From Spirochaetota bacterium (GTDB lineage Bacteria; Spirochaetota; Spirochaetia; DTKZ01), in contig JAOABU010000039.1 in the NCBI GenBank assembly GCA_026418195.1, positions 1 to 55,766 of the forward strand: DNA of 55,766 nucleotides, read 5' to 3'. The position numbers and the translations under genes were made by a program. Positions within the stretch are counted from its first letter, which is position 1; the number at the start of each line of letters is the position of its first letter. Shown here in pieces: positions 1 through 55,766 of this stretch. The notes beneath the pieces are model-generated. The model was not told the origin of the DNA, searched no databases, and was given only the letters and a program-made list of their open reading frames with translations.

Positions 1-494
1 TGGATATGGGACCTGAGGAATTGCAGGAGAGCCTGGTGATGGAGGGATGGGTAAAAGACTTCGGGAGGGCATTGGTACAGAAGAAGTTCCCTACGCGAAG
101 GGTCAGGATGATGCAGATACACGAAATCTTCCCTACTTTCGGTTAGAAAGAGGGAAAGGTATCGATCGAACAGCTCTTTTGTCTGGAATATGCGCACCAT
201 GAGGGAACTCGCGGAAGAGGGTTCGGAGAAATGAAAGTAGGAGTTGAACAATTGGTACAGTTGTTCTAGGTATGCTCCCATATCCTGGGCATGGGATGGG
301 GAGATCTGGGACAACACTCGGTAGTGTAGGGTCTTTACCTCATGGAAGGATCCTTCTGCACTAGGCACCCGAGTGGTCTGGCTGAAACTACTAGGGGTTC
401 CTACTAGGAAAAGGAGGATCCAGAAAATAGGTAGATACCCCATGGGGAACCGAATTTTTTTACAAACCCTGTCCATAGAATAACGGTGGAACAT
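1..494 (-). CDS. Exported protein of unknown function, C-terminus beyond the window
   Basis: The minus-strand frame is open from an ATG at 494 to the left edge, giving 164 codons. The N-terminus has basic residues (R, KK, R) followed by a hydrophobic stretch ending in TPSSFSQ, so it reads as a signal peptide and the protein probably acts in the periplasm. The ATG at 494 is chosen because AAGGAAGG lies about 10 nt upstream; ATGs at 476 and 443 are alternatives. The mature part (HYRVLSQ, then LYQLFNSYFHF and a later FDRYLS segment) resembles the start of DUF1570/peptidase-MA-like proteins, but any active site would lie outside the window. It follows the Asp23/P-loop gene by 36 nt and is probably the last visible gene of that operon. 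Function not assigned. Confidence 0.7.
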   Translation of the reverse strand, partial: MFHRYSMDRVCKKIRFPMGYLPIFWILLFLVGTPSSFSQTTRVPSAEGSFHEVKTLHYRVLSQISPSHAQDMGAYLEQLYQLFNSYFHFSEPSSASSLMVRIFQTKELFDRYLSLFLTESREDFVYLHHPDPSRRELLLYQCPPEVFYPSLHHQALLQFLRSHI

Positions 495-530
495 ACTCGT
501 CAACCCTTCCTTCTATTAAGTTCACGGATC

Positions 531-1394
531 TTACGTGATACTTTCTACCGTGACATTCAATTCTTCAATCATGATCCCAGTAAACCGTTCGATGCTCTCG
601 GTGACGTACTTTTGCATCTCGTACACGTCGGGGATCAATTCGATTCCATAGGGAATCGTGATGAACAATTCGATCCGATACGCGTTAGACTCGCTTTTTA
701 TAGTGACTTTCTTCAATTTAATTAGTTTGTTGTACTCTTGCAAACAGTGAATGATCATCTGTGTCAGGGCGGCCTCAGAAATCTGTACGGTGCCTTTCTT
801 GCTATATTCGGGGCGGACCATTGTCTTTTCGAATACCTGCCCTTTGCTACCAATTCCAAATTGTTGCTTCAGGAAGATCCGAATGGAATCTACCATGGTT
901 TTGGGATAGTTCCGTTTTACTTCTATGGATGGCACGGGAATCACGTGCCTTCCGTGAACATTGCGGTAGTGGAGGGCTGTCTGGATCTCTTCCTGCGTGG
1001 CGACGTCTTCGATCTGAATGATCTTACTGGGAGGTGGAAGTTGGAGGGTTTCGGCGATTTTTTTCACCATCCCTACGCTGGTTCCTATGATGAGGATTCT
1101 CTTGAATTTTTGCTTTTGGAGGCACTGGATAACCTCTTTTCGGTGCTCCTTGTCATGAAAGAGGGCTGTCTTTACCGCAGCCATGTAGGACTTTTCTTTC
1201 TTGGAGGATCGCCCTGCCAGGATCTTCTGATCCCGGATCAGAAGGCCGTCGTCCACGATCAGTTCGATTCCATACTTCTGGGCAAGCAGCATGGCTCTGA
1301 AACTCTTACCCGTCCCACTCTTCCCAACAAGGGCAAAGACCTTAATTCCTTTCAGAAGCCATACCAAATGTCGATAGATGTTTTTGATTCCCAT
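531..1394 (-). CDS. P-loop NTPase fused to an Asp23/Gls24-type domain
   Basis: 287 aa in two parts. Residues about 18-180 carry a Walker A motif, GKSGTGKS at about 24-31, in a nucleotide-binding fold. Residues about 190-287 look like an Asp23/Gls24 (DUF322) domain, with VQISEAALTQMI near its start and alternating strands such as YRIELFITIPYG. Asp23-domain proteins in Gram-positives are envelope-associated, but a fusion to a P-loop is less familiar; the ATPase part has no obvious signature beyond Walker A. No signal peptide, so cytoplasmic. The start ATG has an AGAGGG about 13 nt upstream, which is far for an SD. It lies 40 nt after ygiQ in a five-gene minus-strand run. The biological role is unknown; the domain reading is by eye. 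Confidence 0.75.
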   Translation of the reverse strand: MGIKNIYRHLVWLLKGIKVFALVGKSGTGKSFRAMLLAQKYGIELIVDDGLLIRDQKILAGRSSKKEKSYMAAVKTALFHDKEHRKEVIQCLQKQKFKRILIIGTSVGMVKKIAETLQLPPPSKIIQIEDVATQEEIQTALHYRNVHGRHVIPVPSIEVKRNYPKTMVDSIRIFLKQQFGIGSKGQVFEKTMVRPEYSKKGTVQISEAALTQMIIHCLQEYNKLIKLKKVTIKSESNAYRIELFITIPYGIELIPDVYEMQKYVTESIERFTGIMIEELNVTVESIT

Positions 1395-1434
1395 GTTGGT
1401 TTGAAATTTTCCCTCTTTGGGGGAGTGTACCTGT

Positions 1435-3366
1435 CTATCCGTGTTTTCGCAAGCGTTTGGATTTACGGTTCAAAGGGCGCCCGAGGGCGGAAAGTGGACG
1501 TACCAGGCATTTGGGTCCAAACCCGATGAGATCGGTACGACCGGCTTTCGTTAAAGCTTCTACTACGAGACTGTGATGCTTGGGGTCTCGATACTGTAGC
1601 AACGCTCGCTGCAGGGCTTTTTCGTGGGCGCTTCGAGGTACATAGATTTCTTTTCCCGTTCTAGGATCGATCCCTGTGTAATACATGCAGGTAGAAAGGG
1701 TACCCGGAGTAGGGTAGAAGTCCTGCACTTGCTCGGGAATGAAATGGTGGTCCCGAAAGTATTCGGCTAACTCGATGGCTGCTTCCAGGTCGCTTCCTGG
1801 ATGACTGGAGATAAAGTAGGGTACGAGGTACTGTTCTTTTTGGAGTTCCTTATTGATTCGCTGATATTCCCGCTCGAATCGGCGGTACACATCAAAGGAA
1901 GGTTTTCCCATTGCTTCTAGGACTCGAGGAGTTATGTGCTCGGGTGCTACTTTCAACTGACCGGATACGTGGAACTGGCAAAGTTCCCGAAAGAAGGAAG
2001 GATCTGGATCGGCCAATAGATAATCGTACCGGATTCCAGAACGAACGAAAACCTTTTTCACTTTGGGAAGGGAGCGAAGTTTGCGAAGAAGTTGTAGGTA
2101 GTCCTGGTGATCGATCTTTAGGTTGGGACAGGGCTTGGGGACGAGACATAACCTGTTGGGACAAGAGCCGGAACGGAGCTGTTTGCTACAGGCGGTATGC
2201 CGAAAGTTGGCCGTAGGGCCACCAACATCGTGAATATACCCCTTGAAGTCTGGCAATTGGGTGAGCTCCATGGCTTCCTGTAAGAGGGATTCGTGACTTC
2301 GGGACTGGACGATCCTACCTTGATGAAAGGTTAGAGCACAGAAGGAACATCCCCCAAAGCAACCCCGAGAGCTGATCAAACTGAACCGGACCTCTTCCAG
2401 AGCGGGAACTCCCCCTTGGGTTTCATAGGAAGGGTGGTAGGTCCTGGTATACGGTAAAGCATACACCCTATCCAATTCTTCCATCGACAAGGGAAACGCA
2501 GGAGGTTCCTGTATCACGAACCGTTGGATCAGGGGTCTCTCGTTTCCCGAGTTTTTCGTATCTGAACCTTCGGCTCCTTGAACCGAAGCTCCCACAATCC
2601 CGTAGGGTTCAGCCAGAGGCAAGGAAGTAACAGGATCCGTGTTCTGGTACTGGAGAAGAAAGCTCCTGGCATACGCGGTCCGATCCTTTAAGAGTTCTTC
2701 ATAGGAAGGTAAAAGAATGCCTTGAAAGTCTGGGGGGAGAGAGGAGGTGGCATACACAGTTCCTCGAATCCCTTTTAGGTTCGCATCCCGACCCTGTTCC
2801 CGTAACCGCTTTGCAATTTCAAGGATCCCTCGTTCCCCCATCCCATACACCAATAAGTCTGCCTTCGCATCTAAGAGGATGGAGCGGCGGAGTCGGTCCT
2901 CCCAATAATCGTAGTGGGCAAACCTTCGTAAACTCGCCTCTAACCCTCCTAGGATAATGAGGATCCCCTTATGGGCTTCCCGCGCACGTATAGCGTACAC
3001 GATAGAAGCCCGATCCGGACGGCGTCCCCCGACCCCACCGGGTGAGTAGGCATCCCTTCGTCGGGGCTTTTTCGATACCGTGTAGTTGGAGACCATTGAA
3101 TCCAGGTTTCCACCCGTGATGAGGATCCCTAGCCTTGGTTTACCGAACCGTTTAAAGTCTTCTGCGCTGTGGTAGTCTGGTTGGGCGAGAATCCCTACTC
3201 GAAATCCTTCTGCTTCCAGAAGTCTACTGATAATGGCAATTCCGAACGAAGGATGATCTACGTAGGCATCCCCCGTGATACAGAGAAAATCGAGTTGGTC
3301 CCATCCTCGTTCTTCCATTTCTGATCGGGTCATAGGTAGGGGTTTCCGGGAAGAGGAAGGGAGCAT
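1435..3366 (-). CDS. ygiQ: YgiQ-family radical SAM protein
   Basis: 643 aa, full length for the YgiQ/UPF0313 family. It opens with the family motif around CITGDAYVDHPSFG, where a B12-like fold is expected, has the radical SAM cluster CFGGCSFC at about residues 333-340, and keeps the family C-terminal signature DFYPTPGTLSTCMYYTG. The [4Fe-4S] cluster should cleave S-adenosylmethionine; the physiological substrate of YgiQ proteins is not established. A longer frame starts at 3414, but it would overlap the threonine aldolase gene. The ATG at 3366 lies 4 nt after that gene's stop and has AAAGAG just upstream, so it is preferred and suggests translational coupling. Family assignment is secure; function is not known. 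Confidence 0.93.
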   Translation of the reverse strand: MLPSSSRKPLPMTRSEMEERGWDQLDFLCITGDAYVDHPSFGIAIISRLLEAEGFRVGILAQPDYHSAEDFKRFGKPRLGILITGGNLDSMVSNYTVSKKPRRRDAYSPGGVGGRRPDRASIVYAIRAREAHKGILIILGGLEASLRRFAHYDYWEDRLRRSILLDAKADLLVYGMGERGILEIAKRLREQGRDANLKGIRGTVYATSSLPPDFQGILLPSYEELLKDRTAYARSFLLQYQNTDPVTSLPLAEPYGIVGASVQGAEGSDTKNSGNERPLIQRFVIQEPPAFPLSMEELDRVYALPYTRTYHPSYETQGGVPALEEVRFSLISSRGCFGGCSFCALTFHQGRIVQSRSHESLLQEAMELTQLPDFKGYIHDVGGPTANFRHTACSKQLRSGSCPNRLCLVPKPCPNLKIDHQDYLQLLRKLRSLPKVKKVFVRSGIRYDYLLADPDPSFFRELCQFHVSGQLKVAPEHITPRVLEAMGKPSFDVYRRFEREYQRINKELQKEQYLVPYFISSHPGSDLEAAIELAEYFRDHHFIPEQVQDFYPTPGTLSTCMYYTGIDPRTGKEIYVPRSAHEKALQRALLQYRDPKHHSLVVEALTKAGRTDLIGFGPKCLVRPLSALGRPLNRKSKRLRKHG

Positions 3367-3370
3367 CTCT

Positions 3371-4387
3371 TTACAGTTTCGCAAGGTACTCTTTGATCCC
3401 CTCCACAAGGGCAACCACAGCCTTCCGATCCACGTCCATATGGGTGACCAATCGGAGTGGATTTCGAACCGTGATAAGGATCCCCCGATCCTTGAGGAAG
3501 GCAGCCAGTCCTTCGGGATTCCCCTTCCGAAGGTAGGCGAACACCATGTTCGTAATCCCGGAGTAAGGGAGAACCTCCATCTCGGGCATACTCTTGAGCC
3601 TCTCCGTTAGGAGCGCAGCGTTCATGTGATCCTCTTCTAACCGACCGATATTATGGTCTAAGGCATAGAGGCCGGCAGCCGCTAGGATCCCTACCTGTCG
3701 CATTCCCCCCCCTAAAACCTTTCGCCACCGTCTTGCTTCTTCGATGAACTCCCGTTTTCCGCAAAGGAGACTCCCTACAGGGGCTCCTAATCCTTTGGAA
3801 AGACAGAAGGACACCGTGTCGAAGTATTGAGCGATTTTAAGAGCGGGGATTTTAAGTTTTACAGCTGCATTGAAGATCCGTGCACCGTCTAAATGAGTAG
3901 ACAAGTGATGAATTTTTGCGAACTCTGAGGCTTGAGCAAGGTAATCCATCGGCAACACCCTACCCCAGTTGGTGTTTTCCAGGCATAGTAGTTTGGTCCG
4001 GGCAAAGTGAATGTCATTAGGTTTGATTTTGGACTTCACCTTAGCTAGGTCGAGGGTGCCATCCGGTTCGAACTCGATGGGTTGGGGGACAATGGAACCA
4101 AAGATCGCGGCTCCTCCCCCCTCGTACTTGTAGCTATGCCCATCCTGACCCACGATATACTCGTCTCCTCGGCCACAGTGGGTAAGGATAGCGAGCAAAT
4201 TCGTCTGGGTTCCGCTGGGAGCAAAGAGGGCAGCCTCCTTACCCATCAGCTCCGCAGCTCTCTCCTCTAGAAGGTTCACAGTAGGATCGTCCCGATACAC
4301 ATCGTCACCTACTTCGGCTTCGGCCATGGCCTTCCGCATGGGAGCACTTGGTTTGGTGACTGTATCACTTCGAAAATCGTATACCAT
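3371..4387 (-). CDS. ltaE: Low-specificity L-threonine aldolase
   Basis: 338 aa, the usual length for this PLP enzyme of fold type I, which cleaves L-threonine or L-allo-threonine to glycine and acetaldehyde in the cytoplasm. The N-terminus DFRSDTVTKP and the segment GDDVYRDDPTVN are hallmarks. The Schiff-base lysine sits in FCLSKGLGAPVGS at about residue 197, and THLDGARI carries the aspartate that contacts the PLP ring nitrogen. The start is well supported by GAGGAGG about 8 nt upstream. It lies 30 nt downstream of the HAD gene and immediately upstream of ygiQ, so it is the second gene of the operon. Stereochemical preference cannot be read from the sequence. Confidence 0.95.
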   Translation of the reverse strand: MVYDFRSDTVTKPSAPMRKAMAEAEVGDDVYRDDPTVNLLEERAAELMGKEAALFAPSGTQTNLLAILTHCGRGDEYIVGQDGHSYKYEGGGAAIFGSIVPQPIEFEPDGTLDLAKVKSKIKPNDIHFARTKLLCLENTNWGRVLPMDYLAQASEFAKIHHLSTHLDGARIFNAAVKLKIPALKIAQYFDTVSFCLSKGLGAPVGSLLCGKREFIEEARRWRKVLGGGMRQVGILAAAGLYALDHNIGRLEEDHMNAALLTERLKSMPEMEVLPYSGITNMVFAYLRKGNPEGLAAFLKDRGILITVRNPLRLVTHMDVDRKAVVALVEGIKEYLAKL

Positions 4388-4417
4388 TGGGTACCTCCTC
4401 TCTGTTCTATTCCAAGC

Positions 4418-5098
4418 TTACATGCCTAACAGGAACTGGCGAAATTCCTCTACGGTCTTGAAATAGTAGGTGCAGTTCATCTGCATATAACTTCGGATCT
4501 CTTCGATGTTGTGGGCCCAGCCCGCTGCGGCTGTGTCGATATTGAGAGACTTCGCCATCTCGATTCCAGGTTTTAAATCGTCCAGGAGAAGCACCTCTGA
4601 AGGATCGAGGGAAAACTCTTCGAGGATTTTCAATCCTGGGTAGGGGCTAGGTTTCCGTTTCGTAGGATCTTGGGTCCATCCAAAAATCCGATCGGGAAGG
4701 AAGGGGGGAATGTCTGCAAGCTGTGAAGCATGACGATAGTCCCGTTCGATAAGGGGCACTTCGCTATGGGATACCACGGTGATAATTCCCCCTTGCCTGC
4801 GGTACTCTTGCAAGAGCTCGAACATGCCAGGGTAGAACTCAGGTACTTTTTGGGTAGTGAATTCTCGCCAGATATGGAACTCCGTCTCCAGTTCTTCCTC
4901 GGTCATCCGCAGTTCTGATCGTAAGAAAGTCATTAATCCGGGATGGAAATTCTTCTGGTACCATTCTTCTAGTGTCACGGGTGCCGCATGAGGTCGAATA
5001 CGCCTTAACGTTTCTACATGGGCGGGGTAATGAATGGTAGGCGTACTCTGCACCACCGTATCATCATGATCGAGAATCAGGCAACGGTACTTCAGCAT
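4418..5098 (-). CDS. HAD-superfamily hydrolase, phosphatase-like
   Basis: 226 aa, HAD fold. Motif I is LDHDDTVV at about residues 8-15, with the nucleophile and acid/base aspartates; the helical cap follows at about 20-100; motif II is VVSHS; and motif IV is LLLDDLKPGIEMA near residue 185. This is the layout of subfamily I phosphatases such as phosphoglycolate phosphatase or beta-phosphoglucomutase; the substrate is unknown. The frame could extend to 5167, but the ATG at 5098 fits the domain start and lies 9 nt downstream of a TATAAT hexamer. AAGG is present at SD distance, so the mRNA may have a very short leader. First gene of the operon and divergent from pepT. Confidence 0.87.
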   Translation of the reverse strand: MLKYRCLILDHDDTVVQSTPTIHYPAHVETLRRIRPHAAPVTLEEWYQKNFHPGLMTFLRSELRMTEEELETEFHIWREFTTQKVPEFYPGMFELLQEYRRQGGIITVVSHSEVPLIERDYRHASQLADIPPFLPDRIFGWTQDPTKRKPSPYPGLKILEEFSLDPSEVLLLDDLKPGIEMAKSLNIDTAAAGWAHNIEEIRSYMQMNCTYYFKTVEEFRQFLLGM

Positions 5099-5107
5099 GG
5101 GAGCCTT

Positions 5108-5136
5108 ATTATATTGAACTATTCTACCATTGAACA
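5108..5136 (-). promoter_or_regulatory. Promoter of the HAD operon, start-proximal -10
   Basis: A perfect TATAAT (minus strand, 5108-5113) lies 9 nt before the ATG at 5098. Seventeen bases further upstream is a poor -35, TGTTCA. Transcription would be expected to begin 0-3 nt before the start codon. It shares the 67-bp interval with the pepT promoter on the other strand. Confidence 0.55.
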
Positions 5137-5158
5137 GAGTCGAGCCTTCCAGTAGGAT
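5130..5158 (+). promoter_or_regulatory. Promoter of pepT
   Basis: TTGAAC (5130-5135), 17 bp, TAGGAT (5153-5158), then 7 nt to the ATG at 5166. The -10 is 4 of 6 to consensus. The AGGA inside the -10 could serve as SD only if transcription begins further upstream. Confidence 0.5.
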
Positions 5159-5165
5159 GCAGAGC

Positions 5166-6455
5166 ATGAAAACTACGTCCCTCTATGTACCTACCTTAGC
5201 GTTGGATCCCGAAAAAATACTAAAGCGGTTCCTTCGTTACGCTTCGATCGGGACTCCTTCAGATCGACATCTCTCAGAAACACAGACTCCCTCTACAGAA
5301 AGTCAGTGGAAATTGATCCGCTTATTGGAACAGGAAATCATGGACATGGGAGTCCCTTCAGTGGAAGTGACAGAACATGGTTTCCTCATTGCCCGCATTC
5401 CTCCCTATATATCTACTCTTCGTAAAAAAAATGACATGGCTGTACCCGTGGTAGCTTTTATTGCTCATGTAGATACTGCTTCCGATGTACCAGGGGATCC
5501 TGTACGACCTATGATCCATAGGAACTACGATGGGAAACGGATTGTCCTTTCATCGGGCATCGAGATAGACCCCGTGAATCAACCAAGGCTTTCCCAATAT
5601 ATAGGAGACACGATCATCACCTCGGACGGTACCACTCTGCTCGGTGCAGATGACAAGGCGGGTGTTGCAGCCCTTGTAACGGCTTTAGAGTACCTGATGC
5701 AACATCCGGAGGTGGAACATGGAGGCTTGGAGTTTATTTTTACGCCGGATGAGGAAACGGGAAGGGGGATGGAACGGTTTCCGCTAGACCGTGTGCAGGC
5801 AAAAGTGGCGTACACCCTTGATGGGGATGGGGAAGGGACAGTGGAGTACGAGTGCTTCAATGCATACCGGGTTGTAGTTCAATGCAAAGGAGTAGGTACG
5901 CATTTAGGGTATGCGAGAGGGAAACTGGTGAACGCGGTCACCATGGCGGCGAGTTTTGTTTCTTTTCTTCCCCGTTCGGAAAGCCCCGAAGCTACGGATG
6001 GCCGATTCGGATACTATTGCCCGCTGGAAATCAATGGAAACATAACCGAAGCGAAGGTGGAAATATTTTTAAGGGACTACGAGATGGAAGAGATCAAGCG
6101 ACGTCTCCAAACCCTCGAGTCCATTGCCAAGGCCATTGAAGGAATCTTTCCTGGTGGAAAGGTGACCTTGATCTCCGAGAAGCAGTATCTAAACATGCGA
6201 GATGCTTTTGCTCAAAATCCTCAAATTGTGCAGTATTTGGACGAGGCAATCCGGGCAACAGGGATCGAACCAGTCCATACTAGTATCCGGGGAGGTACAG
6301 ACGGTGCCCGACTTACCGAACTAGGGATTCCCACCCCGAACATGTTTGCGGGAGGATCGAATTTCCATTCCCTAACTGAATGGGTTCCCCTATCGGCCAT
6401 GGTACGGGCTACCGAGGTGGTGATTCACCTGGTACAGCTATGGGCGAAAGGGTAA
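5166..6455 (+). CDS. pepT: Peptidase T (aminotripeptidase)
   Basis: 429 aa, typical for PepT (family M20B), a cytoplasmic di-zinc exopeptidase that removes the N-terminal residue of tripeptides. Zinc-site motifs are in place: AHVDTASDVPG near residue 110, LLGADDKAGVA near 160, and DEETGRG with the catalytic glutamate near 195. The C-terminal IRGGTDGARL and MFAGGSNFHS are the PepT signatures that separate it from other M20 enzymes. An in-frame ATG exists at 5130, but it lies inside the predicted promoter; the ATG at 5166 gives the family's normal N-terminus. Divergent from the HAD operon and convergent with alr, whose 3' end is 37 nt away. Confidence 0.95.
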   Translation: MKTTSLYVPTLALDPEKILKRFLRYASIGTPSDRHLSETQTPSTESQWKLIRLLEQEIMDMGVPSVEVTEHGFLIARIPPYISTLRKKNDMAVPVVAFIAHVDTASDVPGDPVRPMIHRNYDGKRIVLSSGIEIDPVNQPRLSQYIGDTIITSDGTTLLGADDKAGVAALVTALEYLMQHPEVEHGGLEFIFTPDEETGRGMERFPLDRVQAKVAYTLDGDGEGTVEYECFNAYRVVVQCKGVGTHLGYARGKLVNAVTMAASFVSFLPRSESPEATDGRFGYYCPLEINGNITEAKVEIFLRDYEMEEIKRRLQTLESIAKAIEGIFPGGKVTLISEKQYLNMRDAFAQNPQIVQYLDEAIRATGIEPVHTSIRGGTDGARLTELGIPTPNMFAGGSNFHSLTEWVPLSAMVRATEVVIHLVQLWAKG

Positions 6456-6492
6456 GATTTGCATCCCATGCCTTTTCACCCGCGTACTCCGT

Positions 6493-7605
6493 TCAGTGGC
6501 CTAGATAGTACCGTGGAATCCTTCGATTGATCCCGCAGGTTATTTCATAGGGAATCGTTCCTGCTAGATCAGCAATTTCTTCGGCACTAGGTCCTAAGGG
6601 ATTAGGTCCAAAGAGGATCGCTTCATCGTACCGCTCAACCTCGGGCTCCTTACCTACGTCTACCATGATCTGATCCATCGTGACTCGACCTACGATGGGA
6701 TAGCACTTGTTTCGGATCAAAACCCTTCCCCGATTGGACAGGCTTCGTGGGTATCCATCCGCATATCCGGCTCCAATGGTAGCAATGGTGGTAGTCGTGG
6801 AAGTCCTGTACGTGCAACCATAGGAGATAGGAGTTCCGGGAGGAACTTTTTTTAAAAACAAGACGGAGGCTTTCAGTTCCATGACGGGTTTAATGGGAAG
6901 CTGTCGAGGCACCTCCTTGGAAGGGAAATACCCATAGAGGAGGATACCGGGCCGAACCATGGAGAAGTTCGCCTCCGGATACTGGAGGATACCGCCTGAG
7001 TTGGATGCGTGGAGGAGTTCGGGCCGGATCCCTTCTTTCTCCAGTTGCTGAATGATCCCAAGGAACTGCTGGATCTGATGTAGGGTAAAACTCCGATCAG
7101 CTTCATCGGAAATGGGGAAATGAGTAGCCAGTCCTTCTAGAATTAGGTAAGGGGATGTAACGATCTGTTTTGCAAGGGGCAGGGCCTCTTCTGGCTTACA
7201 TCCTATCCTACCCATTCCGGTATCGATTTTTAGGTGAAGGCGGGCAGCTTTTTTTTGCCGGCTCGCGGAACGGGCAAACTCTTCGATTCCCTCTGAGTCG
7301 GCTACAATGGCGGATATCTCCAAGTCTACCACTTTAGGAATATCCTCTGGAAGGCAGAGGCCATACATGAGAAGAGGTAATTGGATCCCCGCATTCCGGA
7401 GTTCTGCCCCTTCCTCCGGGCAGGCGATCCCTAGAAAATCGACTCCTCCTCGTTCCGCTACCCGAGCTAACGCTACGGCTCCATGCCCATACGCATCCGC
7501 CTTTACCGAAGCACAGATTTTTACTTGGGGTCCTACCAAGGTTCGAATCTGTTGAATATTATGAAGGAAGTGATCTAGATGGATGATCACAGCAGTATTA
7601 CGCAT
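6493..7605 (-). CDS. alr: Alanine racemase
   Basis: 370 aa, full length for the PLP-dependent racemase that supplies D-alanine for peptidoglycan. The Schiff-base lysine is in ASVKADAYGHG at about residue 34; HLKIDTGMGRIG and the C-terminal catalytic tyrosine region GTPISYGCTYRT and GYADGYPR are present. The N-terminal barrel and C-terminal beta domain are both complete. The ATG at 7605 has no Shine-Dalgarno (AAAAATCTTTT precedes it), and a TATAGT lies 11 nt upstream, so the leader is predicted to be only a few bases. Divergent from the lipoprotein gene at 7673. Confidence 0.95.
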   Translation of the reverse strand: MRNTAVIIHLDHFLHNIQQIRTLVGPQVKICASVKADAYGHGAVALARVAERGGVDFLGIACPEEGAELRNAGIQLPLLMYGLCLPEDIPKVVDLEISAIVADSEGIEEFARSASRQKKAARLHLKIDTGMGRIGCKPEEALPLAKQIVTSPYLILEGLATHFPISDEADRSFTLHQIQQFLGIIQQLEKEGIRPELLHASNSGGILQYPEANFSMVRPGILLYGYFPSKEVPRQLPIKPVMELKASVLFLKKVPPGTPISYGCTYRTSTTTTIATIGAGYADGYPRSLSNRGRVLIRNKCYPIVGRVTMDQIMVDVGKEPEVERYDEAILFGPNPLGPSAEEIADLAGTIPYEITCGINRRIPRYYLGH

Positions 7606-7616
7606 AAAAGATTTTT

Positions 7617-7661
7617 ACTATAGAAAAAGGGCAAGTAACAAGGCTAAAAACGTAGTATACT
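7617..7661. promoter_or_regulatory. Divergent -10 elements between alr and the lipoprotein operon
   Basis: Minus strand TATAGT at 7617-7622, 11 nt before the alr ATG. Plus strand TATACT at 7656-7661, 11 nt before the ATG at 7673. No convincing -35 was found for either, so the call rests on the hexamers, their position and the lack of spaced SD sequences. Confidence 0.4.
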
Positions 7662-7672
7662 ATAAGTAAGGG

Positions 7673-9535
7673 ATGAAGAAGGGGATTCTAGTACTATTGT
7701 GTATTGTTCTCCTGCTCGGTTCGAGTGGTTGCTCAAAAGAATCTTTCTTTGGAGACGCCACCTCTTCGGAGCCAGAAGCTAAGGTATTGTCCATAGCCGA
7801 TGGAACCATCCTAGGTTCTTCTTCTGATATACCCTTATCCCTTACCGTAACTACGGATTTGAAAAAAAAGGAAGTGGTAGAACCCTATGTTCTGAGTGCT
7901 TCCATTCGAACTCAGGATGGGACGGAGGTGGCTGCGGTAACCCTAGAGAAGGTACAACCGATTTCTGGTCCCCTTCCATCCCTCGTTCCGCCCAATTTGC
8001 CTGCTGGAACCTACACGTTAGTGTTGACATTGAAGAAAGGTCAAACCCAAGCGTTTCAGAACCGAGTCACCTTCTTTGTGGAGGAAGGTTCGTATGAGCT
8101 TGAGAGGATTTCCTTCTTTCCTCCTTCGGTACTTCCCTTCTCTACGGCGATTGTAAGGGTAGCTCTTCGAGTTCCCCAGCAATCGGATCCCTTGATTCGT
8201 TGGACCATACAGGGAAAAGTGGTTCAGGAGAAACTTTATTCCCAGGGAGGCTCAGAACTTCAGTGGTCTTCCCCAGGGAAAGAGGGCGTGTACCCGGTGC
8301 GGGTCGAGCTATTCCCTCGACCTCCGAAGGAAGGTACAACCTATTCGTTTTCATCACCCCTATATTTGACCTCCCAATTGGTGGTCAGTTCATTGGTAAG
8401 CCTGCAAGACACCGATCTACAGCCTGAGCTTTCCCATTGGAGTCTATTCCATTTCATGGGAAACTTGAAGGATTCCGGGTACCGGAAGAATAAGGTGGAG
8501 TATGGAAAGGGACATGTGAAAGAGGTGGGTGCACCCCAGGTGATGCTGAAAGGTACGGTATTCGGATACTATTTGGATGGCAAGAGTGGATTCCTCATGG
8601 ACCAATTATTGCTGCCCTTTTGGGAGGAACCCTCCTTGGAAGGCTTTACCTTACGGTTCCGCTTAAGGCCTGAGGAACCCGTAGGGGGAAGAACCTGGTT
8701 TGAAGCGAAGGCAAAGGATGGAAGTTCCCATCTAAAAATCCGAACGAACAGCGATAAAAAGATGGAAGCCCTTGTAGAGGTTGGAAGTTTGAGTATGGTT
8801 CTTCGTTCCAAAGGGTCGATTCAGGAAGCGAAGGCGCAGTTGGTGGAGCTTTCATTCATCCTGAAAGGGAATATCCTTCAGGCAAAGTGGAGTCTAGAGG
8901 GTTTCGCAGAAGAAACGGTTGGCAAACTCGAACTACAGGATGGATGGCTTTCTACGATCGGAAAAGACGGGATCACTTGGATCGGCAGAGAGGAAGAGGG
9001 AAACGGATTCGTTGGAGTGTTGGATGAGTTCGGAATTCGGGTGGAGAAATCTTCTATTAGCTCAAAGGAATCTGATACCAAAATTCCTGTACAAACGGAA
9101 GGAGGAGTGGAAAAAGTTGATGCGACATATATTCTTTCACCCGAAAGTTCTCTTCGATATGGCCCGATCGAATTAGCTTCTGCACATAAGGAGATCCATC
9201 TCTTCATCGAGCCATTGGATACCGCACGGCTGGAAATCCGGCTTATAGGAAAAGGCAAGGATACCCCCTGGGTAATTGTCCATGGGAAGGATGGGAAATG
9301 GGAAATCACTTCAGAGGGAAAGGTGTTTGCCCTTTCTCCTCCTACCAACGATACGATCAAACTTCTCATCCGCAAACAGAAACAAACGATAACGGTCACA
9401 TGGAATGAAGTATCTGTCTCTTTTCCCAGTAGTATCGTAGAGCAGCCCGAAATCTTTTCCATTCAGATCTACCATGCAGTAGATGCTATACATCCATTGA
9501 GGATCAAGGGTATAAAAATCCTGGAACGAAACTAA
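7673..9535 (+). CDS. Large lipoprotein with a lectin-like (LamG/ConA) region
   Basis: 620 aa. The N-terminus is a lipoprotein signal peptide: KK, a leucine/valine-rich core, then LGSSGCSK with the lipidated cysteine at about residue 20. Residues about 40-240 look like beta-rich Ig-like repeats (for example ADGTILGSSSDIPLSLTV, then a second unit ending near 235). Residues about 265-460 have a concanavalin-like pattern (GYYLDGKSGFLMDQLLLPF, LEGFTLRFRLRP, VGVLDEFGIRVE), with a further beta-rich tail. Such domains bind carbohydrate or protein, but no ligand can be named. AAGGG directly abuts the ATG, which is too close for a normal SD. It starts a five-gene plus-strand envelope cluster, 27 nt before the next gene. 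Spirochaete-type surface or periplasmic lipoprotein by inference. Confidence 0.85.
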   Translation: MKKGILVLLCIVLLLGSSGCSKESFFGDATSSEPEAKVLSIADGTILGSSSDIPLSLTVTTDLKKKEVVEPYVLSASIRTQDGTEVAAVTLEKVQPISGPLPSLVPPNLPAGTYTLVLTLKKGQTQAFQNRVTFFVEEGSYELERISFFPPSVLPFSTAIVRVALRVPQQSDPLIRWTIQGKVVQEKLYSQGGSELQWSSPGKEGVYPVRVELFPRPPKEGTTYSFSSPLYLTSQLVVSSLVSLQDTDLQPELSHWSLFHFMGNLKDSGYRKNKVEYGKGHVKEVGAPQVMLKGTVFGYYLDGKSGFLMDQLLLPFWEEPSLEGFTLRFRLRPEEPVGGRTWFEAKAKDGSSHLKIRTNSDKKMEALVEVGSLSMVLRSKGSIQEAKAQLVELSFILKGNILQAKWSLEGFAEETVGKLELQDGWLSTIGKDGITWIGREEEGNGFVGVLDEFGIRVEKSSISSKESDTKIPVQTEGGVEKVDATYILSPESSLRYGPIELASAHKEIHLFIEPLDTARLEIRLIGKGKDTPWVIVHGKDGKWEITSEGKVFALSPPTNDTIKLLIRKQKQTITVTWNEVSVSFPSSIVEQPEIFSIQIYHAVDAIHPLRIKGIKILERN

Positions 9536-9562
9536 TACTTACGAGCAGGAGGGACTTTTTTC

Positions 9563-10918
9563 ATGAACAATAAGTACAGATGGCTTTTCATTGTCGTTGT
9601 ATGTCTTGGGATAGCGATCCCCGGAATGGCTCAGAAGGTTTCAGAGAAGAAGGAGATAGCCGTATTCAACCTCAGTTACTACGATTGGAACATTCCCAAT
9701 GCAGCGTTGGGGGCGATCGATGAACAGATACGGGCTGTGTTCATCAATATGGGTAGGTTCAACGTAGTGGGTCTTACCCAACGGTTAGGGGTGAAGGATG
9801 TAAATGCATTTATCGAAAAGATCAAGGATTTCAAGAGCCGGAATGTGCAGATACCCGAGAAAGTGTTGATGGGTCAGGAAGCGTTTACCGAGGCGGATTG
9901 GAACCGCTTGGTGGGAGCGTTTCTCGTGGTGATCCCATCGGTCAGCTATTTTAATCTCGAACGGTTACGGGATGGTTCGTACAAAGCAAGTATTCAAACC
10001 TCTTTTACCATCTTGAATGTGGAAAAATTGCAAACCACAGCCCAGTTCTATGTGGAAACTTCAGGCCAGGACAAAACCCAAAATGGAGCCATCAAAGCTG
10101 CCATCGATGGGATTCCTTTGATGCTGCAGTTTCAGTTGAGGAAGGTGGAAGAGTTCCAAATAAAGAGCGGGATCGTCCAGATTATGGGAAGCGATGTGAT
10201 CTTTGAACTTGGGAAGAATATGGGAATCATGGTGGGGGACGAGTTCAGCATCGTTGGCTACCGACAGGTAGCTGGATTCCAGGCAGTGGACGAAGTAGGC
10301 CTCATCATCGTAAAGGAAGTACAGGACCAGTTTTCTGTAGGGAAGGTGATCTATTCCAGCCGAAGGCCTCAGGTGGGTGATCAGATTCAGGAAATCCCCA
10401 GAATCGGAATTGAAGCGATGCTCTTTGGGGGAGCCTTTTTAGTGGACAACTACGAGATGCCGTTCATCCCGCAACTTGGGTTGAAGGCTGTGGCTTCTCG
10501 GGGGTTCTTCAGTACTCGGCCGGTGGTAGGGGTTGAAATTCCCCTCAGTATTGCTACCGCAGCCTTGTCTCTTTTCGATATCATTCCAATGAATGCCTAC
10601 ATTGGAGCTGAAATTACCAACCTCTATTTAGGTCGGCTGCAGATTGCCCCTACCTTAGTAGTGGGTGTGGGAGGAGCCTATCTTGGAGACAATGCTCGAG
10701 CCTTCTTCAACACAGACCAACAGTACTTCATGACCCATGTGGGTGGGAAAGCGTTCCTCACCCTCAGCGCTCTAGTTTCAAGGGACACAAAGATTACAGT
10801 AGATGCGGGGTATGCTCTCTGGTTAGGGCTGGCAGAAGCCTTGATCGATGTGGATGACAAAAGCTATTTCGCCACCAAAATAGGACCCTTCGTGAATGTT
10901 GGTGTGACGTTTAAATAG
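9563..10918 (+). CDS. FlgT/CsgG-like exported protein with predicted C-terminal beta-barrel
   Basis: 451 aa. A signal peptide ends at GMAQK. Residues about 30-190 (EIAVFNLSYYDW, AIDEQIRAVFINMGRFNVV) resemble the N-terminal fold of CsgG, LpoB and FlgT proteins. Residues about 205-285 (VIFELGKNMGIMVGDEFSIV, then VGLIIVKEVQDQFSVGKV and VGDQIQEIP) match the pattern of the FlgT C-terminal domain. Residues about 290-451 alternate hydrophobic strands with small loops and end in VNVGVTFK, a terminal aromatic typical of outer-membrane barrels. It therefore looks like an outer-membrane-anchored protein with a periplasmic FlgT-like part. AGGAGGG precedes the ATG. It lies between two lipoprotein genes in one run. 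Domain reading is by eye; role unknown. Confidence 0.75.
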   Translation: MNNKYRWLFIVVVCLGIAIPGMAQKVSEKKEIAVFNLSYYDWNIPNAALGAIDEQIRAVFINMGRFNVVGLTQRLGVKDVNAFIEKIKDFKSRNVQIPEKVLMGQEAFTEADWNRLVGAFLVVIPSVSYFNLERLRDGSYKASIQTSFTILNVEKLQTTAQFYVETSGQDKTQNGAIKAAIDGIPLMLQFQLRKVEEFQIKSGIVQIMGSDVIFELGKNMGIMVGDEFSIVGYRQVAGFQAVDEVGLIIVKEVQDQFSVGKVIYSSRRPQVGDQIQEIPRIGIEAMLFGGAFLVDNYEMPFIPQLGLKAVASRGFFSTRPVVGVEIPLSIATAALSLFDIIPMNAYIGAEITNLYLGRLQIAPTLVVGVGGAYLGDNARAFFNTDQQYFMTHVGGKAFLTLSALVSRDTKITVDAGYALWLGLAEALIDVDDKSYFATKIGPFVNVGVTFK

Positions 10919-10942
10919 TGCTATATTAAAAGGAGGAGGGAC

Positions 10943-12283
10943 ATGAAGGTGAAAAACGCGCTATCGGTCCTTGCTGTTCTTGTATCGATTCTCTTGCTGG
11001 GTTGTGCCTCTGCTCCCAAAGGAAAATCTTCCGAACCGGCAAAACCAGCGGCTCCTTCCGGGGCTGCTCCCCAGGCAGCGCCGGATGTGTATATGGGTAG
11101 AGGGGAAAGCGATTCCCTTCTCCGTGCCATGAATGCGGCAAAGATGGATGCAGTTCGAAAAGCGGTGATCGCCATGATTGGAGCTGCCCAGGAACAAGCG
11201 AATGCAAAGAAATTAGAAGAAGTGTTATATTCCACTTCCAATCCAAATGCCTACGTGAAAAACGAAGCGATGGAGACCCTTAGGAAGGATAATGTGGGGG
11301 GGAAGTTCGTATATGAGATACGGATTCCGGTGAACCGAGCTGCTATTGAAAGCACCCTTCGTGCCCATGGTATTTTAAGAGATGCCTCCACCCAGGACAC
11401 ATCCAAAGCAGCTGCCCAGGAACTGGTAAAGAAGGAGGCGGTAGCGTCTTCTGCGACAAAAGAATTGGAAGAACCACCCAAGTATCAAGAACCTACCCCT
11501 GAGGAAAAGAATTTTCTTCGGAAGTATCTAGATTCCCTAACCTATATGGTGTATTTCAATGAAGATAGCAAGGAAGATCCGTTCCTGATGAAGGCGGCCG
11601 TAGGAATGGCGAACAGTATTCTCATTTCCAACGGGAAGAATGCGGTAGACTATGCGGAAGTGGAAAAGTTGAAGAAAGATCAGAAGATCCTGTACGAAGA
11701 GGAAGCAGGAAAAGAGATGAGCATGATCCAATGGATTGCACAGAAACTTAATGCAGATGTGTACATTGAGATCGATGCAGTGACGGAGGGCGAAACTCAA
11801 GGTACGAATCACTACGGTTCTGCGAAGATCACCCTGAAGATGTTCGAATCTTCTACAGGGACCCTCCTCGGTTCTGTTCCCTATTCCAGCCCCCGAACTT
11901 TCAGCAGGGTCAGCCAATTTGATGCAAAATCCAATGCTCTTCAATCAACGTTGTTCAAAGCGATGCCTATTGCAGTGGAACAATCGAAGAGCATGCTGGC
12001 TAAAGCATTTGAACGGGGGATACGGTATGAATTGATCCTCCAAAACACTTCGGATACGCGACTCATGACCCGTTTCCGAAGCAGACTACGATCTAAGGTA
12101 GCAGACCTTCAGGTAATCAACCAATCTGCCGAGTCCACAAAGTTTGCCGTATTCTACTTTGGACGGATCGATACATTGGAGGAACTGATCTATTCCATTG
12201 CGGATTCCATCCCTGGATTGGAGGGATTGGAACAGGTGATGATCCGAGGGAAGACCCTCGTGTTCAATACCAAAATGAAATAG
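10943..12283 (+). CDS. LPP20/FlgP-like lipoprotein
   Basis: 446 aa. The lipoprotein signal peptide ends in ILLLGCAS, with the lipidated cysteine at about residue 21, followed by a proline/alanine-rich linker to about residue 48. Residues about 50-135 (GRGESDSLLRAMNAAKMDAVRKAV and following) have the pattern of the LPP20/FlgP domain, where a signature of small repeated DARRNA-like helices is usual. The remainder (about 180-446) is a mixed alpha/beta region of CsgG/LpoB type, with WIAQKLNADVYIEIDAV and a gly/ser-rich SPRTFSR segment. A very strong AAAGGAGGAGG precedes the ATG. Third gene in the envelope cluster, 24 nt after its neighbour. The domain is recognised; partner and role are not. Confidence 0.78.
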   Translation: MKVKNALSVLAVLVSILLLGCASAPKGKSSEPAKPAAPSGAAPQAAPDVYMGRGESDSLLRAMNAAKMDAVRKAVIAMIGAAQEQANAKKLEEVLYSTSNPNAYVKNEAMETLRKDNVGGKFVYEIRIPVNRAAIESTLRAHGILRDASTQDTSKAAAQELVKKEAVASSATKELEEPPKYQEPTPEEKNFLRKYLDSLTYMVYFNEDSKEDPFLMKAAVGMANSILISNGKNAVDYAEVEKLKKDQKILYEEEAGKEMSMIQWIAQKLNADVYIEIDAVTEGETQGTNHYGSAKITLKMFESSTGTLLGSVPYSSPRTFSRVSQFDAKSNALQSTLFKAMPIAVEQSKSMLAKAFERGIRYELILQNTSDTRLMTRFRSRLRSKVADLQVINQSAESTKFAVFYFGRIDTLEELIYSIADSIPGLEGLEQVMIRGKTLVFNTKMK

Positions 12284-12343
12284 GAGATACCGGACGGCGT
12301 TCCGTCTGAATATCGAAATACTATCTATCACAGGAGGAAGATC

Positions 12344-13030
12344 GTGAAGAAGTATCTACTGTTCTTTCTGGCTATCACCCTAGTATTTGCCCTTGTCATA
12401 GGGTGTGCCAGTAAACCGGCCCCCAAACCCGCTCAGCCACAGGCTTCGAAACCCCCTGCACCCGCTCAACCTCTGGTAAAACGACCAGATATTCTTGATC
12501 ACAAGAACTACAAGTGGGGTAGGGAACCACCGGAATGGGTAACGATGAATGTGGATGAGCTTCAGAAATTGGATAAGTACAAGGATGTGTACGTATTCAA
12601 GTTCGAGTCTCCCCGTGCGAAAGATCTGCAGGGTGCAGAGCTCTGGACCAAAAACTTTACGGCAGCCGCAGAAATCGCTCAACAGATTCGCAACAGAGTT
12701 CAGGTGAAGTTTGCGGGTGCTGCAGCGGGTGACATGAACAAATTGGAAGGTTACATGGAGCAGGTGGTCAAGAGTTTCAGCGATACCACAGTTGTTGGGT
12801 ACAAGCAGGTGGATAGCTACTGGGTCCAGATGCGGTACTATAAACCCGATGGGAACGTGGAGGAAGATGCCTATACGTATCTAGCCCTTTACACGATCCC
12901 AAAGACTGTTCTCGACGAACAGATCCGGAAAGCTCTGGATGAAGCAGCGGTAGCGAATAAACCGAGGAGCCCCGATGAAGAAACAGCTCGGAAGCGGGTA
13001 AAGGACGCTTTTGCCAAAGAAGGGCTATAG
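12344..13030 (+). CDS. Small LPP20-like lipoprotein
   Basis: 228 aa starting at a GTG with AGGAGGA 7 nt upstream. The lipoprotein signal ends in FALVIGCAS, followed by a proline/alanine/lysine linker (PAPKPAQPQ and so on) that would lift the domain off the membrane. Residues about 55-228 contain PPEWVTMNVDEL, then ELWTKNFTAAAEIAQQIRNR and a C-terminal YTYLALYTIPKTVLDEQIRK: this repeats the PEWV-to-helix arrangement of the next gene's N-terminal part, so the two proteins look related. A short hairpin (GACGG/CCGTC around 12293-12306) lies in the 60-nt gap before it. A strong terminator follows 36 nt after the stop. Confidence 0.78.
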   Translation: MKKYLLFFLAITLVFALVIGCASKPAPKPAQPQASKPPAPAQPLVKRPDILDHKNYKWGREPPEWVTMNVDELQKLDKYKDVYVFKFESPRAKDLQGAELWTKNFTAAAEIAQQIRNRVQVKFAGAAAGDMNKLEGYMEQVVKSFSDTTVVGYKQVDSYWVQMRYYKPDGNVEEDAYTYLALYTIPKTVLDEQIRKALDEAAVANKPRSPDEETARKRVKDAFAKEGL

Positions 13031-13066
13031 GTGTAGGAACTCACGAAAATCATGGGTATCATGAAT

Positions 13067-13098
13067 GGGCTGGAGACCACGTCTCTGGCCCCTTTTTC
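13067..13098 (+). terminator. Intrinsic terminator
   Basis: Arms GGGCTGGAGAC (13067-13077) and GTCTCTGGCCC (13081-13091) pair over 11 bp with two G-U wobbles around a CAC loop, followed by CTTTTTC. It sits between two lipoprotein genes, so it may only partly stop transcription or end the upstream unit. Confidence 0.85.
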
Positions 13099-13112
13099 TA
13101 GATGGAGATAGT

Positions 13113-14636
13113 ATGATGAAATCGATTCGCTCGAAGTGGATGGTCTTCGTTTGGATTGGAATCCAGACGCTGTTGATCCTAGGTGTTCTTTCCTGTGCAG
13201 GATCCCCTAAAAGTACCGCTACAAAGGAACCGGATAAAAAGGCCCCCCCAGAATGGGTAATGACTCCTCCAAAGGAAACAGCCCAGCATTTCTTTTTTGT
13301 AGGCTCTGCTTCGGATTCAAAAGGGGATGCTGCAAAAGCAGAAGAACAAGCCGTCTATAACTTGATCGCGGAAATCACCCGGTATCTGGGAGTTCGGGTG
13401 ACATCAGAAACAACTTCGGAAGCTAAAGCTACGTTGGATCGATTTCAAGCTCAGGTAACCCAACAGGTGAAACAGGAAGGGAGTGCTCGAGTTTCGGGAT
13501 TTCGTGTAGTAGACAAGTATATTCAGAAGGAAGGGGAACGGGTATCGGTTTATATCCTTGCCCAGTATGAGCGGGCTGAGTTGGAAAAGGAAAAATCGCG
13601 GATCGCAGCCATATTCCAGGAACAGGTGGATGCGGTGGCCATCCCAGAAACAAAGGGCAAGCGGTTAGAGACCCAGGGAGATTTGTTTGGGGCTATCCGC
13701 TCCTACATCGAGGCGGCGGTAGCTGCTGCTAGTTCCAAGGTGGAGAACGCAGAGATCAAGTTCGAGCGAAATATCAACAATGCCAAACGAGTCGTGTCGA
13801 GGATTGGGCTGGTGCCTCTTACCAAAGAAGTAACGGGAACGATCGGAGACCCCTTACCGACCTCCTTCAAAGTTAAGGTCGTGGACGGGCAGGGGGAATC
13901 GGATCCACCGGTAGGAGGAGCGGATATTCAAGTCTCCTATAAAGAGGCAAGGTCTGGTGGTAGACCTACGGTGCGAACGGTAGCTCTAAAGAGTGGAGAG
14001 GATGGAATCGTAGAGTTCAAACATCCTGTTCCTACCTTTGTAGGTAAGGAAGCAGTGGTAATGATGCTGGATCTTTCTGCCTACCTCACACCCCTAGAAA
14101 ATGTACCTAGGCAGTATCGATCTCTGGTGAGTAGTTTAGAGGACTTGATTCTGTCCAAGCGGGTGGATATTCCCTATACGGTGGTTTCGAGAGCCAAGAA
14201 TATTCCCATGGGGGTAGTGGTGCTGGACTTGGATGCCGCAGGGAATCCGACGGGATCGAGTCGAACTGTGGCTGGTGTACTGGAAGCGTTGACCGAGGAA
14301 GGATTCAAGGCAGTGAGCATCTCTTTGGATCCTACCTCGTTAAAAGGGAAGGGAGACTCAGAAATTATCCGCTCTATTGCATCCCAGTTTGGGGATCAGA
14401 TTGAACGGATCGTGTTTGGGACCGTAGGGATCGATGAGTTCATAGAGAATCGGGGGCAGTTTCAGGTTCGTGTCACGGGAACTTTAAAGGCAGCGGAGCT
14501 GAAAACAGGACAAGTCTTGTACACAAAACGGATGCTGAAACGAAGCATTGGATCCAACGCAGAAGCAGCGATCAGTGCAGCGTTCAGGAACCTAGGAATC
14601 GATTTTGGAAAGGATCTTGCTAGAAGTTTACCCTAA
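13113..14636 (+). CDS. LPP20 domain lipoprotein
   Basis: 507 aa. ATG at 13113 or 13116; GGAG lies at 13104-13107. A longer frame begins inside the terminator at 13065 and is rejected. The signal peptide ends in LGVLSCAG with the lipidated cysteine near residue 28. Residues about 45-175 form an LPP20-type unit: PPEWVMTPP, FFVGSASDSKGDAAKAEEQA, then ITRYLGVRV and VDKYIQKEG..VSVYILAQY. Residues about 190-250 are helical; about 265-345 form a beta-rich region that reads like a carboxypeptidase-regulatory or Ig-like insert; and the C-terminus (about 375-507) resembles the LpoB/CsgG alpha-beta fold. Last gene of the envelope cluster, convergent with fabH. Periplasmic, role unknown. Confidence 0.8.
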   Translation: MMKSIRSKWMVFVWIGIQTLLILGVLSCAGSPKSTATKEPDKKAPPEWVMTPPKETAQHFFFVGSASDSKGDAAKAEEQAVYNLIAEITRYLGVRVTSETTSEAKATLDRFQAQVTQQVKQEGSARVSGFRVVDKYIQKEGERVSVYILAQYERAELEKEKSRIAAIFQEQVDAVAIPETKGKRLETQGDLFGAIRSYIEAAVAAASSKVENAEIKFERNINNAKRVVSRIGLVPLTKEVTGTIGDPLPTSFKVKVVDGQGESDPPVGGADIQVSYKEARSGGRPTVRTVALKSGEDGIVEFKHPVPTFVGKEAVVMMLDLSAYLTPLENVPRQYRSLVSSLEDLILSKRVDIPYTVVSRAKNIPMGVVVLDLDAAGNPTGSSRTVAGVLEALTEEGFKAVSISLDPTSLKGKGDSEIIRSIASQFGDQIERIVFGTVGIDEFIENRGQFQVRVTGTLKAAELKTGQVLYTKRMLKRSIGSNAEAAISAAFRNLGIDFGKDLARSLP

Positions 14637-14654
14637 AAATATTCCTGACTTTCG

Positions 14655-14674
14655 GGCCCCCCGAAAAGGGGGCC
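14655..14674. terminator. GC-rich hairpin between convergent genes
   Basis: GGCCCCC (14655-14661) pairs with GGGGGCC (14668-14674) around a loop of six bases. It lies 18 nt after the lipoprotein stop and 20 nt from the fabH stop. T-tracts are poor on both strands, so termination by this hairpin alone is uncertain. Confidence 0.5.
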
Positions 14675-14694
14675 TTCAATGTCAATGGGAACCC

Positions 14695-15696
14695 CTACCA
14701 GTACAGGATGTTTCCCCCATACGTTAAGCCGCCTCCGAATCCTACTGTCAGGATCAAGTCTCCGGGATGGAGTAGGCCCTGCCTCTCCATGTCGGTAAGG
14801 GCAATCGGGATCGAAGCAGCCGAGGTATTAGCAAACTCCTCGATGTTCAGAAAGAACTTTTCCAGGGGAATATCCAACCGCTTTGCACAAGCTTCGATGA
14901 TTCGGACGTTGGCCTGATGGGGGACTATGTACCGAATATCCTGCAGTGAAAGGCCCGTTTTTTTCAGTAGGGTTTCTATCGTTTTGCCCAATACACTTAC
15001 GGCAAACGTGTACACCTTGCGGCCGTTCATGCGAAGGAACATGTCTTCGGGTGGGGTAGTTCCTGGAACAAACGGTACTCGGGTACCTCCAACAGGTCGA
15101 AGAAGCACCTCGGCATCCTTTCCATAGGAAGCGAGGTAGCTAGTGAGAACACCCCGTTTGGGAGATACTTCCTCACAGGCGGTTAGTAGAGCGGCCCCCG
15201 CCCCATCTCCAAAGAGTACGCAGGTATTTCGATCCTTCCAATCGGTGATTTTGCTTAATGTTTCCGCACCGATTACTAGAACGTGTTTATAGGTCCCCGT
15301 CTCGATGAACACCCGAGCCGTTTCGATGCCGTAGATGAAGCCAGTGCAGGCAGCGACGATGTCCATCGCTCCTGCATTCTCGGCTCCGATTCGGTCCTGC
15401 ACGATGCAGGCTGTAGATGGAAACCCAAGGTAATCGGGTGTGGCAGTAGCCACAAGAATCAAATCTACCATCGAAGCTGGGCAACCCGCCTTTTCCAGGG
15501 CTCTTTGAGCCGCTTGTACAGCCAAATCACTGGTAGCCTCGTTTTCTGCAGCAATGTGTCGATTCTTGATTCCGGTATGGGAATAGATCCATTCGTCCGA
15601 GGTATCCACGAGTTTTGCTAGATCATCGTTGGATACCCGTTTGGAGGGGACGTAGGAACCAATTCCTTTAATTACGGCATGTATCTTCTGTTTCAC
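14695..15696 (-). CDS. fabH: Beta-ketoacyl-ACP synthase III
   Basis: 333 aa, normal length. FabH condenses acetyl-CoA (or another acyl-CoA) with malonyl-ACP to start fatty acid synthesis in the cytoplasm. The catalytic triad is visible: cysteine in VAACTGFIYG at about residue 115, histidine in VPHQANVRI at about 260, and asparagine in FANTSAASIP at about 289. The N-terminal TSDEWIYSHTGIKNRH is also diagnostic. It starts with GTG, supported by GAGGT about 7 nt upstream. No other fatty acid genes flank it: an envelope lipoprotein cluster lies on one side and a lipoprotein gene on the other, so it is an isolated copy. Primer specificity (acetyl or branched) cannot be told. Confidence 0.95.
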   Translation of the reverse strand: MKQKIHAVIKGIGSYVPSKRVSNDDLAKLVDTSDEWIYSHTGIKNRHIAAENEATSDLAVQAAQRALEKAGCPASMVDLILVATATPDYLGFPSTACIVQDRIGAENAGAMDIVAACTGFIYGIETARVFIETGTYKHVLVIGAETLSKITDWKDRNTCVLFGDGAGAALLTACEEVSPKRGVLTSYLASYGKDAEVLLRPVGGTRVPFVPGTTPPEDMFLRMNGRKVYTFAVSVLGKTIETLLKKTGLSLQDIRYIVPHQANVRIIEACAKRLDIPLEKFFLNIEEFANTSAASIPIALTDMERQGLLHPGDLILTVGFGGGLTYGGNILYW

Positions 15697-15804
15697 CTGC
15701 TGACCTCACAAAACGTTATGTTTCAATTCAAAAGTTTAGGTTCGTGTGGGCCGAGTGGAGATGTTGCCAGAGGGTAGAGCCCCATCATTGCCCCTCTTTG
15801 AAAT

Positions 15805-15825
15805 AATTCGGCCGCTGGCCGAATT
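15805..15825 (-). terminator. Inverted repeat downstream of a lipoprotein gene
   Basis: Perfect 9-bp arms AATTCGGCC and GGCCGAATT with a 3-nt loop, 43 nt past the stop of the lipoprotein gene at 15868. On the minus strand it is followed by a weak ATTTC tail, so a factor-independent terminator is possible but not certain. The rest of the 171-bp gap up to fabH shows nothing else clear. Confidence 0.45.
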
Positions 15826-15867
15826 TAGACTGTTTCTGTATCCCCTGTCAAGGCTATGGTTCGCTGG

Positions 15868-17016
15868 TTAATCTGGCAAGAACTCTAGGGAAGGAGAAGA
15901 GATAAGGATGCTCCCGCAATCCCGATAGAAGGCATTAGTAGAATCGGTAGCAGAGATCCATAGCTCGATGGAGGATCCCGGATCGATTTGAAGATTGTTG
16001 AAGGTGCCTTCCAATAAAATCCATTCAGACTGTATAGAGGTGGCGTCTACGATTTTAGAAGCAGTCCCAATGCCAAAGGAGATACGGCTAGCGGGAAACA
16101 CGTTGTTGGATCCCGCTTCAGGATCCTGCTTTACATAGAAGGAGAATCGGTATTTTCCCGAAGGAAGGGGAAGACGATTTGGGTTGTTAGGATCGTTACG
16201 AGGTAACACGAGACGTATTTTGTATTGTAAGTCGCTCCGGAGAAAACGTAGGTTGTCCAGAATCCCGGTTTGGGCATTACCCTTAGAATCTAAAGGGGTA
16301 TTTAAGAAGAAGTAGTATGCTTCGGTGTTAGAAGAACGGAATATCGATTGAGTCAAAGGGGATTCTGGGAAATCGATCGGGTATCGGTAATAGGGGAGTT
16401 CTCCTTTTTTCTGAAGTTGAACGAAACGGCTGTTATCTGATGTCGGATTTACGTTCACATCAAAGGATAGGGTAGGTGCACCAGGGAACTTAAGATCGAA
16501 TCGGTAGGTGTATTGAATGGTTTGGTCTGCAGAAGTAGGTAAAAATCCGTCCAGCAGAGAGGAAAGGGGGAAGTAGATGTAATCGGTGGAAGCGGCAATG
16601 GTGTATTTAAAAGACGTTCCTTGAATGGCTTCCGAAGAAAGAGAAGTTAAGGAAAAAGAGGTACTTCCACTTCCATAGGAACTCCACCCGCTTGTGTTTC
16701 CTCCTTCGAAATCCCCATTCGGGAAAAGGTTCTTTGTTCGTAGCCGGTACGCTTCGCTACCTCCGTATCCAGCTGTGGGTCCAACCTGTTCATAACGCAT
16801 GTACACCGAGATCCCTGGGTTAGCAGGGGTAGGAGTGGATGCTTCGTTAAAATCAGGAATCCAGTCTCCCAGGCTTTTCCCTTCCAGTAGGTTCACTCCC
16901 CGGTACTCGGAGAACCGGTCGATCGGGGAACAGGAAAGGAACCCCAAAAGGAGAAAAAACCCAATCAGAAGAGTAGAAATCATCAGACCCCATTGATGGG
17001 ATGGATAGCTCTTCAC
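15868..17016 (-). CDS. Lipoprotein with carbohydrate-binding-module-like region
   Basis: 382 aa from a GTG. The N-terminus has a long hydrophobic core ending in LLLGFLSCSP; phenylalanine at -3 is unusual for a strict lipobox but the pattern is tolerated in spirochaetes. Residues about 95-240 (NLFPNGDFEGGNTSGWSSYG, then TYRFDLKF and LSFDVNV) have the opening and strand pattern of CBM-type jelly-roll modules that often start with a NGDFE phrase. Residues about 280-380 (GKYRFSFYVKQDP, SEWILLEGTFNNL, DPGSSIELWISA) look like the second half of a similar beta sandwich. No catalytic domain is seen. The start codon follows a TATACT by 7 nt without a clear SD. Isolated gene, function unknown. Confidence 0.75.
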   Translation of the reverse strand: MKSYPSHQWGLMISTLLIGFFLLLGFLSCSPIDRFSEYRGVNLLEGKSLGDWIPDFNEASTPTPANPGISVYMRYEQVGPTAGYGGSEAYRLRTKNLFPNGDFEGGNTSGWSSYGSGSTSFSLTSLSSEAIQGTSFKYTIAASTDYIYFPLSSLLDGFLPTSADQTIQYTYRFDLKFPGAPTLSFDVNVNPTSDNSRFVQLQKKGELPYYRYPIDFPESPLTQSIFRSSNTEAYYFFLNTPLDSKGNAQTGILDNLRFLRSDLQYKIRLVLPRNDPNNPNRLPLPSGKYRFSFYVKQDPEAGSNNVFPASRISFGIGTASKIVDATSIQSEWILLEGTFNNLQIDPGSSIELWISATDSTNAFYRDCGSILISSPSLEFLPD

Positions 17017-17023
17017 GCTCTAC

Positions 17024-17052
17024 AGTATACCGTGTTTCGAATCGATTTTCAT
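17024..17052 (-). promoter_or_regulatory. Start-proximal promoter of the lipoprotein gene
   Basis: ATGAAA (17047-17052), 17 bp, TATACT (17024-17029) on the minus strand, then 7 nt to the GTG at 17016. Both hexamers match consensus in at least 4 of 6 positions. Predicted transcription start falls at or next to the start codon. Confidence 0.5.
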
Positions 17053-17107
17053 GTGCTTCTCGTTCGTATCCGGTTTGACTCCTTATAGACGCACCGGTAG
17101 TCTGAGG

Positions 17108-17911
17108 TTATCCAGTCGAGCCCTCCTCGTACTGCGTTAAGCGTTGATCGATTTCTTCCAACCGCTTCATGAGGGATTGGATGGTCTTTTCAATCCGTCG
17201 TTTTTCCTGCTTAAGCCGTTCTAACGGATCCTCTTCCTTTCGTTTCCGGGAAAACTCAGCCTTTACCCGGTCCGGGCTTTTCCCGCTTTTGAAGGCTTCT
17301 TCTGCCTTCTTTCGCTCTTCCTCGGTTTTCAACGAAGCAACCGTACGCATGTTCTCGAACCCTATCTCCGGATCTACGTTCAGAGCATGAATCCTCATAA
17401 GAACCCGGGCCGTGGTTCGATGGACCCCCAACACTCGATCTACGTAATCCTCAAACCGAGCATTGTGCTTTCGGCAGAGGGCTTCCGCTTCGGATAGGAG
17501 TTTCCCGAACTCCTTCATTAGGTGCCCATTTTTTGCAAGGAAAGAGGTCCGAATTCGATCGGTGAGAAGACGGAACTCCGCCTCCTGTTCGAACACATTC
17601 GTGTAGATGGATAGTTGTTCGGCACGTTCCAGCAGGTTATGGAACAGAGCCCAAAACTCCTGCGTGTGGGAACGTGTAGTGATGGGCACAGGAGAACGGG
17701 TAAAATGAAGATGGTGGGCGAACTCATGGATTGCCGTATAGATGAGGTCGTTTTCGCTTTTGAAGTTCCGGTTATGGATGATGATTTCCCGCCGCTCGGG
17801 GTGGTAGATCCCGTTTACTCGCTTACTCTGCTTGCCCGAAAAAATGACCTGAAACTCCTCCGTTTCCGGTTCCAATCGAAGAAGAAGCTCTTTGACCTGA
17901 TCTTGGTTCAT
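17108..17911 (-). CDS. HExxH zinc metallopeptidase-like protein with basic coiled-coil tail
   Basis: 267 aa. The N-terminal domain (about 1-120) holds HEFAHHLHF at about residues 62-70 and, some 14 residues on, HTQEFWALF: an HExxH plus H-x3-FW arrangement like that of YgjP/DUF45, WLM and SprT-type metallopeptidases, with two histidines and a third histidine as zinc ligands. Residues about 150-215 are helical; the C-terminus (about 215-260) is highly charged and predicted coiled coil (EERKKAEEAF, RLKQEKRRIEK). The frame extends to 17977, but that would run through the promoter; ATG at 17911 sits 6 nt after TATAGT. No signal peptide, so cytoplasmic. It is divergent from the ImuB/DnaE2 cassette. 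Substrate unknown; a link to DNA-protein crosslink repair is only a guess from position. Confidence 0.75.
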   Translation of the reverse strand: MNQDQVKELLLRLEPETEEFQVIFSGKQSKRVNGIYHPERREIIIHNRNFKSENDLIYTAIHEFAHHLHFTRSPVPITTRSHTQEFWALFHNLLERAEQLSIYTNVFEQEAEFRLLTDRIRTSFLAKNGHLMKEFGKLLSEAEALCRKHNARFEDYVDRVLGVHRTTARVLMRIHALNVDPEIGFENMRTVASLKTEEERKKAEEAFKSGKSPDRVKAEFSRKRKEEDPLERLKQEKRRIEKTIQSLMKRLEEIDQRLTQYEEGSTG

Positions 17912-17917
17912 TGCGCT

Positions 17918-17946
17918 ACTATACCGATGGAAGGGAAAGGATGCAA
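17918..17946 (-). promoter_or_regulatory. Leaderless-type promoter of the metallopeptidase gene
   Basis: TTGCAT (17941-17946), exactly 17 bp, TATAGT (17918-17923), then 6 nt to the ATG at 17911. Transcription is expected to begin on or beside the A of the start codon. There is no SD. Confidence 0.7.
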
Positions 17947-17962
17947 GGGAAACAGAGATCCC

Positions 17963-17991
17963 TTGAATACTAAACAATTGTGTAGTAGTAT
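17963..17991 (+). promoter_or_regulatory. Leaderless-type promoter of the DUF72-imuB-dnaE2 cassette
   Basis: TTGAAT (17963-17968), exactly 17 bp, TAGTAT (17986-17991), then 6 nt (TAGGGT) to the ATG at 17998. The spacer is filled by the palindrome described next. Confidence 0.7.
17968..17987. promoter_or_regulatory. 20-bp palindromic operator candidate, SOS-box-like
   Basis: TACTAAACAATTGTGTAGTA is symmetric at 9 of 10 base pairs (only 17973/17982 break). It lies between and overlaps the ends of the -35 and -10, so a bound dimer would block RNA polymerase. It has the same length and the same outer TACT/AGTA as the classic E. coli LexA box. That this organism's LexA binds it is an inference from the mutagenesis genes downstream. 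Confidence 0.6.
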
Positions 17992-17997
17992 TAGGGT

Positions 17998-18798
17998 ATG
18001 GATAGCCTGCCCTGTGATTTACGGATTGGCACCTCGGGGTTCGACTACCCGGAGTGGCGGGGGGTGTTGTACCCGGAGAATCTTCCCCGGGAAGAGTTCC
18101 TCCCTACCTATGCGTCAACCTTTTCCACGGTGGAGCTGAACTTTTCCTATTATCGGATCCCTCGGGAGGAACAGCTAGAGGGAATGCTGGAACGGGGTGG
18201 CTCCCGGTTAGACTTTTCCATCAAGGCTCATGAATCTCTCACCCACAAGGTGGATCCTGCCTCCTGGAAGGAGGCGGTAGCGGAGTATCGAAGGTCTCTC
18301 CGGCCCCTCCTTCGCTCAGGAAGACTCGTGGCAGTGCTCCTGCAGTTCCCCTACAGTTTCCACTACGATGCGGACCGACGGAAGTACCTCGATTCCTTAC
18401 TTCGGGAGCTGGATGGATTACCCCTAGTGGTGGAGTTTCGAAATGGGGCATGGCACACGCCCCGAGTCCTGGAGGCCCTTCGGGAGCGAGGGGTAGGGTT
18501 CTGCGCTACCGATATGCCGGATCTTAAGGGGTTGCCGCAGGAAGGGGAGGCAGTTACGGCTCCCCTTGCGTACCTACGGTTCCATGGCCGAAACCGGGAA
18601 ACCTGGTGGGGTTCGGATGCAGCGGCCCGGTTCGACTACCTCTACACCGAAGAAGAACTTCGTCAGTGGGTTCCCCGAATTCGTCGGATGAGCGCACAGG
18701 CGGCCCGGTTCCGGATCTACTTCAACAATCACCGAAAAGGACAGGCCGCGGTGAATGCCCGGATGCTGATCCAACTCCTCAACGGAAGCGGAGGATGA
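17998..18798 (+). CDS. DUF72 (YecE-like) protein
   Basis: 266 aa, usual length for the DUF72/YecE family, a TIM-barrel fold with no settled activity. Recognised from LRIGTSGFDYPEWRGVLYPE at the N-terminus, TFSTVELNFSYYRIP, the VLLQFPYSF strand, VEFRNGAWH near residue 145 and the YLRFHGRN and YIYFNNH-type endings (here FRIYFNNHRKGQAAVNA). Cytoplasmic. It is the first gene after the palindrome-covered promoter and begins 6 nt after its -10 without an SD. Downstream follow the ImuB-like and DnaE2-like genes, so it occupies the place that imuA often has in SOS mutagenesis cassettes; whether it takes part in DNA damage tolerance is not known. Confidence 0.9.
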   Translation: MDSLPCDLRIGTSGFDYPEWRGVLYPENLPREEFLPTYASTFSTVELNFSYYRIPREEQLEGMLERGGSRLDFSIKAHESLTHKVDPASWKEAVAEYRRSLRPLLRSGRLVAVLLQFPYSFHYDADRRKYLDSLLRELDGLPLVVEFRNGAWHTPRVLEALRERGVGFCATDMPDLKGLPQEGEAVTAPLAYLRFHGRNRETWWGSDAAARFDYLYTEEELRQWVPRIRRMSAQAARFRIYFNNHRKGQAAVNARMLIQLLNGSGG

Positions 18799-18875
18799 CA
18801 CGAACCTATTTAGGTTGCCTCGCCGAAGGGGGGAAGTAGTAGCGCATCGGATGTTCCTACAAGATGGAGTCAAGT

Positions 18876-20093
18876 ATGAGGGTAGGTAGGGTGGAGGAGT
18901 CCACCATCCTTCATGTGAACGTAACGGATTTCATGGCAGCGGTAGAGGAAGTTCGGGATCCTTCCCTCCGGGGGCGTCCCTTTGTGGTGGGATGGCAGGG
19001 GCGGAGCCGGGCCATTGTCCTTGCTGTATCGGAAACCGCCTTTCAGGAGGGGGTCCGTCGGGGGATGTGGTTGGAAGTGGCTCGTAAGAAGGTCCGTACC
19101 CTGAAGGTTCTCGCCCCTTGTTACGAGGTATACCATCGAGCCGATGCTCGGTTGGCCGAGGTGGCAAGGCGGTTTTCCCCGGTGGTGGAACAGAGGGGGG
19201 GAGGGCACCTGTACCTGGACCTTACGGGTACCCGGCGACTCTTTGGCCCACCTGTGGACTGTGCCGAACGGGTGCGAAAAGAAATCATCGAGGCTACCGA
19301 CCTCTTTCCCGCCCTGGGCCTTGCTTCGGCAAAGGTGGTATCCAAGGTGGGGACTCGGGTAGCACGTCCCTCTGGTTTTATCGCCGTCCCCCGGGGGGAG
19401 GAGCGGTCCTTCCTTGCCCCTCTCGATGTATCCCTTTTGCCCGGCGTAGGGGCACGACTTTTAACCCGGCTACACCTTTTACGAGTCCGCACCATTGGGG
19501 AGCTGGCCTCTCTTTCCGAAGAAGAGGCAGACGTGTTGGGACCCTACGGTCTAGTGCTACGAAACCGGGCCCTGGGAATGGACACCACTCCTTTAAAGGT
19601 TGGTAGTAGGGGTCTGGCCGGGCAACGAGGAACAGGTGAAAATACTCTATCCGCCGGAATCAGCCTTCCAGAGGATGCAAACGATGTTCATCTCCTTCTG
19701 TCTGCCCTTAGATCCCTCCTTTTCGATTTGGGTTTTACCCTTCGTACGCGGGGCCTATCTGCTAGAACCCTTCGACTGCAGGTCACCTATTCCGATGGGA
19801 TCCAGGCCCATGGCACATGGCGGTTCCCTACCCCCGTTTCCTCGGATGGTGAGCTGATGAAAGCAGGGCAGGTTCTTTTACCCCGAGTCTTGCGAAGGCG
19901 GATTCGGGTGCGAACCCTTCGATGCGATCTTGGCGGCCTCGAGCCAGAGACAGGGCAACTGGACATGGAAGGGATGCACGAAGGAAAGGTCCGAACCTTA
20001 CAGGAAAGCCTCGATCGAATCAGAAACCGATTCGGAAGGGAAGGGATTCGTCTCTGCGCGGATTTGGTGTTCCCATGTACGTTCCTCTCGTAG
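18876..20093 (+). CDS. imuB: Inactive Y-family polymerase, ImuB-like
   Basis: 405 aa. The fold of Y-family polymerases is clear: N-terminal ILHVNVTDFMAAVEEV, palm HLYLDLTGTRRLFG, helix-hairpin LLPGVGARLLTRLHLLRVRTIGEL and the little-finger region. Catalytic acids are gone: the first aspartate of the usual HVDxDxF is asparagine at residue 15, and the S-x-D-E pair of the palm is replaced by a glycine-rich EQRGGG around residue 105. That pattern is typical of ImuB, which acts as a scaffold tethering the DnaE2 polymerase to the clamp. QLDMEG near the C-terminus may be a decayed clamp-binding motif. ATG at 18876 is chosen over 18864 because GGAG lies 6 nt upstream of it. It overlaps dnaE2 by 19 bp. 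Confidence 0.87.
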   Translation: MRVGRVEESTILHVNVTDFMAAVEEVRDPSLRGRPFVVGWQGRSRAIVLAVSETAFQEGVRRGMWLEVARKKVRTLKVLAPCYEVYHRADARLAEVARRFSPVVEQRGGGHLYLDLTGTRRLFGPPVDCAERVRKEIIEATDLFPALGLASAKVVSKVGTRVARPSGFIAVPRGEERSFLAPLDVSLLPGVGARLLTRLHLLRVRTIGELASLSEEEADVLGPYGLVLRNRALGMDTTPLKVGSRGLAGQRGTGENTLSAGISLPEDANDVHLLLSALRSLLFDLGFTLRTRGLSARTLRLQVTYSDGIQAHGTWRFPTPVSSDGELMKAGQVLLPRVLRRRIRVRTLRCDLGGLEPETGQLDMEGMHEGKVRTLQESLDRIRNRFGREGIRLCADLVFPCTFLS

Positions 20094-23000
20094 TTCGATC
20101 AGCCTATTCCCTGCAATATGGAACTCGGATGCCTGCACAGGTAGTTCGGCATCTCTATATGTTGGGGTATCGCGTGATGGCACTGACGGATCGGAACAAC
20201 CTCTATGGAGTCCACGAGTTCCTCGAGGCCTGTAAGGATCTTGGGGTCCGTCCCATTCTCGGGGCTACCATCCAAAAGGGGCCCCACGAGGTGGCAATGC
20301 TGGTGAAGGAGGAGAAAGGATTTTCTAACCTTTGTCGTCTTCTCACCCGCAGGATGCTACAGCAAGATTCCTTCGAACTGATAAAAGAGCTGCCCGCTTA
20401 CTCGGAAGGGAACGCGGTGCTCGCACGGGATGTGGAACTCCTGGAACAGTGGCGCGGAAAGGTGGAAGACCTCTTTGTATGGATCCGAGGGTTGGATCGA
20501 TCCCTGTACCAGACGGCGAAACGACTAGGGATCCCTCCTGTGATTGCGCCGGAAGTCCTTCTTTACCAGCAGGAGGATCTAGAGGTCCATCGGGTGCTTG
20601 AGGCCATAGGTCGGCTGGGTACGATACAGACGGGTTCGATTTCTGTACAGGCTTTTGGTAGATCGAAATTGAAAGATCCTGTGTTTCTTTCCACCCCAAA
20701 ACTACCTGATCGAGCCTGCCTTTGGACAGGATTCCCGGCAGAAGAAAAGGAGATGGAATCCCGATTTGCCGTATATCCCGATGCCCTCGAGAATGTAGCC
20801 CGGTTGGCCGATCAATGCCGGTTCCAGGAAATCTTTCGGGGTTTCATCTTTCCTCGACTACCGAATGCACTCCTGTACCCCCATACACAGGAAAAGATTC
20901 CCGGATTCTCAGAAGAGGAAACCCGAAAGAGAATCGTGGCTCGGATGCTTCGGGATCAGGTACTGGCCGGTGCGGAAGAGAGGTATGGGGAGTTATCAGA
21001 AGGGATCCTGGAACGGATCGAGTATGAACTCTCCATCATTCAACAGAAGGGGTTTTCCGAGTATTTTCTAGTAGTGGCCGATATTGTTCGGCGGAGTCCC
21101 CGTACCTGTGGTCGAGGGAGTGCGGCAGCTAGTGTGGTGGCCTACTGTTTGGGTATCACCAATGTGGATCCCATTAAACACAATCTCTACTTTGAACGGT
21201 TCCTCAACCTTGACCGGCAGGATCCCCCGGACATAGACGTAGATTTTGCTTGGGACGAGCGTGATGCTGTAATTGAGGATGTATTCCGTCAGTATGGGGG
21301 AGAGCACTGTGCGAGGGTATGTAATCACGTGTTCTATCGGTTTCCCTCTGCCCTACGGGATACCGCACGGGTGTTTGGAATCCCAGAAGGGGAAATTACG
21401 GACTTTGAACGGAAACTTCGGAGAGATCTAGGATCCTGGGGGTCTGAGAGGGGGCCCTATGGCAACGGGAAGAATAGTCACGAGGACAAAAGAGAAGGAG
21501 CGAGTATTCGAAAAGAGGAATGGGGAAAACCATCCGTGGAGCAGCCTGCGGGTCAAAGATATCCATCCCCCTGGTCTGAAATAGTGAAGGTAGCGAAGCG
21601 GATCACGGGTCTCCCCCGTCATTTGAGTGTACATTCTGGAGGAGTGGTGATCACGCCAGAGCCCATCGATCAGTATGTGCCGGTGGAACGAGCTGAAAAA
21701 GGAGTCCCCATCGTTACCTGGGAAAAGGATGGGGTGGAAGCTGCTGGTCTGGTAAAGATCGATCTATTGGGCAACCGATCACTAGCAGTGATTCGGGATA
21801 CTCTGGAGAACTTGAAGCGGAACGGGCTTTCGGTAGGGGATCATTTCCGTGACCCTACCACAGATCCGGATACCCAGGCTTTACTGGCTCGGGGAGATAC
21901 GATTGGCGTGTTCTACGTGGAGTCTCCTGCCATGCGGCAGTTACAGGCAAAAACTGGGAAAGGAGATTTCGAACATTTGGTGATCCATTCCTCCATCATC
22001 AGACCAGCAGCCAATCGATTCATCAACCTCTACGTTCGCAGGCTCAAAGGAGAGCCATACCAGCCCCTGCATCCGGATCTGGATCGGATCCTATCGGAAA
22101 CGTACGGTATTCTCTGCTACCAAGAGGACGTGTCCAAGGTAGCTAGGGTACTGGCGGGATTTTCCAATTCCGATGCGGACGGGTTACGGAAGATCCTATC
22201 CAAGAAAAACAAGGAGGTTCGGTTAGCTCAGTACAGGGAACAGTTCTATGAAGGAGCTTTAAGGCGAGGTGTTTCCCGGGAAACCATCGATGCGGTTTGG
22301 GAGATGATCCTTTCCTTCGAAGGGTACTCCTTTTGCAAGGCCCACTCGGCTTCCTACGCAATGGTTTCCTTTCAATCCGCCTATCTCAAGGCTCATTACC
22401 CAGCCGAGTTCATGGCAGCCGTTCTTTCCAATCGGGGTGGATACTATACTCCGGCGGCATATATCAGCGAAGCGCGTCGGATGGGGCTCACCATCTTGGG
22501 ACCGGATGTGAATCAAAGTCTCTACCGGTACACGGGATGTGGAAAGGAGATCCGAGTGGGATTCGTGGAAGTGAAAGGACTTCACCGGGAAACGGTAGAG
22601 ACAATAGTGCGGGAACGCTCCCGAAAACCCTTCCAGAGCGTGGAGGACTTTGGCCTTCGTGTAGATTTGGTAGGTGAGGATGGGGAAGCACTCGTCTCTG
22701 TGGGAGCCCTGGATTCTGTAGCAGATGGGTTGTCCCGTACAGAACAACTCTGGATCCTGTTAAGGACCCAAACGGCGAAGCAGAAAGGGAATCAAGCAGG
22801 CAGGGTTCGATCCCTTTGGTATGCTATATCCCAAATGGATTCTTTGCCCAATAAGGTACCTACTCGATCTATCCGAGCTTTGGGGCAAACATCAGGGGAT
22901 CGCTCAACCCTTCTCCCGTACTCTGGTTCAGGGACAAAAGAAGATCAAACCCAAACGCGAGCTCGCTGGGAGGCGGAGTACCAGCGTCTGGGATTCTTAC

Positions 23001-23356
23001 TAGAGGGACATGCGCTCAATCTATGGGAACCGATTCCGGAACGATACCGGAAGGTGCAGGGAAAGGAGCTTCCTCGCCATATCGGTGAATGGGTGGAAAT
23101 GGTGGGTTGGCCTGTAACGAGCAAGGAAATCCTCACCCGAGAGGGAAAACCAATGGAGTTCGTCAGCTTTGAAGACGAAACGGCCATCTTTGAGACGGTT
23201 CTGTTCCCCAAAGCGTACGAACGGTATGCAGGAGTATTGGATGAACCCCGCCCTGTGATCATCCGGGGCACAGTACAGGAGGATCTAGGGGCGGTAGCCA
23301 TCCATGTGGAAGAACTTAGTCCGCTAGTTTCTCGGAAAAATCGGAAGGAACGCTGA
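20075..23356 (+). CDS. dnaE2: DNA polymerase III alpha-type, DnaE2/ImuC-like
   Basis: 1093 aa. Polymerase motifs are intact: PPDIDVDF near residues 384-391 carries two metal-binding aspartates, GLVKIDLLG near 559 the third, and CGRGSAAAS and SFCKAHSASYA are the C-family signatures; helix-hairpin-helix and an OB-type domain follow (about 880-1090). The N-terminal PHP domain has lost its histidines: the usual HxH reads VVRSAYS and TDH reads TDR, so no metal-dependent proofreading is expected. A charged insert (about 450-500) is not conserved. Start at 20075 gives the PHP N-terminus; a longer frame to 19922 lies inside imuB. Association with the ImuB-like gene marks it as the error-prone translesion enzyme rather than the replicative one. 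Its last 41 bp overlap the ferritin gene on the other strand. Confidence 0.88.
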   Translation: MYVPLVVRSAYSLQYGTRMPAQVVRHLYMLGYRVMALTDRNNLYGVHEFLEACKDLGVRPILGATIQKGPHEVAMLVKEEKGFSNLCRLLTRRMLQQDSFELIKELPAYSEGNAVLARDVELLEQWRGKVEDLFVWIRGLDRSLYQTAKRLGIPPVIAPEVLLYQQEDLEVHRVLEAIGRLGTIQTGSISVQAFGRSKLKDPVFLSTPKLPDRACLWTGFPAEEKEMESRFAVYPDALENVARLADQCRFQEIFRGFIFPRLPNALLYPHTQEKIPGFSEEETRKRIVARMLRDQVLAGAEERYGELSEGILERIEYELSIIQQKGFSEYFLVVADIVRRSPRTCGRGSAAASVVAYCLGITNVDPIKHNLYFERFLNLDRQDPPDIDVDFAWDERDAVIEDVFRQYGGEHCARVCNHVFYRFPSALRDTARVFGIPEGEITDFERKLRRDLGSWGSERGPYGNGKNSHEDKREGASIRKEEWGKPSVEQPAGQRYPSPWSEIVKVAKRITGLPRHLSVHSGGVVITPEPIDQYVPVERAEKGVPIVTWEKDGVEAAGLVKIDLLGNRSLAVIRDTLENLKRNGLSVGDHFRDPTTDPDTQALLARGDTIGVFYVESPAMRQLQAKTGKGDFEHLVIHSSIIRPAANRFINLYVRRLKGEPYQPLHPDLDRILSETYGILCYQEDVSKVARVLAGFSNSDADGLRKILSKKNKEVRLAQYREQFYEGALRRGVSRETIDAVWEMILSFEGYSFCKAHSASYAMVSFQSAYLKAHYPAEFMAAVLSNRGGYYTPAAYISEARRMGLTILGPDVNQSLYRYTGCGKEIRVGFVEVKGLHRETVETIVRERSRKPFQSVEDFGLRVDLVGEDGEALVSVGALDSVADGLSRTEQLWILLRTQTAKQKGNQAGRVRSLWYAISQMDSLPNKVPTRSIRALGQTSGDRSTLLPYSGSGTKEDQTQTRARWEAEYQRLGFLLEGHALNLWEPIPERYRKVQGKELPRHIGEWVEMVGWPVTSKEILTREGKPMEFVSFEDETAIFETVLFPKAYERYAGVLDEPRPVIIRGTVQEDLGAVAIHVEELSPLVSRKNRKER

Positions 23357-23846
23357 GTTTTCTGCTTCCTAAAGCTGCGTCGAATTGGAACATGCCAGGG
23401 CCCTCCTCCTTACCCAGCATCTGGAGTTTCTGGAGTATGTCCATGGCGTTCTTCTCTTCCTCTACCTGTTCAGTTACGTACCATTGGAGAAAGATTTCCG
23501 TAGCCGGATCGTCTTCTTTTTTCGCTAGATCCACGAGGGACTTGATACTGGCGGTCACGGTTTTTTCATGCTCCAGCGTCTTCTCGAACATCCCTTTCAC
23601 GGAAGAGAACTTTTCTTTAGGGGCTTCTATGGCCTGAAGTTTCACAGTTCCGCCCTGATCGTGGATGTAATTGTAAATCTTCATGGCATGGAACATTTCC
23701 TCATGGTACTGCACCATGAACCATTTAGCGACCCCATCGAGAACCATCTCTGTACATTGTGCTGACATGGCCAGGTAAAGGTAAGCGGAATACATTTCCT
23801 TGTTGATCTGGAGGTTCAAAGCCTCTTCCATTTTTTTACTGATCAT
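23316..23846 (-). CDS. ftnA: Ferritin
   Basis: 176 aa, a bacterial non-haem ferritin that stores iron in a 24-subunit cytoplasmic shell. Four helices are readable. The ferroxidase ligands appear in ALNLQINKEMYSAYLYL (glutamate near residue 17), in WFMVQYHEEMFHAMKI (E50 and H53 region) and in EQVEEEKNAMDIL. The start has a good SD (AAAGGAG). Its own promoter is TTGACT-N17-TACACT, giving a normal leader of about 30 nt. It ends 41 bp inside the 3' end of dnaE2 on the opposite strand. No iron-responsive operator could be recognised with confidence. Confidence 0.94.
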   Translation of the reverse strand: MISKKMEEALNLQINKEMYSAYLYLAMSAQCTEMVLDGVAKWFMVQYHEEMFHAMKIYNYIHDQGGTVKLQAIEAPKEKFSSVKGMFEKTLEHEKTVTASIKSLVDLAKKEDDPATEIFLQWYVTEQVEEEKNAMDILQKLQMLGKEEGPGMFQFDAALGSRKLSVPSDFSEKLAD

Positions 23847-23881
23847 ACGCTGCTCCTTTCGGTAAAAAATTGTGTAGTTTA

Positions 23882-23910
23882 AGTGTACTATTACAGGGTT
23901 CTAAAGTCAA
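23882..23910 (-). promoter_or_regulatory. Ferritin promoter
   Basis: TTGACT (23905-23910), exactly 17 bp, TACACT (23882-23887) on the minus strand. The predicted start leaves a leader of about 30 nt including AAAGGAG, in contrast to the start-proximal promoters elsewhere in the window. Confidence 0.65.
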
Positions 23911-23941
23911 AATTTATAGCCTTCAGCGTATGGAATAGAGT

Positions 23942-24955
23942 TCAGATCCGAACGTCAGTTCCACCGCATCCGCATGATTCCCGTATGATCAAGGGTGCGG
24001 GCAGGATCACGTGAGGACTTGCTAACGGATGTCCTTCAATCAGTTGAATCAACTTCTCCATCGCTAGCGAGCCCATCTCGAGGATCGGTTGACGGACCGT
24101 GGTAAGGGAGGGGTGAATGTATTGGGAAAAAAAGGTATCGTCAAAGCCAGTCAACGCTAGGTCGTTTGGGATTCGGATCCCTTTTGTGCGGCAGTATTGA
24201 AGGATCCCAAGAGCCATTCGGTCGTTGGCAGCAAAGATCGCTTCAGGCTTACAAGAGGATACGATTTCGGACATTATGGAAGATCCGCTTTCTATGGAAT
24301 AATCCCCTCGGAAGAGTCGAACTCGATCCGGATCGAATCCGCACTCTGCCAAACCCAACCGAAATCCATAGTACCGATCGTTGGAATCGATGTTCGTCTC
24401 AGGTCCTGCAAGGAACACAATCTGTTTGAACCCATGATGGAAAAAATGATGAGCCATGGCACGAGCACCACCCACATTGTCTATATGAATGGATGGATAC
24501 TGGGGAAAGGGATTCCCAATGAGGATGAAGGGGATTCCCTCCTGTTCCAATTTTCGGAAGAGTTTCCTGTGCTCTTCTGGTTGGTCCATATTCCGAATGA
24601 TGAACCCATCAGCCCGTTTTTCCTGAATGATTCGATGGGCTTCAGAAAGATAGTTGTAGGAGCGGATAAGAAGGTAGTAGCCCCGACGGGCGGACACTTC
24701 ATCCATTCCCTTTAGAAGGGGATTATAGTAATCTCGCCAGGTTCCTGGTAAAAGAACGGTGATGGTTTTAGTACCGCCACCGGAAAGGGCCCGGGCATGA
24801 CTGTTAGGGTTGTACCCTAACTCCTGAATGGCTTTCTCCACCTTGGCAATGGTAGAGGGTCTGACTCGAGGCTCCTTGTTTAGTACTCTGGATACGGTGG
24901 CACGGGAAACTCCACAATGCCGAGCCACCTCTTCGATGGTAATTTGACGTGTCAT
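23942..24955 (-). CDS. LacI-family transcriptional repressor
   Basis: 337 aa. The N-terminal helix-turn-helix is EEVARHCGVSRATVSRVLN (residues about 7-25), with the hinge and LxxNPNSHARAL region after it; residues about 60-330 are the periplasmic-binding-protein-like effector domain (GFIIRNMDQPEEH, FAANDRMALGILQYC, ALTGFDDTFFSQYIHPSLTTV). The ATG overlaps the stop of the upstream hydrolase gene as ATGA, so it is translated from the same operon as the transporter. It very likely binds the palindrome at 29771-29798 and represses its own operon, being released or strengthened by a small ligand related to the transported compound. The effector is not identifiable. Confidence 0.93.
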   Translation of the reverse strand: MTRQITIEEVARHCGVSRATVSRVLNKEPRVRPSTIAKVEKAIQELGYNPNSHARALSGGGTKTITVLLPGTWRDYYNPLLKGMDEVSARRGYYLLIRSYNYLSEAHRIIQEKRADGFIIRNMDQPEEHRKLFRKLEQEGIPFILIGNPFPQYPSIHIDNVGGARAMAHHFFHHGFKQIVFLAGPETNIDSNDRYYGFRLGLAECGFDPDRVRLFRGDYSIESGSSIMSEIVSSCKPEAIFAANDRMALGILQYCRTKGIRIPNDLALTGFDDTFFSQYIHPSLTTVRQPILEMGSLAMEKLIQLIEGHPLASPHVILPAPLIIRESCGCGGTDVRI

Positions 24956-25806
24956 GGGGAATCCGGGATTTTATACCATTGATACAGGGTCGGGACAATC
25001 ACTTTCCCATTGAACTCCCGACTTGCCTCTTCTCCGGCCGCCTCGATCCCATTGGGATACGCAGCGACCTCGAAGTGGCAGAGGAATAAAAGGTGACTGC
25101 CGCTTTTCTGCGCAGCTATTCCGGCCTGCTGAGCAGAACTATGGGAGGTGTTGGATGGGAGACGATCGTGGGGATATGTGGCCTCGTGAATCAAGACATC
25201 CACTTCTCCAGAAGGTCTCGTTACCTCTGTCCCATGGTGATAGTCTGAAGTATACAGCAATCGAACGGGCTTGACGGGATGCTGGGATCGAAGCCCCTTT
25301 GTCGGGTTCGGGGGTACTGGCGATGGTGGCACTAGGATCTGTACCATCGAGGTCGGGACAGCGTGTTTTCCCGTAAGGAGGGAAAGAGAAAAATCGCTGA
25401 AAAACCTGGTTCCGGACTTCGTTGCCAGAGATTGTCCGTATGCCAGGGAGTCCCCATACTCCAAGGGAAAGGAGAGGGAATTGGGATCCAAGGGGAAGTG
25501 CCGAAGGAGTCTTTCTGCGGTTTCCTGCGTATCCTTCGATGCGATGATCTTTAATGGTTTTTCTCGTTTCATGCAATCTAAAGCTGAAATAAGGGAGGGG
25601 AAAGCTCCTAGATGATCAATGTGGGTATGGGTCAACACCACCGCATCCAGAGTTCTAGGATCCTCCCCGCATTCTAGAAGAGCCTTTACCGGGTTATCCC
25701 CAGTGTCTATGAGGATCCGATAGCCATCGAGGGCTATGAGAAACGAGGTATACCCATTTCCCACCGCAGGAATGGCGCTGGATGTGCCAAAGAATACTAG
25801 GTTCAT
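24952..25806 (-). CDS. RNase Z/PhnP-fold metallo-hydrolase
   Basis: 284 aa, metallo-beta-lactamase superfamily. FFGTSSAIPA at the start and LTHTHIDHLGAFP near residue 58 (HxHxDH) are the fold's signature; DVLIHEATYP near 195 and TSHSSAQQAG near 215, then LFLCHF, complete the metal site in the order seen in RNase Z and PhnP. These enzymes cut phosphodiesters (tRNA precursors or cyclic ribose phosphate). Position within a LacI-controlled transport operon suggests a metabolic phosphodiester rather than RNA. It overlaps the ATPase stop as ATGA and ends in the LacI start the same way. The substrate is inferred loosely. Confidence 0.82.
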   Translation of the reverse strand: MNLVFFGTSSAIPAVGNGYTSFLIALDGYRILIDTGDNPVKALLECGEDPRTLDAVVLTHTHIDHLGAFPSLISALDCMKREKPLKIIASKDTQETAERLLRHFPLDPNSLSFPLEYGDSLAYGQSLATKSGTRFFSDFSLSLLTGKHAVPTSMVQILVPPSPVPPNPTKGLRSQHPVKPVRLLYTSDYHHGTEVTRPSGEVDVLIHEATYPHDRLPSNTSHSSAQQAGIAAQKSGSHLLFLCHFEVAAYPNGIEAAGEEASREFNGKVIVPTLYQWYKIPDSP

Positions 25807-26894
25807 ATCGATTCAGCCGGCACAATGGGCAAACGATCAGGATCGATGCGTACGGTAACCTTGTCTCCTGGTTTTAGGATTCGCTTGGTATCTCCCCGTA
25901 CCCGGATAAATGAACTGCCTAACCGGAAATGGTAATCGATTACCTCTCCAGTGAAGTACGAACTGTCGACTTCGGCCTCGAAGGAGTTCTCAGCAGGGGT
26001 TTTCCCTGATACTGCCCCTATGGGTGAATAGAGTACTTCCACTGCTTCAGGGCGTACGGCAGCGGAAGCCTTTGTTCCTGGTGTAACCCCTCCGCAGGCG
26101 ATACCTCGCAGTTCCCAACCTTCAAAAGTCTTCAGCATGCAGGAATCCCCCTGGATAGTTTGGACTGTCCCTTCTAGGAACGTAGTGGTACCCATAAAAC
26201 CAGCCACGAAACGGTTCGTAGGCCTTAGATAGATTTCCTCAGGTCTTCCATCCTGCATTACCTTCCCGTCCTTCATGATCACGATCCGATCTGAGATGAC
26301 CATTGCTTCTGTTTGATCGTGCGTTACGTAGAGGGTCGTAATTCCCAACCGCTTATGAATCTGGGCAATTTCAAACCGCATCTGTTCCCTAAGAAGGGCA
26401 TCGAGGTTAGAAAGAGGTTCATCTAGAAGGAGTATATCTGGTTCCAGGATGATAGCTCGGGCCAAGGCTACCCGTTGCTGCTGGCCGCCTGATAATTGTC
26501 GAGGATACCGATCCTCATATCCTTCAAGTTTCACTATGGAAAGAACGGAACGTACCTTTTTCCGGATTTCCTCTAATGGGACTTTGCGGAGTTCTAGACC
26601 AAAGGCAAGGTTCTGGAAGACGGTCATATGGGGCCAGAGGGCGTAGTTCTGGAACACCAAACCGATTCCCCGCTTCTCTGGTGGGATGTCGGTGATGTTC
26701 CGATGACCGATGTATATGTTTCCTTCATCGGGCTTTAAGAAACCAGAAACTGAGCGAAGAGTAGTGGTTTTGCCACAGCCGGAGGGACCTAAGAGTGTAA
26801 CTAGCTCTCCATCCTTGATGGTAAGGTTTAACCTATCCAGAGCAGTCACTTTTCCGTACCGGGCTACAAGATTTTCCATTCTAAGTTCTGACAT
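25803..26894 (-). CDS. ABC importer ATP-binding protein (PotA/MalK class)
   Basis: 363 aa. Walker A is [11 protein letters not shown] near residue 40, the signature is [14 protein letters not shown] near 135, Walker [14 protein letters not shown] follows, and the switch histidine is in YVTHDQTEAM. A C-terminal TOBE region (about 240-360) has the beta pattern of PotA, MalK and FbpC proteins. It energises the two permeases encoded just upstream. SD AGGAGGT precedes the ATG. In an operon with a binding protein, two permeases, a metallo-hydrolase and LacI. The transported compound cannot be read from the ATPase. Confidence 0.94.
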   Translation of the reverse strand: MSELRMENLVARYGKVTALDRLNLTIKDGELVTLLGPSGCGKTTTLRSVSGFLKPDEGNIYIGHRNITDIPPEKRGIGLVFQNYALWPHMTVFQNLAFGLELRKVPLEEIRKKVRSVLSIVKLEGYEDRYPRQLSGGQQQRVALARAIILEPDILLLDEPLSNLDALLREQMRFEIAQIHKRLGITTLYVTHDQTEAMVISDRIVIMKDGKVMQDGRPEEIYLRPTNRFVAGFMGTTTFLEGTVQTIQGDSCMLKTFEGWELRGIACGGVTPGTKASAAVRPEAVEVLYSPIGAVSGKTPAENSFEAEVDSSYFTGEVIDYHFRLGSSFIRVRGDTKRILKPGDKVTVRIDPDRLPIVPAESI

Positions 26895-26906
26895 GATCTT
26901 GACCTC

Positions 26907-27740
26907 CTATCCCATTCCTCCGACGTATTCCGCTTTCAGTACCCGCTGGATCAGGAACATGAAAAGAATACTGGGTATAAGGAGGATGAGAGCAATGACC
27001 GAAGCAAACTGCATGTTGTACCCGCTCGAGGAATACAGGGTAAGTGGAAGAGTGTGGACGAAGGGTAGTCCAACGAAAAAGGTTCCTGTAAACTCGTCTA
27101 ACGACGTGATAAACACAAAGACGGAACTCGCCAGTAAGCCCGGTGCCGCTAGGGGGAGGGTAATTCTAAAGAAGGCAACGGGAGCAGATGCCCCTACGCT
27201 TCGAGCAGCTTCCTCCATACTGGGCGGGATGGATCGGAAGGTAGCACTGGTGATCCAGACTCCAAACACTAATCCTACGAGGATGTGGACGATAATCACT
27301 CCCGGCACCGTTCCCGCCAAACCCAATCGAGTGAACATCTGAAGAACGTTCACGAAGATCGGTTGCTGGGGAAAAGCATTAGGCATGAGGAAAAGAAACA
27401 TCACGAAGGTGCCGAACGGAATTTTGTATTTCGCCAGTGCGTATCCCGCAGGGATCGCTAGGGCCATCGCGATGATTACCGTAACAATGGCGATCCCCAG
27501 ACTGAGAAAGAAGGCGGGAACGATGCTCACTGCTCCGATGGCGAGGCTTTTCTCTATCCCGAGGGCCTGTTTCCAGTAAGCGAAACTGATCTCCTGAGGA
27601 AGCGGATGGGGCCAGTACCATTTTTGGGCTATTGACCAGAGAAATAAACTCGACATGGGGCCAAAGATGATAAGAAAGGAAAGGACTAAAAGCACTAATT
27701 CAAACGTCTTGATTAGAATGGGACGATAGTTCAGTTTCAT
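26907..27740 (-). CDS. ABC importer permease, CysW/PotC class
   Basis: 277 aa, about six transmembrane segments. The EAA loop that docks the ATPase is SMEEAARSVGASAPVAFFRI, about residue 185. Conserved LDEFTGTFFVG near 215 is typical of the PotC/PotI branch. The start overlaps the preceding gene as ATGA, with GGGAG upstream. It pairs with the next permease, and the gene order binding protein-permease-permease-ATPase is that of polyamine and Fe-type or sugar-phosphate importers. Confidence 0.92.
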   Translation of the reverse strand: MKLNYRPILIKTFELVLLVLSFLIIFGPMSSLFLWSIAQKWYWPHPLPQEISFAYWKQALGIEKSLAIGAVSIVPAFFLSLGIAIVTVIIAMALAIPAGYALAKYKIPFGTFVMFLFLMPNAFPQQPIFVNVLQMFTRLGLAGTVPGVIIVHILVGLVFGVWITSATFRSIPPSMEEAARSVGASAPVAFFRITLPLAAPGLLASSVFVFITSLDEFTGTFFVGLPFVHTLPLTLYSSSGYNMQFASVIALILLIPSILFMFLIQRVLKAEYVGGMG

Positions 27741-28591
27741 TTGGTTTCTCCCAGTTTTGTCTTCAAGTAGTACCAGGCAGTGAGGAGGACCAACAGATAC
27801 GAAAACACCCCGAGGGCGTTCGCAACTCCAAAGTCCCGAAAGTAGTTGACTCTATGGGCAATGTCTACCGTAATGGTGGTGGGAATTTTCCCACCGATTA
27901 GCATGTAGGGCAACGTGAAGGTTCCCACGATTTGCGAGTAGACCAGTACAAGGGACACCAGAATGCTGGACTTGTTCATGGGAATCAATACCCGGGTGAT
28001 CACTTTCCCCATTCCCGCACCCGCGCTGCGAGCCGCTTCAATATAACTGTTATCGATCATTTGGAATCCCCCATGCATGATGAGTACCGCAAAGGGGACC
28101 TGTTTCCAGAGGAACCCAAAAGAAAGCCCCGCAAAGTTGAACAGTTGAAGGGGTTGTTTTAAGTCGATCAACCCCAATTGTGCTAGGGCTACATTCAGAA
28201 GACCATGGGGAGCCAGGAAACTGTTCATCATTTGAGCTACTACGACAAAGGGGATAAACAGGGGTAGTTTATAGATTGCGGAAAGGATCGTTGTGATACG
28301 GTTCTGCCGAATACGAAAGTATACGGCTATAAGGATGGCTAAAACTGCGGTACAAACGGTGTTGAAGATCGTAACGGTAAAGGTGAAGGCAATATCTTTT
28401 GTATACAAATCGATGGTCTTCAGGTAGTTTTCAAAGGAAAAGGCACCGCTCTTATCCAGGAAGCTACGAACAATAGAGGCTAAAAAGGGGTATGCGTACA
28501 TGAGGAGCATGAAGGTTACTGCTGGTGCCAGTAACATGATATAGGAAGGGACGGTGAGTCCCTTCCTTGTTGCAGAAATTGAAACCTGCAT
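27737..28591 (-). CDS. ABC importer permease, PotB class
   Basis: 284 aa, inner membrane, about six transmembrane helices. The ATPase-docking loop is YIEAARSAGAGMGKVITRVLI near residue 180. Two starts are possible: ATG at 28603 inside the binding-protein gene, or ATG at 28591, which overlaps that gene's stop as TAATG; the second is chosen because it couples translation to the stop codon. Partner of the permease at 26907. Confidence 0.9.
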   Translation of the reverse strand: MQVSISATRKGLTVPSYIMLLAPAVTFMLLMYAYPFLASIVRSFLDKSGAFSFENYLKTIDLYTKDIAFTFTVTIFNTVCTAVLAILIAVYFRIRQNRITTILSAIYKLPLFIPFVVVAQMMNSFLAPHGLLNVALAQLGLIDLKQPLQLFNFAGLSFGFLWKQVPFAVLIMHGGFQMIDNSYIEAARSAGAGMGKVITRVLIPMNKSSILVSLVLVYSQIVGTFTLPYMLIGGKIPTTITVDIAHRVNYFRDFGVANALGVFSYLLVLLTAWYYLKTKLGETK

Positions 28592-29748
28592 TACTTTATC
28601 CATTTTTCGTAGGATTCCAGCATGGCATCGAAGTACTGGGCCAGAGGAAAGGAGAGGCCTTTTTTCTGAAGATCCTGTGGAGTCACATCCTTGTAGATCT
28701 TGTTAAACACTTCTGCGGGTACAGAATCCTTGATATAGTTACCGTCGATTCCTGGATACCAGTTGAATCGCTGCACAATCTCTTTAGCCTGTACCGCAGG
28801 GCTGGTAACATACTCAACAAACTTCTTGGCTATTGCAATATTCCCGGATTTCTTGGGGATCACGAAGAACATGGGCTGCCCAGGCATGCCTGGTTCGGGC
28901 AGGAGAAGGCGGGTCTTGGGATCCATTTTCCCTTCGTTCATGAAGGTGAAAAACATGTCCACCCATACGGGGCCCATCCAGATTTCCCCACGGTTCAGGG
29001 CGTCCAGCGTGCCTACGTTCCCCCCCGTGATCGTCACGTACTTGTTGAACTCCTTCAATTCATTGAATACTTTTTCCCATGTGTTGATTTCCTCTTTTTC
29101 GAAGGGGCCATCTACCGCATACTTCTTGTACTTACCCGTTTCCGCGTACACCCAGCCCACCACAAAGGACACGCCGCTCATCCCTCCCTTGATTCCGTTG
29201 TAACCGAACTTGCCGGGATTCTTTTTAACCCATTCTTTCAGTTCCGCATAATTTTTTGGAGGATCCTTCACCAGGTCAGGATTGTAGGCTAAGGCAGTCT
29301 GGCTGTGGAACATGGGCATTCCAAACCCTTCAATTTTTACTCCCAAAGAAGTCTTCACGAAGGGGGAAGTCACGTACTTCCAAGTTTCCAGTTCCTTCGT
29401 ATAGTTGAGGAGAAGGTCTTTCTCCATGGCCCATTTCATGAAGATCTCGTGAACCATGGCTACATCCACGTCCCACACTTCTTTCTTGGCCTCTGCTTCG
29501 GCTAAGATTTTTTCCAGAATCCGCTGGGATCCTGCGTTTCCTGGACCCGTATGGATGGTAACCACATTCACGTTCGGATACTTCTGCTGGAACCCGGGCC
29601 CTAGAACGTTTTGCCCTAAGGCCAGCATATTGGTATCCCCTGCGGTCATGTAGATCAAACGGGTCTTAGCCGACTCCTTAGCCCCTCCCGCAAAACTTGA
29701 AAAAGCTACTGTAAGGGCTAGGAGGAGTACAAACACGGTTCTTTTCAT
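28591..29748 (-). CDS. Extracellular solute-binding protein, family 1
   Basis: 385 aa. The signal peptide ends at FAGGAKES, with no lipobox cysteine, so the protein is either free in the periplasm or held by an atypical mechanism. The mature fold is a type II binding protein: TRLIYMTAGDTNMLALGQNV near the start, a DVDVAMVHEIFM hinge strand, and LNRGEIWMGPVWVDM near residue 250. The family covers spermidine, iron and sugar-type ligands, so no substrate can be named. SD GGAGGTG precedes the ATG. First gene of the LacI-controlled operon. Confidence 0.9.
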   Translation of the reverse strand: MKRTVFVLLLALTVAFSSFAGGAKESAKTRLIYMTAGDTNMLALGQNVLGPGFQQKYPNVNVVTIHTGPGNAGSQRILEKILAEAEAKKEVWDVDVAMVHEIFMKWAMEKDLLLNYTKELETWKYVTSPFVKTSLGVKIEGFGMPMFHSQTALAYNPDLVKDPPKNYAELKEWVKKNPGKFGYNGIKGGMSGVSFVVGWVYAETGKYKKYAVDGPFEKEEINTWEKVFNELKEFNKYVTITGGNVGTLDALNRGEIWMGPVWVDMFFTFMNEGKMDPKTRLLLPEPGMPGQPMFFVIPKKSGNIAIAKKFVEYVTSPAVQAKEIVQRFNWYPGIDGNYIKDSVPAEVFNKIYKDVTPQDLQKKGLSFPLAQYFDAMLESYEKWIK

Positions 29749-29770
29749 ATCACACCTCCAGTTTGATTTT

Positions 29771-29798
29771 TACATAGTGAGAGCGCTCACACTATGTA
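29771..29798. promoter_or_regulatory. LacI-family operator (28-bp palindrome)
   Basis: The two 14-base halves read TACATAGTGAGAGC and, from the other strand, TACATAGTGTGAGC, differing at one base, with a central GC as usual for LacI-family sites. It begins 8 bp downstream of the -10 of the operon promoter, so it covers the transcription start. The operon's own LacI gene is the obvious binder. Confidence 0.87.
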
Positions 29799-29806
29799 AC
29801 ATTTTG

Positions 29807-29834
29807 ATTATACCATGGCAATGCCTGGTGTCAA
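29807..29834 (-). promoter_or_regulatory. Consensus sigma-70 promoter of the LacI-controlled operon
   Basis: Perfect TTGACA (29829-29834) and TATAAT (29807-29812) separated by 16 bp on the minus strand. Such a strong promoter combined with an operator at +1 implies tight repression and high induced expression. Confidence 0.9.
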
Positions 29835-29879
29835 TGGAAATGAGTATGCAGGTTTTGTTAGAAATCGGTAAGAAAACGG

Positions 29880-29907
29880 TTTATATTGCATCAATTTTTG
29901 GTATACT
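29880..29907 (+). promoter_or_regulatory. Leaderless-type promoter of the HAD phosphatase gene
   Basis: TTTATA (29880-29885), 16 bp, TATACT (29902-29907), then exactly 6 nt (GGCCCC) to the ATG at 29914. The -35 matches 4 of 6. No SD is present. Confidence 0.6.
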
Positions 29908-29913
29908 GGCCCC

Positions 29914-30681
29914 ATGTATATACAGAAAAATTCAGAGATACAGCTTGTGGTATTGGACATAGATGGAGTTCTTACCGACGGAGAATCGGCTCCTTTCGAT
30001 CTGGATTTGTTCAAACAGCTGGCAGATTTAAACCAGCGTTCAAGGGACAAAGGGCTATTGGCAGAAGGGAGAATCGTGCCTCCTGTTACCGTTTGCACAG
30101 GAAGGCCCCAAGCGTACGTTGAAGCGGTACTTCAGGCTCTCCATGCTTCTGTGCCGGGTGTATTCGAAGGGGGTGCAGGGTTATACGTGCCTGAAGGTCG
30201 TCGGAGTATCCCCCATCCAGACATCAAGGAACGTACTCTCATGCGGACGGTACGGAGCACCTTGGAAGAGGAGGTAGAGAGGGATGCTAGTATCTATCTA
30301 CAACCAGGGAAGGAGTTCACCGTTAGCGTGTTTCCCCGAGGTAAGAACACACCGGTGGGGCTTAAAGAGCGAGTGGTGGCTCTGCTAGGAGAAAGAGCTA
30401 AGGAATTGGAACTTTTATATTCTGCTTCCTGTCTTAACATACTGCCTAAAGGAATCCATAAAGGGAAGGGTATAGAGTTCCTTTCTGCCTGGTTGGGAGT
30501 TCCCCTGTCCGCGATACTTGCGGTAGGGGACTCAGAAGTAGATATCCCCATGTTTCAGAAAGTGGGGTATAGAGCAGCTCCGGCCAATGCGACACCCGAG
30601 GTAAAGGCGTTATCCGATTACGTGTCGCCCTTTCATACTGCGCAGGGGCTACGAGACATACTGAATCGATTTAGAGTATAA
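29914..30681 (+). CDS. HAD-superfamily phosphatase, subfamily IIB
   Basis: 255 aa. Motif I is VVLDIDGVLTDG (nucleophile D15, acid D17), motif II TVCTGRP near residue 63, motif III lysine in IHKGKGIEFL near 183, and motif IV LAVGDSEVDIPMF near 205. The C2-type cap lies between motifs II and III. This is the layout of Cof-type sugar phosphatases, mannosyl-3-phosphoglycerate phosphatase and the archaeal-type phosphoglycolate phosphatase. It is divergent from the LacI-controlled transport operon and 66 nt before an aldo-keto reductase, so a role in clearing a sugar phosphate is likely but not shown. The ATG follows the -10 by 6 nt without SD. Confidence 0.87.
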   Translation: MYIQKNSEIQLVVLDIDGVLTDGESAPFDLDLFKQLADLNQRSRDKGLLAEGRIVPPVTVCTGRPQAYVEAVLQALHASVPGVFEGGAGLYVPEGRRSIPHPDIKERTLMRTVRSTLEEEVERDASIYLQPGKEFTVSVFPRGKNTPVGLKERVVALLGERAKELELLYSASCLNILPKGIHKGKGIEFLSAWLGVPLSAILAVGDSEVDIPMFQKVGYRAAPANATPEVKALSDYVSPFHTAQGLRDILNRFRV

Positions 30682-30747
30682 TAGGAAAGTGCGGATTAAA
30701 GTTATAAACCCGTTAATTCTTGTAATAGAAAGGAAAGGGCGAATAAA

Positions 30748-31740
30748 ATGAAAAGGATGCGTATCGGGAAATCGGGAATCGAAGCTTCAGTCGTAGGATT
30801 GGGAGCCTGGGCCATTGGAGGAGACAGCAACTGGGGTCCTAGCGATGATGCAGAATCCATCCGTACGATCCATCGGGCGTTAGATCTAGGAGTCAATCTT
30901 ATAGATACGGCGCCCGCTTATGGATTGGGACATGGGGAAGAGGTGGTGGGAAGGGCATTGAAGGGGAAACGTCAGAGGTACATTCTTGCTACCAAGTGTG
31001 GAATTCGGTGGGATATTTCAGAGGGAGCCCTTCTTTTAGAGCGGGATGGGGTGCGGATTGTTCGGAATACTCGACCTGAACGATTGAAGGAAGAGATCCA
31101 TGCCAGTCTTCGACGTTTGCAGACAGAGTATATCGATATCTATATCGTTCACTGGCAGGAAGTGCCCGAGTTCCCTTGTCCCATCGCGGATACAATGGGA
31201 TTTCTGATGGACCTAAAAAAAGAAGGGAAAATACGAGCCATCGGCGCTAGCAATGTATCCAGGGAACAGTTCCTGGAGTACACTGGGGCCGGTGAACTGG
31301 ATCTGATCCAGGAACGGTACAGTATGCTGCATCGGAAGGCCGAGTCGGTCTTCTTTCCCCTCTGTAAAGAGCATCAGGTTACCTTTCAGGCGTATTCACC
31401 CCTTGAACGGGGGGCTCTGACAGATGCTTTCCTGGAGGGTAGGTTGGAAGTGAAAGGCCTGGCTCGAAGCAAGATCCCCTGGTTCCATGGAGAAGCAGGG
31501 GCCAAATTAAAAGAGGTTCTGTCTGGGTGGAAGCCCCTCTGTGAAAAGTACTCCTGCACACTGACCCAACTAGTGATTGCTTGGACGACTGCACAGGGAA
31601 CGGGATCCAATGTGAACGTCCTATGTGGCGCGAGAACGATCAGCCAGATCGAAGAAAATGCAAAGGGTGGTTCTATTACCCTAGAAAAAATGGATGTGGA
31701 TCGAATGAGGCAGGATATTGAAGCACTCGTACCTGCTTGA
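30748..31740 (+). CDS. Aldo-keto reductase
   Basis: 330 aa, TIM-barrel NAD(P)H oxidoreductase. The tetrad is visible: aspartate in NLIDTAPAYG with tyrosine five residues on, lysine in LATKCGI near residue 81, and histidine in YIVHWQE near 130. The NADP-binding end is ...NVLCGARTISQIEENA. The closest branch by eye is the general oxidoreductase/YdhF-Tas type that acts on sugar or steroid carbonyls. SD GGAAAGGG stands at the right distance. Sixty-six nt after the phosphatase gene, probably co-transcribed, and convergent with the PfkB gene. Substrate not known. Confidence 0.9.
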   Translation: MKRMRIGKSGIEASVVGLGAWAIGGDSNWGPSDDAESIRTIHRALDLGVNLIDTAPAYGLGHGEEVVGRALKGKRQRYILATKCGIRWDISEGALLLERDGVRIVRNTRPERLKEEIHASLRRLQTEYIDIYIVHWQEVPEFPCPIADTMGFLMDLKKEGKIRAIGASNVSREQFLEYTGAGELDLIQERYSMLHRKAESVFFPLCKEHQVTFQAYSPLERGALTDAFLEGRLEVKGLARSKIPWFHGEAGAKLKEVLSGWKPLCEKYSCTLTQLVIAWTTAQGTGSNVNVLCGARTISQIEENAKGGSITLEKMDVDRMRQDIEALVPA

Positions 31741-31833
31741 GGAACGATCTAGTGTAAGGCCATCTGATTTCGCAAAGATAGGGATGGGTATTGGAAGGTG
31801 CGTTGGGAGGGTCAGGCTGCAGGATGGGTCAAC

Positions 31834-32709
31834 TCAACGTGTCGACTGCATCCGATCCTGCACATCCTCTACCGATCCGGTGAAAATACCGGGCTTTTCC
31901 ATCTTGATGCTGGTAAGGGCTGCCGCATACGACACAGCCTCCTGAATGGGGTGGTGTAACCTCCAGTAGAGGTAAGAAGCGAAGCAGGTATCCCCCCTTC
32001 CCGTTCGGCCGGACAGGTTGCGGGGAGTGAAGGGGGCACGGAAAAAATTTCCATCCTTCAGTACGATAACTTCTGTGTTGTGGGTTACCATCACTTCTTC
32101 TGGCCCGTACTTCGCTAGAATTCTCGCAGCTTCCTCCCGATTCTGCTGGCCTGTGAGAACCTCGGCTTCTGCTGCGTCTGTTTTCAAGAACGTGATATGG
32201 GGAAGGATTCCCTCCTTGTTCTCTAGATCCTGGAATCCGAGAGTTCCCCCACCCATGTTCCGCCGCAAAAGCCCCTGAGCATCCACTGCTACTCTATATT
32301 TGCAGGCAAGAGCAGGGATCAGGGTAACGGGGATTTCTCCATAGAAAAGACCCGCTAGATGGAGTACAGAAGTCTGGAAAGGGGGGATTTCGTCCAGCGT
32401 GAAAGGATCTGCCTGGGATAGAAGGGTGACTTTCCTTCGTTCCCGGTCCTCGGAGAAGTACTCGTTTCGAATCGAAGTGCTGGTAGGACTAGGCACAACA
32501 AGGATCTCCACGTTGGGATGTCGCATTACATCCAGAAGGGGTAAATCTTCCTTAGCAGCTTTAGTAATCACTAGAACCTTTGCGCCGGAACGAGCGGCGG
32601 CTGCTGAGGAGTACACTACAGCCCCTCCTAGAAGCCTCTCTTCTTTGCCTCCATACACCATAATGTCTTTCGATACATGACCTATCATGACAATGTCATA
32701 CTGTTTCAT
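31834..32709 (-). CDS. PfkB-family carbohydrate kinase
   Basis: 291 aa, ribokinase fold. The catalytic anion-hole motif is GRTGRGDTCFASY near residue 240, with the base aspartate in GRGD. The N-terminal DIVMIGHVSKDI and GGAVVYSSAAAARSGAKV give the substrate-binding face. ATP-dependent phosphorylation of a sugar, polyol or nucleoside is expected, and the substrate is open. The frame runs to 32727, but AGGAGGG lies 7 nt before the ATG at 32709, so that start is preferred. Divergent from the second importer and convergent with the aldo-keto reductase, so it may be part of the same catabolic set. Confidence 0.9.
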   Translation of the reverse strand: MKQYDIVMIGHVSKDIMVYGGKEERLLGGAVVYSSAAAARSGAKVLVITKAAKEDLPLLDVMRHPNVEILVVPSPTSTSIRNEYFSEDRERRKVTLLSQADPFTLDEIPPFQTSVLHLAGLFYGEIPVTLIPALACKYRVAVDAQGLLRRNMGGGTLGFQDLENKEGILPHITFLKTDAAEAEVLTGQQNREEAARILAKYGPEEVMVTHNTEVIVLKDGNFFRAPFTPRNLSGRTGRGDTCFASYLYWRLHHPIQEAVSYAAALTSIKMEKPGIFTGSVEDVQDRMQSTR

Positions 32710-32751
32710 CAGATACCCTCCTACCATAAAAAAAAAGATTCGACAATCTGC

Positions 32752-32780
32752 TTGCGTGTTGGTTGGAATAGGGTTATCAT
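32752..32780 (+). promoter_or_regulatory. Promoter of the second importer operon
   Basis: TTGCGT (32752-32757), exactly 17 bp, TATCAT (32775-32780). The operator-like site at 32787-32798 starts 6 bp downstream, over the predicted transcription start. Confidence 0.65.
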
Positions 32781-32786
32781 AATGGG

Positions 32787-32798
32787 GTAAACGTTTGC
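32787..32798. promoter_or_regulatory. LacI/CcpA-type operator candidate
   Basis: GTAAACGTTTGC has the central AAACGTTT of LacI-family sites, with one mismatch in the six-base arms. It differs from the operator at 29771, so a different family member (not in this window) probably binds. Confidence 0.6.
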
Positions 32799-32828
32799 AC
32801 GCTTAAACAATTCAAGAGGAGGTTTCAT

Positions 32829-33869
32829 ATGAAGAGATTTGGATGGTTTTATGCACTATTCCTTGTGATGACCCTCGTATCACCCATCCTGTTCGCCACA
32901 GGAGTCAAAGAGGCAGAAACGAAAGAGCTGAACGTCCTAATGACACCCCAGGAAGAATGGTGCCAAGGGATGAAGCAAGAGTTCGAAAAGCTCACGGGTG
33001 TTCGGGTGAACTACGTTCGTATGTCCTCCGGTGAAGCATTGGCAAGGATTCGAGCCGAAAAGAACAATCCGCAATTCGACATCTGGTGGGGAGGTCCCAT
33101 CGACAGTTTTATTGCGGCAAAGCAGGAAGGTCTTTTGGAACCCTATAATTCCCCCAACTACGGAAACCTTCTAGATCAGAAAAAGTACAAGGATGCAGAA
33201 AACTATTGGGTAGGGATCTACGTAGGGTCCTTGGCGTTCTGTACCAACAAGAATTGGCTGGCTGCCCATCCGGGAGTAAAGGCCCCAAGCTCATGGCAGG
33301 ACTTGCTGCGGCCAGAGTTCAAGGGACAGATCATGGTGGCTCATCCTTCGACTTCGGGAACTTCCTACACCGCTCTGGCAACCATCCTACAGATTATGGG
33401 TGAGGAAAAAGGCTGGGATTACATAAAAAAATATGCAGCTCAGGTACATTCCTTTACAAAAAGTGGAGCTGCTCCAGCTAAGTTCGTGGGGCAGGGCGAA
33501 GCTGCCGTGGGCGTGGTGTTCTCCCATGATATTGTAAACGAAATCGAGAATAACAAACTTCCCCTCGAACTTACCTTCCCATCGGAAGGAACGGGATATG
33601 AGATCGGGGGTATGGGGCTTATCAAGGGAGGAAAGAACGTAGCCAACGCGAAAAAGTGGTTTGATTGGGCCATTACTGCCGAAGCGCAGGCATTAGGGCC
33701 AAAATACAAAGCGTATCAGGCTCCCACAGTGAAGGGAGTAAAACTCTCCCATCCTGAACTTCTCCAAGTAAAGTTGATCGACTACAATTTCGACTGGGCA
33801 GGAAAGAACAAGAAAGCGATTGTGGATAAGTTCACCAACGAGATTGCAGCTGCTACCAAACTGAAATAG
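32829..33869 (+). CDS. Extracellular solute-binding protein, family 1 (FutA/FbpA class)
   Basis: 346 aa. The signal peptide ends in LFATGVKEAETKE without a cysteine. The mature part is a type II binding protein: ELNVLMTPQEEWCQGMKQEF, FDIWWGGPIDSFIA, TNKNWLAAHPGVKAPSSWQDLL and GQIMVAHPSTSGTSYTAL. This branch carries ferric iron, phosphorylated sugars or other anions. The iron-binding pair of adjacent tyrosines was not found, so an organic ligand is more likely (inference). SD AGAGGAGG precedes the ATG. First gene of the operon; a terminator-like hairpin follows its stop, as is common for binding-protein genes that need higher expression. Confidence 0.9.
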   Translation: MKRFGWFYALFLVMTLVSPILFATGVKEAETKELNVLMTPQEEWCQGMKQEFEKLTGVRVNYVRMSSGEALARIRAEKNNPQFDIWWGGPIDSFIAAKQEGLLEPYNSPNYGNLLDQKKYKDAENYWVGIYVGSLAFCTNKNWLAAHPGVKAPSSWQDLLRPEFKGQIMVAHPSTSGTSYTALATILQIMGEEKGWDYIKKYAAQVHSFTKSGAAPAKFVGQGEAAVGVVFSHDIVNEIENNKLPLELTFPSEGTGYEIGGMGLIKGGKNVANAKKWFDWAITAEAQALGPKYKAYQAPTVKGVKLSHPELLQVKLIDYNFDWAGKNKKAIVDKFTNEIAAATKLK

Positions 33870-33896
33870 AGGGATTCCATTTCCATATCCTGATTG

Positions 33897-33930
33897 GGAA
33901 CGGCGAGTCCATGACTCGGCCGTTCCTTTT
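33897..33930 (+). terminator. Hairpin after the binding-protein gene, likely partial terminator
   Basis: GGAACGGCGAGTC (33897-33909) pairs with GACTCGGCCGTTCC (33913-33926) with one bulged C, followed by TTTT. It lies inside an operon, before the permease gene, and would lower expression of the downstream genes relative to the binding protein. Confidence 0.75.
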
Positions 33931-33966
33931 ATGTATCGGATCTTGAGGTACGTTTAGGAGATTCCC

Positions 33967-36201
33967 ATGTTAGCCATCAAGCGCAGGATGCAGGAGTTCT
34001 CGTTGATCGGGAGAGATCCTGTACTTGCCCTGAGTTTAATCATCAGTGCTCTGTTTCTATTTGCCTTCATTGTATTCCCCATTGCTCAGACTGTATGGAG
34101 TGGATTCTTTAACAAGGAAGGGCAATTTAGTTTGACCTACTTTGCCCGCTACTTCGACTCTTACTACGGTCCTGTGTCAAGGCAAATTTTCCTGGATACC
34201 CTTACCATGGGTGTGTTGACCGCCTCAGGAGGCACGATCCTGGGATTCATCTTTGCCTATACCATTGTCCGGTGTCGGGTTCCAGGGAAGAATTTCCTGC
34301 ACGTTCTAGCTCTCGTTCCTACGGTCTCTCCTCCGTTTGCCATTGCCCTGAGCACCATCCTACTCTTTGGACGTAACGGCTTGGTGACGAAGGGAATCCT
34401 GAACATGAGGTTTCCCCCGGGGTCCAACGACGTGTACGGGATGGACGGCCTGGTATTTGTCCAGATCATCACCTTTTTCTCCGTGGCCTACCTCATTCTA
34501 CGAGCCATGCTGGAACGGTTGGATCCGTCCATGGAGGAGGCAGCTCGAAGTATGGGGGCTGGGAAAGCTCATATCTTTCGTACCGTTACCCTTCCCCTAT
34601 TGATCCCTGGAATTGCAGGGTCTTTCCTCCTCTTATTCGTAGAGGCTTTGGCAGATCTCGGAAACCCTCTATTCATCGCAGGGAACGTAACCGTACTCTC
34701 TGCTCAGATCTTTCTCGCTATTGCCGGCGAGTACGATTACCAGAAAGCTTCCGCTTTGGCCTTTGTACTCCTCATCCCAACCCTCGTAGTGTTCCTCGTG
34801 CAGCGGTACTATGTTTCCCGACGCTCCTACATCTCGGTCACGGGAAAACCGACAGGAGGGTTGATCGAAGAGAAGGAAGGATGGATTCGTTGGCCTTTCA
34901 TCATCGTTACCTATTTGGTGAGTGGCTTGATCGTGATTCTCTACGTGGCGATCATCTACGGTTCCTTCAGTAAGGCCTGGGGAATCGACTATTCCTTCAG
35001 TTTGGAATGGTGGAAACAGATGTTTCAGCGGGGGATCGAGTCCATCCTGGATACCACCTTCCTCAGCATTCTAGCCACTCCCATAGCGGTACTCCTTGGA
35101 ATGATTGTAGCGTTCCTCGTGGTGCGGAAGCAATTCTCGGGAAAACAGGCGTTGGATTTCACCTCCAATCTAGGAGGTGCTGTTCCAGGGACAATTTTAG
35201 GTATAGGATTCGTTCTCGCTTTCAGTACTCCCCCCTGGTTTCTAGTTGTCTTCATGTACGTAGTCCTGTTCCTCTTTACTCTGGGAATCTTGAAAACGAG
35301 CATTGTTGAAAAAGTTACTACAGGCATCGTAGGCACCCTGCTAGGGATAGGGTTTTTCCTAGGGGGAAGTCAAATCGGTTTGGTCTTGCTTACCTACTTC
35401 ATTGCTATCCTTTCATTGGGATTTGGGATTTACCTTATCCTAACCCGGCCCAAAAAGAAAAACGGAATTAAGTTGATTAGTTTTGGGATCTATGCAGCGT
35501 TTCATACGTTGATCGAGTACGTAGCACAACCCTTGATGCGGGCAGCGAATACGATTCCAGAGGGAACCTGGAAAAACGCCGCTACCCAGTTCCCGGATTA
35601 TGTCCAAGTGTTCTTTAAACTCCCCCATACCATCTTGGGCTGTGTACTAATGATTCTGATCGTTACCATTGCCTTGCAGGAGAAACCTGCGTTTAGGCGA
35701 ATTTTAGTACCCTTGTTCATGGGAGGATCCTTTGCTTTGATCTTTGGGGGAAAACCTTTGGCCTTGGTAGGAACTCCCTATATCATTCTGGCAGCCTTTG
35801 CTGTACGGAGTTTACCGGCTTCTGTTCGATCCGGGGTAGCTTCCCTACAGCAGATAGATCCTTCTATCGAAGAGGCCTCCTCCATCATGGGTGCAGACGC
35901 TCAGTACACCTTTCGGAAGGTGACTCTTCCGTTGATCATGCCCGCCATCTTGGCAGGGCTTATTTTCAGTTTCACCCGTCATATGACGAGTCTCTCGGCC
36001 ATTATCTTTTTGGTTAGCGCCAAGTGGAGGATCGTGACAGCCTCTATCCTGAGTGAATGGGAACAGGGAGGGATCAGCATGGCGGCAGCCTATTCTACGA
36101 TCATCATCGTGTTCGTTTTGATTGCGATCGGTATCCTGTACCTGGTGAGCGGGAAGATGCTGAGACGCCGGGGCGGGATCGATATCACCTGGGGAGCCTA
36201 G
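33967..36201 (+). CDS. Fused two-domain ABC permease with a large insertion (FbpB/AfuB class)
   Basis: 744 aa. Two permease halves are fused, each with an ATPase-docking loop: SMEEAARSMGAGKAHIFRTV near residue 183, and SIEEASSIMGADAQYTFRKV near 641. FbpB-type permeases are normally about 500-560 aa; the excess lies in the second half, about residues 425-600. It starts near LGILKTSIVEKVTTGIVG and carries three or so extra hydrophobic segments (LGIGFFLGGSQIGLVLL, FIAILSLGFGIYLIL, and a later one), plus a loop with TIPEGTWKNAATQFP. Inner membrane, for the binding protein encoded upstream and ATPase downstream. SD AGGAG precedes the ATG. The insert is unexplained. Confidence 0.9.
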   Translation: MLAIKRRMQEFSLIGRDPVLALSLIISALFLFAFIVFPIAQTVWSGFFNKEGQFSLTYFARYFDSYYGPVSRQIFLDTLTMGVLTASGGTILGFIFAYTIVRCRVPGKNFLHVLALVPTVSPPFAIALSTILLFGRNGLVTKGILNMRFPPGSNDVYGMDGLVFVQIITFFSVAYLILRAMLERLDPSMEEAARSMGAGKAHIFRTVTLPLLIPGIAGSFLLLFVEALADLGNPLFIAGNVTVLSAQIFLAIAGEYDYQKASALAFVLLIPTLVVFLVQRYYVSRRSYISVTGKPTGGLIEEKEGWIRWPFIIVTYLVSGLIVILYVAIIYGSFSKAWGIDYSFSLEWWKQMFQRGIESILDTTFLSILATPIAVLLGMIVAFLVVRKQFSGKQALDFTSNLGGAVPGTILGIGFVLAFSTPPWFLVVFMYVVLFLFTLGILKTSIVEKVTTGIVGTLLGIGFFLGGSQIGLVLLTYFIAILSLGFGIYLILTRPKKKNGIKLISFGIYAAFHTLIEYVAQPLMRAANTIPEGTWKNAATQFPDYVQVFFKLPHTILGCVLMILIVTIALQEKPAFRRILVPLFMGGSFALIFGGKPLALVGTPYIILAAFAVRSLPASVRSGVASLQQIDPSIEEASSIMGADAQYTFRKVTLPLIMPAILAGLIFSFTRHMTSLSAIIFLVSAKWRIVTASILSEWEQGGISMAAAYSTIIIVFVLIAIGILYLVSGKMLRRRGGIDITWGA

Positions 36202-36210
36202 GAGGAGTGC

Positions 36211-37281
36211 ATGTTTCTGGTACTGGAGAATGTAGTAAAAAGATTTCCACCCCGTGGGGGTGCTGCAGAAGTGACCGCAGTGAATGGGGTTTCCCTTTCC
36301 ATCGAAAAAGGGGAATTAGTTACCTTGTTGGGGCCATCCGGGTGCGGAAAAACCACGACCCTTCGTTTGATCGGTGGATTCGAGGTTCTTACCTCTGGGC
36401 GGATTCTCTTGGATGGGGTAGGGATAGACAACCTTCCACCCCATAAACGGGGAATGTCGATGGTATTCCAGAGCTACGCTATTTTCCCTCACCTGAACGT
36501 GTTCGAGAATATCGCGTATGGGTTACACGTCCAGAAAATACCCGAACCAGAGGTAAAGCGCCGAGTAAGGAAAGTACTGGAACTGGTGAACCTGTTGGGT
36601 TACGAGAACCGAGCTCCTAACCAACTTTCTGGGGGGCAGCAACAGCGAGTTGCGTTAGCCCGGGCCCTCGTAATGGAACCAAAGGTGCTCCTTTTAGATG
36701 AACCTCTTTCCAACCTAGATGCCAAACTCCGCGAACAGATGCGAACGGAGATCCGGAGAATCCAACAAGAGCTTCAGATCACCAGCGTGTATGTCACCCA
36801 TGACCAGATCGAGGCGATGACCCTTTCCGATCATATTGTGGTCATGAACCAGGGAATCATTGAGCAGATCGGCACACCGGAAGAGATCTATCGGCACCCT
36901 AACTCTCAATTCGTAGCGAACTTCATTGGACGAGCAAACTTCATTCCTGCTAAGGCAAAGAGCGTGCAAGGTCGAGAAGCTGTGGTGGAGTGCTATGGGA
37001 AGGAGTTCCAGGTAAGCTGCAAAAAGGGCATCACGGCAGGCACCAAGGGAGTTCTTGTGCTGCGACCCGAGATGCTCTGGATCAGTGATCGAGAAGGAGT
37101 ATTCAAAGGTGTGATAAAGCGATCAGTGTACTTGGGGAACGCCATCGAGTACGAGGTAGCGGTAGATGGAGCTTCCCTTATCGTGATGGAAACAAATCCA
37201 AAGCGGATGAAGCTCTATGCTAGAGGAACATCTGTTACCCTGGATGCCTATATGGATCTAGCCCACTTCCTACTCGCCTAG
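36211..37281 (+). CDS. ABC importer ATP-binding protein (FbpC/PotA class)
   Basis: 356 aa. Walker [12 protein letters not shown] near residue 43, signature [14 protein letters not shown] near 135, Walker [14 protein letters not shown], switch histidine in [10 protein letters not shown], and a C-terminal TOBE-like beta region (about 240-350). It starts 9 nt after the permease stop with AGGAGG upstream. Its stop overlaps the HD-GYP gene on the other strand by 12 bp. Very similar in layout to the ATPase at 25803, though the two belong to different operons. Confidence 0.94.
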
Positions 37282-38559
37282 TTCGCGGAAGTGGTTTTCC
37301 AGGAGTTCGGGACTGTACGTATCGATGTATTTATCCCGAATTGCCTGGATGGTTTCCTTGATATTTAAAAAAATATCTACCAATTCTGGATCGAAGAAAC
37401 GTCCACTCTGTTCTACTAGGTACCGAAACACTTCTTCCTCTGCCCATGGCTCTTTATAGGCTCGTTTCGATACGAGGGCATCAAAAGTATCGGTAATGGC
37501 GACAATACGGGCGGAAAGGGGGATCTCGTTTCCTTTTTTCCCAGGTCCGAACGTTTCAATGTGACTTCTAAGAATATCGGGGATCTTTCCCGGATATCCC
37601 GTACCGTCCCAATGCTCATGATGATTCAATGTCACTTCCGCTGCGTAAATGTCCCAGGCCGAGTTGCTTCGAAGAAACAGTCGGGCTCCATGGATCGTAT
37701 GAAGCTTGATCTGGTTTCGCTCTGCTTCGGTTAGAGAGGTAGGTTTTTTCAGAATCATGTCACTGATGGCTACTTTACCGATATCGTGGAGGATGGCAGC
37801 TGTACGGAGCATGTCTTTCACATCTGTTCGTTCTTTTGAGGAAACCCCATGTTTTGCCGCCCAAGCTTCGTAGAGTTCCACAGCAAAGGCTCCTACCCTT
37901 TTTACATGGGAGGCAGTTTCGAAGGGATCCCGTAACTCTACCACCTCTACCAGCCGAAGGACCATTTCTCGGGAAAGCTTTGCCTTTTCAATGGCATTGG
38001 CAGCACTCTGGGCGAATTGGGAAATATAGAGTCGGTCCTGCATAGAAAAGGGAACTATCTTTCCTGAAGGATCCTTCGCGTTGATCAATTGGAGTACCCC
38101 TAATAGAGCATTATCCCGTGTCAGCAAGGGCACCACAAGGATCGATTGGGTTCGGTAAGAGAATTTTCTATCAAAGGCAGGATTAAAGCTAAAGGATACG
38201 TTGCTTTTTATATCGTACACATCGTCAATCAAGAGGGATTCCCCTGATAAAGCTGCGTATCCGGCAATGGAGGACCGATCGATGGGGATGCTAAGGTTGC
38301 TACCCAGATACTTTTCTTTGCTACCATCGGGGAACAAAGTATCGTTCTGCACATAGCTGAAGTAGAGCCTATCCCCAACGGCAAGATAAATGGTGCCTGC
38401 ATCGGCGTTTACGAATCTTCGTGCTTCATAAAGGATCGTTTCCAGGAGAGAGTCGAAATCGCGGATATGGTAGATCTTTTCGATAGTGTTGAGAAGGGAG
38501 TCTAAATCACGCGTTTTGGGTGAATACCGATACGAAGTAGCCTTTGCTAGAAAGGACAT
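37270..38559 (-). CDS. GAF plus HD-GYP signalling protein
   Basis: 429 aa, cytoplasmic. Residues about 25-170 form a GAF sensor domain (FDSLLETILYEARRFVNADAGTIYLA is its opening; LVVPLLTRDNALLGVLQLIN its end). Residues about 195-400 are HD-GYP: TAAILHDIGKVAI (HD), then HHEHWDGTGYP near residue 317 and AITDTFDALVSKR. HD-GYP enzymes hydrolyse cyclic di-GMP (some cGAMP), so this is a candidate sensor-coupled phosphodiesterase. The HD and GYP motifs look intact. The 3' end overlaps the ATPase gene by 12 bp. The start follows a TATACT by 10 nt without SD. The signal bound by GAF is unknown. Confidence 0.92.
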   Translation of the reverse strand: MSFLAKATSYRYSPKTRDLDSLLNTIEKIYHIRDFDSLLETILYEARRFVNADAGTIYLAVGDRLYFSYVQNDTLFPDGSKEKYLGSNLSIPIDRSSIAGYAALSGESLLIDDVYDIKSNVSFSFNPAFDRKFSYRTQSILVVPLLTRDNALLGVLQLINAKDPSGKIVPFSMQDRLYISQFAQSAANAIEKAKLSREMVLRLVEVVELRDPFETASHVKRVGAFAVELYEAWAAKHGVSSKERTDVKDMLRTAAILHDIGKVAISDMILKKPTSLTEAERNQIKLHTIHGARLFLRSNSAWDIYAAEVTLNHHEHWDGTGYPGKIPDILRSHIETFGPGKKGNEIPLSARIVAITDTFDALVSKRAYKEPWAEEEVFRYLVEQSGRFFDPELVDIFLNIKETIQAIRDKYIDTYSPELLENHFRELGE

Positions 38560-38620
38560 AGTAGAAATAAGTATAGTGTATTTTCGAAAAAAATGTAGGG
38601 GGATGGAATAGATTTTGTAG

Positions 38621-39682
38621 TTACGGGCAGCTGTCCATGAAAGATAGTTTTCCGATTTGGATGGGCTTTCCAGTTCGAGCAGATTCGGTGATGGCTAAAG
38701 CGACCTCCATGGATCGAAGACCTTCCTTCAGGTCGGGCTGGATGGGTTTTCCTTGAGAAAGGGAGCGGCTGAACTCATGGACTTCCTCTTTGAAGGGGTG
38801 GTGGGAAACCGAACCCGAATCTGGTGTCGTACAGGGAAGCTCAACCCACCGATCCTGGGAGGGGAATAGCACAGAAGAGTACAGTTTGTTTCCCCGGATG
38901 GCGCCTTCACTTCCTAGAAGGTCGATATTGAATTGGTAGGGGAAGGAAACCCCATCGAGGGAAGCGGAAACTTTACCTACCGACTCATCTTGAAAGCGAA
39001 GGGCTCCCACAACAGTGGTAGGGTAGTCGAAATCTTCCCGTTGCCGGTAGGAATACGCAAAGACCTCTTTAACCTCACCTTTAAGATACCGAGCCAGGTC
39101 TACTGCGTGGCACCCCCCGGTAATCATCGACCCTCCTGCATACTCCTGTTTTCGGATCCAGGGGTAGCTGGAGAAGCTAGGCTTGATCCCGTGCCAGTAA
39201 TCCATCTCGGTGTAATAGACGTCGCCAATGACCCTACGATCTAGTAAGGAACGTAGCGTTCGTATTAGGGGATGCCATCGAAGGACGAAACTTACTACCG
39301 TGTACACTCGCCTCTGAGTAGATACCCGCTTATAGGTGTTCCAGAGGCTTTCCATCTCCTCATACGTAATCACAGGAGGCTTTTCCAGAATCAAATGTTT
39401 CCCCGCCTCCAAAGCAAGGGAAGCTTCACGAGCGTGAAGATAGTTGGGCATGCAGAGGATCACCACCTCTACCTCGGAGTCTTGTAGGAGAGCCTCGTAC
39501 GAGGGATACACTTTTAACAGCTTGGAAGGGTTATAGGAGGCATACTGCTTCACGAGCCGCGCAGCGCTTTCCTGGGTGCGACTAGAGACACCTATCAAAG
39601 TGAGCAAGGGATCCTCAGTAACCGCAGAAGCGTACTGGTAGGCTACCTGACCGGCCCCTCTAATAGCGACTCCCTTACCCAT
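38621..39682 (-). CDS. Gfo/Idh/MocA-family oxidoreductase
   Basis: 353 aa. Residues 1-125 are a Rossmann domain (VAIRGAGQVAYQYASAV, then VILCMPNYLHAREASLALEAGKHLILEKPP, where EKP is the family hallmark). The C-terminal alpha/beta domain has GGCHAVDLARYL near residue 190, with the catalytic histidine. NAD(P)-dependent oxidation of a sugar or cyclitol is the usual activity; the substrate is open. SD AGAGGTG precedes the ATG. Last gene of a minus-strand operon with the enolase-superfamily enzyme and ABC importer, 33 nt after the ATPase gene, so it likely works on the same compound. Confidence 0.9.
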   Translation of the reverse strand: MGKGVAIRGAGQVAYQYASAVTEDPLLTLIGVSSRTQESAARLVKQYASYNPSKLLKVYPSYEALLQDSEVEVVILCMPNYLHAREASLALEAGKHLILEKPPVITYEEMESLWNTYKRVSTQRRVYTVVSFVLRWHPLIRTLRSLLDRRVIGDVYYTEMDYWHGIKPSFSSYPWIRKQEYAGGSMITGGCHAVDLARYLKGEVKEVFAYSYRQREDFDYPTTVVGALRFQDESVGKVSASLDGVSFPYQFNIDLLGSEGAIRGNKLYSSVLFPSQDRWVELPCTTPDSGSVSHHPFKEEVHEFSRSLSQGKPIQPDLKEGLRSMEVALAITESARTGKPIQIGKLSFMDSCP

Positions 39683-39715
39683 GCTACACCTCTTTGAGGG
39701 ATAAAGTTCCTGCCT

Positions 39716-40480
39716 TTAGGTAAGTTCCAGGCAACGGTAAACTTCCAATGAATAGACGCCGAACTCCGCGGAACTGCGAACCTCCATAGTTCGGGGTCGC
39801 GGAAGTTCAATGTCCAATGCTTTAATCATCCGGGATGGGCGAGCGGAAAGGATAATCACCCGATCGGAGAGGAAAATTGCTTCTTGAATCCCATGTGTGA
39901 CAAAAAGGATGGTTTTCTGGGATTCGCTCCAGATCCGAAGGAGTTCGAGGTTCATCCGTTCCCGGGTTAAAGCATCGAGGGCTCCAAAGGGTTCATCCAT
40001 TAGGATCAGCTTCGGGTCGTGGATCAAGGCTCGAGCAATGGAAACCCTTTGCTGCATACCTCCAGATAACTCATTAGGGTAGTTGTTCTCAAATCCAGAG
40101 AGCCCTACCAGTTCCAGTAGGGCTCTGGCTTTTTCGATATACCTTCGCTTGTCCAACTTCAAGATTTCGATGGGAAGGAGGACATTGTCGATCACCTTCC
40201 GCCAAGGTAGGAGAAGGGGTTTCTGGAACACGAACCCTACTTCCCGGGAAGGATCGAACTGGTTCTTGTCCACGAAAATTTCGCCAGAAGTTTTAGGCAG
40301 GAGTCCTGCAATAATTTTGAGCAGAGTAGTCTTTCCGCAACCGGAGGGTCCTACGATGCTTACGAATTCCTGCGGATAGATGTCGAACGTGACACTCCCT
40401 AGGGCTTCCAGTTCTCCATCCCGAGTCTTGTACACCTTCTTTAAATCTCGAATCGAAAGCAAGGGGGTGTTGCCGTGCAC
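39716..40480 (-). CDS. ABC importer ATP-binding protein (SsuB/TauB class)
   Basis: 254 aa from a GTG with AAGGAGGA upstream. Walker [11 protein letters not shown] near residue 41, signature LSGGMQQRVSIARA near 140, Walker B LILMDEPFGALDALTRE, switch histidine in FVTHGIQEA. The FGALDALTRE and HGIQEAIFLSDRV phrases place it in the nitrate/sulfonate/taurine/thiamine-precursor branch. It serves the two SsuC-like permeases and the SsuA/THI5-like binding protein encoded upstream in the same operon. Confidence 0.94.
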   Translation of the reverse strand: MHGNTPLLSIRDLKKVYKTRDGELEALGSVTFDIYPQEFVSIVGPSGCGKTTLLKIIAGLLPKTSGEIFVDKNQFDPSREVGFVFQKPLLLPWRKVIDNVLLPIEILKLDKRRYIEKARALLELVGLSGFENNYPNELSGGMQQRVSIARALIHDPKLILMDEPFGALDALTRERMNLELLRIWSESQKTILFVTHGIQEAIFLSDRVIILSARPSRMIKALDIELPRPRTMEVRSSAEFGVYSLEVYRCLELT

Positions 40481-40504
40481 TGGAATCCTCCTTCCTATCG
40501 CGTT

Positions 40505-41557
40505 CTACCAATTGTACTTAAAGGGAGGCGAGGGCAGGAAGGATGCGTCGTACACATCCTCAGGGGGAAAGTTCATCTGTACGTTCATGTACCTAGCCAC
40601 CAGATCTACCGTTTCCCGCATGCGAGCTGGATCGATGTATCCGATTCCATTATTCTTATAGCGGTCTGTCTTGAAGAAGTCCATCACTACCTTCAGGTTG
40701 GCTAGGTAATCTTCTTTGTTGATAGGATGGTACTTCCCCAGGATGTCGATCGCCTCCGCAGGATTCTTAAGTGTATAGTCCCAGGCCCGGTAGGTTACCT
40801 TGAGAAACTTACGCAGCATCTCCGGCCGACTTTTAATGGTATCATCATGGGTGATGTAGGAATGAGCATAGGCATTGAACCCATAGTCGGACCATACGAA
40901 GTATCCCAGTTGATCCGGAGGGATCGCTTTTTCCATGAAGGGTTTCCCCGTATATAGTTCGAAGACTACATCTGCGTTTTTAGAAGCGAGAGCAGATACT
41001 TTGGCGGCAGGTTCGATGTTGACGAACTTTACACTGTTGGGATCTACACCGATCTGTTTGGCAAAGGCTGGCCACATGACTTTATGTCCATCGGTAGCGG
41101 GAACGGCCACGGTTTTTCCCACGATGTCCTGAGGTTTGGTGATGCCTGAGCTCTTCCAGAAGTACATGCAGTTGGGGTGTTTGTCGAAAATAATCCCAAT
41201 GATTTTCACCTTTGCCCCCTTGGCCCGGTTGGTAATGGGAACAGGGGCATCGGAGATCCCGATATCCGCTTTCTTGGTATCGATCACCTGCACGGTATAC
41301 CCAGAACCTTGTCCCAGGATCACGTTCACGTCTAGTCCTTCTTCCTTATACCACCCTTTCTCAAGGGCTACGTAGTACGGCGCATGGTCCCCGGTGATTT
41401 TCCAGTTCAGCTGGAAGTCCACTTTCTCTAGGGTTTTTGGGGCTTCCTTTGCAGGAGCTTTGGGTGAGGCTTCCTTTGTCCCACCTCCAAAGAGTAGGGC
41501 AAGCCCGAAGAAAAGTAGTATTCCTGTGAAGATCGTTTTTCGTGTGTTTTTACTCAT
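40505..41557 (-). CDS. Substrate-binding protein, SsuA/NMT1-THI5-like
   Basis: 350 aa. The signal peptide ends in LALLFGGGTKEAS with no cysteine. The mature domain reads VDFQLNWKITGDHAPYYVALEKGWYKEEGLDV, the hallmark opening of NMT1/THI5-like proteins, and DIVGKTVAVPATDGHKV further on. This family binds thiamine precursors, sulfonates, taurine, nitrate or aromatic compounds. The TPP riboswitch in this window is over 6 kb away and not in this operon, so thiamine-precursor uptake is not supported here. SD GGAGGGA precedes the ATG. The neighbouring enolase-type and Gfo/Idh enzymes suggest an organic acid. Confidence 0.92.
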   Translation of the reverse strand: MSKNTRKTIFTGILLFFGLALLFGGGTKEASPKAPAKEAPKTLEKVDFQLNWKITGDHAPYYVALEKGWYKEEGLDVNVILGQGSGYTVQVIDTKKADIGISDAPVPITNRAKGAKVKIIGIIFDKHPNCMYFWKSSGITKPQDIVGKTVAVPATDGHKVMWPAFAKQIGVDPNSVKFVNIEPAAKVSALASKNADVVFELYTGKPFMEKAIPPDQLGYFVWSDYGFNAYAHSYITHDDTIKSRPEMLRKFLKVTYRAWDYTLKNPAEAIDILGKYHPINKEDYLANLKVVMDFFKTDRYKNNGIGYIDPARMRETVDLVARYMNVQMNFPPEDVYDASFLPSPPFKYNW

Positions 41558-41578
41558 AGATTCCCTCCATTTTCAAAA

Positions 41579-42403
41579 TTATGGTTCAGCCTCAAGGGCT
41601 GTCCATGGCATAAGAATTCGTTCCAGCAGGGACACGAGGGTAAATAGCAAGGCTCCCGCCAGGGAAATAAGGATCAGGGAAGAGAAGATCGGCGGGGTAT
41701 TCATCGAGTATTGAGCATTGATGATAATGTAACCCAACCCCCGGTCAGACGCGATGAACTCTCCCACTATGGCACCTACGATACTCATGGTAGAGCAGAT
41801 CTTCAGACCAGAAAAGATGTAAGGCAGGGCGTTAGGGATTCGGATTTTCAGAAAGACCTGCAGTTTGGAAGCGTTCAAATACCTTACCAGGTCAAGCAGA
41901 TCCTCTTCTACCGCTTCTAGTCCAGTGATGGTATTGATCACCACAGGGAAAAAGCCAACCAGAAATGCGATCACCATGTTCGTGAATACTCCGTATCCCA
42001 TCCAGAGAAGAATGATGGGAGCGATGGCGATAATGGGAAGGCTGTTGATGAAGACAAAGGCAGGAAGAACGATTTCCTTCAGCCGTTTTGACCAGGCTAA
42101 TGCAATCGCGATCAGGATTCCAACGGTTGAAGTAGCTATGAAGCTGAGGCCAATGGCAAGAACCGTAGAGGAGATATGGTAACTCCAGCGATAGTTTGCA
42201 TCTGCTCTAGGGAACAGGAGATGAGATAGCGCAGTGGAAGGGGCGGGTAAGATGAACGGAGGAATCTGGAAGATCCAAACCACAGCTTCCCAAAAGAGGA
42301 AGAATCCCAACACTACAAAGATGGAGTTCAGGTTTTTCTGTACGCTCTGTTTTACCCATCGGGCAAGAGCCTTAAGTCGTGCTGAAACTTGCAAGATATT
42401 CAT
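41579..42403 (-). CDS. ABC importer permease, SsuC class (copy B)
   Basis: 274 aa, inner membrane, about six helices. The ATPase-docking EAA-like loop is VRYLNASKLQVFLKIRIPNALPYI near residue 185; IVGEFIASDRGLGYIIINAQ is typical of SsuC. It begins with an ATGA overlap with the preceding permease, and it resembles that gene closely: FLFWEAVVWIFQIPPFILP here against LIFWQGTVMVLGIKEFIIP there. Two different but homologous permeases instead of the usual homodimer suggest a heterodimeric channel. Confidence 0.92.
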   Translation of the reverse strand: MNILQVSARLKALARWVKQSVQKNLNSIFVVLGFFLFWEAVVWIFQIPPFILPAPSTALSHLLFPRADANYRWSYHISSTVLAIGLSFIATSTVGILIAIALAWSKRLKEIVLPAFVFINSLPIIAIAPIILLWMGYGVFTNMVIAFLVGFFPVVINTITGLEAVEEDLLDLVRYLNASKLQVFLKIRIPNALPYIFSGLKICSTMSIVGAIVGEFIASDRGLGYIIINAQYSMNTPPIFSSLILISLAGALLFTLVSLLERILMPWTALEAEP

Positions 42404-43173
42404 CGTTGTCCTCCTACCGAGGACTGGGGCATCCAGTAGAGAATTCTCGATTCTAAGATGGAAAGGACTCCAAAAAAGAGGATCCCTAAAAGAGAAATGA
42501 GGAGCAAGCAGGCAAACATGGTAGGGGTATCGATGAAGGCTTGCGCATCCTTCAACAGATACCCCAGCCCTTTATCCGAAGCGATGAACTCGCCTACAAT
42601 GGATCCTACCACACACATGGTTGCGCTGATTTTGAAGCCAGAGAAGATATAAGGAAGGGCGTTGGGGATCTTGATTTTTACGAAGATCTGACCTTTCGTA
42701 GCCCCTAAGTATCGGACCAGGTTTAGAAGATCCTCGTCTACTTGTTCCAATCCCGTGGAGGTATTGATCACGATGGGAAAGAAGGCTACCAGTACGGCGA
42801 TAAGTGTATTGGGAAGTAGTCCGTACCCGAACCACAGGAGGAACAGGGGAGCTAGTGCGATTTTTGGTAAGGAGTTAAAGAACACAATGATGGGTGTGAT
42901 GAGGACTTTGAGAGCGCGGGACCAACTGATCAGAAGAGCGACAAGATTCCCCGCCACTGCAGTGATAAGGAAACTCAACATAATCTCCATTAGGGTCGCT
43001 TGAACATGGAGGGGCCACTGGTACTTTGCAGCAAGGGTTGGGTGGAAGATGTGGGACAAGGTTTTCAAGGGAGTGGGAATGATGAACTCTTTGATCCCCA
43101 ACACCATGACGGTACCTTGCCAGAAGATAAGGAATAGAAAAAAGTATCCTACCCGGCGCAAGAACAGTTTCAT
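42400..43173 (-). CDS. ABC importer permease, SsuC class (copy A)
   Basis: 257 aa, inner membrane, about six helices. Docking loop VRYLGATKGQIFVKIKIPNALPYI and IVGEFIASDKGLGYLLKDAQ place it with copy B as a duplicate. The ATG overlaps the enolase-type gene's stop as ATGA; GAGAGG stands upstream. The two copies together with the ATPase and the binding protein make a complete importer. Confidence 0.92.
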   Translation of the reverse strand: MKLFLRRVGYFFLFLIFWQGTVMVLGIKEFIIPTPLKTLSHIFHPTLAAKYQWPLHVQATLMEIMLSFLITAVAGNLVALLISWSRALKVLITPIIVFFNSLPKIALAPLFLLWFGYGLLPNTLIAVLVAFFPIVINTSTGLEQVDEDLLNLVRYLGATKGQIFVKIKIPNALPYIFSGFKISATMCVVGSIVGEFIASDKGLGYLLKDAQAFIDTPTMFACLLLISLLGILFFGVLSILESRILYWMPQSSVGGQR

Positions 43174-44633
43174 TGAGTTGCCTCTCGGACCTGATGGATT
43201 TCGTCCTCCCCTTCAGGCAAGGGGCGGCCAATTTCCGCTACCCGGTATCCGAATCCAGTTGAACCCAACGTGCTTAAGTCCAAGCATCCATGGATTCTTC
43301 GGTATAAGCCAGGATGTACCGCAGCTTCTAGCTTGGATGCTTCAGGGTAGAACTGCATAGAGTTTGACTCCACACCAAGGATGGTTCCTGCATGGGAAGC
43401 CAGCAATACATGGGGAATCTGAGCTAACATGGGATTGGTAAGATCTTGTACCATTAAAGTCATCCCATGGGCTTTTGCCCAACAGAGGCTCAATAGGGCA
43501 CCTGTTTGAGTCTTGCAAGTTTTTAATGCCACCCCGGTCCAACCTAGGGTACGACCCATCCGAAGGTATCTCCAGTCATGGGCACTCTCGTCCATGAAAA
43601 GGGGCTTGCGTGCACTAACGGAGTGAACGTCCAGAGGGTGGGCGTGTAGGTCGTACGGAAAAGGCTGTTCGATATAGAGGATGGATGCATAGATCCGTGG
43701 ATATTCCCACAAAAGCCGGTCCAATATCTCGGTTACATAGACAGGATCCTGTACCGTACAGTTGAAGTCCGCCGTGAGCCAATCGACGTTCTGGGCAAGA
43801 GCAATTCGACCGACGGCCACTATTCGCTGGTAATCCCACTGGGGATCGATCCCTGTGAGTTTGATTTTCAAGGCAGTTAGTCCGTCAGTGCGGATCCAGT
43901 CAGAAAGGAGGAGCGGGTATCCATCTTGAGGTTCGCTACCAGTAAGGTCCCGTTCGTCTAAGGGGTCTTTCCCTCCTACAAGGTGCCAAGCCTTCAATAC
44001 TCGTTCTGGCGGGGATCGGAAAAAATCTACGGGATATTTCCCTCTAAACCGTTTGACATCGGCATGGGTATTCTCCAGTGGATCATAGAAGGAGGCCAGA
44101 TCCTGGTTCATGTATTCTTTCGTATACGTGCTGTAGGTAGGGACCTGATGGGCATTCCCGTACGCATCGTGCAAGGCTAGATCGAAGGGGCTGGAACACA
44201 CGAGAGCGGCTAACCAGGGAAGGGGTCCTACGGGATCGTTCTCATTAGTCTCCTTTGATCCTTCAGCAATGTACGTACGATGGATGGTTGGTAGCACCTC
44301 CTCCAAAAACGCATGTCCTAGTTCCATGGGGTGTCCCCATTGTTCGAATTTCCGAAAGGCACCTAGAAGGATCCGGGTGAACTCTTTTAGTTTCGTCTCC
44401 CGAACTCGATAGGGTGCCTCCGAAGGCCACACCCAGGCTACGCTCAATGGAGTTTCCCCCCACCCCTCTGCTGTCTTTCCATTACGAGTTTCTACAACCA
44501 TACGTACTCGGGCGCAGGTGACCTCATAGGTAGTTTCGGGACCGAATTTCAAAGGAATTCGAGTTTTGATAGGTAAAAAGTAGAGGGAGACTTCCCGGAT
44601 CCGGACATCTTTTATGTTGCCCATGGTTCCCAT
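43170..44633 (-). CDS. Enolase-superfamily enzyme (mandelate racemase/muconate-type)
   Basis: 487 aa, longer than the usual 360-450. Active-site order is that of the superfamily: general-base lysines in LKIKLTG near residue 275, metal ligands in TADFNC (D), YIEQPF (E) and MDESAHD (D/E), and the second lysine region in VALKTCKTQTG near 378. It should abstract an alpha-proton from a carboxylate, as in acid-sugar dehydratases and muconate cycloisomerases; the reaction is open. The N-terminal capping domain is extended. The start is ATG at 44633: it lies 6 nt after the -10, although the frame runs to 44660. First gene of the operon, divergent from the ROK repressor. Confidence 0.88.
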   Translation of the reverse strand: MGTMGNIKDVRIREVSLYFLPIKTRIPLKFGPETTYEVTCARVRMVVETRNGKTAEGWGETPLSVAWVWPSEAPYRVRETKLKEFTRILLGAFRKFEQWGHPMELGHAFLEEVLPTIHRTYIAEGSKETNENDPVGPLPWLAALVCSSPFDLALHDAYGNAHQVPTYSTYTKEYMNQDLASFYDPLENTHADVKRFRGKYPVDFFRSPPERVLKAWHLVGGKDPLDERDLTGSEPQDGYPLLLSDWIRTDGLTALKIKLTGIDPQWDYQRIVAVGRIALAQNVDWLTADFNCTVQDPVYVTEILDRLLWEYPRIYASILYIEQPFPYDLHAHPLDVHSVSARKPLFMDESAHDWRYLRMGRTLGWTGVALKTCKTQTGALLSLCWAKAHGMTLMVQDLTNPMLAQIPHVLLASHAGTILGVESNSMQFYPEASKLEAAVHPGLYRRIHGCLDLSTLGSTGFGYRVAEIGRPLPEGEDEIHQVREATQ

Positions 44634-44639
44634 AGAGTC

Positions 44640-44667
44640 AGGATACCATAGAAACCCCATTTGTCAA
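44640..44667 (-). promoter_or_regulatory. Leaderless-type promoter of the enolase-type operon
   Basis: Perfect TTGACA (44662-44667), 16 bp, TATCCT (44640-44645) on the minus strand, then 6 nt to the ATG at 44633. No SD. Confidence 0.7.
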
Positions 44668-44680
44668 GTAATTGCACAAA
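44660..44680. promoter_or_regulatory. Candidate operator between the divergent promoters
   Basis: An imperfect inverted repeat, TTTGT-N11-ACAAA, overlaps the -35 of the enolase-type operon. Arms TTTGT/ACAAA recall XylR-type ROK sites. The short arms make this a weak call. Confidence 0.35.
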
Positions 44681-44686
44681 ATAAAG

Positions 44687-44715
44687 TTGCGAAAGATCCA
44701 GGAACGTGGTATCGT
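44687..44715 (+). promoter_or_regulatory. Leaderless-type promoter of the ROK gene
   Basis: TTGCGA (44687-44692), exactly 17 bp, TATCGT (44710-44715), then 6 nt (ACAGGT) to the ATG at 44722. Mirrors the divergent promoter in spacing. Confidence 0.68.
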
Positions 44716-44721
44716 ACAGGT

Positions 44722-45927
44722 ATGACCAAGTGGGTAAAGACAGATGAACTGGAACGGGTGAACACGCGGAATGTCCTTAGGACCATCGAACTGGAAAATG
44801 GTCTTTCCCGAGCGCAGGTAGCAAGAAGATTGGGCTTGAGTCGGACTACCATCTCTACGATCGTATCGAAACTCATAACCGTGGGATTCGTAACGGAAAA
44901 ACAATCGAAAGCTAAGGGTAGAGGTCGACCGGGGATCCATCTGAGCCTCACTTCGGAACGGTGGTATGCTATTGGTGCAGAGTTCCATTCCAAGAAATGG
45001 GTGGCAGTCATAACGGATTTAGAAGGTAGGGTTCTCAAGATTTCGGAAACCCCCTTAAAAAAGGAGGATGTGGATTCGTTCCTTCTGGGATTAAAGGATA
45101 CTATACGGAGGATACTGAAGGATTTGCCAGGAGCTATGCTTCCTGCTATAGGGGTGGGCACACCAGGGCTCGTGGATTGTGAGAAGGGAGTAATCCTTCG
45201 GGCAGACGATTTTGGGTGGAGACAAGTAGAAGTAAAGAAATACCTAGAGGAAGAGTTGGGGATAAAGACCTTTGTTCTTAATAGACATCGGGCGGGGGGC
45301 TTGGCAGAGTCCCGATTTGGAGTGGGAAGGAAGGTCCACAATCTGGTGTACATAGGAATCGGAACCGGGATCAGTGCGGCTTTTATCTCGGATGGTATTT
45401 TAATCCATGGAGCCAATTATTCGGCGGGTGAAATCGGACATATGATTGTGGATCCGGGGGGAGACCGGTGTGGATGTGGAAAAACGGGATGCCTGCAGGC
45501 AGTCGCCTCAGGTTCAGCCCTTGTTCGGAGGGCTCAAGAAGCCCTGCGGAGGGGAGAAGCTTCTTCTCTCAGGGGGGTGATGGAAAGTGAAGGAGGCGAG
45601 TTGTCCGGTGAGCTCATTTGCAAAGAGGCTGCTAAGGGAGATCCGCTTTCCCTTCGGTGTGTGGAACATGCAGCTAGGTTCCTAGGCATCGCAGTGGCGA
45701 ACATCATCAATAGCTTTAATCCAGATTTGGTGATCATCGGAGGACCTGTAGGTCAGACGGGTGATCCGCTTGTCCGCTTGATACGGGAAGAAGCGGCAAA
45801 ATGGGCGATGGAGCATCCCTTTTCCGCAACCCGAATCGTCCAAGGGGTGCTAGGTGAGACAGTAGGAGCCCTAGGGGCTGCTTGCCTGGTACTGGATCGA
45901 AAACTGGAACTCGTCTGTACAGAATAA
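44722..45927 (+). CDS. ROK-family transcriptional repressor
   Basis: 401 aa. N-terminal winged HTH (about 10-75): RNVLRTIELENGLSRAQVARRLGLSRTTIST. The ROK fold follows, with the zinc motif GDRCGCGKTGCLQAVAS near residue 256 preceded by GEIGHMI. The phosphate-binding loop of ROK sugar kinases is not clear, which together with the HTH points to a repressor (NagC/XylR type) that binds a sugar-like effector. The frame runs from 44614, but the ATG at 44722 gives the HTH its usual start and sits 6 nt after the -10. Divergent from the enolase-type operon, which it probably controls. Confidence 0.9.
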   Translation: MTKWVKTDELERVNTRNVLRTIELENGLSRAQVARRLGLSRTTISTIVSKLITVGFVTEKQSKAKGRGRPGIHLSLTSERWYAIGAEFHSKKWVAVITDLEGRVLKISETPLKKEDVDSFLLGLKDTIRRILKDLPGAMLPAIGVGTPGLVDCEKGVILRADDFGWRQVEVKKYLEEELGIKTFVLNRHRAGGLAESRFGVGRKVHNLVYIGIGTGISAAFISDGILIHGANYSAGEIGHMIVDPGGDRCGCGKTGCLQAVASGSALVRRAQEALRRGEASSLRGVMESEGGELSGELICKEAAKGDPLSLRCVEHAARFLGIAVANIINSFNPDLVIIGGPVGQTGDPLVRLIREEAAKWAMEHPFSATRIVQGVLGETVGALGAACLVLDRKLELVCTE

Positions 45928-45939
45928 GGGAAGAACCTT

Positions 45940-46488
45940 CTAAAGTCCTCTACGGAATTCCTCGAAAAGAGGATCCTTTAAAACGAGTTGGCTGATTTCT
46001 TCAACGATCTGCTGGATCTGTTTACCTTCTGTTTGGTATCGCAGATCTGCTGCAGAAAGGTACTTGTGACCGTGGTTTTCCCAGAGAAGGCGAAGATCTT
46101 CTTCCTGCGACTTGGCGCTAGGATTCACCCGGGGACGATTGGCTTTTTCTACCCGTCGAGCAAGTTCTGGGATGGAAGCTTCTAGAAGGATCACAGGACC
46201 TGTACCCGCCAGTATGTCCCGGTTCCACTCGTACCGAACCGTTCCACCAGCCATGCTTACGATGGCTGAGGAAGATCGAGATAGACGGGCTAAGTCTTTA
46301 CAAATGGAGTATTCAATTTCCCGGTAAGGAACCCATCCCTGCTCTTGGACGAGTGTATGGAAGGAGCATCCTGCTCTCCGGTCGATCTCTTGGTCAATAT
46401 CGTAGAAAGGGAGAGAGAACAACTCTGCAATTCGTTTCCCAATGGTAGTTTTCCCCGACCCAATCAAGCCACAGAAGTAGAGGTTCAC
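45940..46488 (-). CDS. aroK: Shikimate kinase
   Basis: 182 aa, normal length for AroK, which phosphorylates shikimate in the chorismate pathway (cytoplasm). Walker A is CGLIGSGKTTIGKR near residues 6-19, the shikimate-binding DIDQEIDRR follows at about 30, MAGGTVRY is the GGG-type loop near 80, and NRPRVNP marks the lid region near 120. The start is uncertain: GTG at 46488 (6 nt after TATATT) fits the fold best; a TTG at 46512 is upstream. Neither has an SD; the sequence before the TTG is CTCCTCCT, the reverse of one. Monocistronic, with no other aro gene visible in the window. Confidence 0.88.
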   Translation of the reverse strand: MNLYFCGLIGSGKTTIGKRIAELFSLPFYDIDQEIDRRAGCSFHTLVQEQGWVPYREIEYSICKDLARLSRSSSAIVSMAGGTVRYEWNRDILAGTGPVILLEASIPELARRVEKANRPRVNPSAKSQEEDLRLLWENHGHKYLSAADLRYQTEGKQIQQIVEEISQLVLKDPLFEEFRRGL

Positions 46489-46494
46489 AGAAAG

Positions 46495-46500
46495 AATATA
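46495..46500 (-). promoter_or_regulatory. -10 element of aroK
   Basis: TATATT on the minus strand, 6 nt before the GTG at 46488. No acceptable -35 was found, so it is supported mainly by the repeated 6-nt spacing. Confidence 0.4.
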
Positions 46501-46581
46501 CCCGGAAGTCAAAGGAGGAGGGAAGGGGGTGTAACTCCATTAGAGTTATAGTACTGTAAGTACAAATGAATACTCTGGTCC

Positions 46582-46591
46582 TTGGCGCCAA
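46582..46591. repeat. Short palindrome
   Basis: TTGGCGCCAA is perfectly symmetric and lies on the aroK 5' side. Too short to call a regulator. Confidence 0.3.
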
Positions 46592-46833
46592 AGTGGCTAC
46601 GGGGCACAGTGGGTGGCTACGCTATTCCTGAATCGAGAAATCGGAACTAAGATAATCGTGCGCGAACGATGAATCTCAGGAAAGAACTTCTACATGATAA
46701 AAGTCTTGAACTCATCAGGGGTAGCATAGATTCCTTTTCTTTCAGGCAGATCTCGAACCTTTTAACTCTTTGGAAACTCAAGATGGTTGGTCTGGGTACA
46801 ACGGGCTATATAAAGGAAAGAACAAGGAGCCCT

Positions 46834-46855
46834 GTCTTTCCCACTTGGGAAAGAC
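46834..46855. repeat. Perfect inverted repeat, 10-bp arms
   Basis: GTCTTTCCCA and TGGGAAAGAC are separated by 2 nt. There is no T-run on either side. It could be an operator, or the hairpin that ends the SpoIID/LytB transcript on the minus strand, whose stop lies about 100 bp away. Confidence 0.5.
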
Positions 46856-46903
46856 CAGCAGGATCAATGTGGTACATCTTATCTTTGAATTGGGAGGAAT
46901 CCG

Positions 46904-46957
46904 ATGCCCGTAATGTACAATAATGAGCCAATCGATACTCCTCAGGGATCTGTGTAA
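46904..46957 (+). CDS. Possible 17-residue peptide
   Basis: The frame MPVMYNNEPIDTPQGSV ends at TAA 46955-46957 and is preceded by GGGAGG with good spacing. It has no recognised relative and lies next to the 3' end of the SpoIID/LytB gene. It could also be chance. Confidence 0.2.
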   Translation: MPVMYNNEPIDTPQGSV

Positions 46958-49261
46958 CTACCTGGTAAGGCTGTTAGAGAAATAGTTCACGAACTGTGAA
47001 TTAGGATAGTAGTGCTTCAAAATTTCTTCTGCAGTATATCCAATGGAAGCCATTCCTGCGGCTCCGCTTTGATCGAGCCCAACTCCATGCCCCCAACCTC
47101 CCCCATTGAAGATGAAGTATTCCGGATATCCATCTTTTCCTACCTTTACCCGAAGGGTGAATAGGGTGCTGCGAAGCCCCCCTAACACAATTCGTACTCG
47201 GTCTCCCCGTAGCCGGATGGAGCCTCCTTCGGTACGGATTTCTATTTCCTTCACTCGACCTGATATTCCTCGTCCTCGGGTAAGGATAGCTGTAATTCGA
47301 CCAGGAGGGGCCTCGCGACCCAAACGGGACAGGATTTCCTCTGGTGTTACCCATCGTTCCCATCGGTATGCTTCCGGGAAATGGAATCCAGGCATGGAAG
47401 CAAAGGCGGGAGGTGTACCTCGAAGCCAATCAGTCAATTGAACCAGAGAAACGTACTCGGTTCGCTCTGCAGTAAGAAGGTCGGGTACAGGGGGTAGTGT
47501 ATCGGAATACCCCCATACTGCTTCAGTTCCTTCCCCATACCCCCCATTATTCGCATGGTAGTAAGCCACTAAAGGGCCCTGTGCAGTGCATAGGTAGATT
47601 CCTCGAGTGTCATCTGTTGCTTGAGTCGTTCGAGGGTGTTCGCTTTCCACACCCCTGTAACTAGCCGATCGGGTACTTCCATATACATCGAAGGGTTTAT
47701 CCTTCGATTGAGCCATCATGGCCAGGCTGTAGGATCGAGCGGCAATGGCCTGGGCTTTAAGGGCTTCCATGGGCCAGGAAGCAGGAATTTCGGAGGGGAG
47801 AACGGAGTAGAGGTACTCTTCCAGGCTTACGAAGTTGATGAGCTGGAAGCTCTCTTCGGAAGGCACTACCTGGAAGGCCCCCCGATAGGAACGGTCAGAA
47901 ATGGAAGCGATAAAGCTACCTGCCTCGGTCACTAGATCGAAAAGAAGTACGGTAGAACTCGCTTCGATAGGTATTAGAAGCACCCCAGTGAAAGCTGTCT
48001 CAGATTTAGGGGAAAAAGGCCCCCCCCCAAGACTCCGTTTCTCTATTGCAAGGTTTGTAGCGGTAGGTATCGGTTCAACGTTCGACGAGTTCATTGAAGC
48101 CGGTTTGACCGATGACAGGGATAGCGTCGCTGGTAATACAAGGGGCCGAATTTCGGGATCCGAAGGTTCCTGGGGTTCTTTCAAGAAGAGTCGGTAGATT
48201 CCTGGTGAGAGGATCACTTGTTCCTCTTCTCCATCTGGATTGATCCATTTCGCTATATAGGGAGAAGATATTTTGAAAGAGAGGGAAGAAAGATGTTGGG
48301 CTAAGGAGACTCGAATCGTGGGGACCTTCGAAATTTCCCCAGAGAAAGGAAGGATCCGAGCCGGTACTTTTTGAAGGAGTTTCTGTCGAGTTGCCTCCGA
48401 AACCTTTGCCACTAGCTCGGGATGTTGTTCCTGAAGCAGGGAGAGGCGATCTCGAAACTCTTTTTGACGAGGAAGGATCTGAACCAACCTGCTAAGGAGG
48501 GCATACCCTTCCTGAATCTTGCCCTGGGCTAGAACTGTTTCACTCTGCGCGATGAGAGCGGGAAGAAAACTTCCATCTTTTCTTAACGCGGAACGGAAGG
48601 CAGCTTCACCTTCTGCCATCCGTCCTAGGGCTACGAGGGCTTTCCCTAGAAAATACCAAGGAGCTGGCCGGTTATCCTCCAAAGAAATAGCCGCGCGGAA
48701 ACGGGAAATGCTATCTTCAATGGAACCTTCTTCTAAGGCGAGGAGTCCTTCGAATAGGTATGATTCTGCGGAAGGCTCGGATAGGGGAAGGAACGATTTG
48801 GCGGTGATAGGATCTCCTGCTAGTACAGCGGCGATGAACAGTTCCCGCTTCAGCCTTGCATCATCTATATAGGTGTGAAGAAGGAAGCTTCCAATTCTCT
48901 TGAGAGTTGACAAGTAAACATGGTTGGTAGAGGGTCCCAAAGGACCTATTTCCTGGTATAACCGGAAGAGCTCCGCTGAAAGGGCGGGATCCATAACTGA
49001 AAAGGCATGTTTTAGAATCTCTATACTCTCTTCCATCCTACCCTTGTAGTAGGCATCGATGGCAGAGCGTAGAAGAGAGACCCCGATGGACTGGCTTGTG
49101 GAGCTTTGGTTTGTGGCTGGGAATAGGTTCCCTGAGTAGGGAACGCTTTGACCGTATCCGGTAATAGAGATGTAGGGAAGAACGATACAAAAGGCAACAA
49201 AGAACCCTATGTAGAACTGCGAATAGAAAAAACGGTGTTTAACGATCAGCCTCCACAGCAC
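46958..49261 (-). CDS. SpoIID/LytB-domain protein with TPR-like repeats
   Basis: 767 aa from a GTG. A signal-anchor occupies about residues 15-35. Residues about 60-290 are helical repeats of TPR type (AIDAYYKGRMEESIEILKHAF, then ALEEGSIEDSISRFRAAISL and LGRMAEGEAAFRSALRKDG). The C-terminal part (about 450-760) is the SpoIID domain: the catalytic glutamate lies in SVLPSEIPASWP near residue 490, followed by AIAARSYSL, YYHANNGGYG and NGGGWGHGVGLDQSGAAGMA. SpoIID proteins are lytic transglycosylases on peptidoglycan, so this probably trims the wall in the periplasm; the TPR part may bind partners. It overlaps the zinc-ribbon gene by 16 bp. A weak SD (AGTGGA) precedes the GTG. Confidence 0.87.
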   Translation of the reverse strand: MLWRLIVKHRFFYSQFYIGFFVAFCIVLPYISITGYGQSVPYSGNLFPATNQSSTSQSIGVSLLRSAIDAYYKGRMEESIEILKHAFSVMDPALSAELFRLYQEIGPLGPSTNHVYLSTLKRIGSFLLHTYIDDARLKRELFIAAVLAGDPITAKSFLPLSEPSAESYLFEGLLALEEGSIEDSISRFRAAISLEDNRPAPWYFLGKALVALGRMAEGEAAFRSALRKDGSFLPALIAQSETVLAQGKIQEGYALLSRLVQILPRQKEFRDRLSLLQEQHPELVAKVSEATRQKLLQKVPARILPFSGEISKVPTIRVSLAQHLSSLSFKISSPYIAKWINPDGEEEQVILSPGIYRLFLKEPQEPSDPEIRPLVLPATLSLSSVKPASMNSSNVEPIPTATNLAIEKRSLGGGPFSPKSETAFTGVLLIPIEASSTVLLFDLVTEAGSFIASISDRSYRGAFQVVPSEESFQLINFVSLEEYLYSVLPSEIPASWPMEALKAQAIAARSYSLAMMAQSKDKPFDVYGSTRSASYRGVESEHPRTTQATDDTRGIYLCTAQGPLVAYYHANNGGYGEGTEAVWGYSDTLPPVPDLLTAERTEYVSLVQLTDWLRGTPPAFASMPGFHFPEAYRWERWVTPEEILSRLGREAPPGRITAILTRGRGISGRVKEIEIRTEGGSIRLRGDRVRIVLGGLRSTLFTLRVKVGKDGYPEYFIFNGGGWGHGVGLDQSGAAGMASIGYTAEEILKHYYPNSQFVNYFSNSLTR

Positions 49262-49488
49262 ATTCCACTACCGCACGCTCCCTGCTCAAACCCATTACCA
49301 CAGGAGGAACTGCAACAAGGAGGTTCTGTCTGGGAGGATCGAGTAGGAGCATGATGGACAGCAAAGGTACTAAACTGCTTTTTTAGTTTTGTAGATCCAC
49401 AGCTAGGGCACTGTATCTCGGTATTCCCTAGAACGAGGGTTTCAAATTTCTGCCCACATTTGGTACAGGTATATTCAAAAATTGGCAT
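49246..49488 (-). CDS. FmdB-type zinc ribbon protein
   Basis: 80 aa. MPIFEYTCTKCGQKFETL, with CxxC at 8-11, and the second pair CPSCGSTKLKK near residue 33 form the CxxC zinc ribbon of the FmdB family, whose role is unclear. The C-terminus is rich in cysteine and glycine (PPCCSSSCGNGFEQ, CGSGMCCGG), more than in most FmdB proteins, and may bind metal. The ATG has no SD and sits 7 nt after a TATAGT. First gene of a two-gene unit with the SpoIID/LytB gene, whose start it overlaps. Divergent from the prenyltransferase. Confidence 0.85.
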   Translation of the reverse strand: MPIFEYTCTKCGQKFETLVLGNTEIQCPSCGSTKLKKQFSTFAVHHAPTRSSQTEPPCCSSSCGNGFEQGACGSGMCCGG

Positions 49489-49495
49489 AGACTAT

Positions 49496-49525
49496 ACTAT
49501 ACCGAAAGGGGAGGGAGAATGTCTA
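49496..49525 (-). promoter_or_regulatory. Start-proximal promoter of the FmdB gene
   Basis: TAGACA (49520-49525), 18 bp, TATAGT (49496-49501) on the minus strand, then 7 nt to the ATG at 49488. The -35 overlaps the 5' end of the divergent prenyltransferase gene; a TATACT for that gene lies at 49493-49498. Confidence 0.5.
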
Positions 49526-50547
49526 CCTATAGGATAAAGCAGTTACTTGCGGTGGTAGAAATCCGAACGAAATTAGTGAGTATATCCTCCTTTCTTCTAG
49601 GGACTCTTTTTGCCTGGAGGTACTTGTCGGAAGAGGGACTAGATTCTCCTCCATTGATGTCTGGTAACCCAAGTCCAGGGATACTTTTGGAGAGAGCTAT
49701 TTCAATGCTCTTTGCTACCCTTTGCGTGGACATGGGAACTACTGCATGGAACACATATTTCGATTACCTCCGGGGAACAGACGACCCACGAATCAATCGG
49801 GAACCAGACAAGGTTTTGATCCATGGAGAATTGCCTCCTTCCTATGCCTTCTGGACTGCCTTTTGGTTGTATATGCTAGCAATGGTTGGAGGTATTGTCC
49901 TTTCTATACAGGTAGGTTTTTGGATCCTTCCCGTAGGTGCCCTCTGTATGGCAGTGGGATTCCTTTATAATGCGGGCCCTTTGCCAATTTCCCATACACC
50001 GGTAGGAGAATTGTTTGCAGGGGGGTTTCTAGGATCTGGATTGTTCTTGATTTCCTGTGGAGTTCAGGTAGCAGGTAGGATACACCTAGGGGCACCAAGC
50101 AACGCATGGGGAGCAAAAGGATGGACAGAAATGGTTCTTGCATCCTTGCCCTCCCTATTCGCCGTTGCAGCGATCTTGGCGGTGAACAATGCGTGCGATA
50201 CAGAAGGAGATCGGATGGCAGGAAGGAAAACCTTTGCTGTCCTTTTCGGGAAATTTTCTGGGGAAATTCTCGCTTTGGTCTTAGCGGTTCTTGCATCGAT
50301 AGTGGGAATTGCTCTGTCCTGGATCGCAGTTTTGCCTCAATTCGGGATTTATACGTTTTCTATCTCATTTCTATTCACGTTGTACCAATTCTACCGAATG
50401 CATCAGCGGGGATTTTCCCATTCTACGAAAAGCAGGAATATGAAATCTATCCTCCGAGTGTTCGGTGTTTGGAGTCTGGCCTATGGAGGAGCCCTGCTGG
50501 TGAATAATTGCCTTCTCCCTTCCCTTGACCCAAGGAAAGCTCTATAA
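49519..50547 (+). CDS. UbiA-family prenyltransferase, MenA-like
   Basis: 342 aa, inner membrane, eight or nine helices. The first aspartate motif is NTYFDYLRGTDDP near residue 77, and the second is NNACDTEGDRMAGRKT near 225; both bind the prenyl diphosphate through magnesium. The order and spacing match MenA (1,4-dihydroxy-2-naphthoate prenyltransferase) best, so it may make menaquinone, but other UbiA members are possible since no other men gene is in view. GGGGAGGGA lies just before the ATG. The gene's 3' end contains the promoter of the riboswitch downstream. Confidence 0.87.
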   Translation: MSTYRIKQLLAVVEIRTKLVSISSFLLGTLFAWRYLSEEGLDSPPLMSGNPSPGILLERAISMLFATLCVDMGTTAWNTYFDYLRGTDDPRINREPDKVLIHGELPPSYAFWTAFWLYMLAMVGGIVLSIQVGFWILPVGALCMAVGFLYNAGPLPISHTPVGELFAGGFLGSGLFLISCGVQVAGRIHLGAPSNAWGAKGWTEMVLASLPSLFAVAAILAVNNACDTEGDRMAGRKTFAVLFGKFSGEILALVLAVLASIVGIALSWIAVLPQFGIYTFSISFLFTLYQFYRMHQRGFSHSTKSRNMKSILRVFGVWSLAYGGALLVNNCLLPSLDPRKAL

Positions 50548-50554
50548 GTATATT
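50525..50554 (+). promoter_or_regulatory. Promoter of the TPP riboswitch and thiamine-precursor operon
   Basis: TTGACC (50525-50530), 18 bp, TATATT (50549-50554). The -35 is inside the prenyltransferase coding region and the -10 just after its stop. It starts transcription shortly before the riboswitch. Confidence 0.7.
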
Positions 50555-50560
50555 AACCTT

Positions 50561-50645
50561 GTCGTGTGGGGTGGTTCCTGTTAGGAGCCTGAGATTACAC
50601 CCGTTGAACCTGATCCGGGTAATGCCGGCGAAGGGATCCGACGAC
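50561..50645 (+). ncRNA. TPP riboswitch (THI element)
   Basis: Recognisable conserved blocks: GTGGGGTGGTTCC, then CTGAGATTACACC (the pyrimidine-sensing CUGAGA), then TTGAACCTGATCCGGGTAATGCCGGCGAAGGGA, which is split here as GAACCTGAT and GGGTAATGCCGGCGAAGGG. P1 pairs GTCGT (50561-50565) with ACGAC (50641-50645). It binds thiamine pyrophosphate and reduces expression of the transporter operon that follows. The platform is probably the hairpin next to the ribosome binding site of ykoE. Confidence 0.95.
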
Positions 50646-50679
50646 TTCTCATCCCCACAGCCGAATACCACTCTTAGAA

Positions 50680-50699
50680 CCCGGACTGCCGGGAGGAGG
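50680..50699 (+). promoter_or_regulatory. Hairpin beside the ykoE ribosome binding site
   Basis: CCCGG (50680-50684) and CCGGG (50689-50693) form a small stem around ACTG. It abuts AGGAGG (50694-50699), so the riboswitch may control translation by allowing or hiding this SD. No T-run follows, which argues against a transcription terminator. Confidence 0.5.
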
Positions 50700-50703
50700 T
50701 TGT

Positions 50704-51276
50704 ATGGCTGGGAATCATTCCTGGAAACTTAACGAAATTGTAGTGCTCGTGATCCTGTCCATTGCGATTGGGATTCTGTTTTGGGGCTGGACGTTCCTCA
50801 ATTCTCTCACAGCACCCTTGAAAGCGGTCGGTTTGGACTATTTATTTGCTGGGACATGGTTTATTGGTGGAACGTTGGTTCCCTACCTGATCCGAAGAAG
50901 GGGTTCAGCACTGTTAGGAGAACTCCTTGCCGCCATCCTTGAAGGCTTCATTACCCAGTGGGGAATCACGGCTGCCATTTGGGGTTTGGTGCAGGGAGTG
51001 GGTTCCGAATTGGTGTTTGCCGCTACGAAATATAAACGATGGGATCTCAGGATCATGATTCTTGCGGGAAGCGTGGCAGGGGTATTCTCCTATATCCTGG
51101 ACTTTTTCTACAGCCAGTACTGGACCCTTCAACCCTGGGTATGGCCGATCCAGCTGGTGAGTATCGTAGCGGGGGGGGCATTCTGGGCTGGTTGGTTAGC
51201 GTACCGAATTGGTAGGGGAATCCAAAAAACAGGGGTAACCGCGAACCTGCTCTCGGGTGAAGATGGTACAACATGA
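50704..51276 (+). CDS. ykoE: ECF transporter S component, YkoE family
   Basis: 190 aa, inner membrane, about five or six helices. YkoE is the substrate-binding S component for hydroxymethylpyrimidine or thiamine precursors. Key regions: FLNSLTAPLKAVGLDYLFAGTWFIGG, LIRRRGSALLGELLAAILEG and LVQGVGSELVFAATKYKRWD, which is a family hallmark. It lies directly behind the TPP riboswitch and overlaps ykoD as ATGA. SD AGGAGG. Confidence 0.92.
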   Translation: MAGNHSWKLNEIVVLVILSIAIGILFWGWTFLNSLTAPLKAVGLDYLFAGTWFIGGTLVPYLIRRRGSALLGELLAAILEGFITQWGITAAIWGLVQGVGSELVFAATKYKRWDLRIMILAGSVAGVFSYILDFFYSQYWTLQPWVWPIQLVSIVAGGAFWAGWLAYRIGRGIQKTGVTANLLSGEDGTT

Positions 51277-52769
51277 ATCCTCTCATTCGGTTGAACCAGG
51301 TGGGCTTCCGGTATCGGGGGGCGAAAGCCCCTATTCTCCGAGGAGTGAATCTGATCATCCGTCGAGGGGATCGGATCCTCCTCAGGGGACGGTCTGGGAG
51401 TGGAAAATCCTCCCTTCTGTTGATCCTTGCAGGGTTGGCACCCGAGTATGTAACAGGAGAGATTTGGGGTGAGCGGGAGCTTGGCTACCATCGAAGGGCT
51501 GTAGTCTTGCAGAACCCCGAAGCCCAGGTGGTGACTCCTACCGTGGAAGAGGAGGTAGCTTTTGCCCTGGAAAACCAGGGAAAGGACCCCGTTTGGATAC
51601 GAAGACGAGTAAGGCAAACCTTGGAAGCCTTAGGGATTGCCCATCTTTCGGCCCGTCATCCTTTGAGTCTCTCCGGTGGAGAATGTCAGCGGGTGTCCCT
51701 TGCAGCTGCCATTGCCATGGAACCCGACGTGCTTTTCCTGGATGAACCAACGTCGTATTTAGATGAAGATTCTTCCCAGAAGTTTTTCCAAGCTCTGGAA
51801 CTTCTTCATCCCGAGACATCCCTTGTGATGGTGGAACACCGCCTGGAAGCAGCTTCTCGGGTTTGCCAGAAAGCGTTTCGGGTACAGGAGGACGGCAGCT
51901 TGCTAGAGTCTGACTTTACACCCGAGCAAGGGGAATCAGGCGGATCCTATGGTGAAATAGCAATGGCTTGGGGAAGGAAGGGGGATGCCCCTGCAGGTTG
52001 GAAGCACCGTCTAAAAGTCGGAACCAGTAAGCGTAGCAAAGATTTTAAAGACTGGACGGGTAGAGTTCCGATTCTCACGATAGAAGGGTTATCTCACCAG
52101 TGGCCTCAGAATGGAAAACAGCCGAGTGAAATGGGCACCGTACTGTTCCATGATCTCCATCTGACAGTGCGGGCTGGAGAGATGGTGGCCCTTCTTGGAC
52201 CGAGTGGAGCGGGGAAAACGACCCTACTCGGAAAAATTTCCGGTCGACTTCCTATAGAGAAAGGTAGGGTGTTCATCGAGGGGAAAGACATTGTAACAAT
52301 TTCAAAGGAGACCTTTTATTCTCTCTTCATGCTCATCCCTCAGAATCCTGAACATATGTTCCTATCCGAGACGGTGCGGGAAGAACTATCTACGGTTCAG
52401 AAAAGCATTGATAGGGCAGACGCACAGTTGGAGATGGAACGGATAGCTGAACGGTTTGGTCTGACTCACCGTTTAGAGGCTCATCCCTTTCGGCTCAGTG
52501 AAGGGGAGAAGCGAAGGCTGAACTTAGCGGTGGCCTTCCAGATTAAGCGTCCCCTGTACCTGTTGGATGAACCTACCTATGGGCTGGATGAACATGCAAA
52601 AATTCTTCTTCGGAAGGATCTTCAGTCCCTCACAGAAGAGGGAGCGGGAGTGCTGTTTGTTACCCACGATAAGGGTTTCGCAGAGACGACGGCCGATACG
52701 GTGTATACGTTGAAAGACGGACAGTTGATCCGGGAGGTTAAGCATGAACCGATCTGCTGCCCGGCGTAA
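51273..52769 (+). CDS. ykoD: ECF transporter duplicated ATPase, YkoD
   Basis: 498 aa, two ATPase domains in tandem. First: Walker A GRSGSGKSS near residue 38, signature LSGGECQRVSLA near 130, Walker B VLFLDEPTS. Second: GPSGAGKTT near 312, signature LSEGEKRRLNLAV, and LYLLDEPTYG. The second signature's LSEGE is a mild variant. ATP hydrolysis drives the YkoE/YkoC transporter. A 26-bp overlap with ykoC includes its SD (GGGAGG). Confidence 0.94.
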   Translation: MNPLIRLNQVGFRYRGAKAPILRGVNLIIRRGDRILLRGRSGSGKSSLLLILAGLAPEYVTGEIWGERELGYHRRAVVLQNPEAQVVTPTVEEEVAFALENQGKDPVWIRRRVRQTLEALGIAHLSARHPLSLSGGECQRVSLAAAIAMEPDVLFLDEPTSYLDEDSSQKFFQALELLHPETSLVMVEHRLEAASRVCQKAFRVQEDGSLLESDFTPEQGESGGSYGEIAMAWGRKGDAPAGWKHRLKVGTSKRSKDFKDWTGRVPILTIEGLSHQWPQNGKQPSEMGTVLFHDLHLTVRAGEMVALLGPSGAGKTTLLGKISGRLPIEKGRVFIEGKDIVTISKETFYSLFMLIPQNPEHMFLSETVREELSTVQKSIDRADAQLEMERIAERFGLTHRLEAHPFRLSEGEKRRLNLAVAFQIKRPLYLLDEPTYGLDEHAKILLRKDLQSLTEEGAGVLFVTHDKGFAETTADTVYTLKDGQLIREVKHEPICCPA

Positions 52770-53466
52770 TCCGTTGGCTATTCTTCTTGTGACCTTGTTC
52801 CTACTGATCCCGGTGCTGCTTTCCTTTGATCCTATTACTCCAGTGGTGTTCTTCTGTTTAGGGATAGTGAATCTTGCAATAGCTGGTCGAGTGAACATAC
52901 AGAAGTACCTTCTAACCGTTGGAATCCTTTCGGGGGTGGGTGTCGGCTTATTTCTTCTGAATGTACTCTTCCCGGCAAATGGAATGAACGGATTCCAGAG
53001 GGGAGTAACTGTATTTCTTCGTAGCACCACTTTAGTTTCCCTTTCAGTAGGGTACATCCTGTTGGTGGATCCCTACGACCTGATTCGATCTCTCATGCAA
53101 AACCTGCGTCTTTCTCCGCGTATAGGCTTTGCCCTTTTTGCTGGATGGAATGTGATTCCCTTACTGAAGCGGGACTTGGAAATAATTCGGCACACGCATG
53201 CGGTTCGATTTGGAGGAGTGGGGAAACCTTTCAAGGGATTCCTTAGGGGTGCGGTAACCTTGCTGTCTGGGGCAGTTCGCCATGGGGAGCGAGTTTCCCT
53301 GTCTATGGCAGCCCGGGGAATTGACGAAATGAACAACCGAACCTTCATTAAAACAATACAGTGGACTTGGAAAGATACGATCTACTGTTTTATGGGATTC
53401 GGGGTAACGGTAGGAGCATTCTTACTCATCCTCCAATCAGGGCAGTTTGTCTTTGAGCTAGGATGA
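52744..53466 (+). CDS. ykoC: ECF transporter transmembrane T component, YkoC
   Basis: 240 aa, about five or six helices. The conserved SMAARGID near residue 206 is the Ala-Arg-Gly motif by which T components couple to the ATPases; a second one lies around RHTHAVRFGG. With ykoE and ykoD it completes a group I-like ECF importer. The start is inside ykoD, after GGGAGG. Confidence 0.92.
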   Translation: MNRSAARRNPLAILLVTLFLLIPVLLSFDPITPVVFFCLGIVNLAIAGRVNIQKYLLTVGILSGVGVGLFLLNVLFPANGMNGFQRGVTVFLRSTTLVSLSVGYILLVDPYDLIRSLMQNLRLSPRIGFALFAGWNVIPLLKRDLEIIRHTHAVRFGGVGKPFKGFLRGAVTLLSGAVRHGERVSLSMAARGIDEMNNRTFIKTIQWTWKDTIYCFMGFGVTVGAFLLILQSGQFVFELG

Positions 53467-53525
53467 GTCAGGGGATACGGTAGCTTTTAAAGGGTTGACA
53501 CAGATAGATGTGTGAGGGGTGGTGT

Positions 53526-53846
53526 ATGAATAGATTCCGTGACGTTCCTTCTGCTTTGGCGATCCAGGTGTTACCCATGGGAATCGTAGATCGGGCTACA
53601 GTTTGGGCTATGGTAGATCAAGCGATCCAACAAATCCATGGAACAGGATTGACTTACACCGTCGGTCCTTTTGAAACGGTAGTTGAGGGGCCGCTGGACC
53701 AGCTTCTAGATCTCGCAGCTACTGTACACCGGACAGTCCTTGTTGCCGGGGCTCCTACGGTAGCCACCTATATGAAACTCTGGAGTGGAGAGGGAATCGG
53801 AACCAGCAAGGAAAAAATAGAAAAGTACCGAGCTCAAGGGCACTAA
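53526..53846 (+). CDS. Thiamine-binding MTH1187/YkoF-family protein
   Basis: 106 aa, one ferredoxin-like unit. ALAIQVLPMGIVDRATVWAMVDQAI and LTYTVGPFETVVEGPLDQLLDL are typical of the MTH1187 (DUF77) family. In B. subtilis, the two-domain YkoF stands in the ykoFEDC operon and binds thiamine/HMP; here a single domain fills the same place. ATG at 53526 is preferred over 53508 because GAGGGGTGG is just before it. Sixty nt after ykoC and controlled by the same riboswitch unless a separate promoter exists. Cytoplasmic; exact ligand inferred from context. Confidence 0.88.
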   Translation: MNRFRDVPSALAIQVLPMGIVDRATVWAMVDQAIQQIHGTGLTYTVGPFETVVEGPLDQLLDLAATVHRTVLVAGAPTVATYMKLWSGEGIGTSKEKIEKYRAQGH

Positions 53847-53883
53847 GTCTGGTGCTACATTTTCATCGAAATCAAACATTGTC

Positions 53884-53920
53884 TTAACAGAACTCTAACA
53901 ATTCCTCCGGATTGTATAGG
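53884..53920 (+). promoter_or_regulatory. Pho-box-like repeats and -10 upstream of pstS
   Basis: TTAACA (53884-53889) and CTAACA (53895-53900) repeat with an 11-bp period, as expected for PhoB/PhoP sites of TTAACA type. A TATAGG (53915-53920) lies 14 bp downstream and may be the -10. Two units only, so the site is suggestive, not sure. Confidence 0.5.
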
Positions 53921-53959
53921 CGGACCGTGTATACGGATCGACTTTAGAGGAGGGAAAAA

Positions 53960-54937
53960 ATGAGAAAAGCATTGCTTGGAATCCTGGGATTCTTGGTCTT
54001 TGGAGCGTATGTGGGAATGGCCCAGGTACGGGTAGATTCTGCCTTGTCAACCTACCGGCCTGTTCAAGGAGTATCGGGAAACTTGAAAAGTATTGGTTCC
54101 GATACCATGAACAACCTAATGGCCTTGTGGGCAGAGGGCTTCACGAAAATGTATCCCAATGTGAAGATCGAGATTGAAGGTAAAGGATCCAGTACGGCTC
54201 CGCCCGCTTTGATAGCTGGGACCGCACAGTTTGGACCCATGAGCCGGCCCATGAAGTCCGCAGAGATCGATCAGTTTCAGAAGCAATTCGGGTATCCACC
54301 TGTTGGATTACGGACTTCCATCGACATGCTAGCTGTGTTCGTTCATAAGGACAACCCCATTGCTCAGCGAGGGCTCACCCTTCAGGAGATTGACGCCATT
54401 TTCTCTGTAAACCGTAGGGGTGGGTATCCCAAGGACATTCGTACCTGGGGCGATCTGGGGCTAACCGGTGAATGGGCCAACAAACCTATCGACCTGTATG
54501 GGCGGAATGCCGCTTCCGGGACTTATGGGTATTTTAAAGAACATGCCCTATTCAATGGGGATTACAAACCTACTGTGAAAGAGCAACCGGGCACTTCATC
54601 TGTAGTACAGGGAGTAGCTTCGGATCGATATGCCATTGGGTATGGAGGAATTGGGTATCTGACCGCCGATGTACGGGCGGTTCCCCTCGCTGCAGGGCCG
54701 GGTAAGCCCTTTATCCCTGCGGAACCCTCCCATGCATATACGGGCGATTATCCGTTGGCTCGATTCCTTTACATCTATGTAAACTATAAACCGGGTAGCC
54801 AGTTGGATCCTCTTCGCCGAGAGTTCATTCGCTACATTTTCAGCCGAGAGGGACAGTCGGACGTCGTGAAGGATGGATACTTCCCCGTCACCGCTGCCAT
54901 TGCCCGGCAGGAACTTTCTAAAGTAGGGTTACAGTAG
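53960..54937 (+). CDS. pstS: Phosphate ABC transporter substrate-binding protein
   Basis: 325 aa. Signal peptide to GMAQVR. The mature domain reads like PstS: GSDTMNNLMALWAEGF and KGSSTAPPALIAGTAQFGPMSRPM (phosphate-binding loop), YGRNAASGTYGYFKEHAL and QGVASDRYAIGYGGIGYL. It binds phosphate in the periplasm for import through PstCA-B. SD GAGGAGG precedes the ATG. Likely induced by phosphate starvation through the upstream repeats. pstC follows 6 nt downstream. Confidence 0.94.
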   Translation: MRKALLGILGFLVFGAYVGMAQVRVDSALSTYRPVQGVSGNLKSIGSDTMNNLMALWAEGFTKMYPNVKIEIEGKGSSTAPPALIAGTAQFGPMSRPMKSAEIDQFQKQFGYPPVGLRTSIDMLAVFVHKDNPIAQRGLTLQEIDAIFSVNRRGGYPKDIRTWGDLGLTGEWANKPIDLYGRNAASGTYGYFKEHALFNGDYKPTVKEQPGTSSVVQGVASDRYAIGYGGIGYLTADVRAVPLAAGPGKPFIPAEPSHAYTGDYPLARFLYIYVNYKPGSQLDPLRREFIRYIFSREGQSDVVKDGYFPVTAAIARQELSKVGLQ

Positions 54938-54943
54938 CATCAA

Positions 54944-55766
54944 ATGGATACCTGCCCTGTACCTGTAAATAGACGAACTAGAAAAACGAGACCCTCGGTG
55001 ATTCTCCTGGACCACATGTCCAGGGGAATCATCACTGTAGGAGGGATTGGAATCATCCTTGCTGTGTCCCTCGTATTCGTATTTCTTGCTTCTGTGGTGG
55101 TTCCCCTGTTTCAGAGAGGTTCTTTGACTTTCCAGAATTCCTACCAATTGGAACGTTCTTTTTTATCAACCGAGAATTCACAGTTTCAGATATTTGAATC
55201 AAGTCCTTCTCAGGGGTTGGGCATTCAAGGTCTTTGGAAAGAACGGTATGTTCGATCCTTCTTCCTACCTACTGCGCAACCATTGAAGGAGTACCTTTTA
55301 TTTGATCAGGCTCCCACGGCATTTCGCTACAATCGGGAGACGGGAACGTTTGTCGCAGGATTCAAGGATGGTTCCACTCGGGCAGGGAAGATCACCTTCC
55401 ATTCCCAATACTTGGATGGTCCTCAGTTGAAAGAAACGGAGATGGATGTTCCGGCAGGAAAATCGTTTCTTTGGGAAGGAAAAGTGGCAGAAAAAACGCA
55501 GGATGGGCAATTGCGGGTAGAGGAACTTTCAGTAGAAGTGGAAGCTCCGATCCTGAGTTCCTATAAGGAACCCATTGTTCGGATCGATCGTGTGGATTCT
55601 TCCAGTGGACCTGTCGTAGCTGGGTACTATGCCAGCGGCGTCTTGTTTCTCCGTGTAGTTACCAAGAAAACGAATCTGTTGACCGGTGAGGAACGATTGG
55701 AAGTGGAGGAAAGAGACTTAAGCGTTCCTCTGTCTTCAGGAGCAAAAATTCCCGACTACCTTTTCC
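54944..55766 (+). CDS. pstC: Phosphate ABC permease PstC, long form, C-terminus beyond the window
   Basis: Open from an ATG at 54944 to the right edge, 274 codons. Residues about 26-60 (MSRGIITVGGIGIILAVSLV, then FVFLASVVVPLFQRG) are the first transmembrane helix of the long PstC family. The following 210 residues are a beta-rich extracytoplasmic domain with alternating strands (LWKERYVRSFFLP, FRYNRETGTFVAGFKDGS, PVVAGYYASGVLFLRVV), as in the proteobacterial PstC of about 700 aa. The permease domain itself would be beyond the window. It follows pstS by 6 nt, with a poor SD. The long form is recognised; the role of the extra domain is not established. Confidence 0.85.
   Translation, partial: MDTCPVPVNRRTRKTRPSVILLDHMSRGIITVGGIGIILAVSLVFVFLASVVVPLFQRGSLTFQNSYQLERSFLSTENSQFQIFESSPSQGLGIQGLWKERYVRSFFLPTAQPLKEYLLFDQAPTAFRYNRETGTFVAGFKDGSTRAGKITFHSQYLDGPQLKETEMDVPAGKSFLWEGKVAEKTQDGQLRVEELSVEVEAPILSSYKEPIVRIDRVDSSSGPVVAGYYASGVLFLRVVTKKTNLLTGEERLEVEERDLSVPLSSGAKIPDYLF

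What the first reader, a model, noticed from the sequence alone, without database searches (positions are those of the whole stretch)
17911..49488. Recurring -10-to-start spacing of 6-7 nt at first genes: predicted leaderless mRNAs
First genes share a layout: -35, 16-18 bp, -10, then 6 or 7 nt, then the start codon, with no SD. Examples: 17911 (TTGCAT-17-TATAGT-6), 17998 (TTGAAT-17-TAGTAT-6), 29914 (TTTATA-16-TATACT-6), 44633 (TTGACA-16-TATCCT-6), 44722 (TTGCGA-17-TATCGT-6), 49488 (TAGACA-18-TATAGT-7), and outside this span 5166 (TTGAAC-17-TAGGAT-7). 17016 and 46488 have GTG starts with -10s at 7 and 6 nt; 5098, 7605, 7673 and 38559 have them at 9-11 nt. Operon-internal genes nearly all have strong SDs, and ferritin, the LacI operon and the second importer have ordinary leaders, so the signal is not a window-wide bias. 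Leaderless transcripts are well known in Actinobacteria and Deinococcus-Thermus; I know of no description as a general habit in spirochaetes.
Basis: partly seen in the sequence, partly recalled or inferred. Interest (0 to 1): 0.75.

Follow-up and report, generated by a model that had tools for sequence, protein, structure and literature searches.

The report
Leaderless mRNAs in an uncultured spirochaete
In this uncultured spirochaete about a quarter of the genes that begin a transcription unit appear to have their promoter so close to the start codon that the messenger RNA would begin at the gene itself, without the usual ribosome-landing leader; the pattern is real and shared with relatives, but leaderless messages were already known from other spirochaetes.

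Summary
All seven fully specified promoters and the six further -10 positions are there, and the pattern is genome-wide. In 797,602 own bases, with starts called blind to upstream signals, a sigma-70-like promoter lies 5-9 nt before the start in about 26% of 224 first genes (48 of 149 strong best promoters, 16.6 expected, P=5e-12), but in 1.6% of 250 internal genes, 89% of them SD-led. First genes of three groups of other phyla show no excess. Spacing 6-7 is kept in 9 of 9 orthologues in relative G001. At parA the layout recurs in 25 of 30 class loci (19 of 19 of one family, 6 of 11 others) and in 0 of 20 from other classes. Leaderless, or at most about 5-nt-leader, mRNA is the best explanation; no 5' ends were measured. 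The claim that this is undescribed in spirochaetes fails: Leptospira interrogans dRNA-seq (PMC5243855) and a 2011 survey (PMC3160421). Less expected are 62-67-bp divergent regions whose two -35 boxes overlap.

The parts
17963..17991 (+). promoter TTGAAT-17-TAGTAT, 6 nt before ATG 17998 (DUF72 gene)
   Evidence: spacing kept in G001; G004 has TATAAT 6 nt before an in-frame GTG
17918..17946 (-). promoter TTGCAT-17-TATAGT, 6 nt before ATG 17911 (SprT-like gene, divergent from DUF72)
   Evidence: identical spacing in G001
29880..29907 (+). promoter TTTATA-16-TATACT, 6 nt before ATG 29914 (HAD hydrolase)
   Evidence: spacing kept in G001 although the 6 nt changed
44640..44667 (-). promoter TTGACA-16-TATCCT, 6 nt before ATG 44633 (enolase-superfamily protein)
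   Evidence: kept in G001; my gene caller chose the upstream ATG 44660, which lies inside this promoter
44687..44715 (+). promoter TTGCGA-17-TATCGT, 6 nt before ATG 44722 (ROK regulator)
   Evidence: kept in G001
49496..49525 (-). promoter TAGACA-18-TATAGT, 7 nt before ATG 49488 (Zn_ribbon_8 protein)
   Evidence: kept in G001 and G002 with diverged flanks; differently arranged in most more distant genomes, judged by eye
5130..5158 (+). promoter TTGAAC-17-TAGGAT, 7 nt before ATG 5166 (M20 peptidase); its -35 overlaps by 5 bp the -35 of the divergent promoter
   Evidence: spacing kept in G001 and G002
5108..5136 (-). promoter TGTTCA-17-TATAAT, 9 nt before ATG 5098 (HAD); 67-bp divergent pair with 5166
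   Evidence: kept in G001 and G002
17024..17029 (-). -10 TATACT, 7 nt before GTG 17016
   Evidence: -10, spacing and GTG kept in G001
46495..46500 (-). -10 TATATT, 6 nt before GTG 46488 (shikimate kinase)
   Evidence: G001 has TATACT 6 nt before ATG behind an upstream region with no similarity visible by eye
7617..7622 (-). -10 TATAGT, 11 nt before ATG 7605 (alanine racemase): predicted leader of about 5 nt
   Evidence: spacing 11 in G001 and G003; G002 has TAAAGT in the same register
7656..7661 (+). -10 TATACT, 11 nt before ATG 7673: predicted short leader; 67-bp divergent pair with 7605
   Evidence: spacing 10 in G001 and 9 in G002, so not fixed
38570..38575 (-). -10 TATACT, 10 nt before ATG 38559 (GAF-HD protein): predicted short leader
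   Evidence: kept in G001, not in G003

Best explanation
About a quarter of the first genes of transcription units in this uncultured spirochaete are transcribed from sigma-70-type promoters whose -10 ends 5-9 nt (mode 6) before the start codon, so that RNA polymerase, which usually starts about 7 nt after the -10, begins at or within about 3 nt of the start codon. The mRNA is then leaderless or nearly so and must be initiated from its 5'-terminal start codon without Shine-Dalgarno pairing; operon-internal genes use Shine-Dalgarno sites. Shown here: promoter position, -35 coupling, lack of a clear SD at most of these genes, conservation of the spacing. Inferred: the transcript 5' end and the mode of initiation.
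For: Blind start calls: 48 of 149 strong best promoters at 5-9 nt in 224 first genes (16.6 expected, P=4.7e-12) against 10 of 90 (10.0 expected) in 250 internal genes; 53 of 224 first genes above 0.5 posterior, 44 of these 53 without SD above 0.5. Null in-frame ATGs give 1.2% and 0% (166 each). First genes of Bacteroidota (12 of 165, 18.3 expected), Clostridia (2 of 36, 4.0) and other phyla (3 of 27, 3.0) show no excess. -35s are better at spacing 6-7 than elsewhere. All 9 window genes with spacing 6-7 keep it in G001, with spacer bases changed at 29914, 46488 and 49488. parA has TAnnnT 5-9 nt before its start in 25 of 30 class loci; its start is fixed by the fold, Pfam AAA_31 aligning from residue 3. 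Excess also in class members G226, G016, G015, G032, and in G001, whose sample is partly homologous to the window.
Against: No 5' ends were measured. Pyrimidine at -1 is only suggestive (21 of 25 at spacing 6-7 versus 58 of 92 SD-led genes, Fisher P=0.056), and ATG preference (41 of 44 versus 78 of 92) is weak and untested. 9 of 53 own candidates also carry an SD-like string; so do 7 of 9 in G016 and 3 of 6 in G015. G033 shows no excess (3 of 30, 3.3 expected), family member G005 is underpowered (4 of 17, 1.9 expected, P=0.11), and G031 is weak (8 of 35, 3.9 expected) with 4 of 14 in internal genes. In 13 pooled named spirochaete loci (40 first genes) the TANNNT excess at 6-7 is small (5, background 3.1) and the -35s at 5-8 are not better than elsewhere (2.67 versus 3.05). 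The zinc-ribbon gene is of this type clearly only inside the genus.
Confidence: 0.86

Rival explanations
1. Short-leader transcripts: start sites scatter so that most of these mRNAs carry leaders of 1-8 nt, too short for an SD; initiation is then not truly leaderless.
For: Spacings of 8-11 also occur (EM weights 0.049, 0.044, 0.010, 0.023 at 8, 9, 10, 11), and 7673 varies 11/10/9 between relatives.
Against: The mode is 6, then 7 (0.093, 0.063), which with the usual 7-nt distance puts +1 on or one base before the start codon; spacing 6-7 was kept in 9 of 9 orthologues in G001.
Confidence: 0.25
2. Start codons are misplaced: the true starts lie downstream behind SD sites and the promoters have ordinary leaders.
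For: Start calling is imperfect: my caller chose 44660 for 44633 and 16983 for 17016, and ATG 32727 is probably wrong.
Against: A downstream start with SD within 40 codons is no more common in leaderless candidates (2 of 44) than in SD-led genes (8 of 92); parA and Zn_ribbon_8 starts are anchored by family profiles.
Confidence: 0.06
3. Chance or composition: TA-rich intergenic DNA near starts gives spurious -10 matches and the reader picked the good ones.
For: TANNNT is common (about 5.6 per position in 224 sequences); the window is richer than the rest (9 of 20 versus 33 of 146 first genes); 9 of 63 non-spirochaete parA loci also have such a box at 5-9.
Against: The peak stands with the window removed, and is absent in own internal genes and in first genes of three other-phyla groups; the spacing is conserved.
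Confidence: 0.03

Closest known systems
Leaderless transcripts of Leptospira interrogans (dRNA-seq, PMC5243855; abstract and passages seen)
   Same: Same phylum; 430-450 genes with a primary start within 10 bp of the start codon, 184 and 170 exactly at it at the two temperatures; many other genes have leaders.
   Different: Experimental; the authors identified no promoter motif apart from sigma 54, whereas here E. coli-like -35/-10 boxes are found. Leptospira belongs to another class (recalled).
Predicted leaderless genes in bacteria (Zheng et al. 2011, PMC3160421; Table 2 passage and section 7 read)
   Same: Same signal (TA-like box upstream of the start); Spirochaetes listed with 6 of 18 genomes, mean 3.9% of genes, range 1.8-6.9%.
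   Different: 53 of 636 called genes (8.3%) here, by a different method; the main text names none of Treponema, Leptospira, Borrelia, Brachyspira or Spirochaeta.
Bidirectional promoters of E. coli (PMC12825309; abstract and introduction read)
   Same: Promoter DNA that can seat RNA polymerase in two mutually exclusive directions.
   Different: There the shared element is the -10 and divergent start sites are most often 18 bp apart (10 and 23 also common); here the -35s overlap by 5 bp and the start codons are 62-67 bp apart.
Leaderless genes of Actinobacteria and Deinococcus-Thermus (PMC3160421, section 7)
   Same: TAnnnT-type signal before the start codon.
   Different: There around 20% and 40% of genes; lower here.

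Membership tests
Leaderless mRNA genes | -10 element about 6-7 nt before the start codon, enriched over other distances | tested here: met
Leaderless mRNA genes | No Shine-Dalgarno site before the start | tested here: met
   44 of 53 candidates without SD above 0.5; 5166, 17998 and 5098 in the window are ambiguous
Leaderless mRNA genes | Transcript 5' end at the start codon | not testable with these tools
   No RNA data; pyrimidine at -1 only suggestive, P=0.056
Leaderless mRNA genes | AUG start preferred | tested here: inconclusive
   41 of 44 versus 78 of 92 in SD-led genes, counted without a significance test; 17016 and 46488 have GTG
Leaderless mRNA genes | Initiation directly at the 5'-terminal codon by the ribosome | not testable with these tools
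   needs translation assays
Bidirectional promoters (shared -10 type) | Shared -10 element with divergent start sites about 10-23 bp apart | tested here: not met
   In the compact pairs the overlapping elements are the -35s and start codons are 62-67 bp apart

The most novel reading that the evidence does not exclude
Leaderless initiation is an ancestral mode in the class of this genome, fixed at some genes such as parA/soj in several families, and it makes possible a minimal divergent cassette of 62-67 bp in which two leaderless genes share one -35 heptamer (TTGNCAA type), so that polymerase can occupy only one direction at a time and the two genes are transcribed in competition.
Probability: 0.3. 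Interest if true: 0.6.

Novelty: new member of a known kind. Interest (0 to 1): 0.42.

Why it matters
It extends leaderless transcription, in silico, from Leptospira to another spirochaete class, that of the Treponema-named relatives, with recognisable sigma-70-type promoters, so that gene starts and promoters can be predicted there from sequence. Gene finders that look only for SD sites may misplace such starts. Genes that keep the arrangement across families (parA above all) are a natural test set for how these ribosomes start on bare 5' ends.

Tried and rejected
Raw pattern counts without gene context (TANNNT-N-ATG with and without a -35) were too noisy to use across genomes. A 16S rRNA search of the own genome found none, so the anti-SD was not read; it is inferred from SD use in internal genes. 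Conservation of the zinc-ribbon promoter outside the genus was looked for in 23 loci and, by eye, not found apart from a possible box at 10 nt in G258. The DUF72 palindrome was searched in 797,602 own bases as ATACTA-N8-12-TAGTAT with no hit; the own copy does not fit that pattern either, so this says little. parA: of 38 class genomes besides the own in the search, 29 were examined; 8 with weaker hits (7 of family f20 and one of f13) were not fetched and one had no match. The 20 loci from other classes come from 19 families; one has a box at 10 nt, and in L271 the aligned stretch begins one codon after its ATG. Of 67 non-spirochaete loci 63 were used for the parA count (4 dropped because the match or the locus began too late) and 9 have TAnnnT at 5-9. 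Of 13 named spirochaete loci 12 were used (L074 starts inside parA); 8 have the box at 6-9, L063, L067, L071 and L073 do not. Treating all 60-70-bp gaps as shared-promoter units was rejected: of 8 pairs of 62-67 bp, 7 have best -35s overlapping by 5 bp but only 4 of those 7 have both promoters scoring above 2, and the 61-bp pair rests on a start call I think wrong (44660). The 60-70-bp class was chosen after seeing the gaps.
Full report
What was checked. The window is contig C28 of a 3.13-Mb, 158-contig genome. All thirteen sites in the finding are present as described.

Genome-wide test. I called genes with a codon model and a start-codon prior only, blind to upstream signals: 636 genes in 797,602 bases. 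First genes have a divergent upstream neighbour at 30 bp or more, or a same-strand neighbour at 100 bp or more (n=224); internal genes have a same-strand neighbour closer than 30 bp (n=250). With a fixed E. coli-like promoter model and free distance, 26.2% of first genes have a promoter at 5-9 nt, 0.0% at 0-4, 3.9% at 10-14; for internal genes 1.6% at 5-9. The SD fraction is 0.51 in first and 0.89 in internal genes; the SD model is permissive, giving 0.25-0.30 on null ATGs. Without the window the figure is 24.0%. Distance weights peak at 6 and 7 (0.093, 0.063). In the first sample of 166 first genes, -35 boxes are better at spacing 6-7 (3.87 of 6) than at 9-18 (2.83), 19-35 (2.83) or random positions (2.49).

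Controls. In-frame internal ATGs gave 1.2% and 0%. The same pipeline on first genes in loci of Bacteroidota (n=259), Clostridia (69) and other phyla (59) gave no excess at 5-9; internal genes of the other-phyla loci gave 5 of 25 (2.8 expected, P=0.14). Genomes of the class: G001 12 of 28 strong promoters at 5-9 (P=1.9e-5; its sample is partly homologous to the window), G226 16 of 56 (2.8e-4), G016 9 of 25 (0.001; 7 of its 9 candidates also SD-like), G015 6 of 13 (0.0016), G032 14 of 63 (0.008), G031 8 of 35 (0.035; internal genes 4 of 14), G005 4 of 17 (0.11), G033 3 of 30 (0.66). In 13 pooled named spirochaete loci the signal was weak: 5 TANNNT at 6-7 against 3.1, with no better -35s. So the habit is seen in several families but not everywhere; samples are 100-200 kb each.

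Conservation. In G001 (69-88% DNA identity over the main window pieces) all nine window genes with spacing 6-7 (5166, 17016, 17911, 17998, 29914, 44633, 44722, 46488, 49488) keep the spacing exactly. At 46488 the upstream DNA shows no similarity by eye, the start is GTG here and ATG in G001 and the hexamer TATATT here and TATACT there, yet the 6-nt spacing is the same. At 49488 TATAGT at 7 nt is kept in G001 and G002. At 44633, 44722 and 17911 the whole region is conserved, so spacing alone is not singled out there. Of the four sites at 9-11 nt, three keep their spacing in G001 (5098, 7605, 38559) and 7673 changes from 11 to 10. The DUF72 gene has TATAAT 6 nt before an in-frame GTG in G004; by eye G018 and G033 have TAnnnT boxes 7 and 6 nt before an ATG, while G016 is unclear.

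parA. The own parA has TATACT 7 nt before ATG. Among the 30 loci returned (own plus 29 class genomes, the best of 198 phylum genomes searched, chosen by similarity to the own protein), 25 have TAnnnT with at least 4 of 6 matches at 5-9 nt; two more have it at 10, one of them with an unclear start (L252); three have none (two of family f29, one of f30). 19 of the 30 are from family f25 and all 19 have it; the other 11 give 6 (own f1, f28, three of f8, one of f30). In L228, L229 and L246 I placed the start at the ATG two codons inside the aligned stretch. Eight class genomes with weaker hits were not looked at. None of 20 loci from other classes has the box at 5-9, one has it at 10; 9 of 63 non-spirochaete loci have it at 5-9. 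parA is anchored at its N-terminus, so the start codon is secure. The zinc-ribbon gene, by eye, is arranged otherwise in nearly all 23 loci outside the genus: the state appears to be gained and lost gene by gene.

Divergent pairs. In 7 of 8 pairs of 62-67 bp the best -35s on the two strands overlap by 5 bp, as in TTGACAA/TTGTCAA; in 4 of these 7 both promoters score above 2. A single good TTGACAA offers a near-consensus -35 on the other strand for nothing, so the weaker cases may be one-sided. If both work, polymerases must exclude each other (inference). This differs from the shared -10 bidirectional promoters of E. coli (PMC12825309, abstract and introduction read).

Literature. [quoted passage not shown] Zheng et al. 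2011 list Spirochaetes with 6 of 18 genomes (PMC3160421, passages and section 7). The searches for leaderless with spirochaetes, Treponema (19), Leptospira (38), gene-start tools (40), Treponema denticola (41), Borrelia burgdorferi (44) and spirochete plus promoter (64) listed, as far as titles and abstract starts show, no other experimental account in spirochaetes. Two RNA papers on Borrelia (which I recall to be in the same class) bear on this: an RNA-seq study with no use of the word leaderless (PMC5051733, passages) and a 5'-end map that is not held (PMC5314773; known only from a reference list). I therefore do not claim that leaderless transcripts are undescribed in the class.

Mechanism and verdict. 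Shown: position, -35 coupling, conservation. Inferred from the usual -10 to +1 distance of 7 bp (stated in PMC12825309): transcripts begin at or within about 3 nt of the start codon at spacings 5-9 and carry about 3-5 nt at 9-11. I file it as a new member of a known kind: leaderless genes, here in an uncultured spirochaete lineage. It is solid and useful, not surprising in kind.

Noticed in passing
window 17968-17987 (+): Near-palindrome TACTAaACAATTGTgTAGTA between the -35 and -10 of the DUF72 gene; relative G016 has TACTATAC-N4-GTATAGTA after a TTGAAT at the corresponding place. Looks like an operator of an unknown repressor.
   Followed up: partly
window 32707-32727 (-): The ORF start at 32727 follows nine T's that are kept in G001 and G003, but an AGGAGG and an ATG at 32709 lie just downstream, so the pfkB-family kinase more likely starts at 32709 with an ordinary SD.
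   Followed up: partly
own sample, divergent pairs of 62-67 bp: L193, C1 7117/7182, L012, L020, L009, window 5098/5166, C36 28187/28255: Best -35 boxes of the two strands overlap by exactly 5 bp in 7 of 8 such pairs (the eighth, window 7605/7673, has no overlap); the C36 pair looks like a signal peptidase I against a PEGA-containing protein (names from reading the sequences, no family search).
   Followed up: partly
G031 internal genes (L168-L172): 4 of 14 strong promoters at 5-9 nt also in operon-internal genes of this genome (1.6 expected, P=0.06).
   Followed up: no

Follow-up and report, generated by a model that had tools for sequence, protein, structure and literature searches.

The stretch of DNA analysed here (the window) comprises 55,766 nucleotides of contig JAOABU010000039.1 from a Spirochaetota bacterium, and carries a three-gene cassette for mutagenic DNA synthesis with a palindromic site in its promoter. 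The features of the locus are the following.

17111..17911, minus strand: SprT-like metallopeptidase-type protein (SprT-like 25.4 bits, cut-off 25.6; HEFAHH), divergent and outside the cassette
17917..17936, no strand assigned: weak, doubtful half-site TACTATACCGATGGAAGGGA, lying across the -10 of the divergently transcribed gene (5.3 bits)
17963..17968, plus strand: -35 element TTGAAT, with 17-nt spacing to the -10; TTGA abuts the box in nearly all cassettes
17968..17987, no strand assigned: operator, putative LexA box TACTAAACAATTGTGTAGTA, a 9/10 palindrome conserved in cassettes
17986..17991, plus strand: -10 element TAGTAT, which overlaps the box at its right end; TATAAT in G004, TATATA or similar elsewhere
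17998..18798, plus strand: DUF72 protein of 266 amino acids, first gene of the cassette (PF01904, 208.9 bits)
18864..20093, plus strand: ImuB-like Y-family protein (PF00817, PF11799) that has lost the catalytic acidic residues
20075..23356, plus strand: dnaE2-type error-prone DNA polymerase (PRK05672 'error-prone DNA polymerase', 542 bits, below the cut-off of 939; DnaE domains)

A preliminary description of the window had reported a 20-bp site with 9 of 10 symmetric pairs that fills the spacer between -35 and -10, with genes for mutagenic synthesis downstream, and had likened it to a LexA box. The layout is as described: the 17-nt spacer between TTGAAT and TAGTAT is filled by TACTAAACAATTGTGTAGTA, and DUF72-imuB-dnaE2 follows directly. 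A simple sigma-70 scan of the window did not call a promoter at the box; the orthologous promoter in G004 reads TTGAAT-17-TATAAT. The first cassette gene starts at an ATG (17998) 6 nt past the -10, with similar spacing in other cassettes, so that the DUF72 mRNA may be leaderless. On the divergent side, TACTATAC lies in the putative -10 of the SprT-like gene and is also present in the congener, and this gene might share control with the cassette.

In the ImuB-like protein, the catalytic region reads HVNVTDF, compared with HVDMDAF in DinB (L023), and GGGHLYLD replaces the SIDE region (translation read directly). Judged from the translation, this loss of the catalytic acidic residues is a mark of ImuB, and the locus combines a catalytically dead Y-family ImuB with an adjoining dnaE2, the start of which overlaps the end of imuB. 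No imuA was found in the operon or in the window; its usual place is occupied by the DUF72 gene, which adjoins imuB in all 30 cassette loci taken (L050-L079). The DUF72 protein is a possible uncharacterised component of the mutasome, encoded in the place of imuA.

The palindrome on its own is no rarer than expected by chance. Three 20-mers with at least 9 of 10 pairs are present in the window, against a mean of 1.45 in shuffled sequences, and no other copy of TACTAAACAATTGTGTAGTA was detected in the window with up to 3 mismatches. Nor is the pattern enriched genome-wide: matches to TACTNNACANNTGTNNAGTA (up to 2 mismatches) and ACTNNACNNNNGTNNAGT (up to 1 mismatch) do not stand out from the reversed-pattern control (10 versus 7; 45 versus 51). 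The form TACTA-N10-TAGTA, which had been put forward for a search for further sites, turned out to be too loose, with 3 places in the genome compared with 15 for the reversed pattern. All this is compatible with a palindrome that arose by chance in AT-rich intergenic DNA, and because the bare palindrome is no rarer than chance, the significance of the site derives from its conservation across genomes. That conservation, in position and in sequence and across five families, refutes the chance origin, to which we assign a negligible probability.

A class-wide search of 395 genomes yielded about 30 cassettes. The box was found in 27 of the 29 readable promoters (30 loci taken) and, after the addition of two later promoters with the box and one G246 copy without it, in 29 of the 32 readable DUF72-imuB-dnaE2 promoters. 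The box-bearing cassettes span five families (f1, f9, f36, f42 and f45), and in all of them the box occupies an equivalent place in the promoter. The sequence is TACTAAACAAATGTGTAGTA in a congener (uncultured Spirochaeta sp. MAG, L035), TACTCAACATTCGTATAGTA in another genus of the same family and TACTATACGTTTGTATAGTA in a different family, in each case with TTGAA immediately 5' and the -10 immediately 3'; the left-half stretch of the window box is TACTAAAC. The cassette consensus, TACTATACAN followed directly by NTGTATAGTA, fills the promoter spacer; it is also written TACTATACATATGTATAGTA (25.5 bits), and the informative core of the motif is ACTATAC-N4-GTATAGT. When the matrix is made from cassette sites with the window box among them, this box scores 29.6 bits and is the top site of the window, the runner-up reaching 9.7 bits.

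Part of this conservation is promoter sequence because the right half of the box overlaps the -10 (TAGTA/TATAAT). A conserved core promoter, composed of the -35, an extended spacer and the -10 and bound by no repressor, could account for that half. It is nevertheless very improbable as the whole explanation: TACTATAC on the left and ACA/TGT in the centre belong to the spacer, a region normally unconserved, and show symmetric conservation in all five families; repair genes unrelated to the cassette have this palindrome too; and the box has given way where the locus encodes another repressor.

The last point concerns the three box-less cassettes, one copy in G350 (L276, G350:C1:1407500-1411000) and two in G246 (L277 and L278), each of which is divergent from its own gene for a repressor with HTH_3 and Peptidase_S24 domains, an arrangement known from SOS repressors of Bacteroidetes and of the phage type. 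In G350, the second cassette retains the box (15.4 bits), with no S24 match listed nearby. G350 would therefore harbour a natural swap of repressor inside one genome. A switch of repressor accompanied by loss of the box is the pattern predicted for the operator of a LexA-like protein.

Absence of lexA from the genome would have spoken against the LexA-box reading, and the gene is present. The genome that contains the window encodes one canonical LexA (TIGR00498, 202 bits, cut-off 110.95) with the Ala-Gly, Ser and Lys residues in place; its gene is flanked by an NtrC-like regulator gene and a holA-like gene. Overall, lexA was detected in 293 of the 395 genomes, that is, in 32 of the 32 that carry the cassette and in 261 of the 363 others, counts that ignore relatedness. 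The 18 carrier LexA proteins that were aligned have intact cleavage residues (Ala-Gly, Ser, Lys) and the recognition helix [ST]V[KR][GA]A[YH]DH, compared with SPNAAEEH in E. coli; this altered helix would fit the change of the half-site from CTGT to CTAT. Because spirochaetes that lack the cassette have a similar recognition helix, the motif may be distributed more widely than the cassette.

In the family of the window's genome, lexA lies behind the NtrC-like regulator, with hprK further upstream on the same strand; in the genus g91, the order is hprK-ptsH-lexA-holA (L100-L103, L263). In the promoter of the latter operon, a one-sided AACAATTGTATAGTA, part of which is the -10, is kept in 9 of 9 genomes while its flanks vary. 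This one-sided site overlapping the -10 suggests autoregulation of lexA, in g91 only.

The preliminary description had also named the lack of further copies of the site at DNA repair genes as a result that would refute it; such copies were found in relatives and not in the window's own genome, which counts in part against the reading. In the window's genome, no box was found at lexA, recA or uvrB, no site occurs in the 10 kb preceding the NtrC-lexA genes, and among the pattern matches inspected, none except that of the cassette is at an obvious repair gene. LexA regulons commonly, though not necessarily, have the site at several SOS genes of one genome; at lexA, recA and uvrB of the window's genome this was not observed. 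A box confined to the cassette fits the report of single-target LexA regulons (PMC3323433) and at the same time leaves room for a different repressor.

In the relatives, a matrix built from the cassette sites only was applied to other genes, with sites within coding frames or with one-sided matches counted as chance. One of these is the TIGR03916 radical-SAM gene, which has the box 31-56 bp upstream in 8 of 8 genomes outside f9 and a weaker one in f9. Among the 19 TIGR03916 loci, there are 17 in which the top-scoring site of the entire locus is found no more than 120 bp upstream of the gene, a count that is the weaker statistic when taken alone, given that one permuted matrix also gave 17; the mean score is 8.8 bits, compared with -9.3 (sd 2.7, max 2.4) for 200 column-permuted matrices. 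A DUF4130 gene follows the radical-SAM gene in both loci checked. In other phyla, a UDG-linked repair operon (COG1573-COG4277) is under SOS control (PMC8565304), and the radical-SAM/DUF4130 operon may correspond to it.

Individual boxes precede further repair genes. In G057, which represents a sixth family (f6), a 27.4-bit box lies between divergent dinB and dnaE2-like genes (L288, G057:C75:1738). Boxes are also found before uvrB in G221 (21.8 bits) and G203 (12.8 bits), before recA in G203 (17.3 bits) and before rpe-dtd-recA in G279 (20.4 bits). In 239 kb of sequence around dinB and uvrB, a score of at least 8 bits is attained only at the G057 dinB site and the two uvrB sites, three windows in all. 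Taken as groups, uvrB, recA and lexA show no enrichment of the box immediately upstream, and its presence there as a general rule was rejected.

Several other matches were recorded in the course of these searches. A perfect-looking box, TACTTAACATATGTATAGTA, lies in an apparent CRISPR spacer between GGGGGGCGTGGATTGAAAC repeats (L123, G221:C1:2132824), as if the spacer had been taken from an element with such an operator. A 33-bit box lies near a gene for an unknown 284-aa protein (L124, G246:C1:2371994), a 22-bit box near mraZ (L037, G004:C10:12830), and a 27-bit box was found at L136 (G341:C6:58214). The AACATATGTAAAGTA palindromes of G016 (L122, L137; C18, C23, C45) were set aside: they are repeated, one of them beside a TetR-like gene, and are probably the operator of another regulator.

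Given these distributions, the box could belong to some other conserved repressor or activator that, independently of LexA, governs both the radical-SAM operon and error-prone synthesis, as would be in line with the promoters of lexA, recA and uvrB being mostly free of the box and with its restriction to the cassette in the window's genome. Four observations make this unlikely: the targets are typical of SOS regulons (imuB-dnaE2, dinB, uvrB, recA and a repair operon of a type for which PMC8565304 reports SOS control in other phyla), lexA is present in every carrier, the box-less cassettes have another S24-type repressor, and no further regulator gene accompanies the box. The site is thus, with high probability, the LexA operator of the DUF72-imuB-dnaE2 mutagenesis operon, LexA binding and induction by DNA damage being predicted from the genomic evidence. 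The presence of the box in cassettes of five families and at repair genes of relatives supports the original likening to a LexA box, and our verdict is that it appears to be a new LexA motif variant whose regulon is small and centred on mutagenesis.

Under such control, a LexA dimer on TACTATACAN-NTGTATAGTA, between the -35 and the -10 and overlapping the latter, would exclude RNA polymerase and silence the DUF72-imuB-dnaE2 operon. DNA damage would lead to RecA filaments and these to self-cleavage of LexA at Ala-Gly, whereupon the error-prone polymerase complex would be made.

A broader proposal, which we favour with moderate confidence, is that ACTATAC-N4-GTATAGT is a hitherto undescribed LexA motif and defines a mutagenesis-centred SOS network of the Spirochaetia. 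This network would consist of DUF72-imuB-dnaE2 and the radical-SAM/DUF4130 operon and would for the most part leave out recA, uvrB and lexA; in some cassettes, a private HTH-S24 repressor would have taken the place of LexA, and DUF72 would be a mutasome partner that replaces ImuA. The motif and the target list are testable for the class Spirochaetia and suggest that the SOS response in this class is built around inducible mutagenesis more than around recombination repair. G350 offers its apparent repressor swap, and DUF72 is a candidate mutasome component.

The E. coli SOS box is CTGT-N8-ACAG, with the full consensus TACTGTATATATATACAGTA. The spirochaete box shares with it the 20-bp palindrome, the overlap with the core promoter and, as had been pointed out, the outer TACT/AGTA, and agrees with it at 16 of the 20 consensus positions. 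The two differ in that the near-invariant CTGT half is replaced by CTAT and position 8 is changed (TACTATACAT), so that the CTGT-N8-ACAG core is absent from the new box (consensus CTAT...ATAG). On the cassette matrix, the E. coli consensus scores 12.5 bits, compared with 18-34 bits for the cassette sites.

Between phyla, LexA motifs have diverged; by 2021, 17 of them had been reported (PMC8565304). In the literature consulted, only the Leptospira boxes were found for spirochaetes and no LexA motif for the class Spirochaetia. In Leptospira interrogans, the boxes are TTTGN5CAAA for LexA1 and TTGTAN10TACAA for LexA2, and the LexA1 targets are recA, recN, dinP and lexA, with no imuB-dnaE2 cassette (PMC3789691). 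These are likewise spirochaete LexA operators, and that of LexA2 has the same 5-N10-5 spacing, but the half-sites are different and the new box matches neither, in keeping with the earlier suggestion of a new spirochaete motif.

The combination of HTH and S24 domains is the architecture of the non-canonical LexA of Bacteroidetes (PMC8565304). The HTH_3-S24 genes at the box-less cassettes of G350 and G246 have the same architecture; unlike their Bacteroidetes counterparts, they adjoin the cassette and coexist with a canonical LexA. The ImuA-ImuB-DnaE2 cassette is reported to be persistently regulated by LexA and, in several organisms, to be the sole LexA-controlled unit (PMC3323433). The spirochaete operon likewise joins a dead Y-family protein and DnaE2 in one operon, and differs in having DUF72 where imuA is expected.
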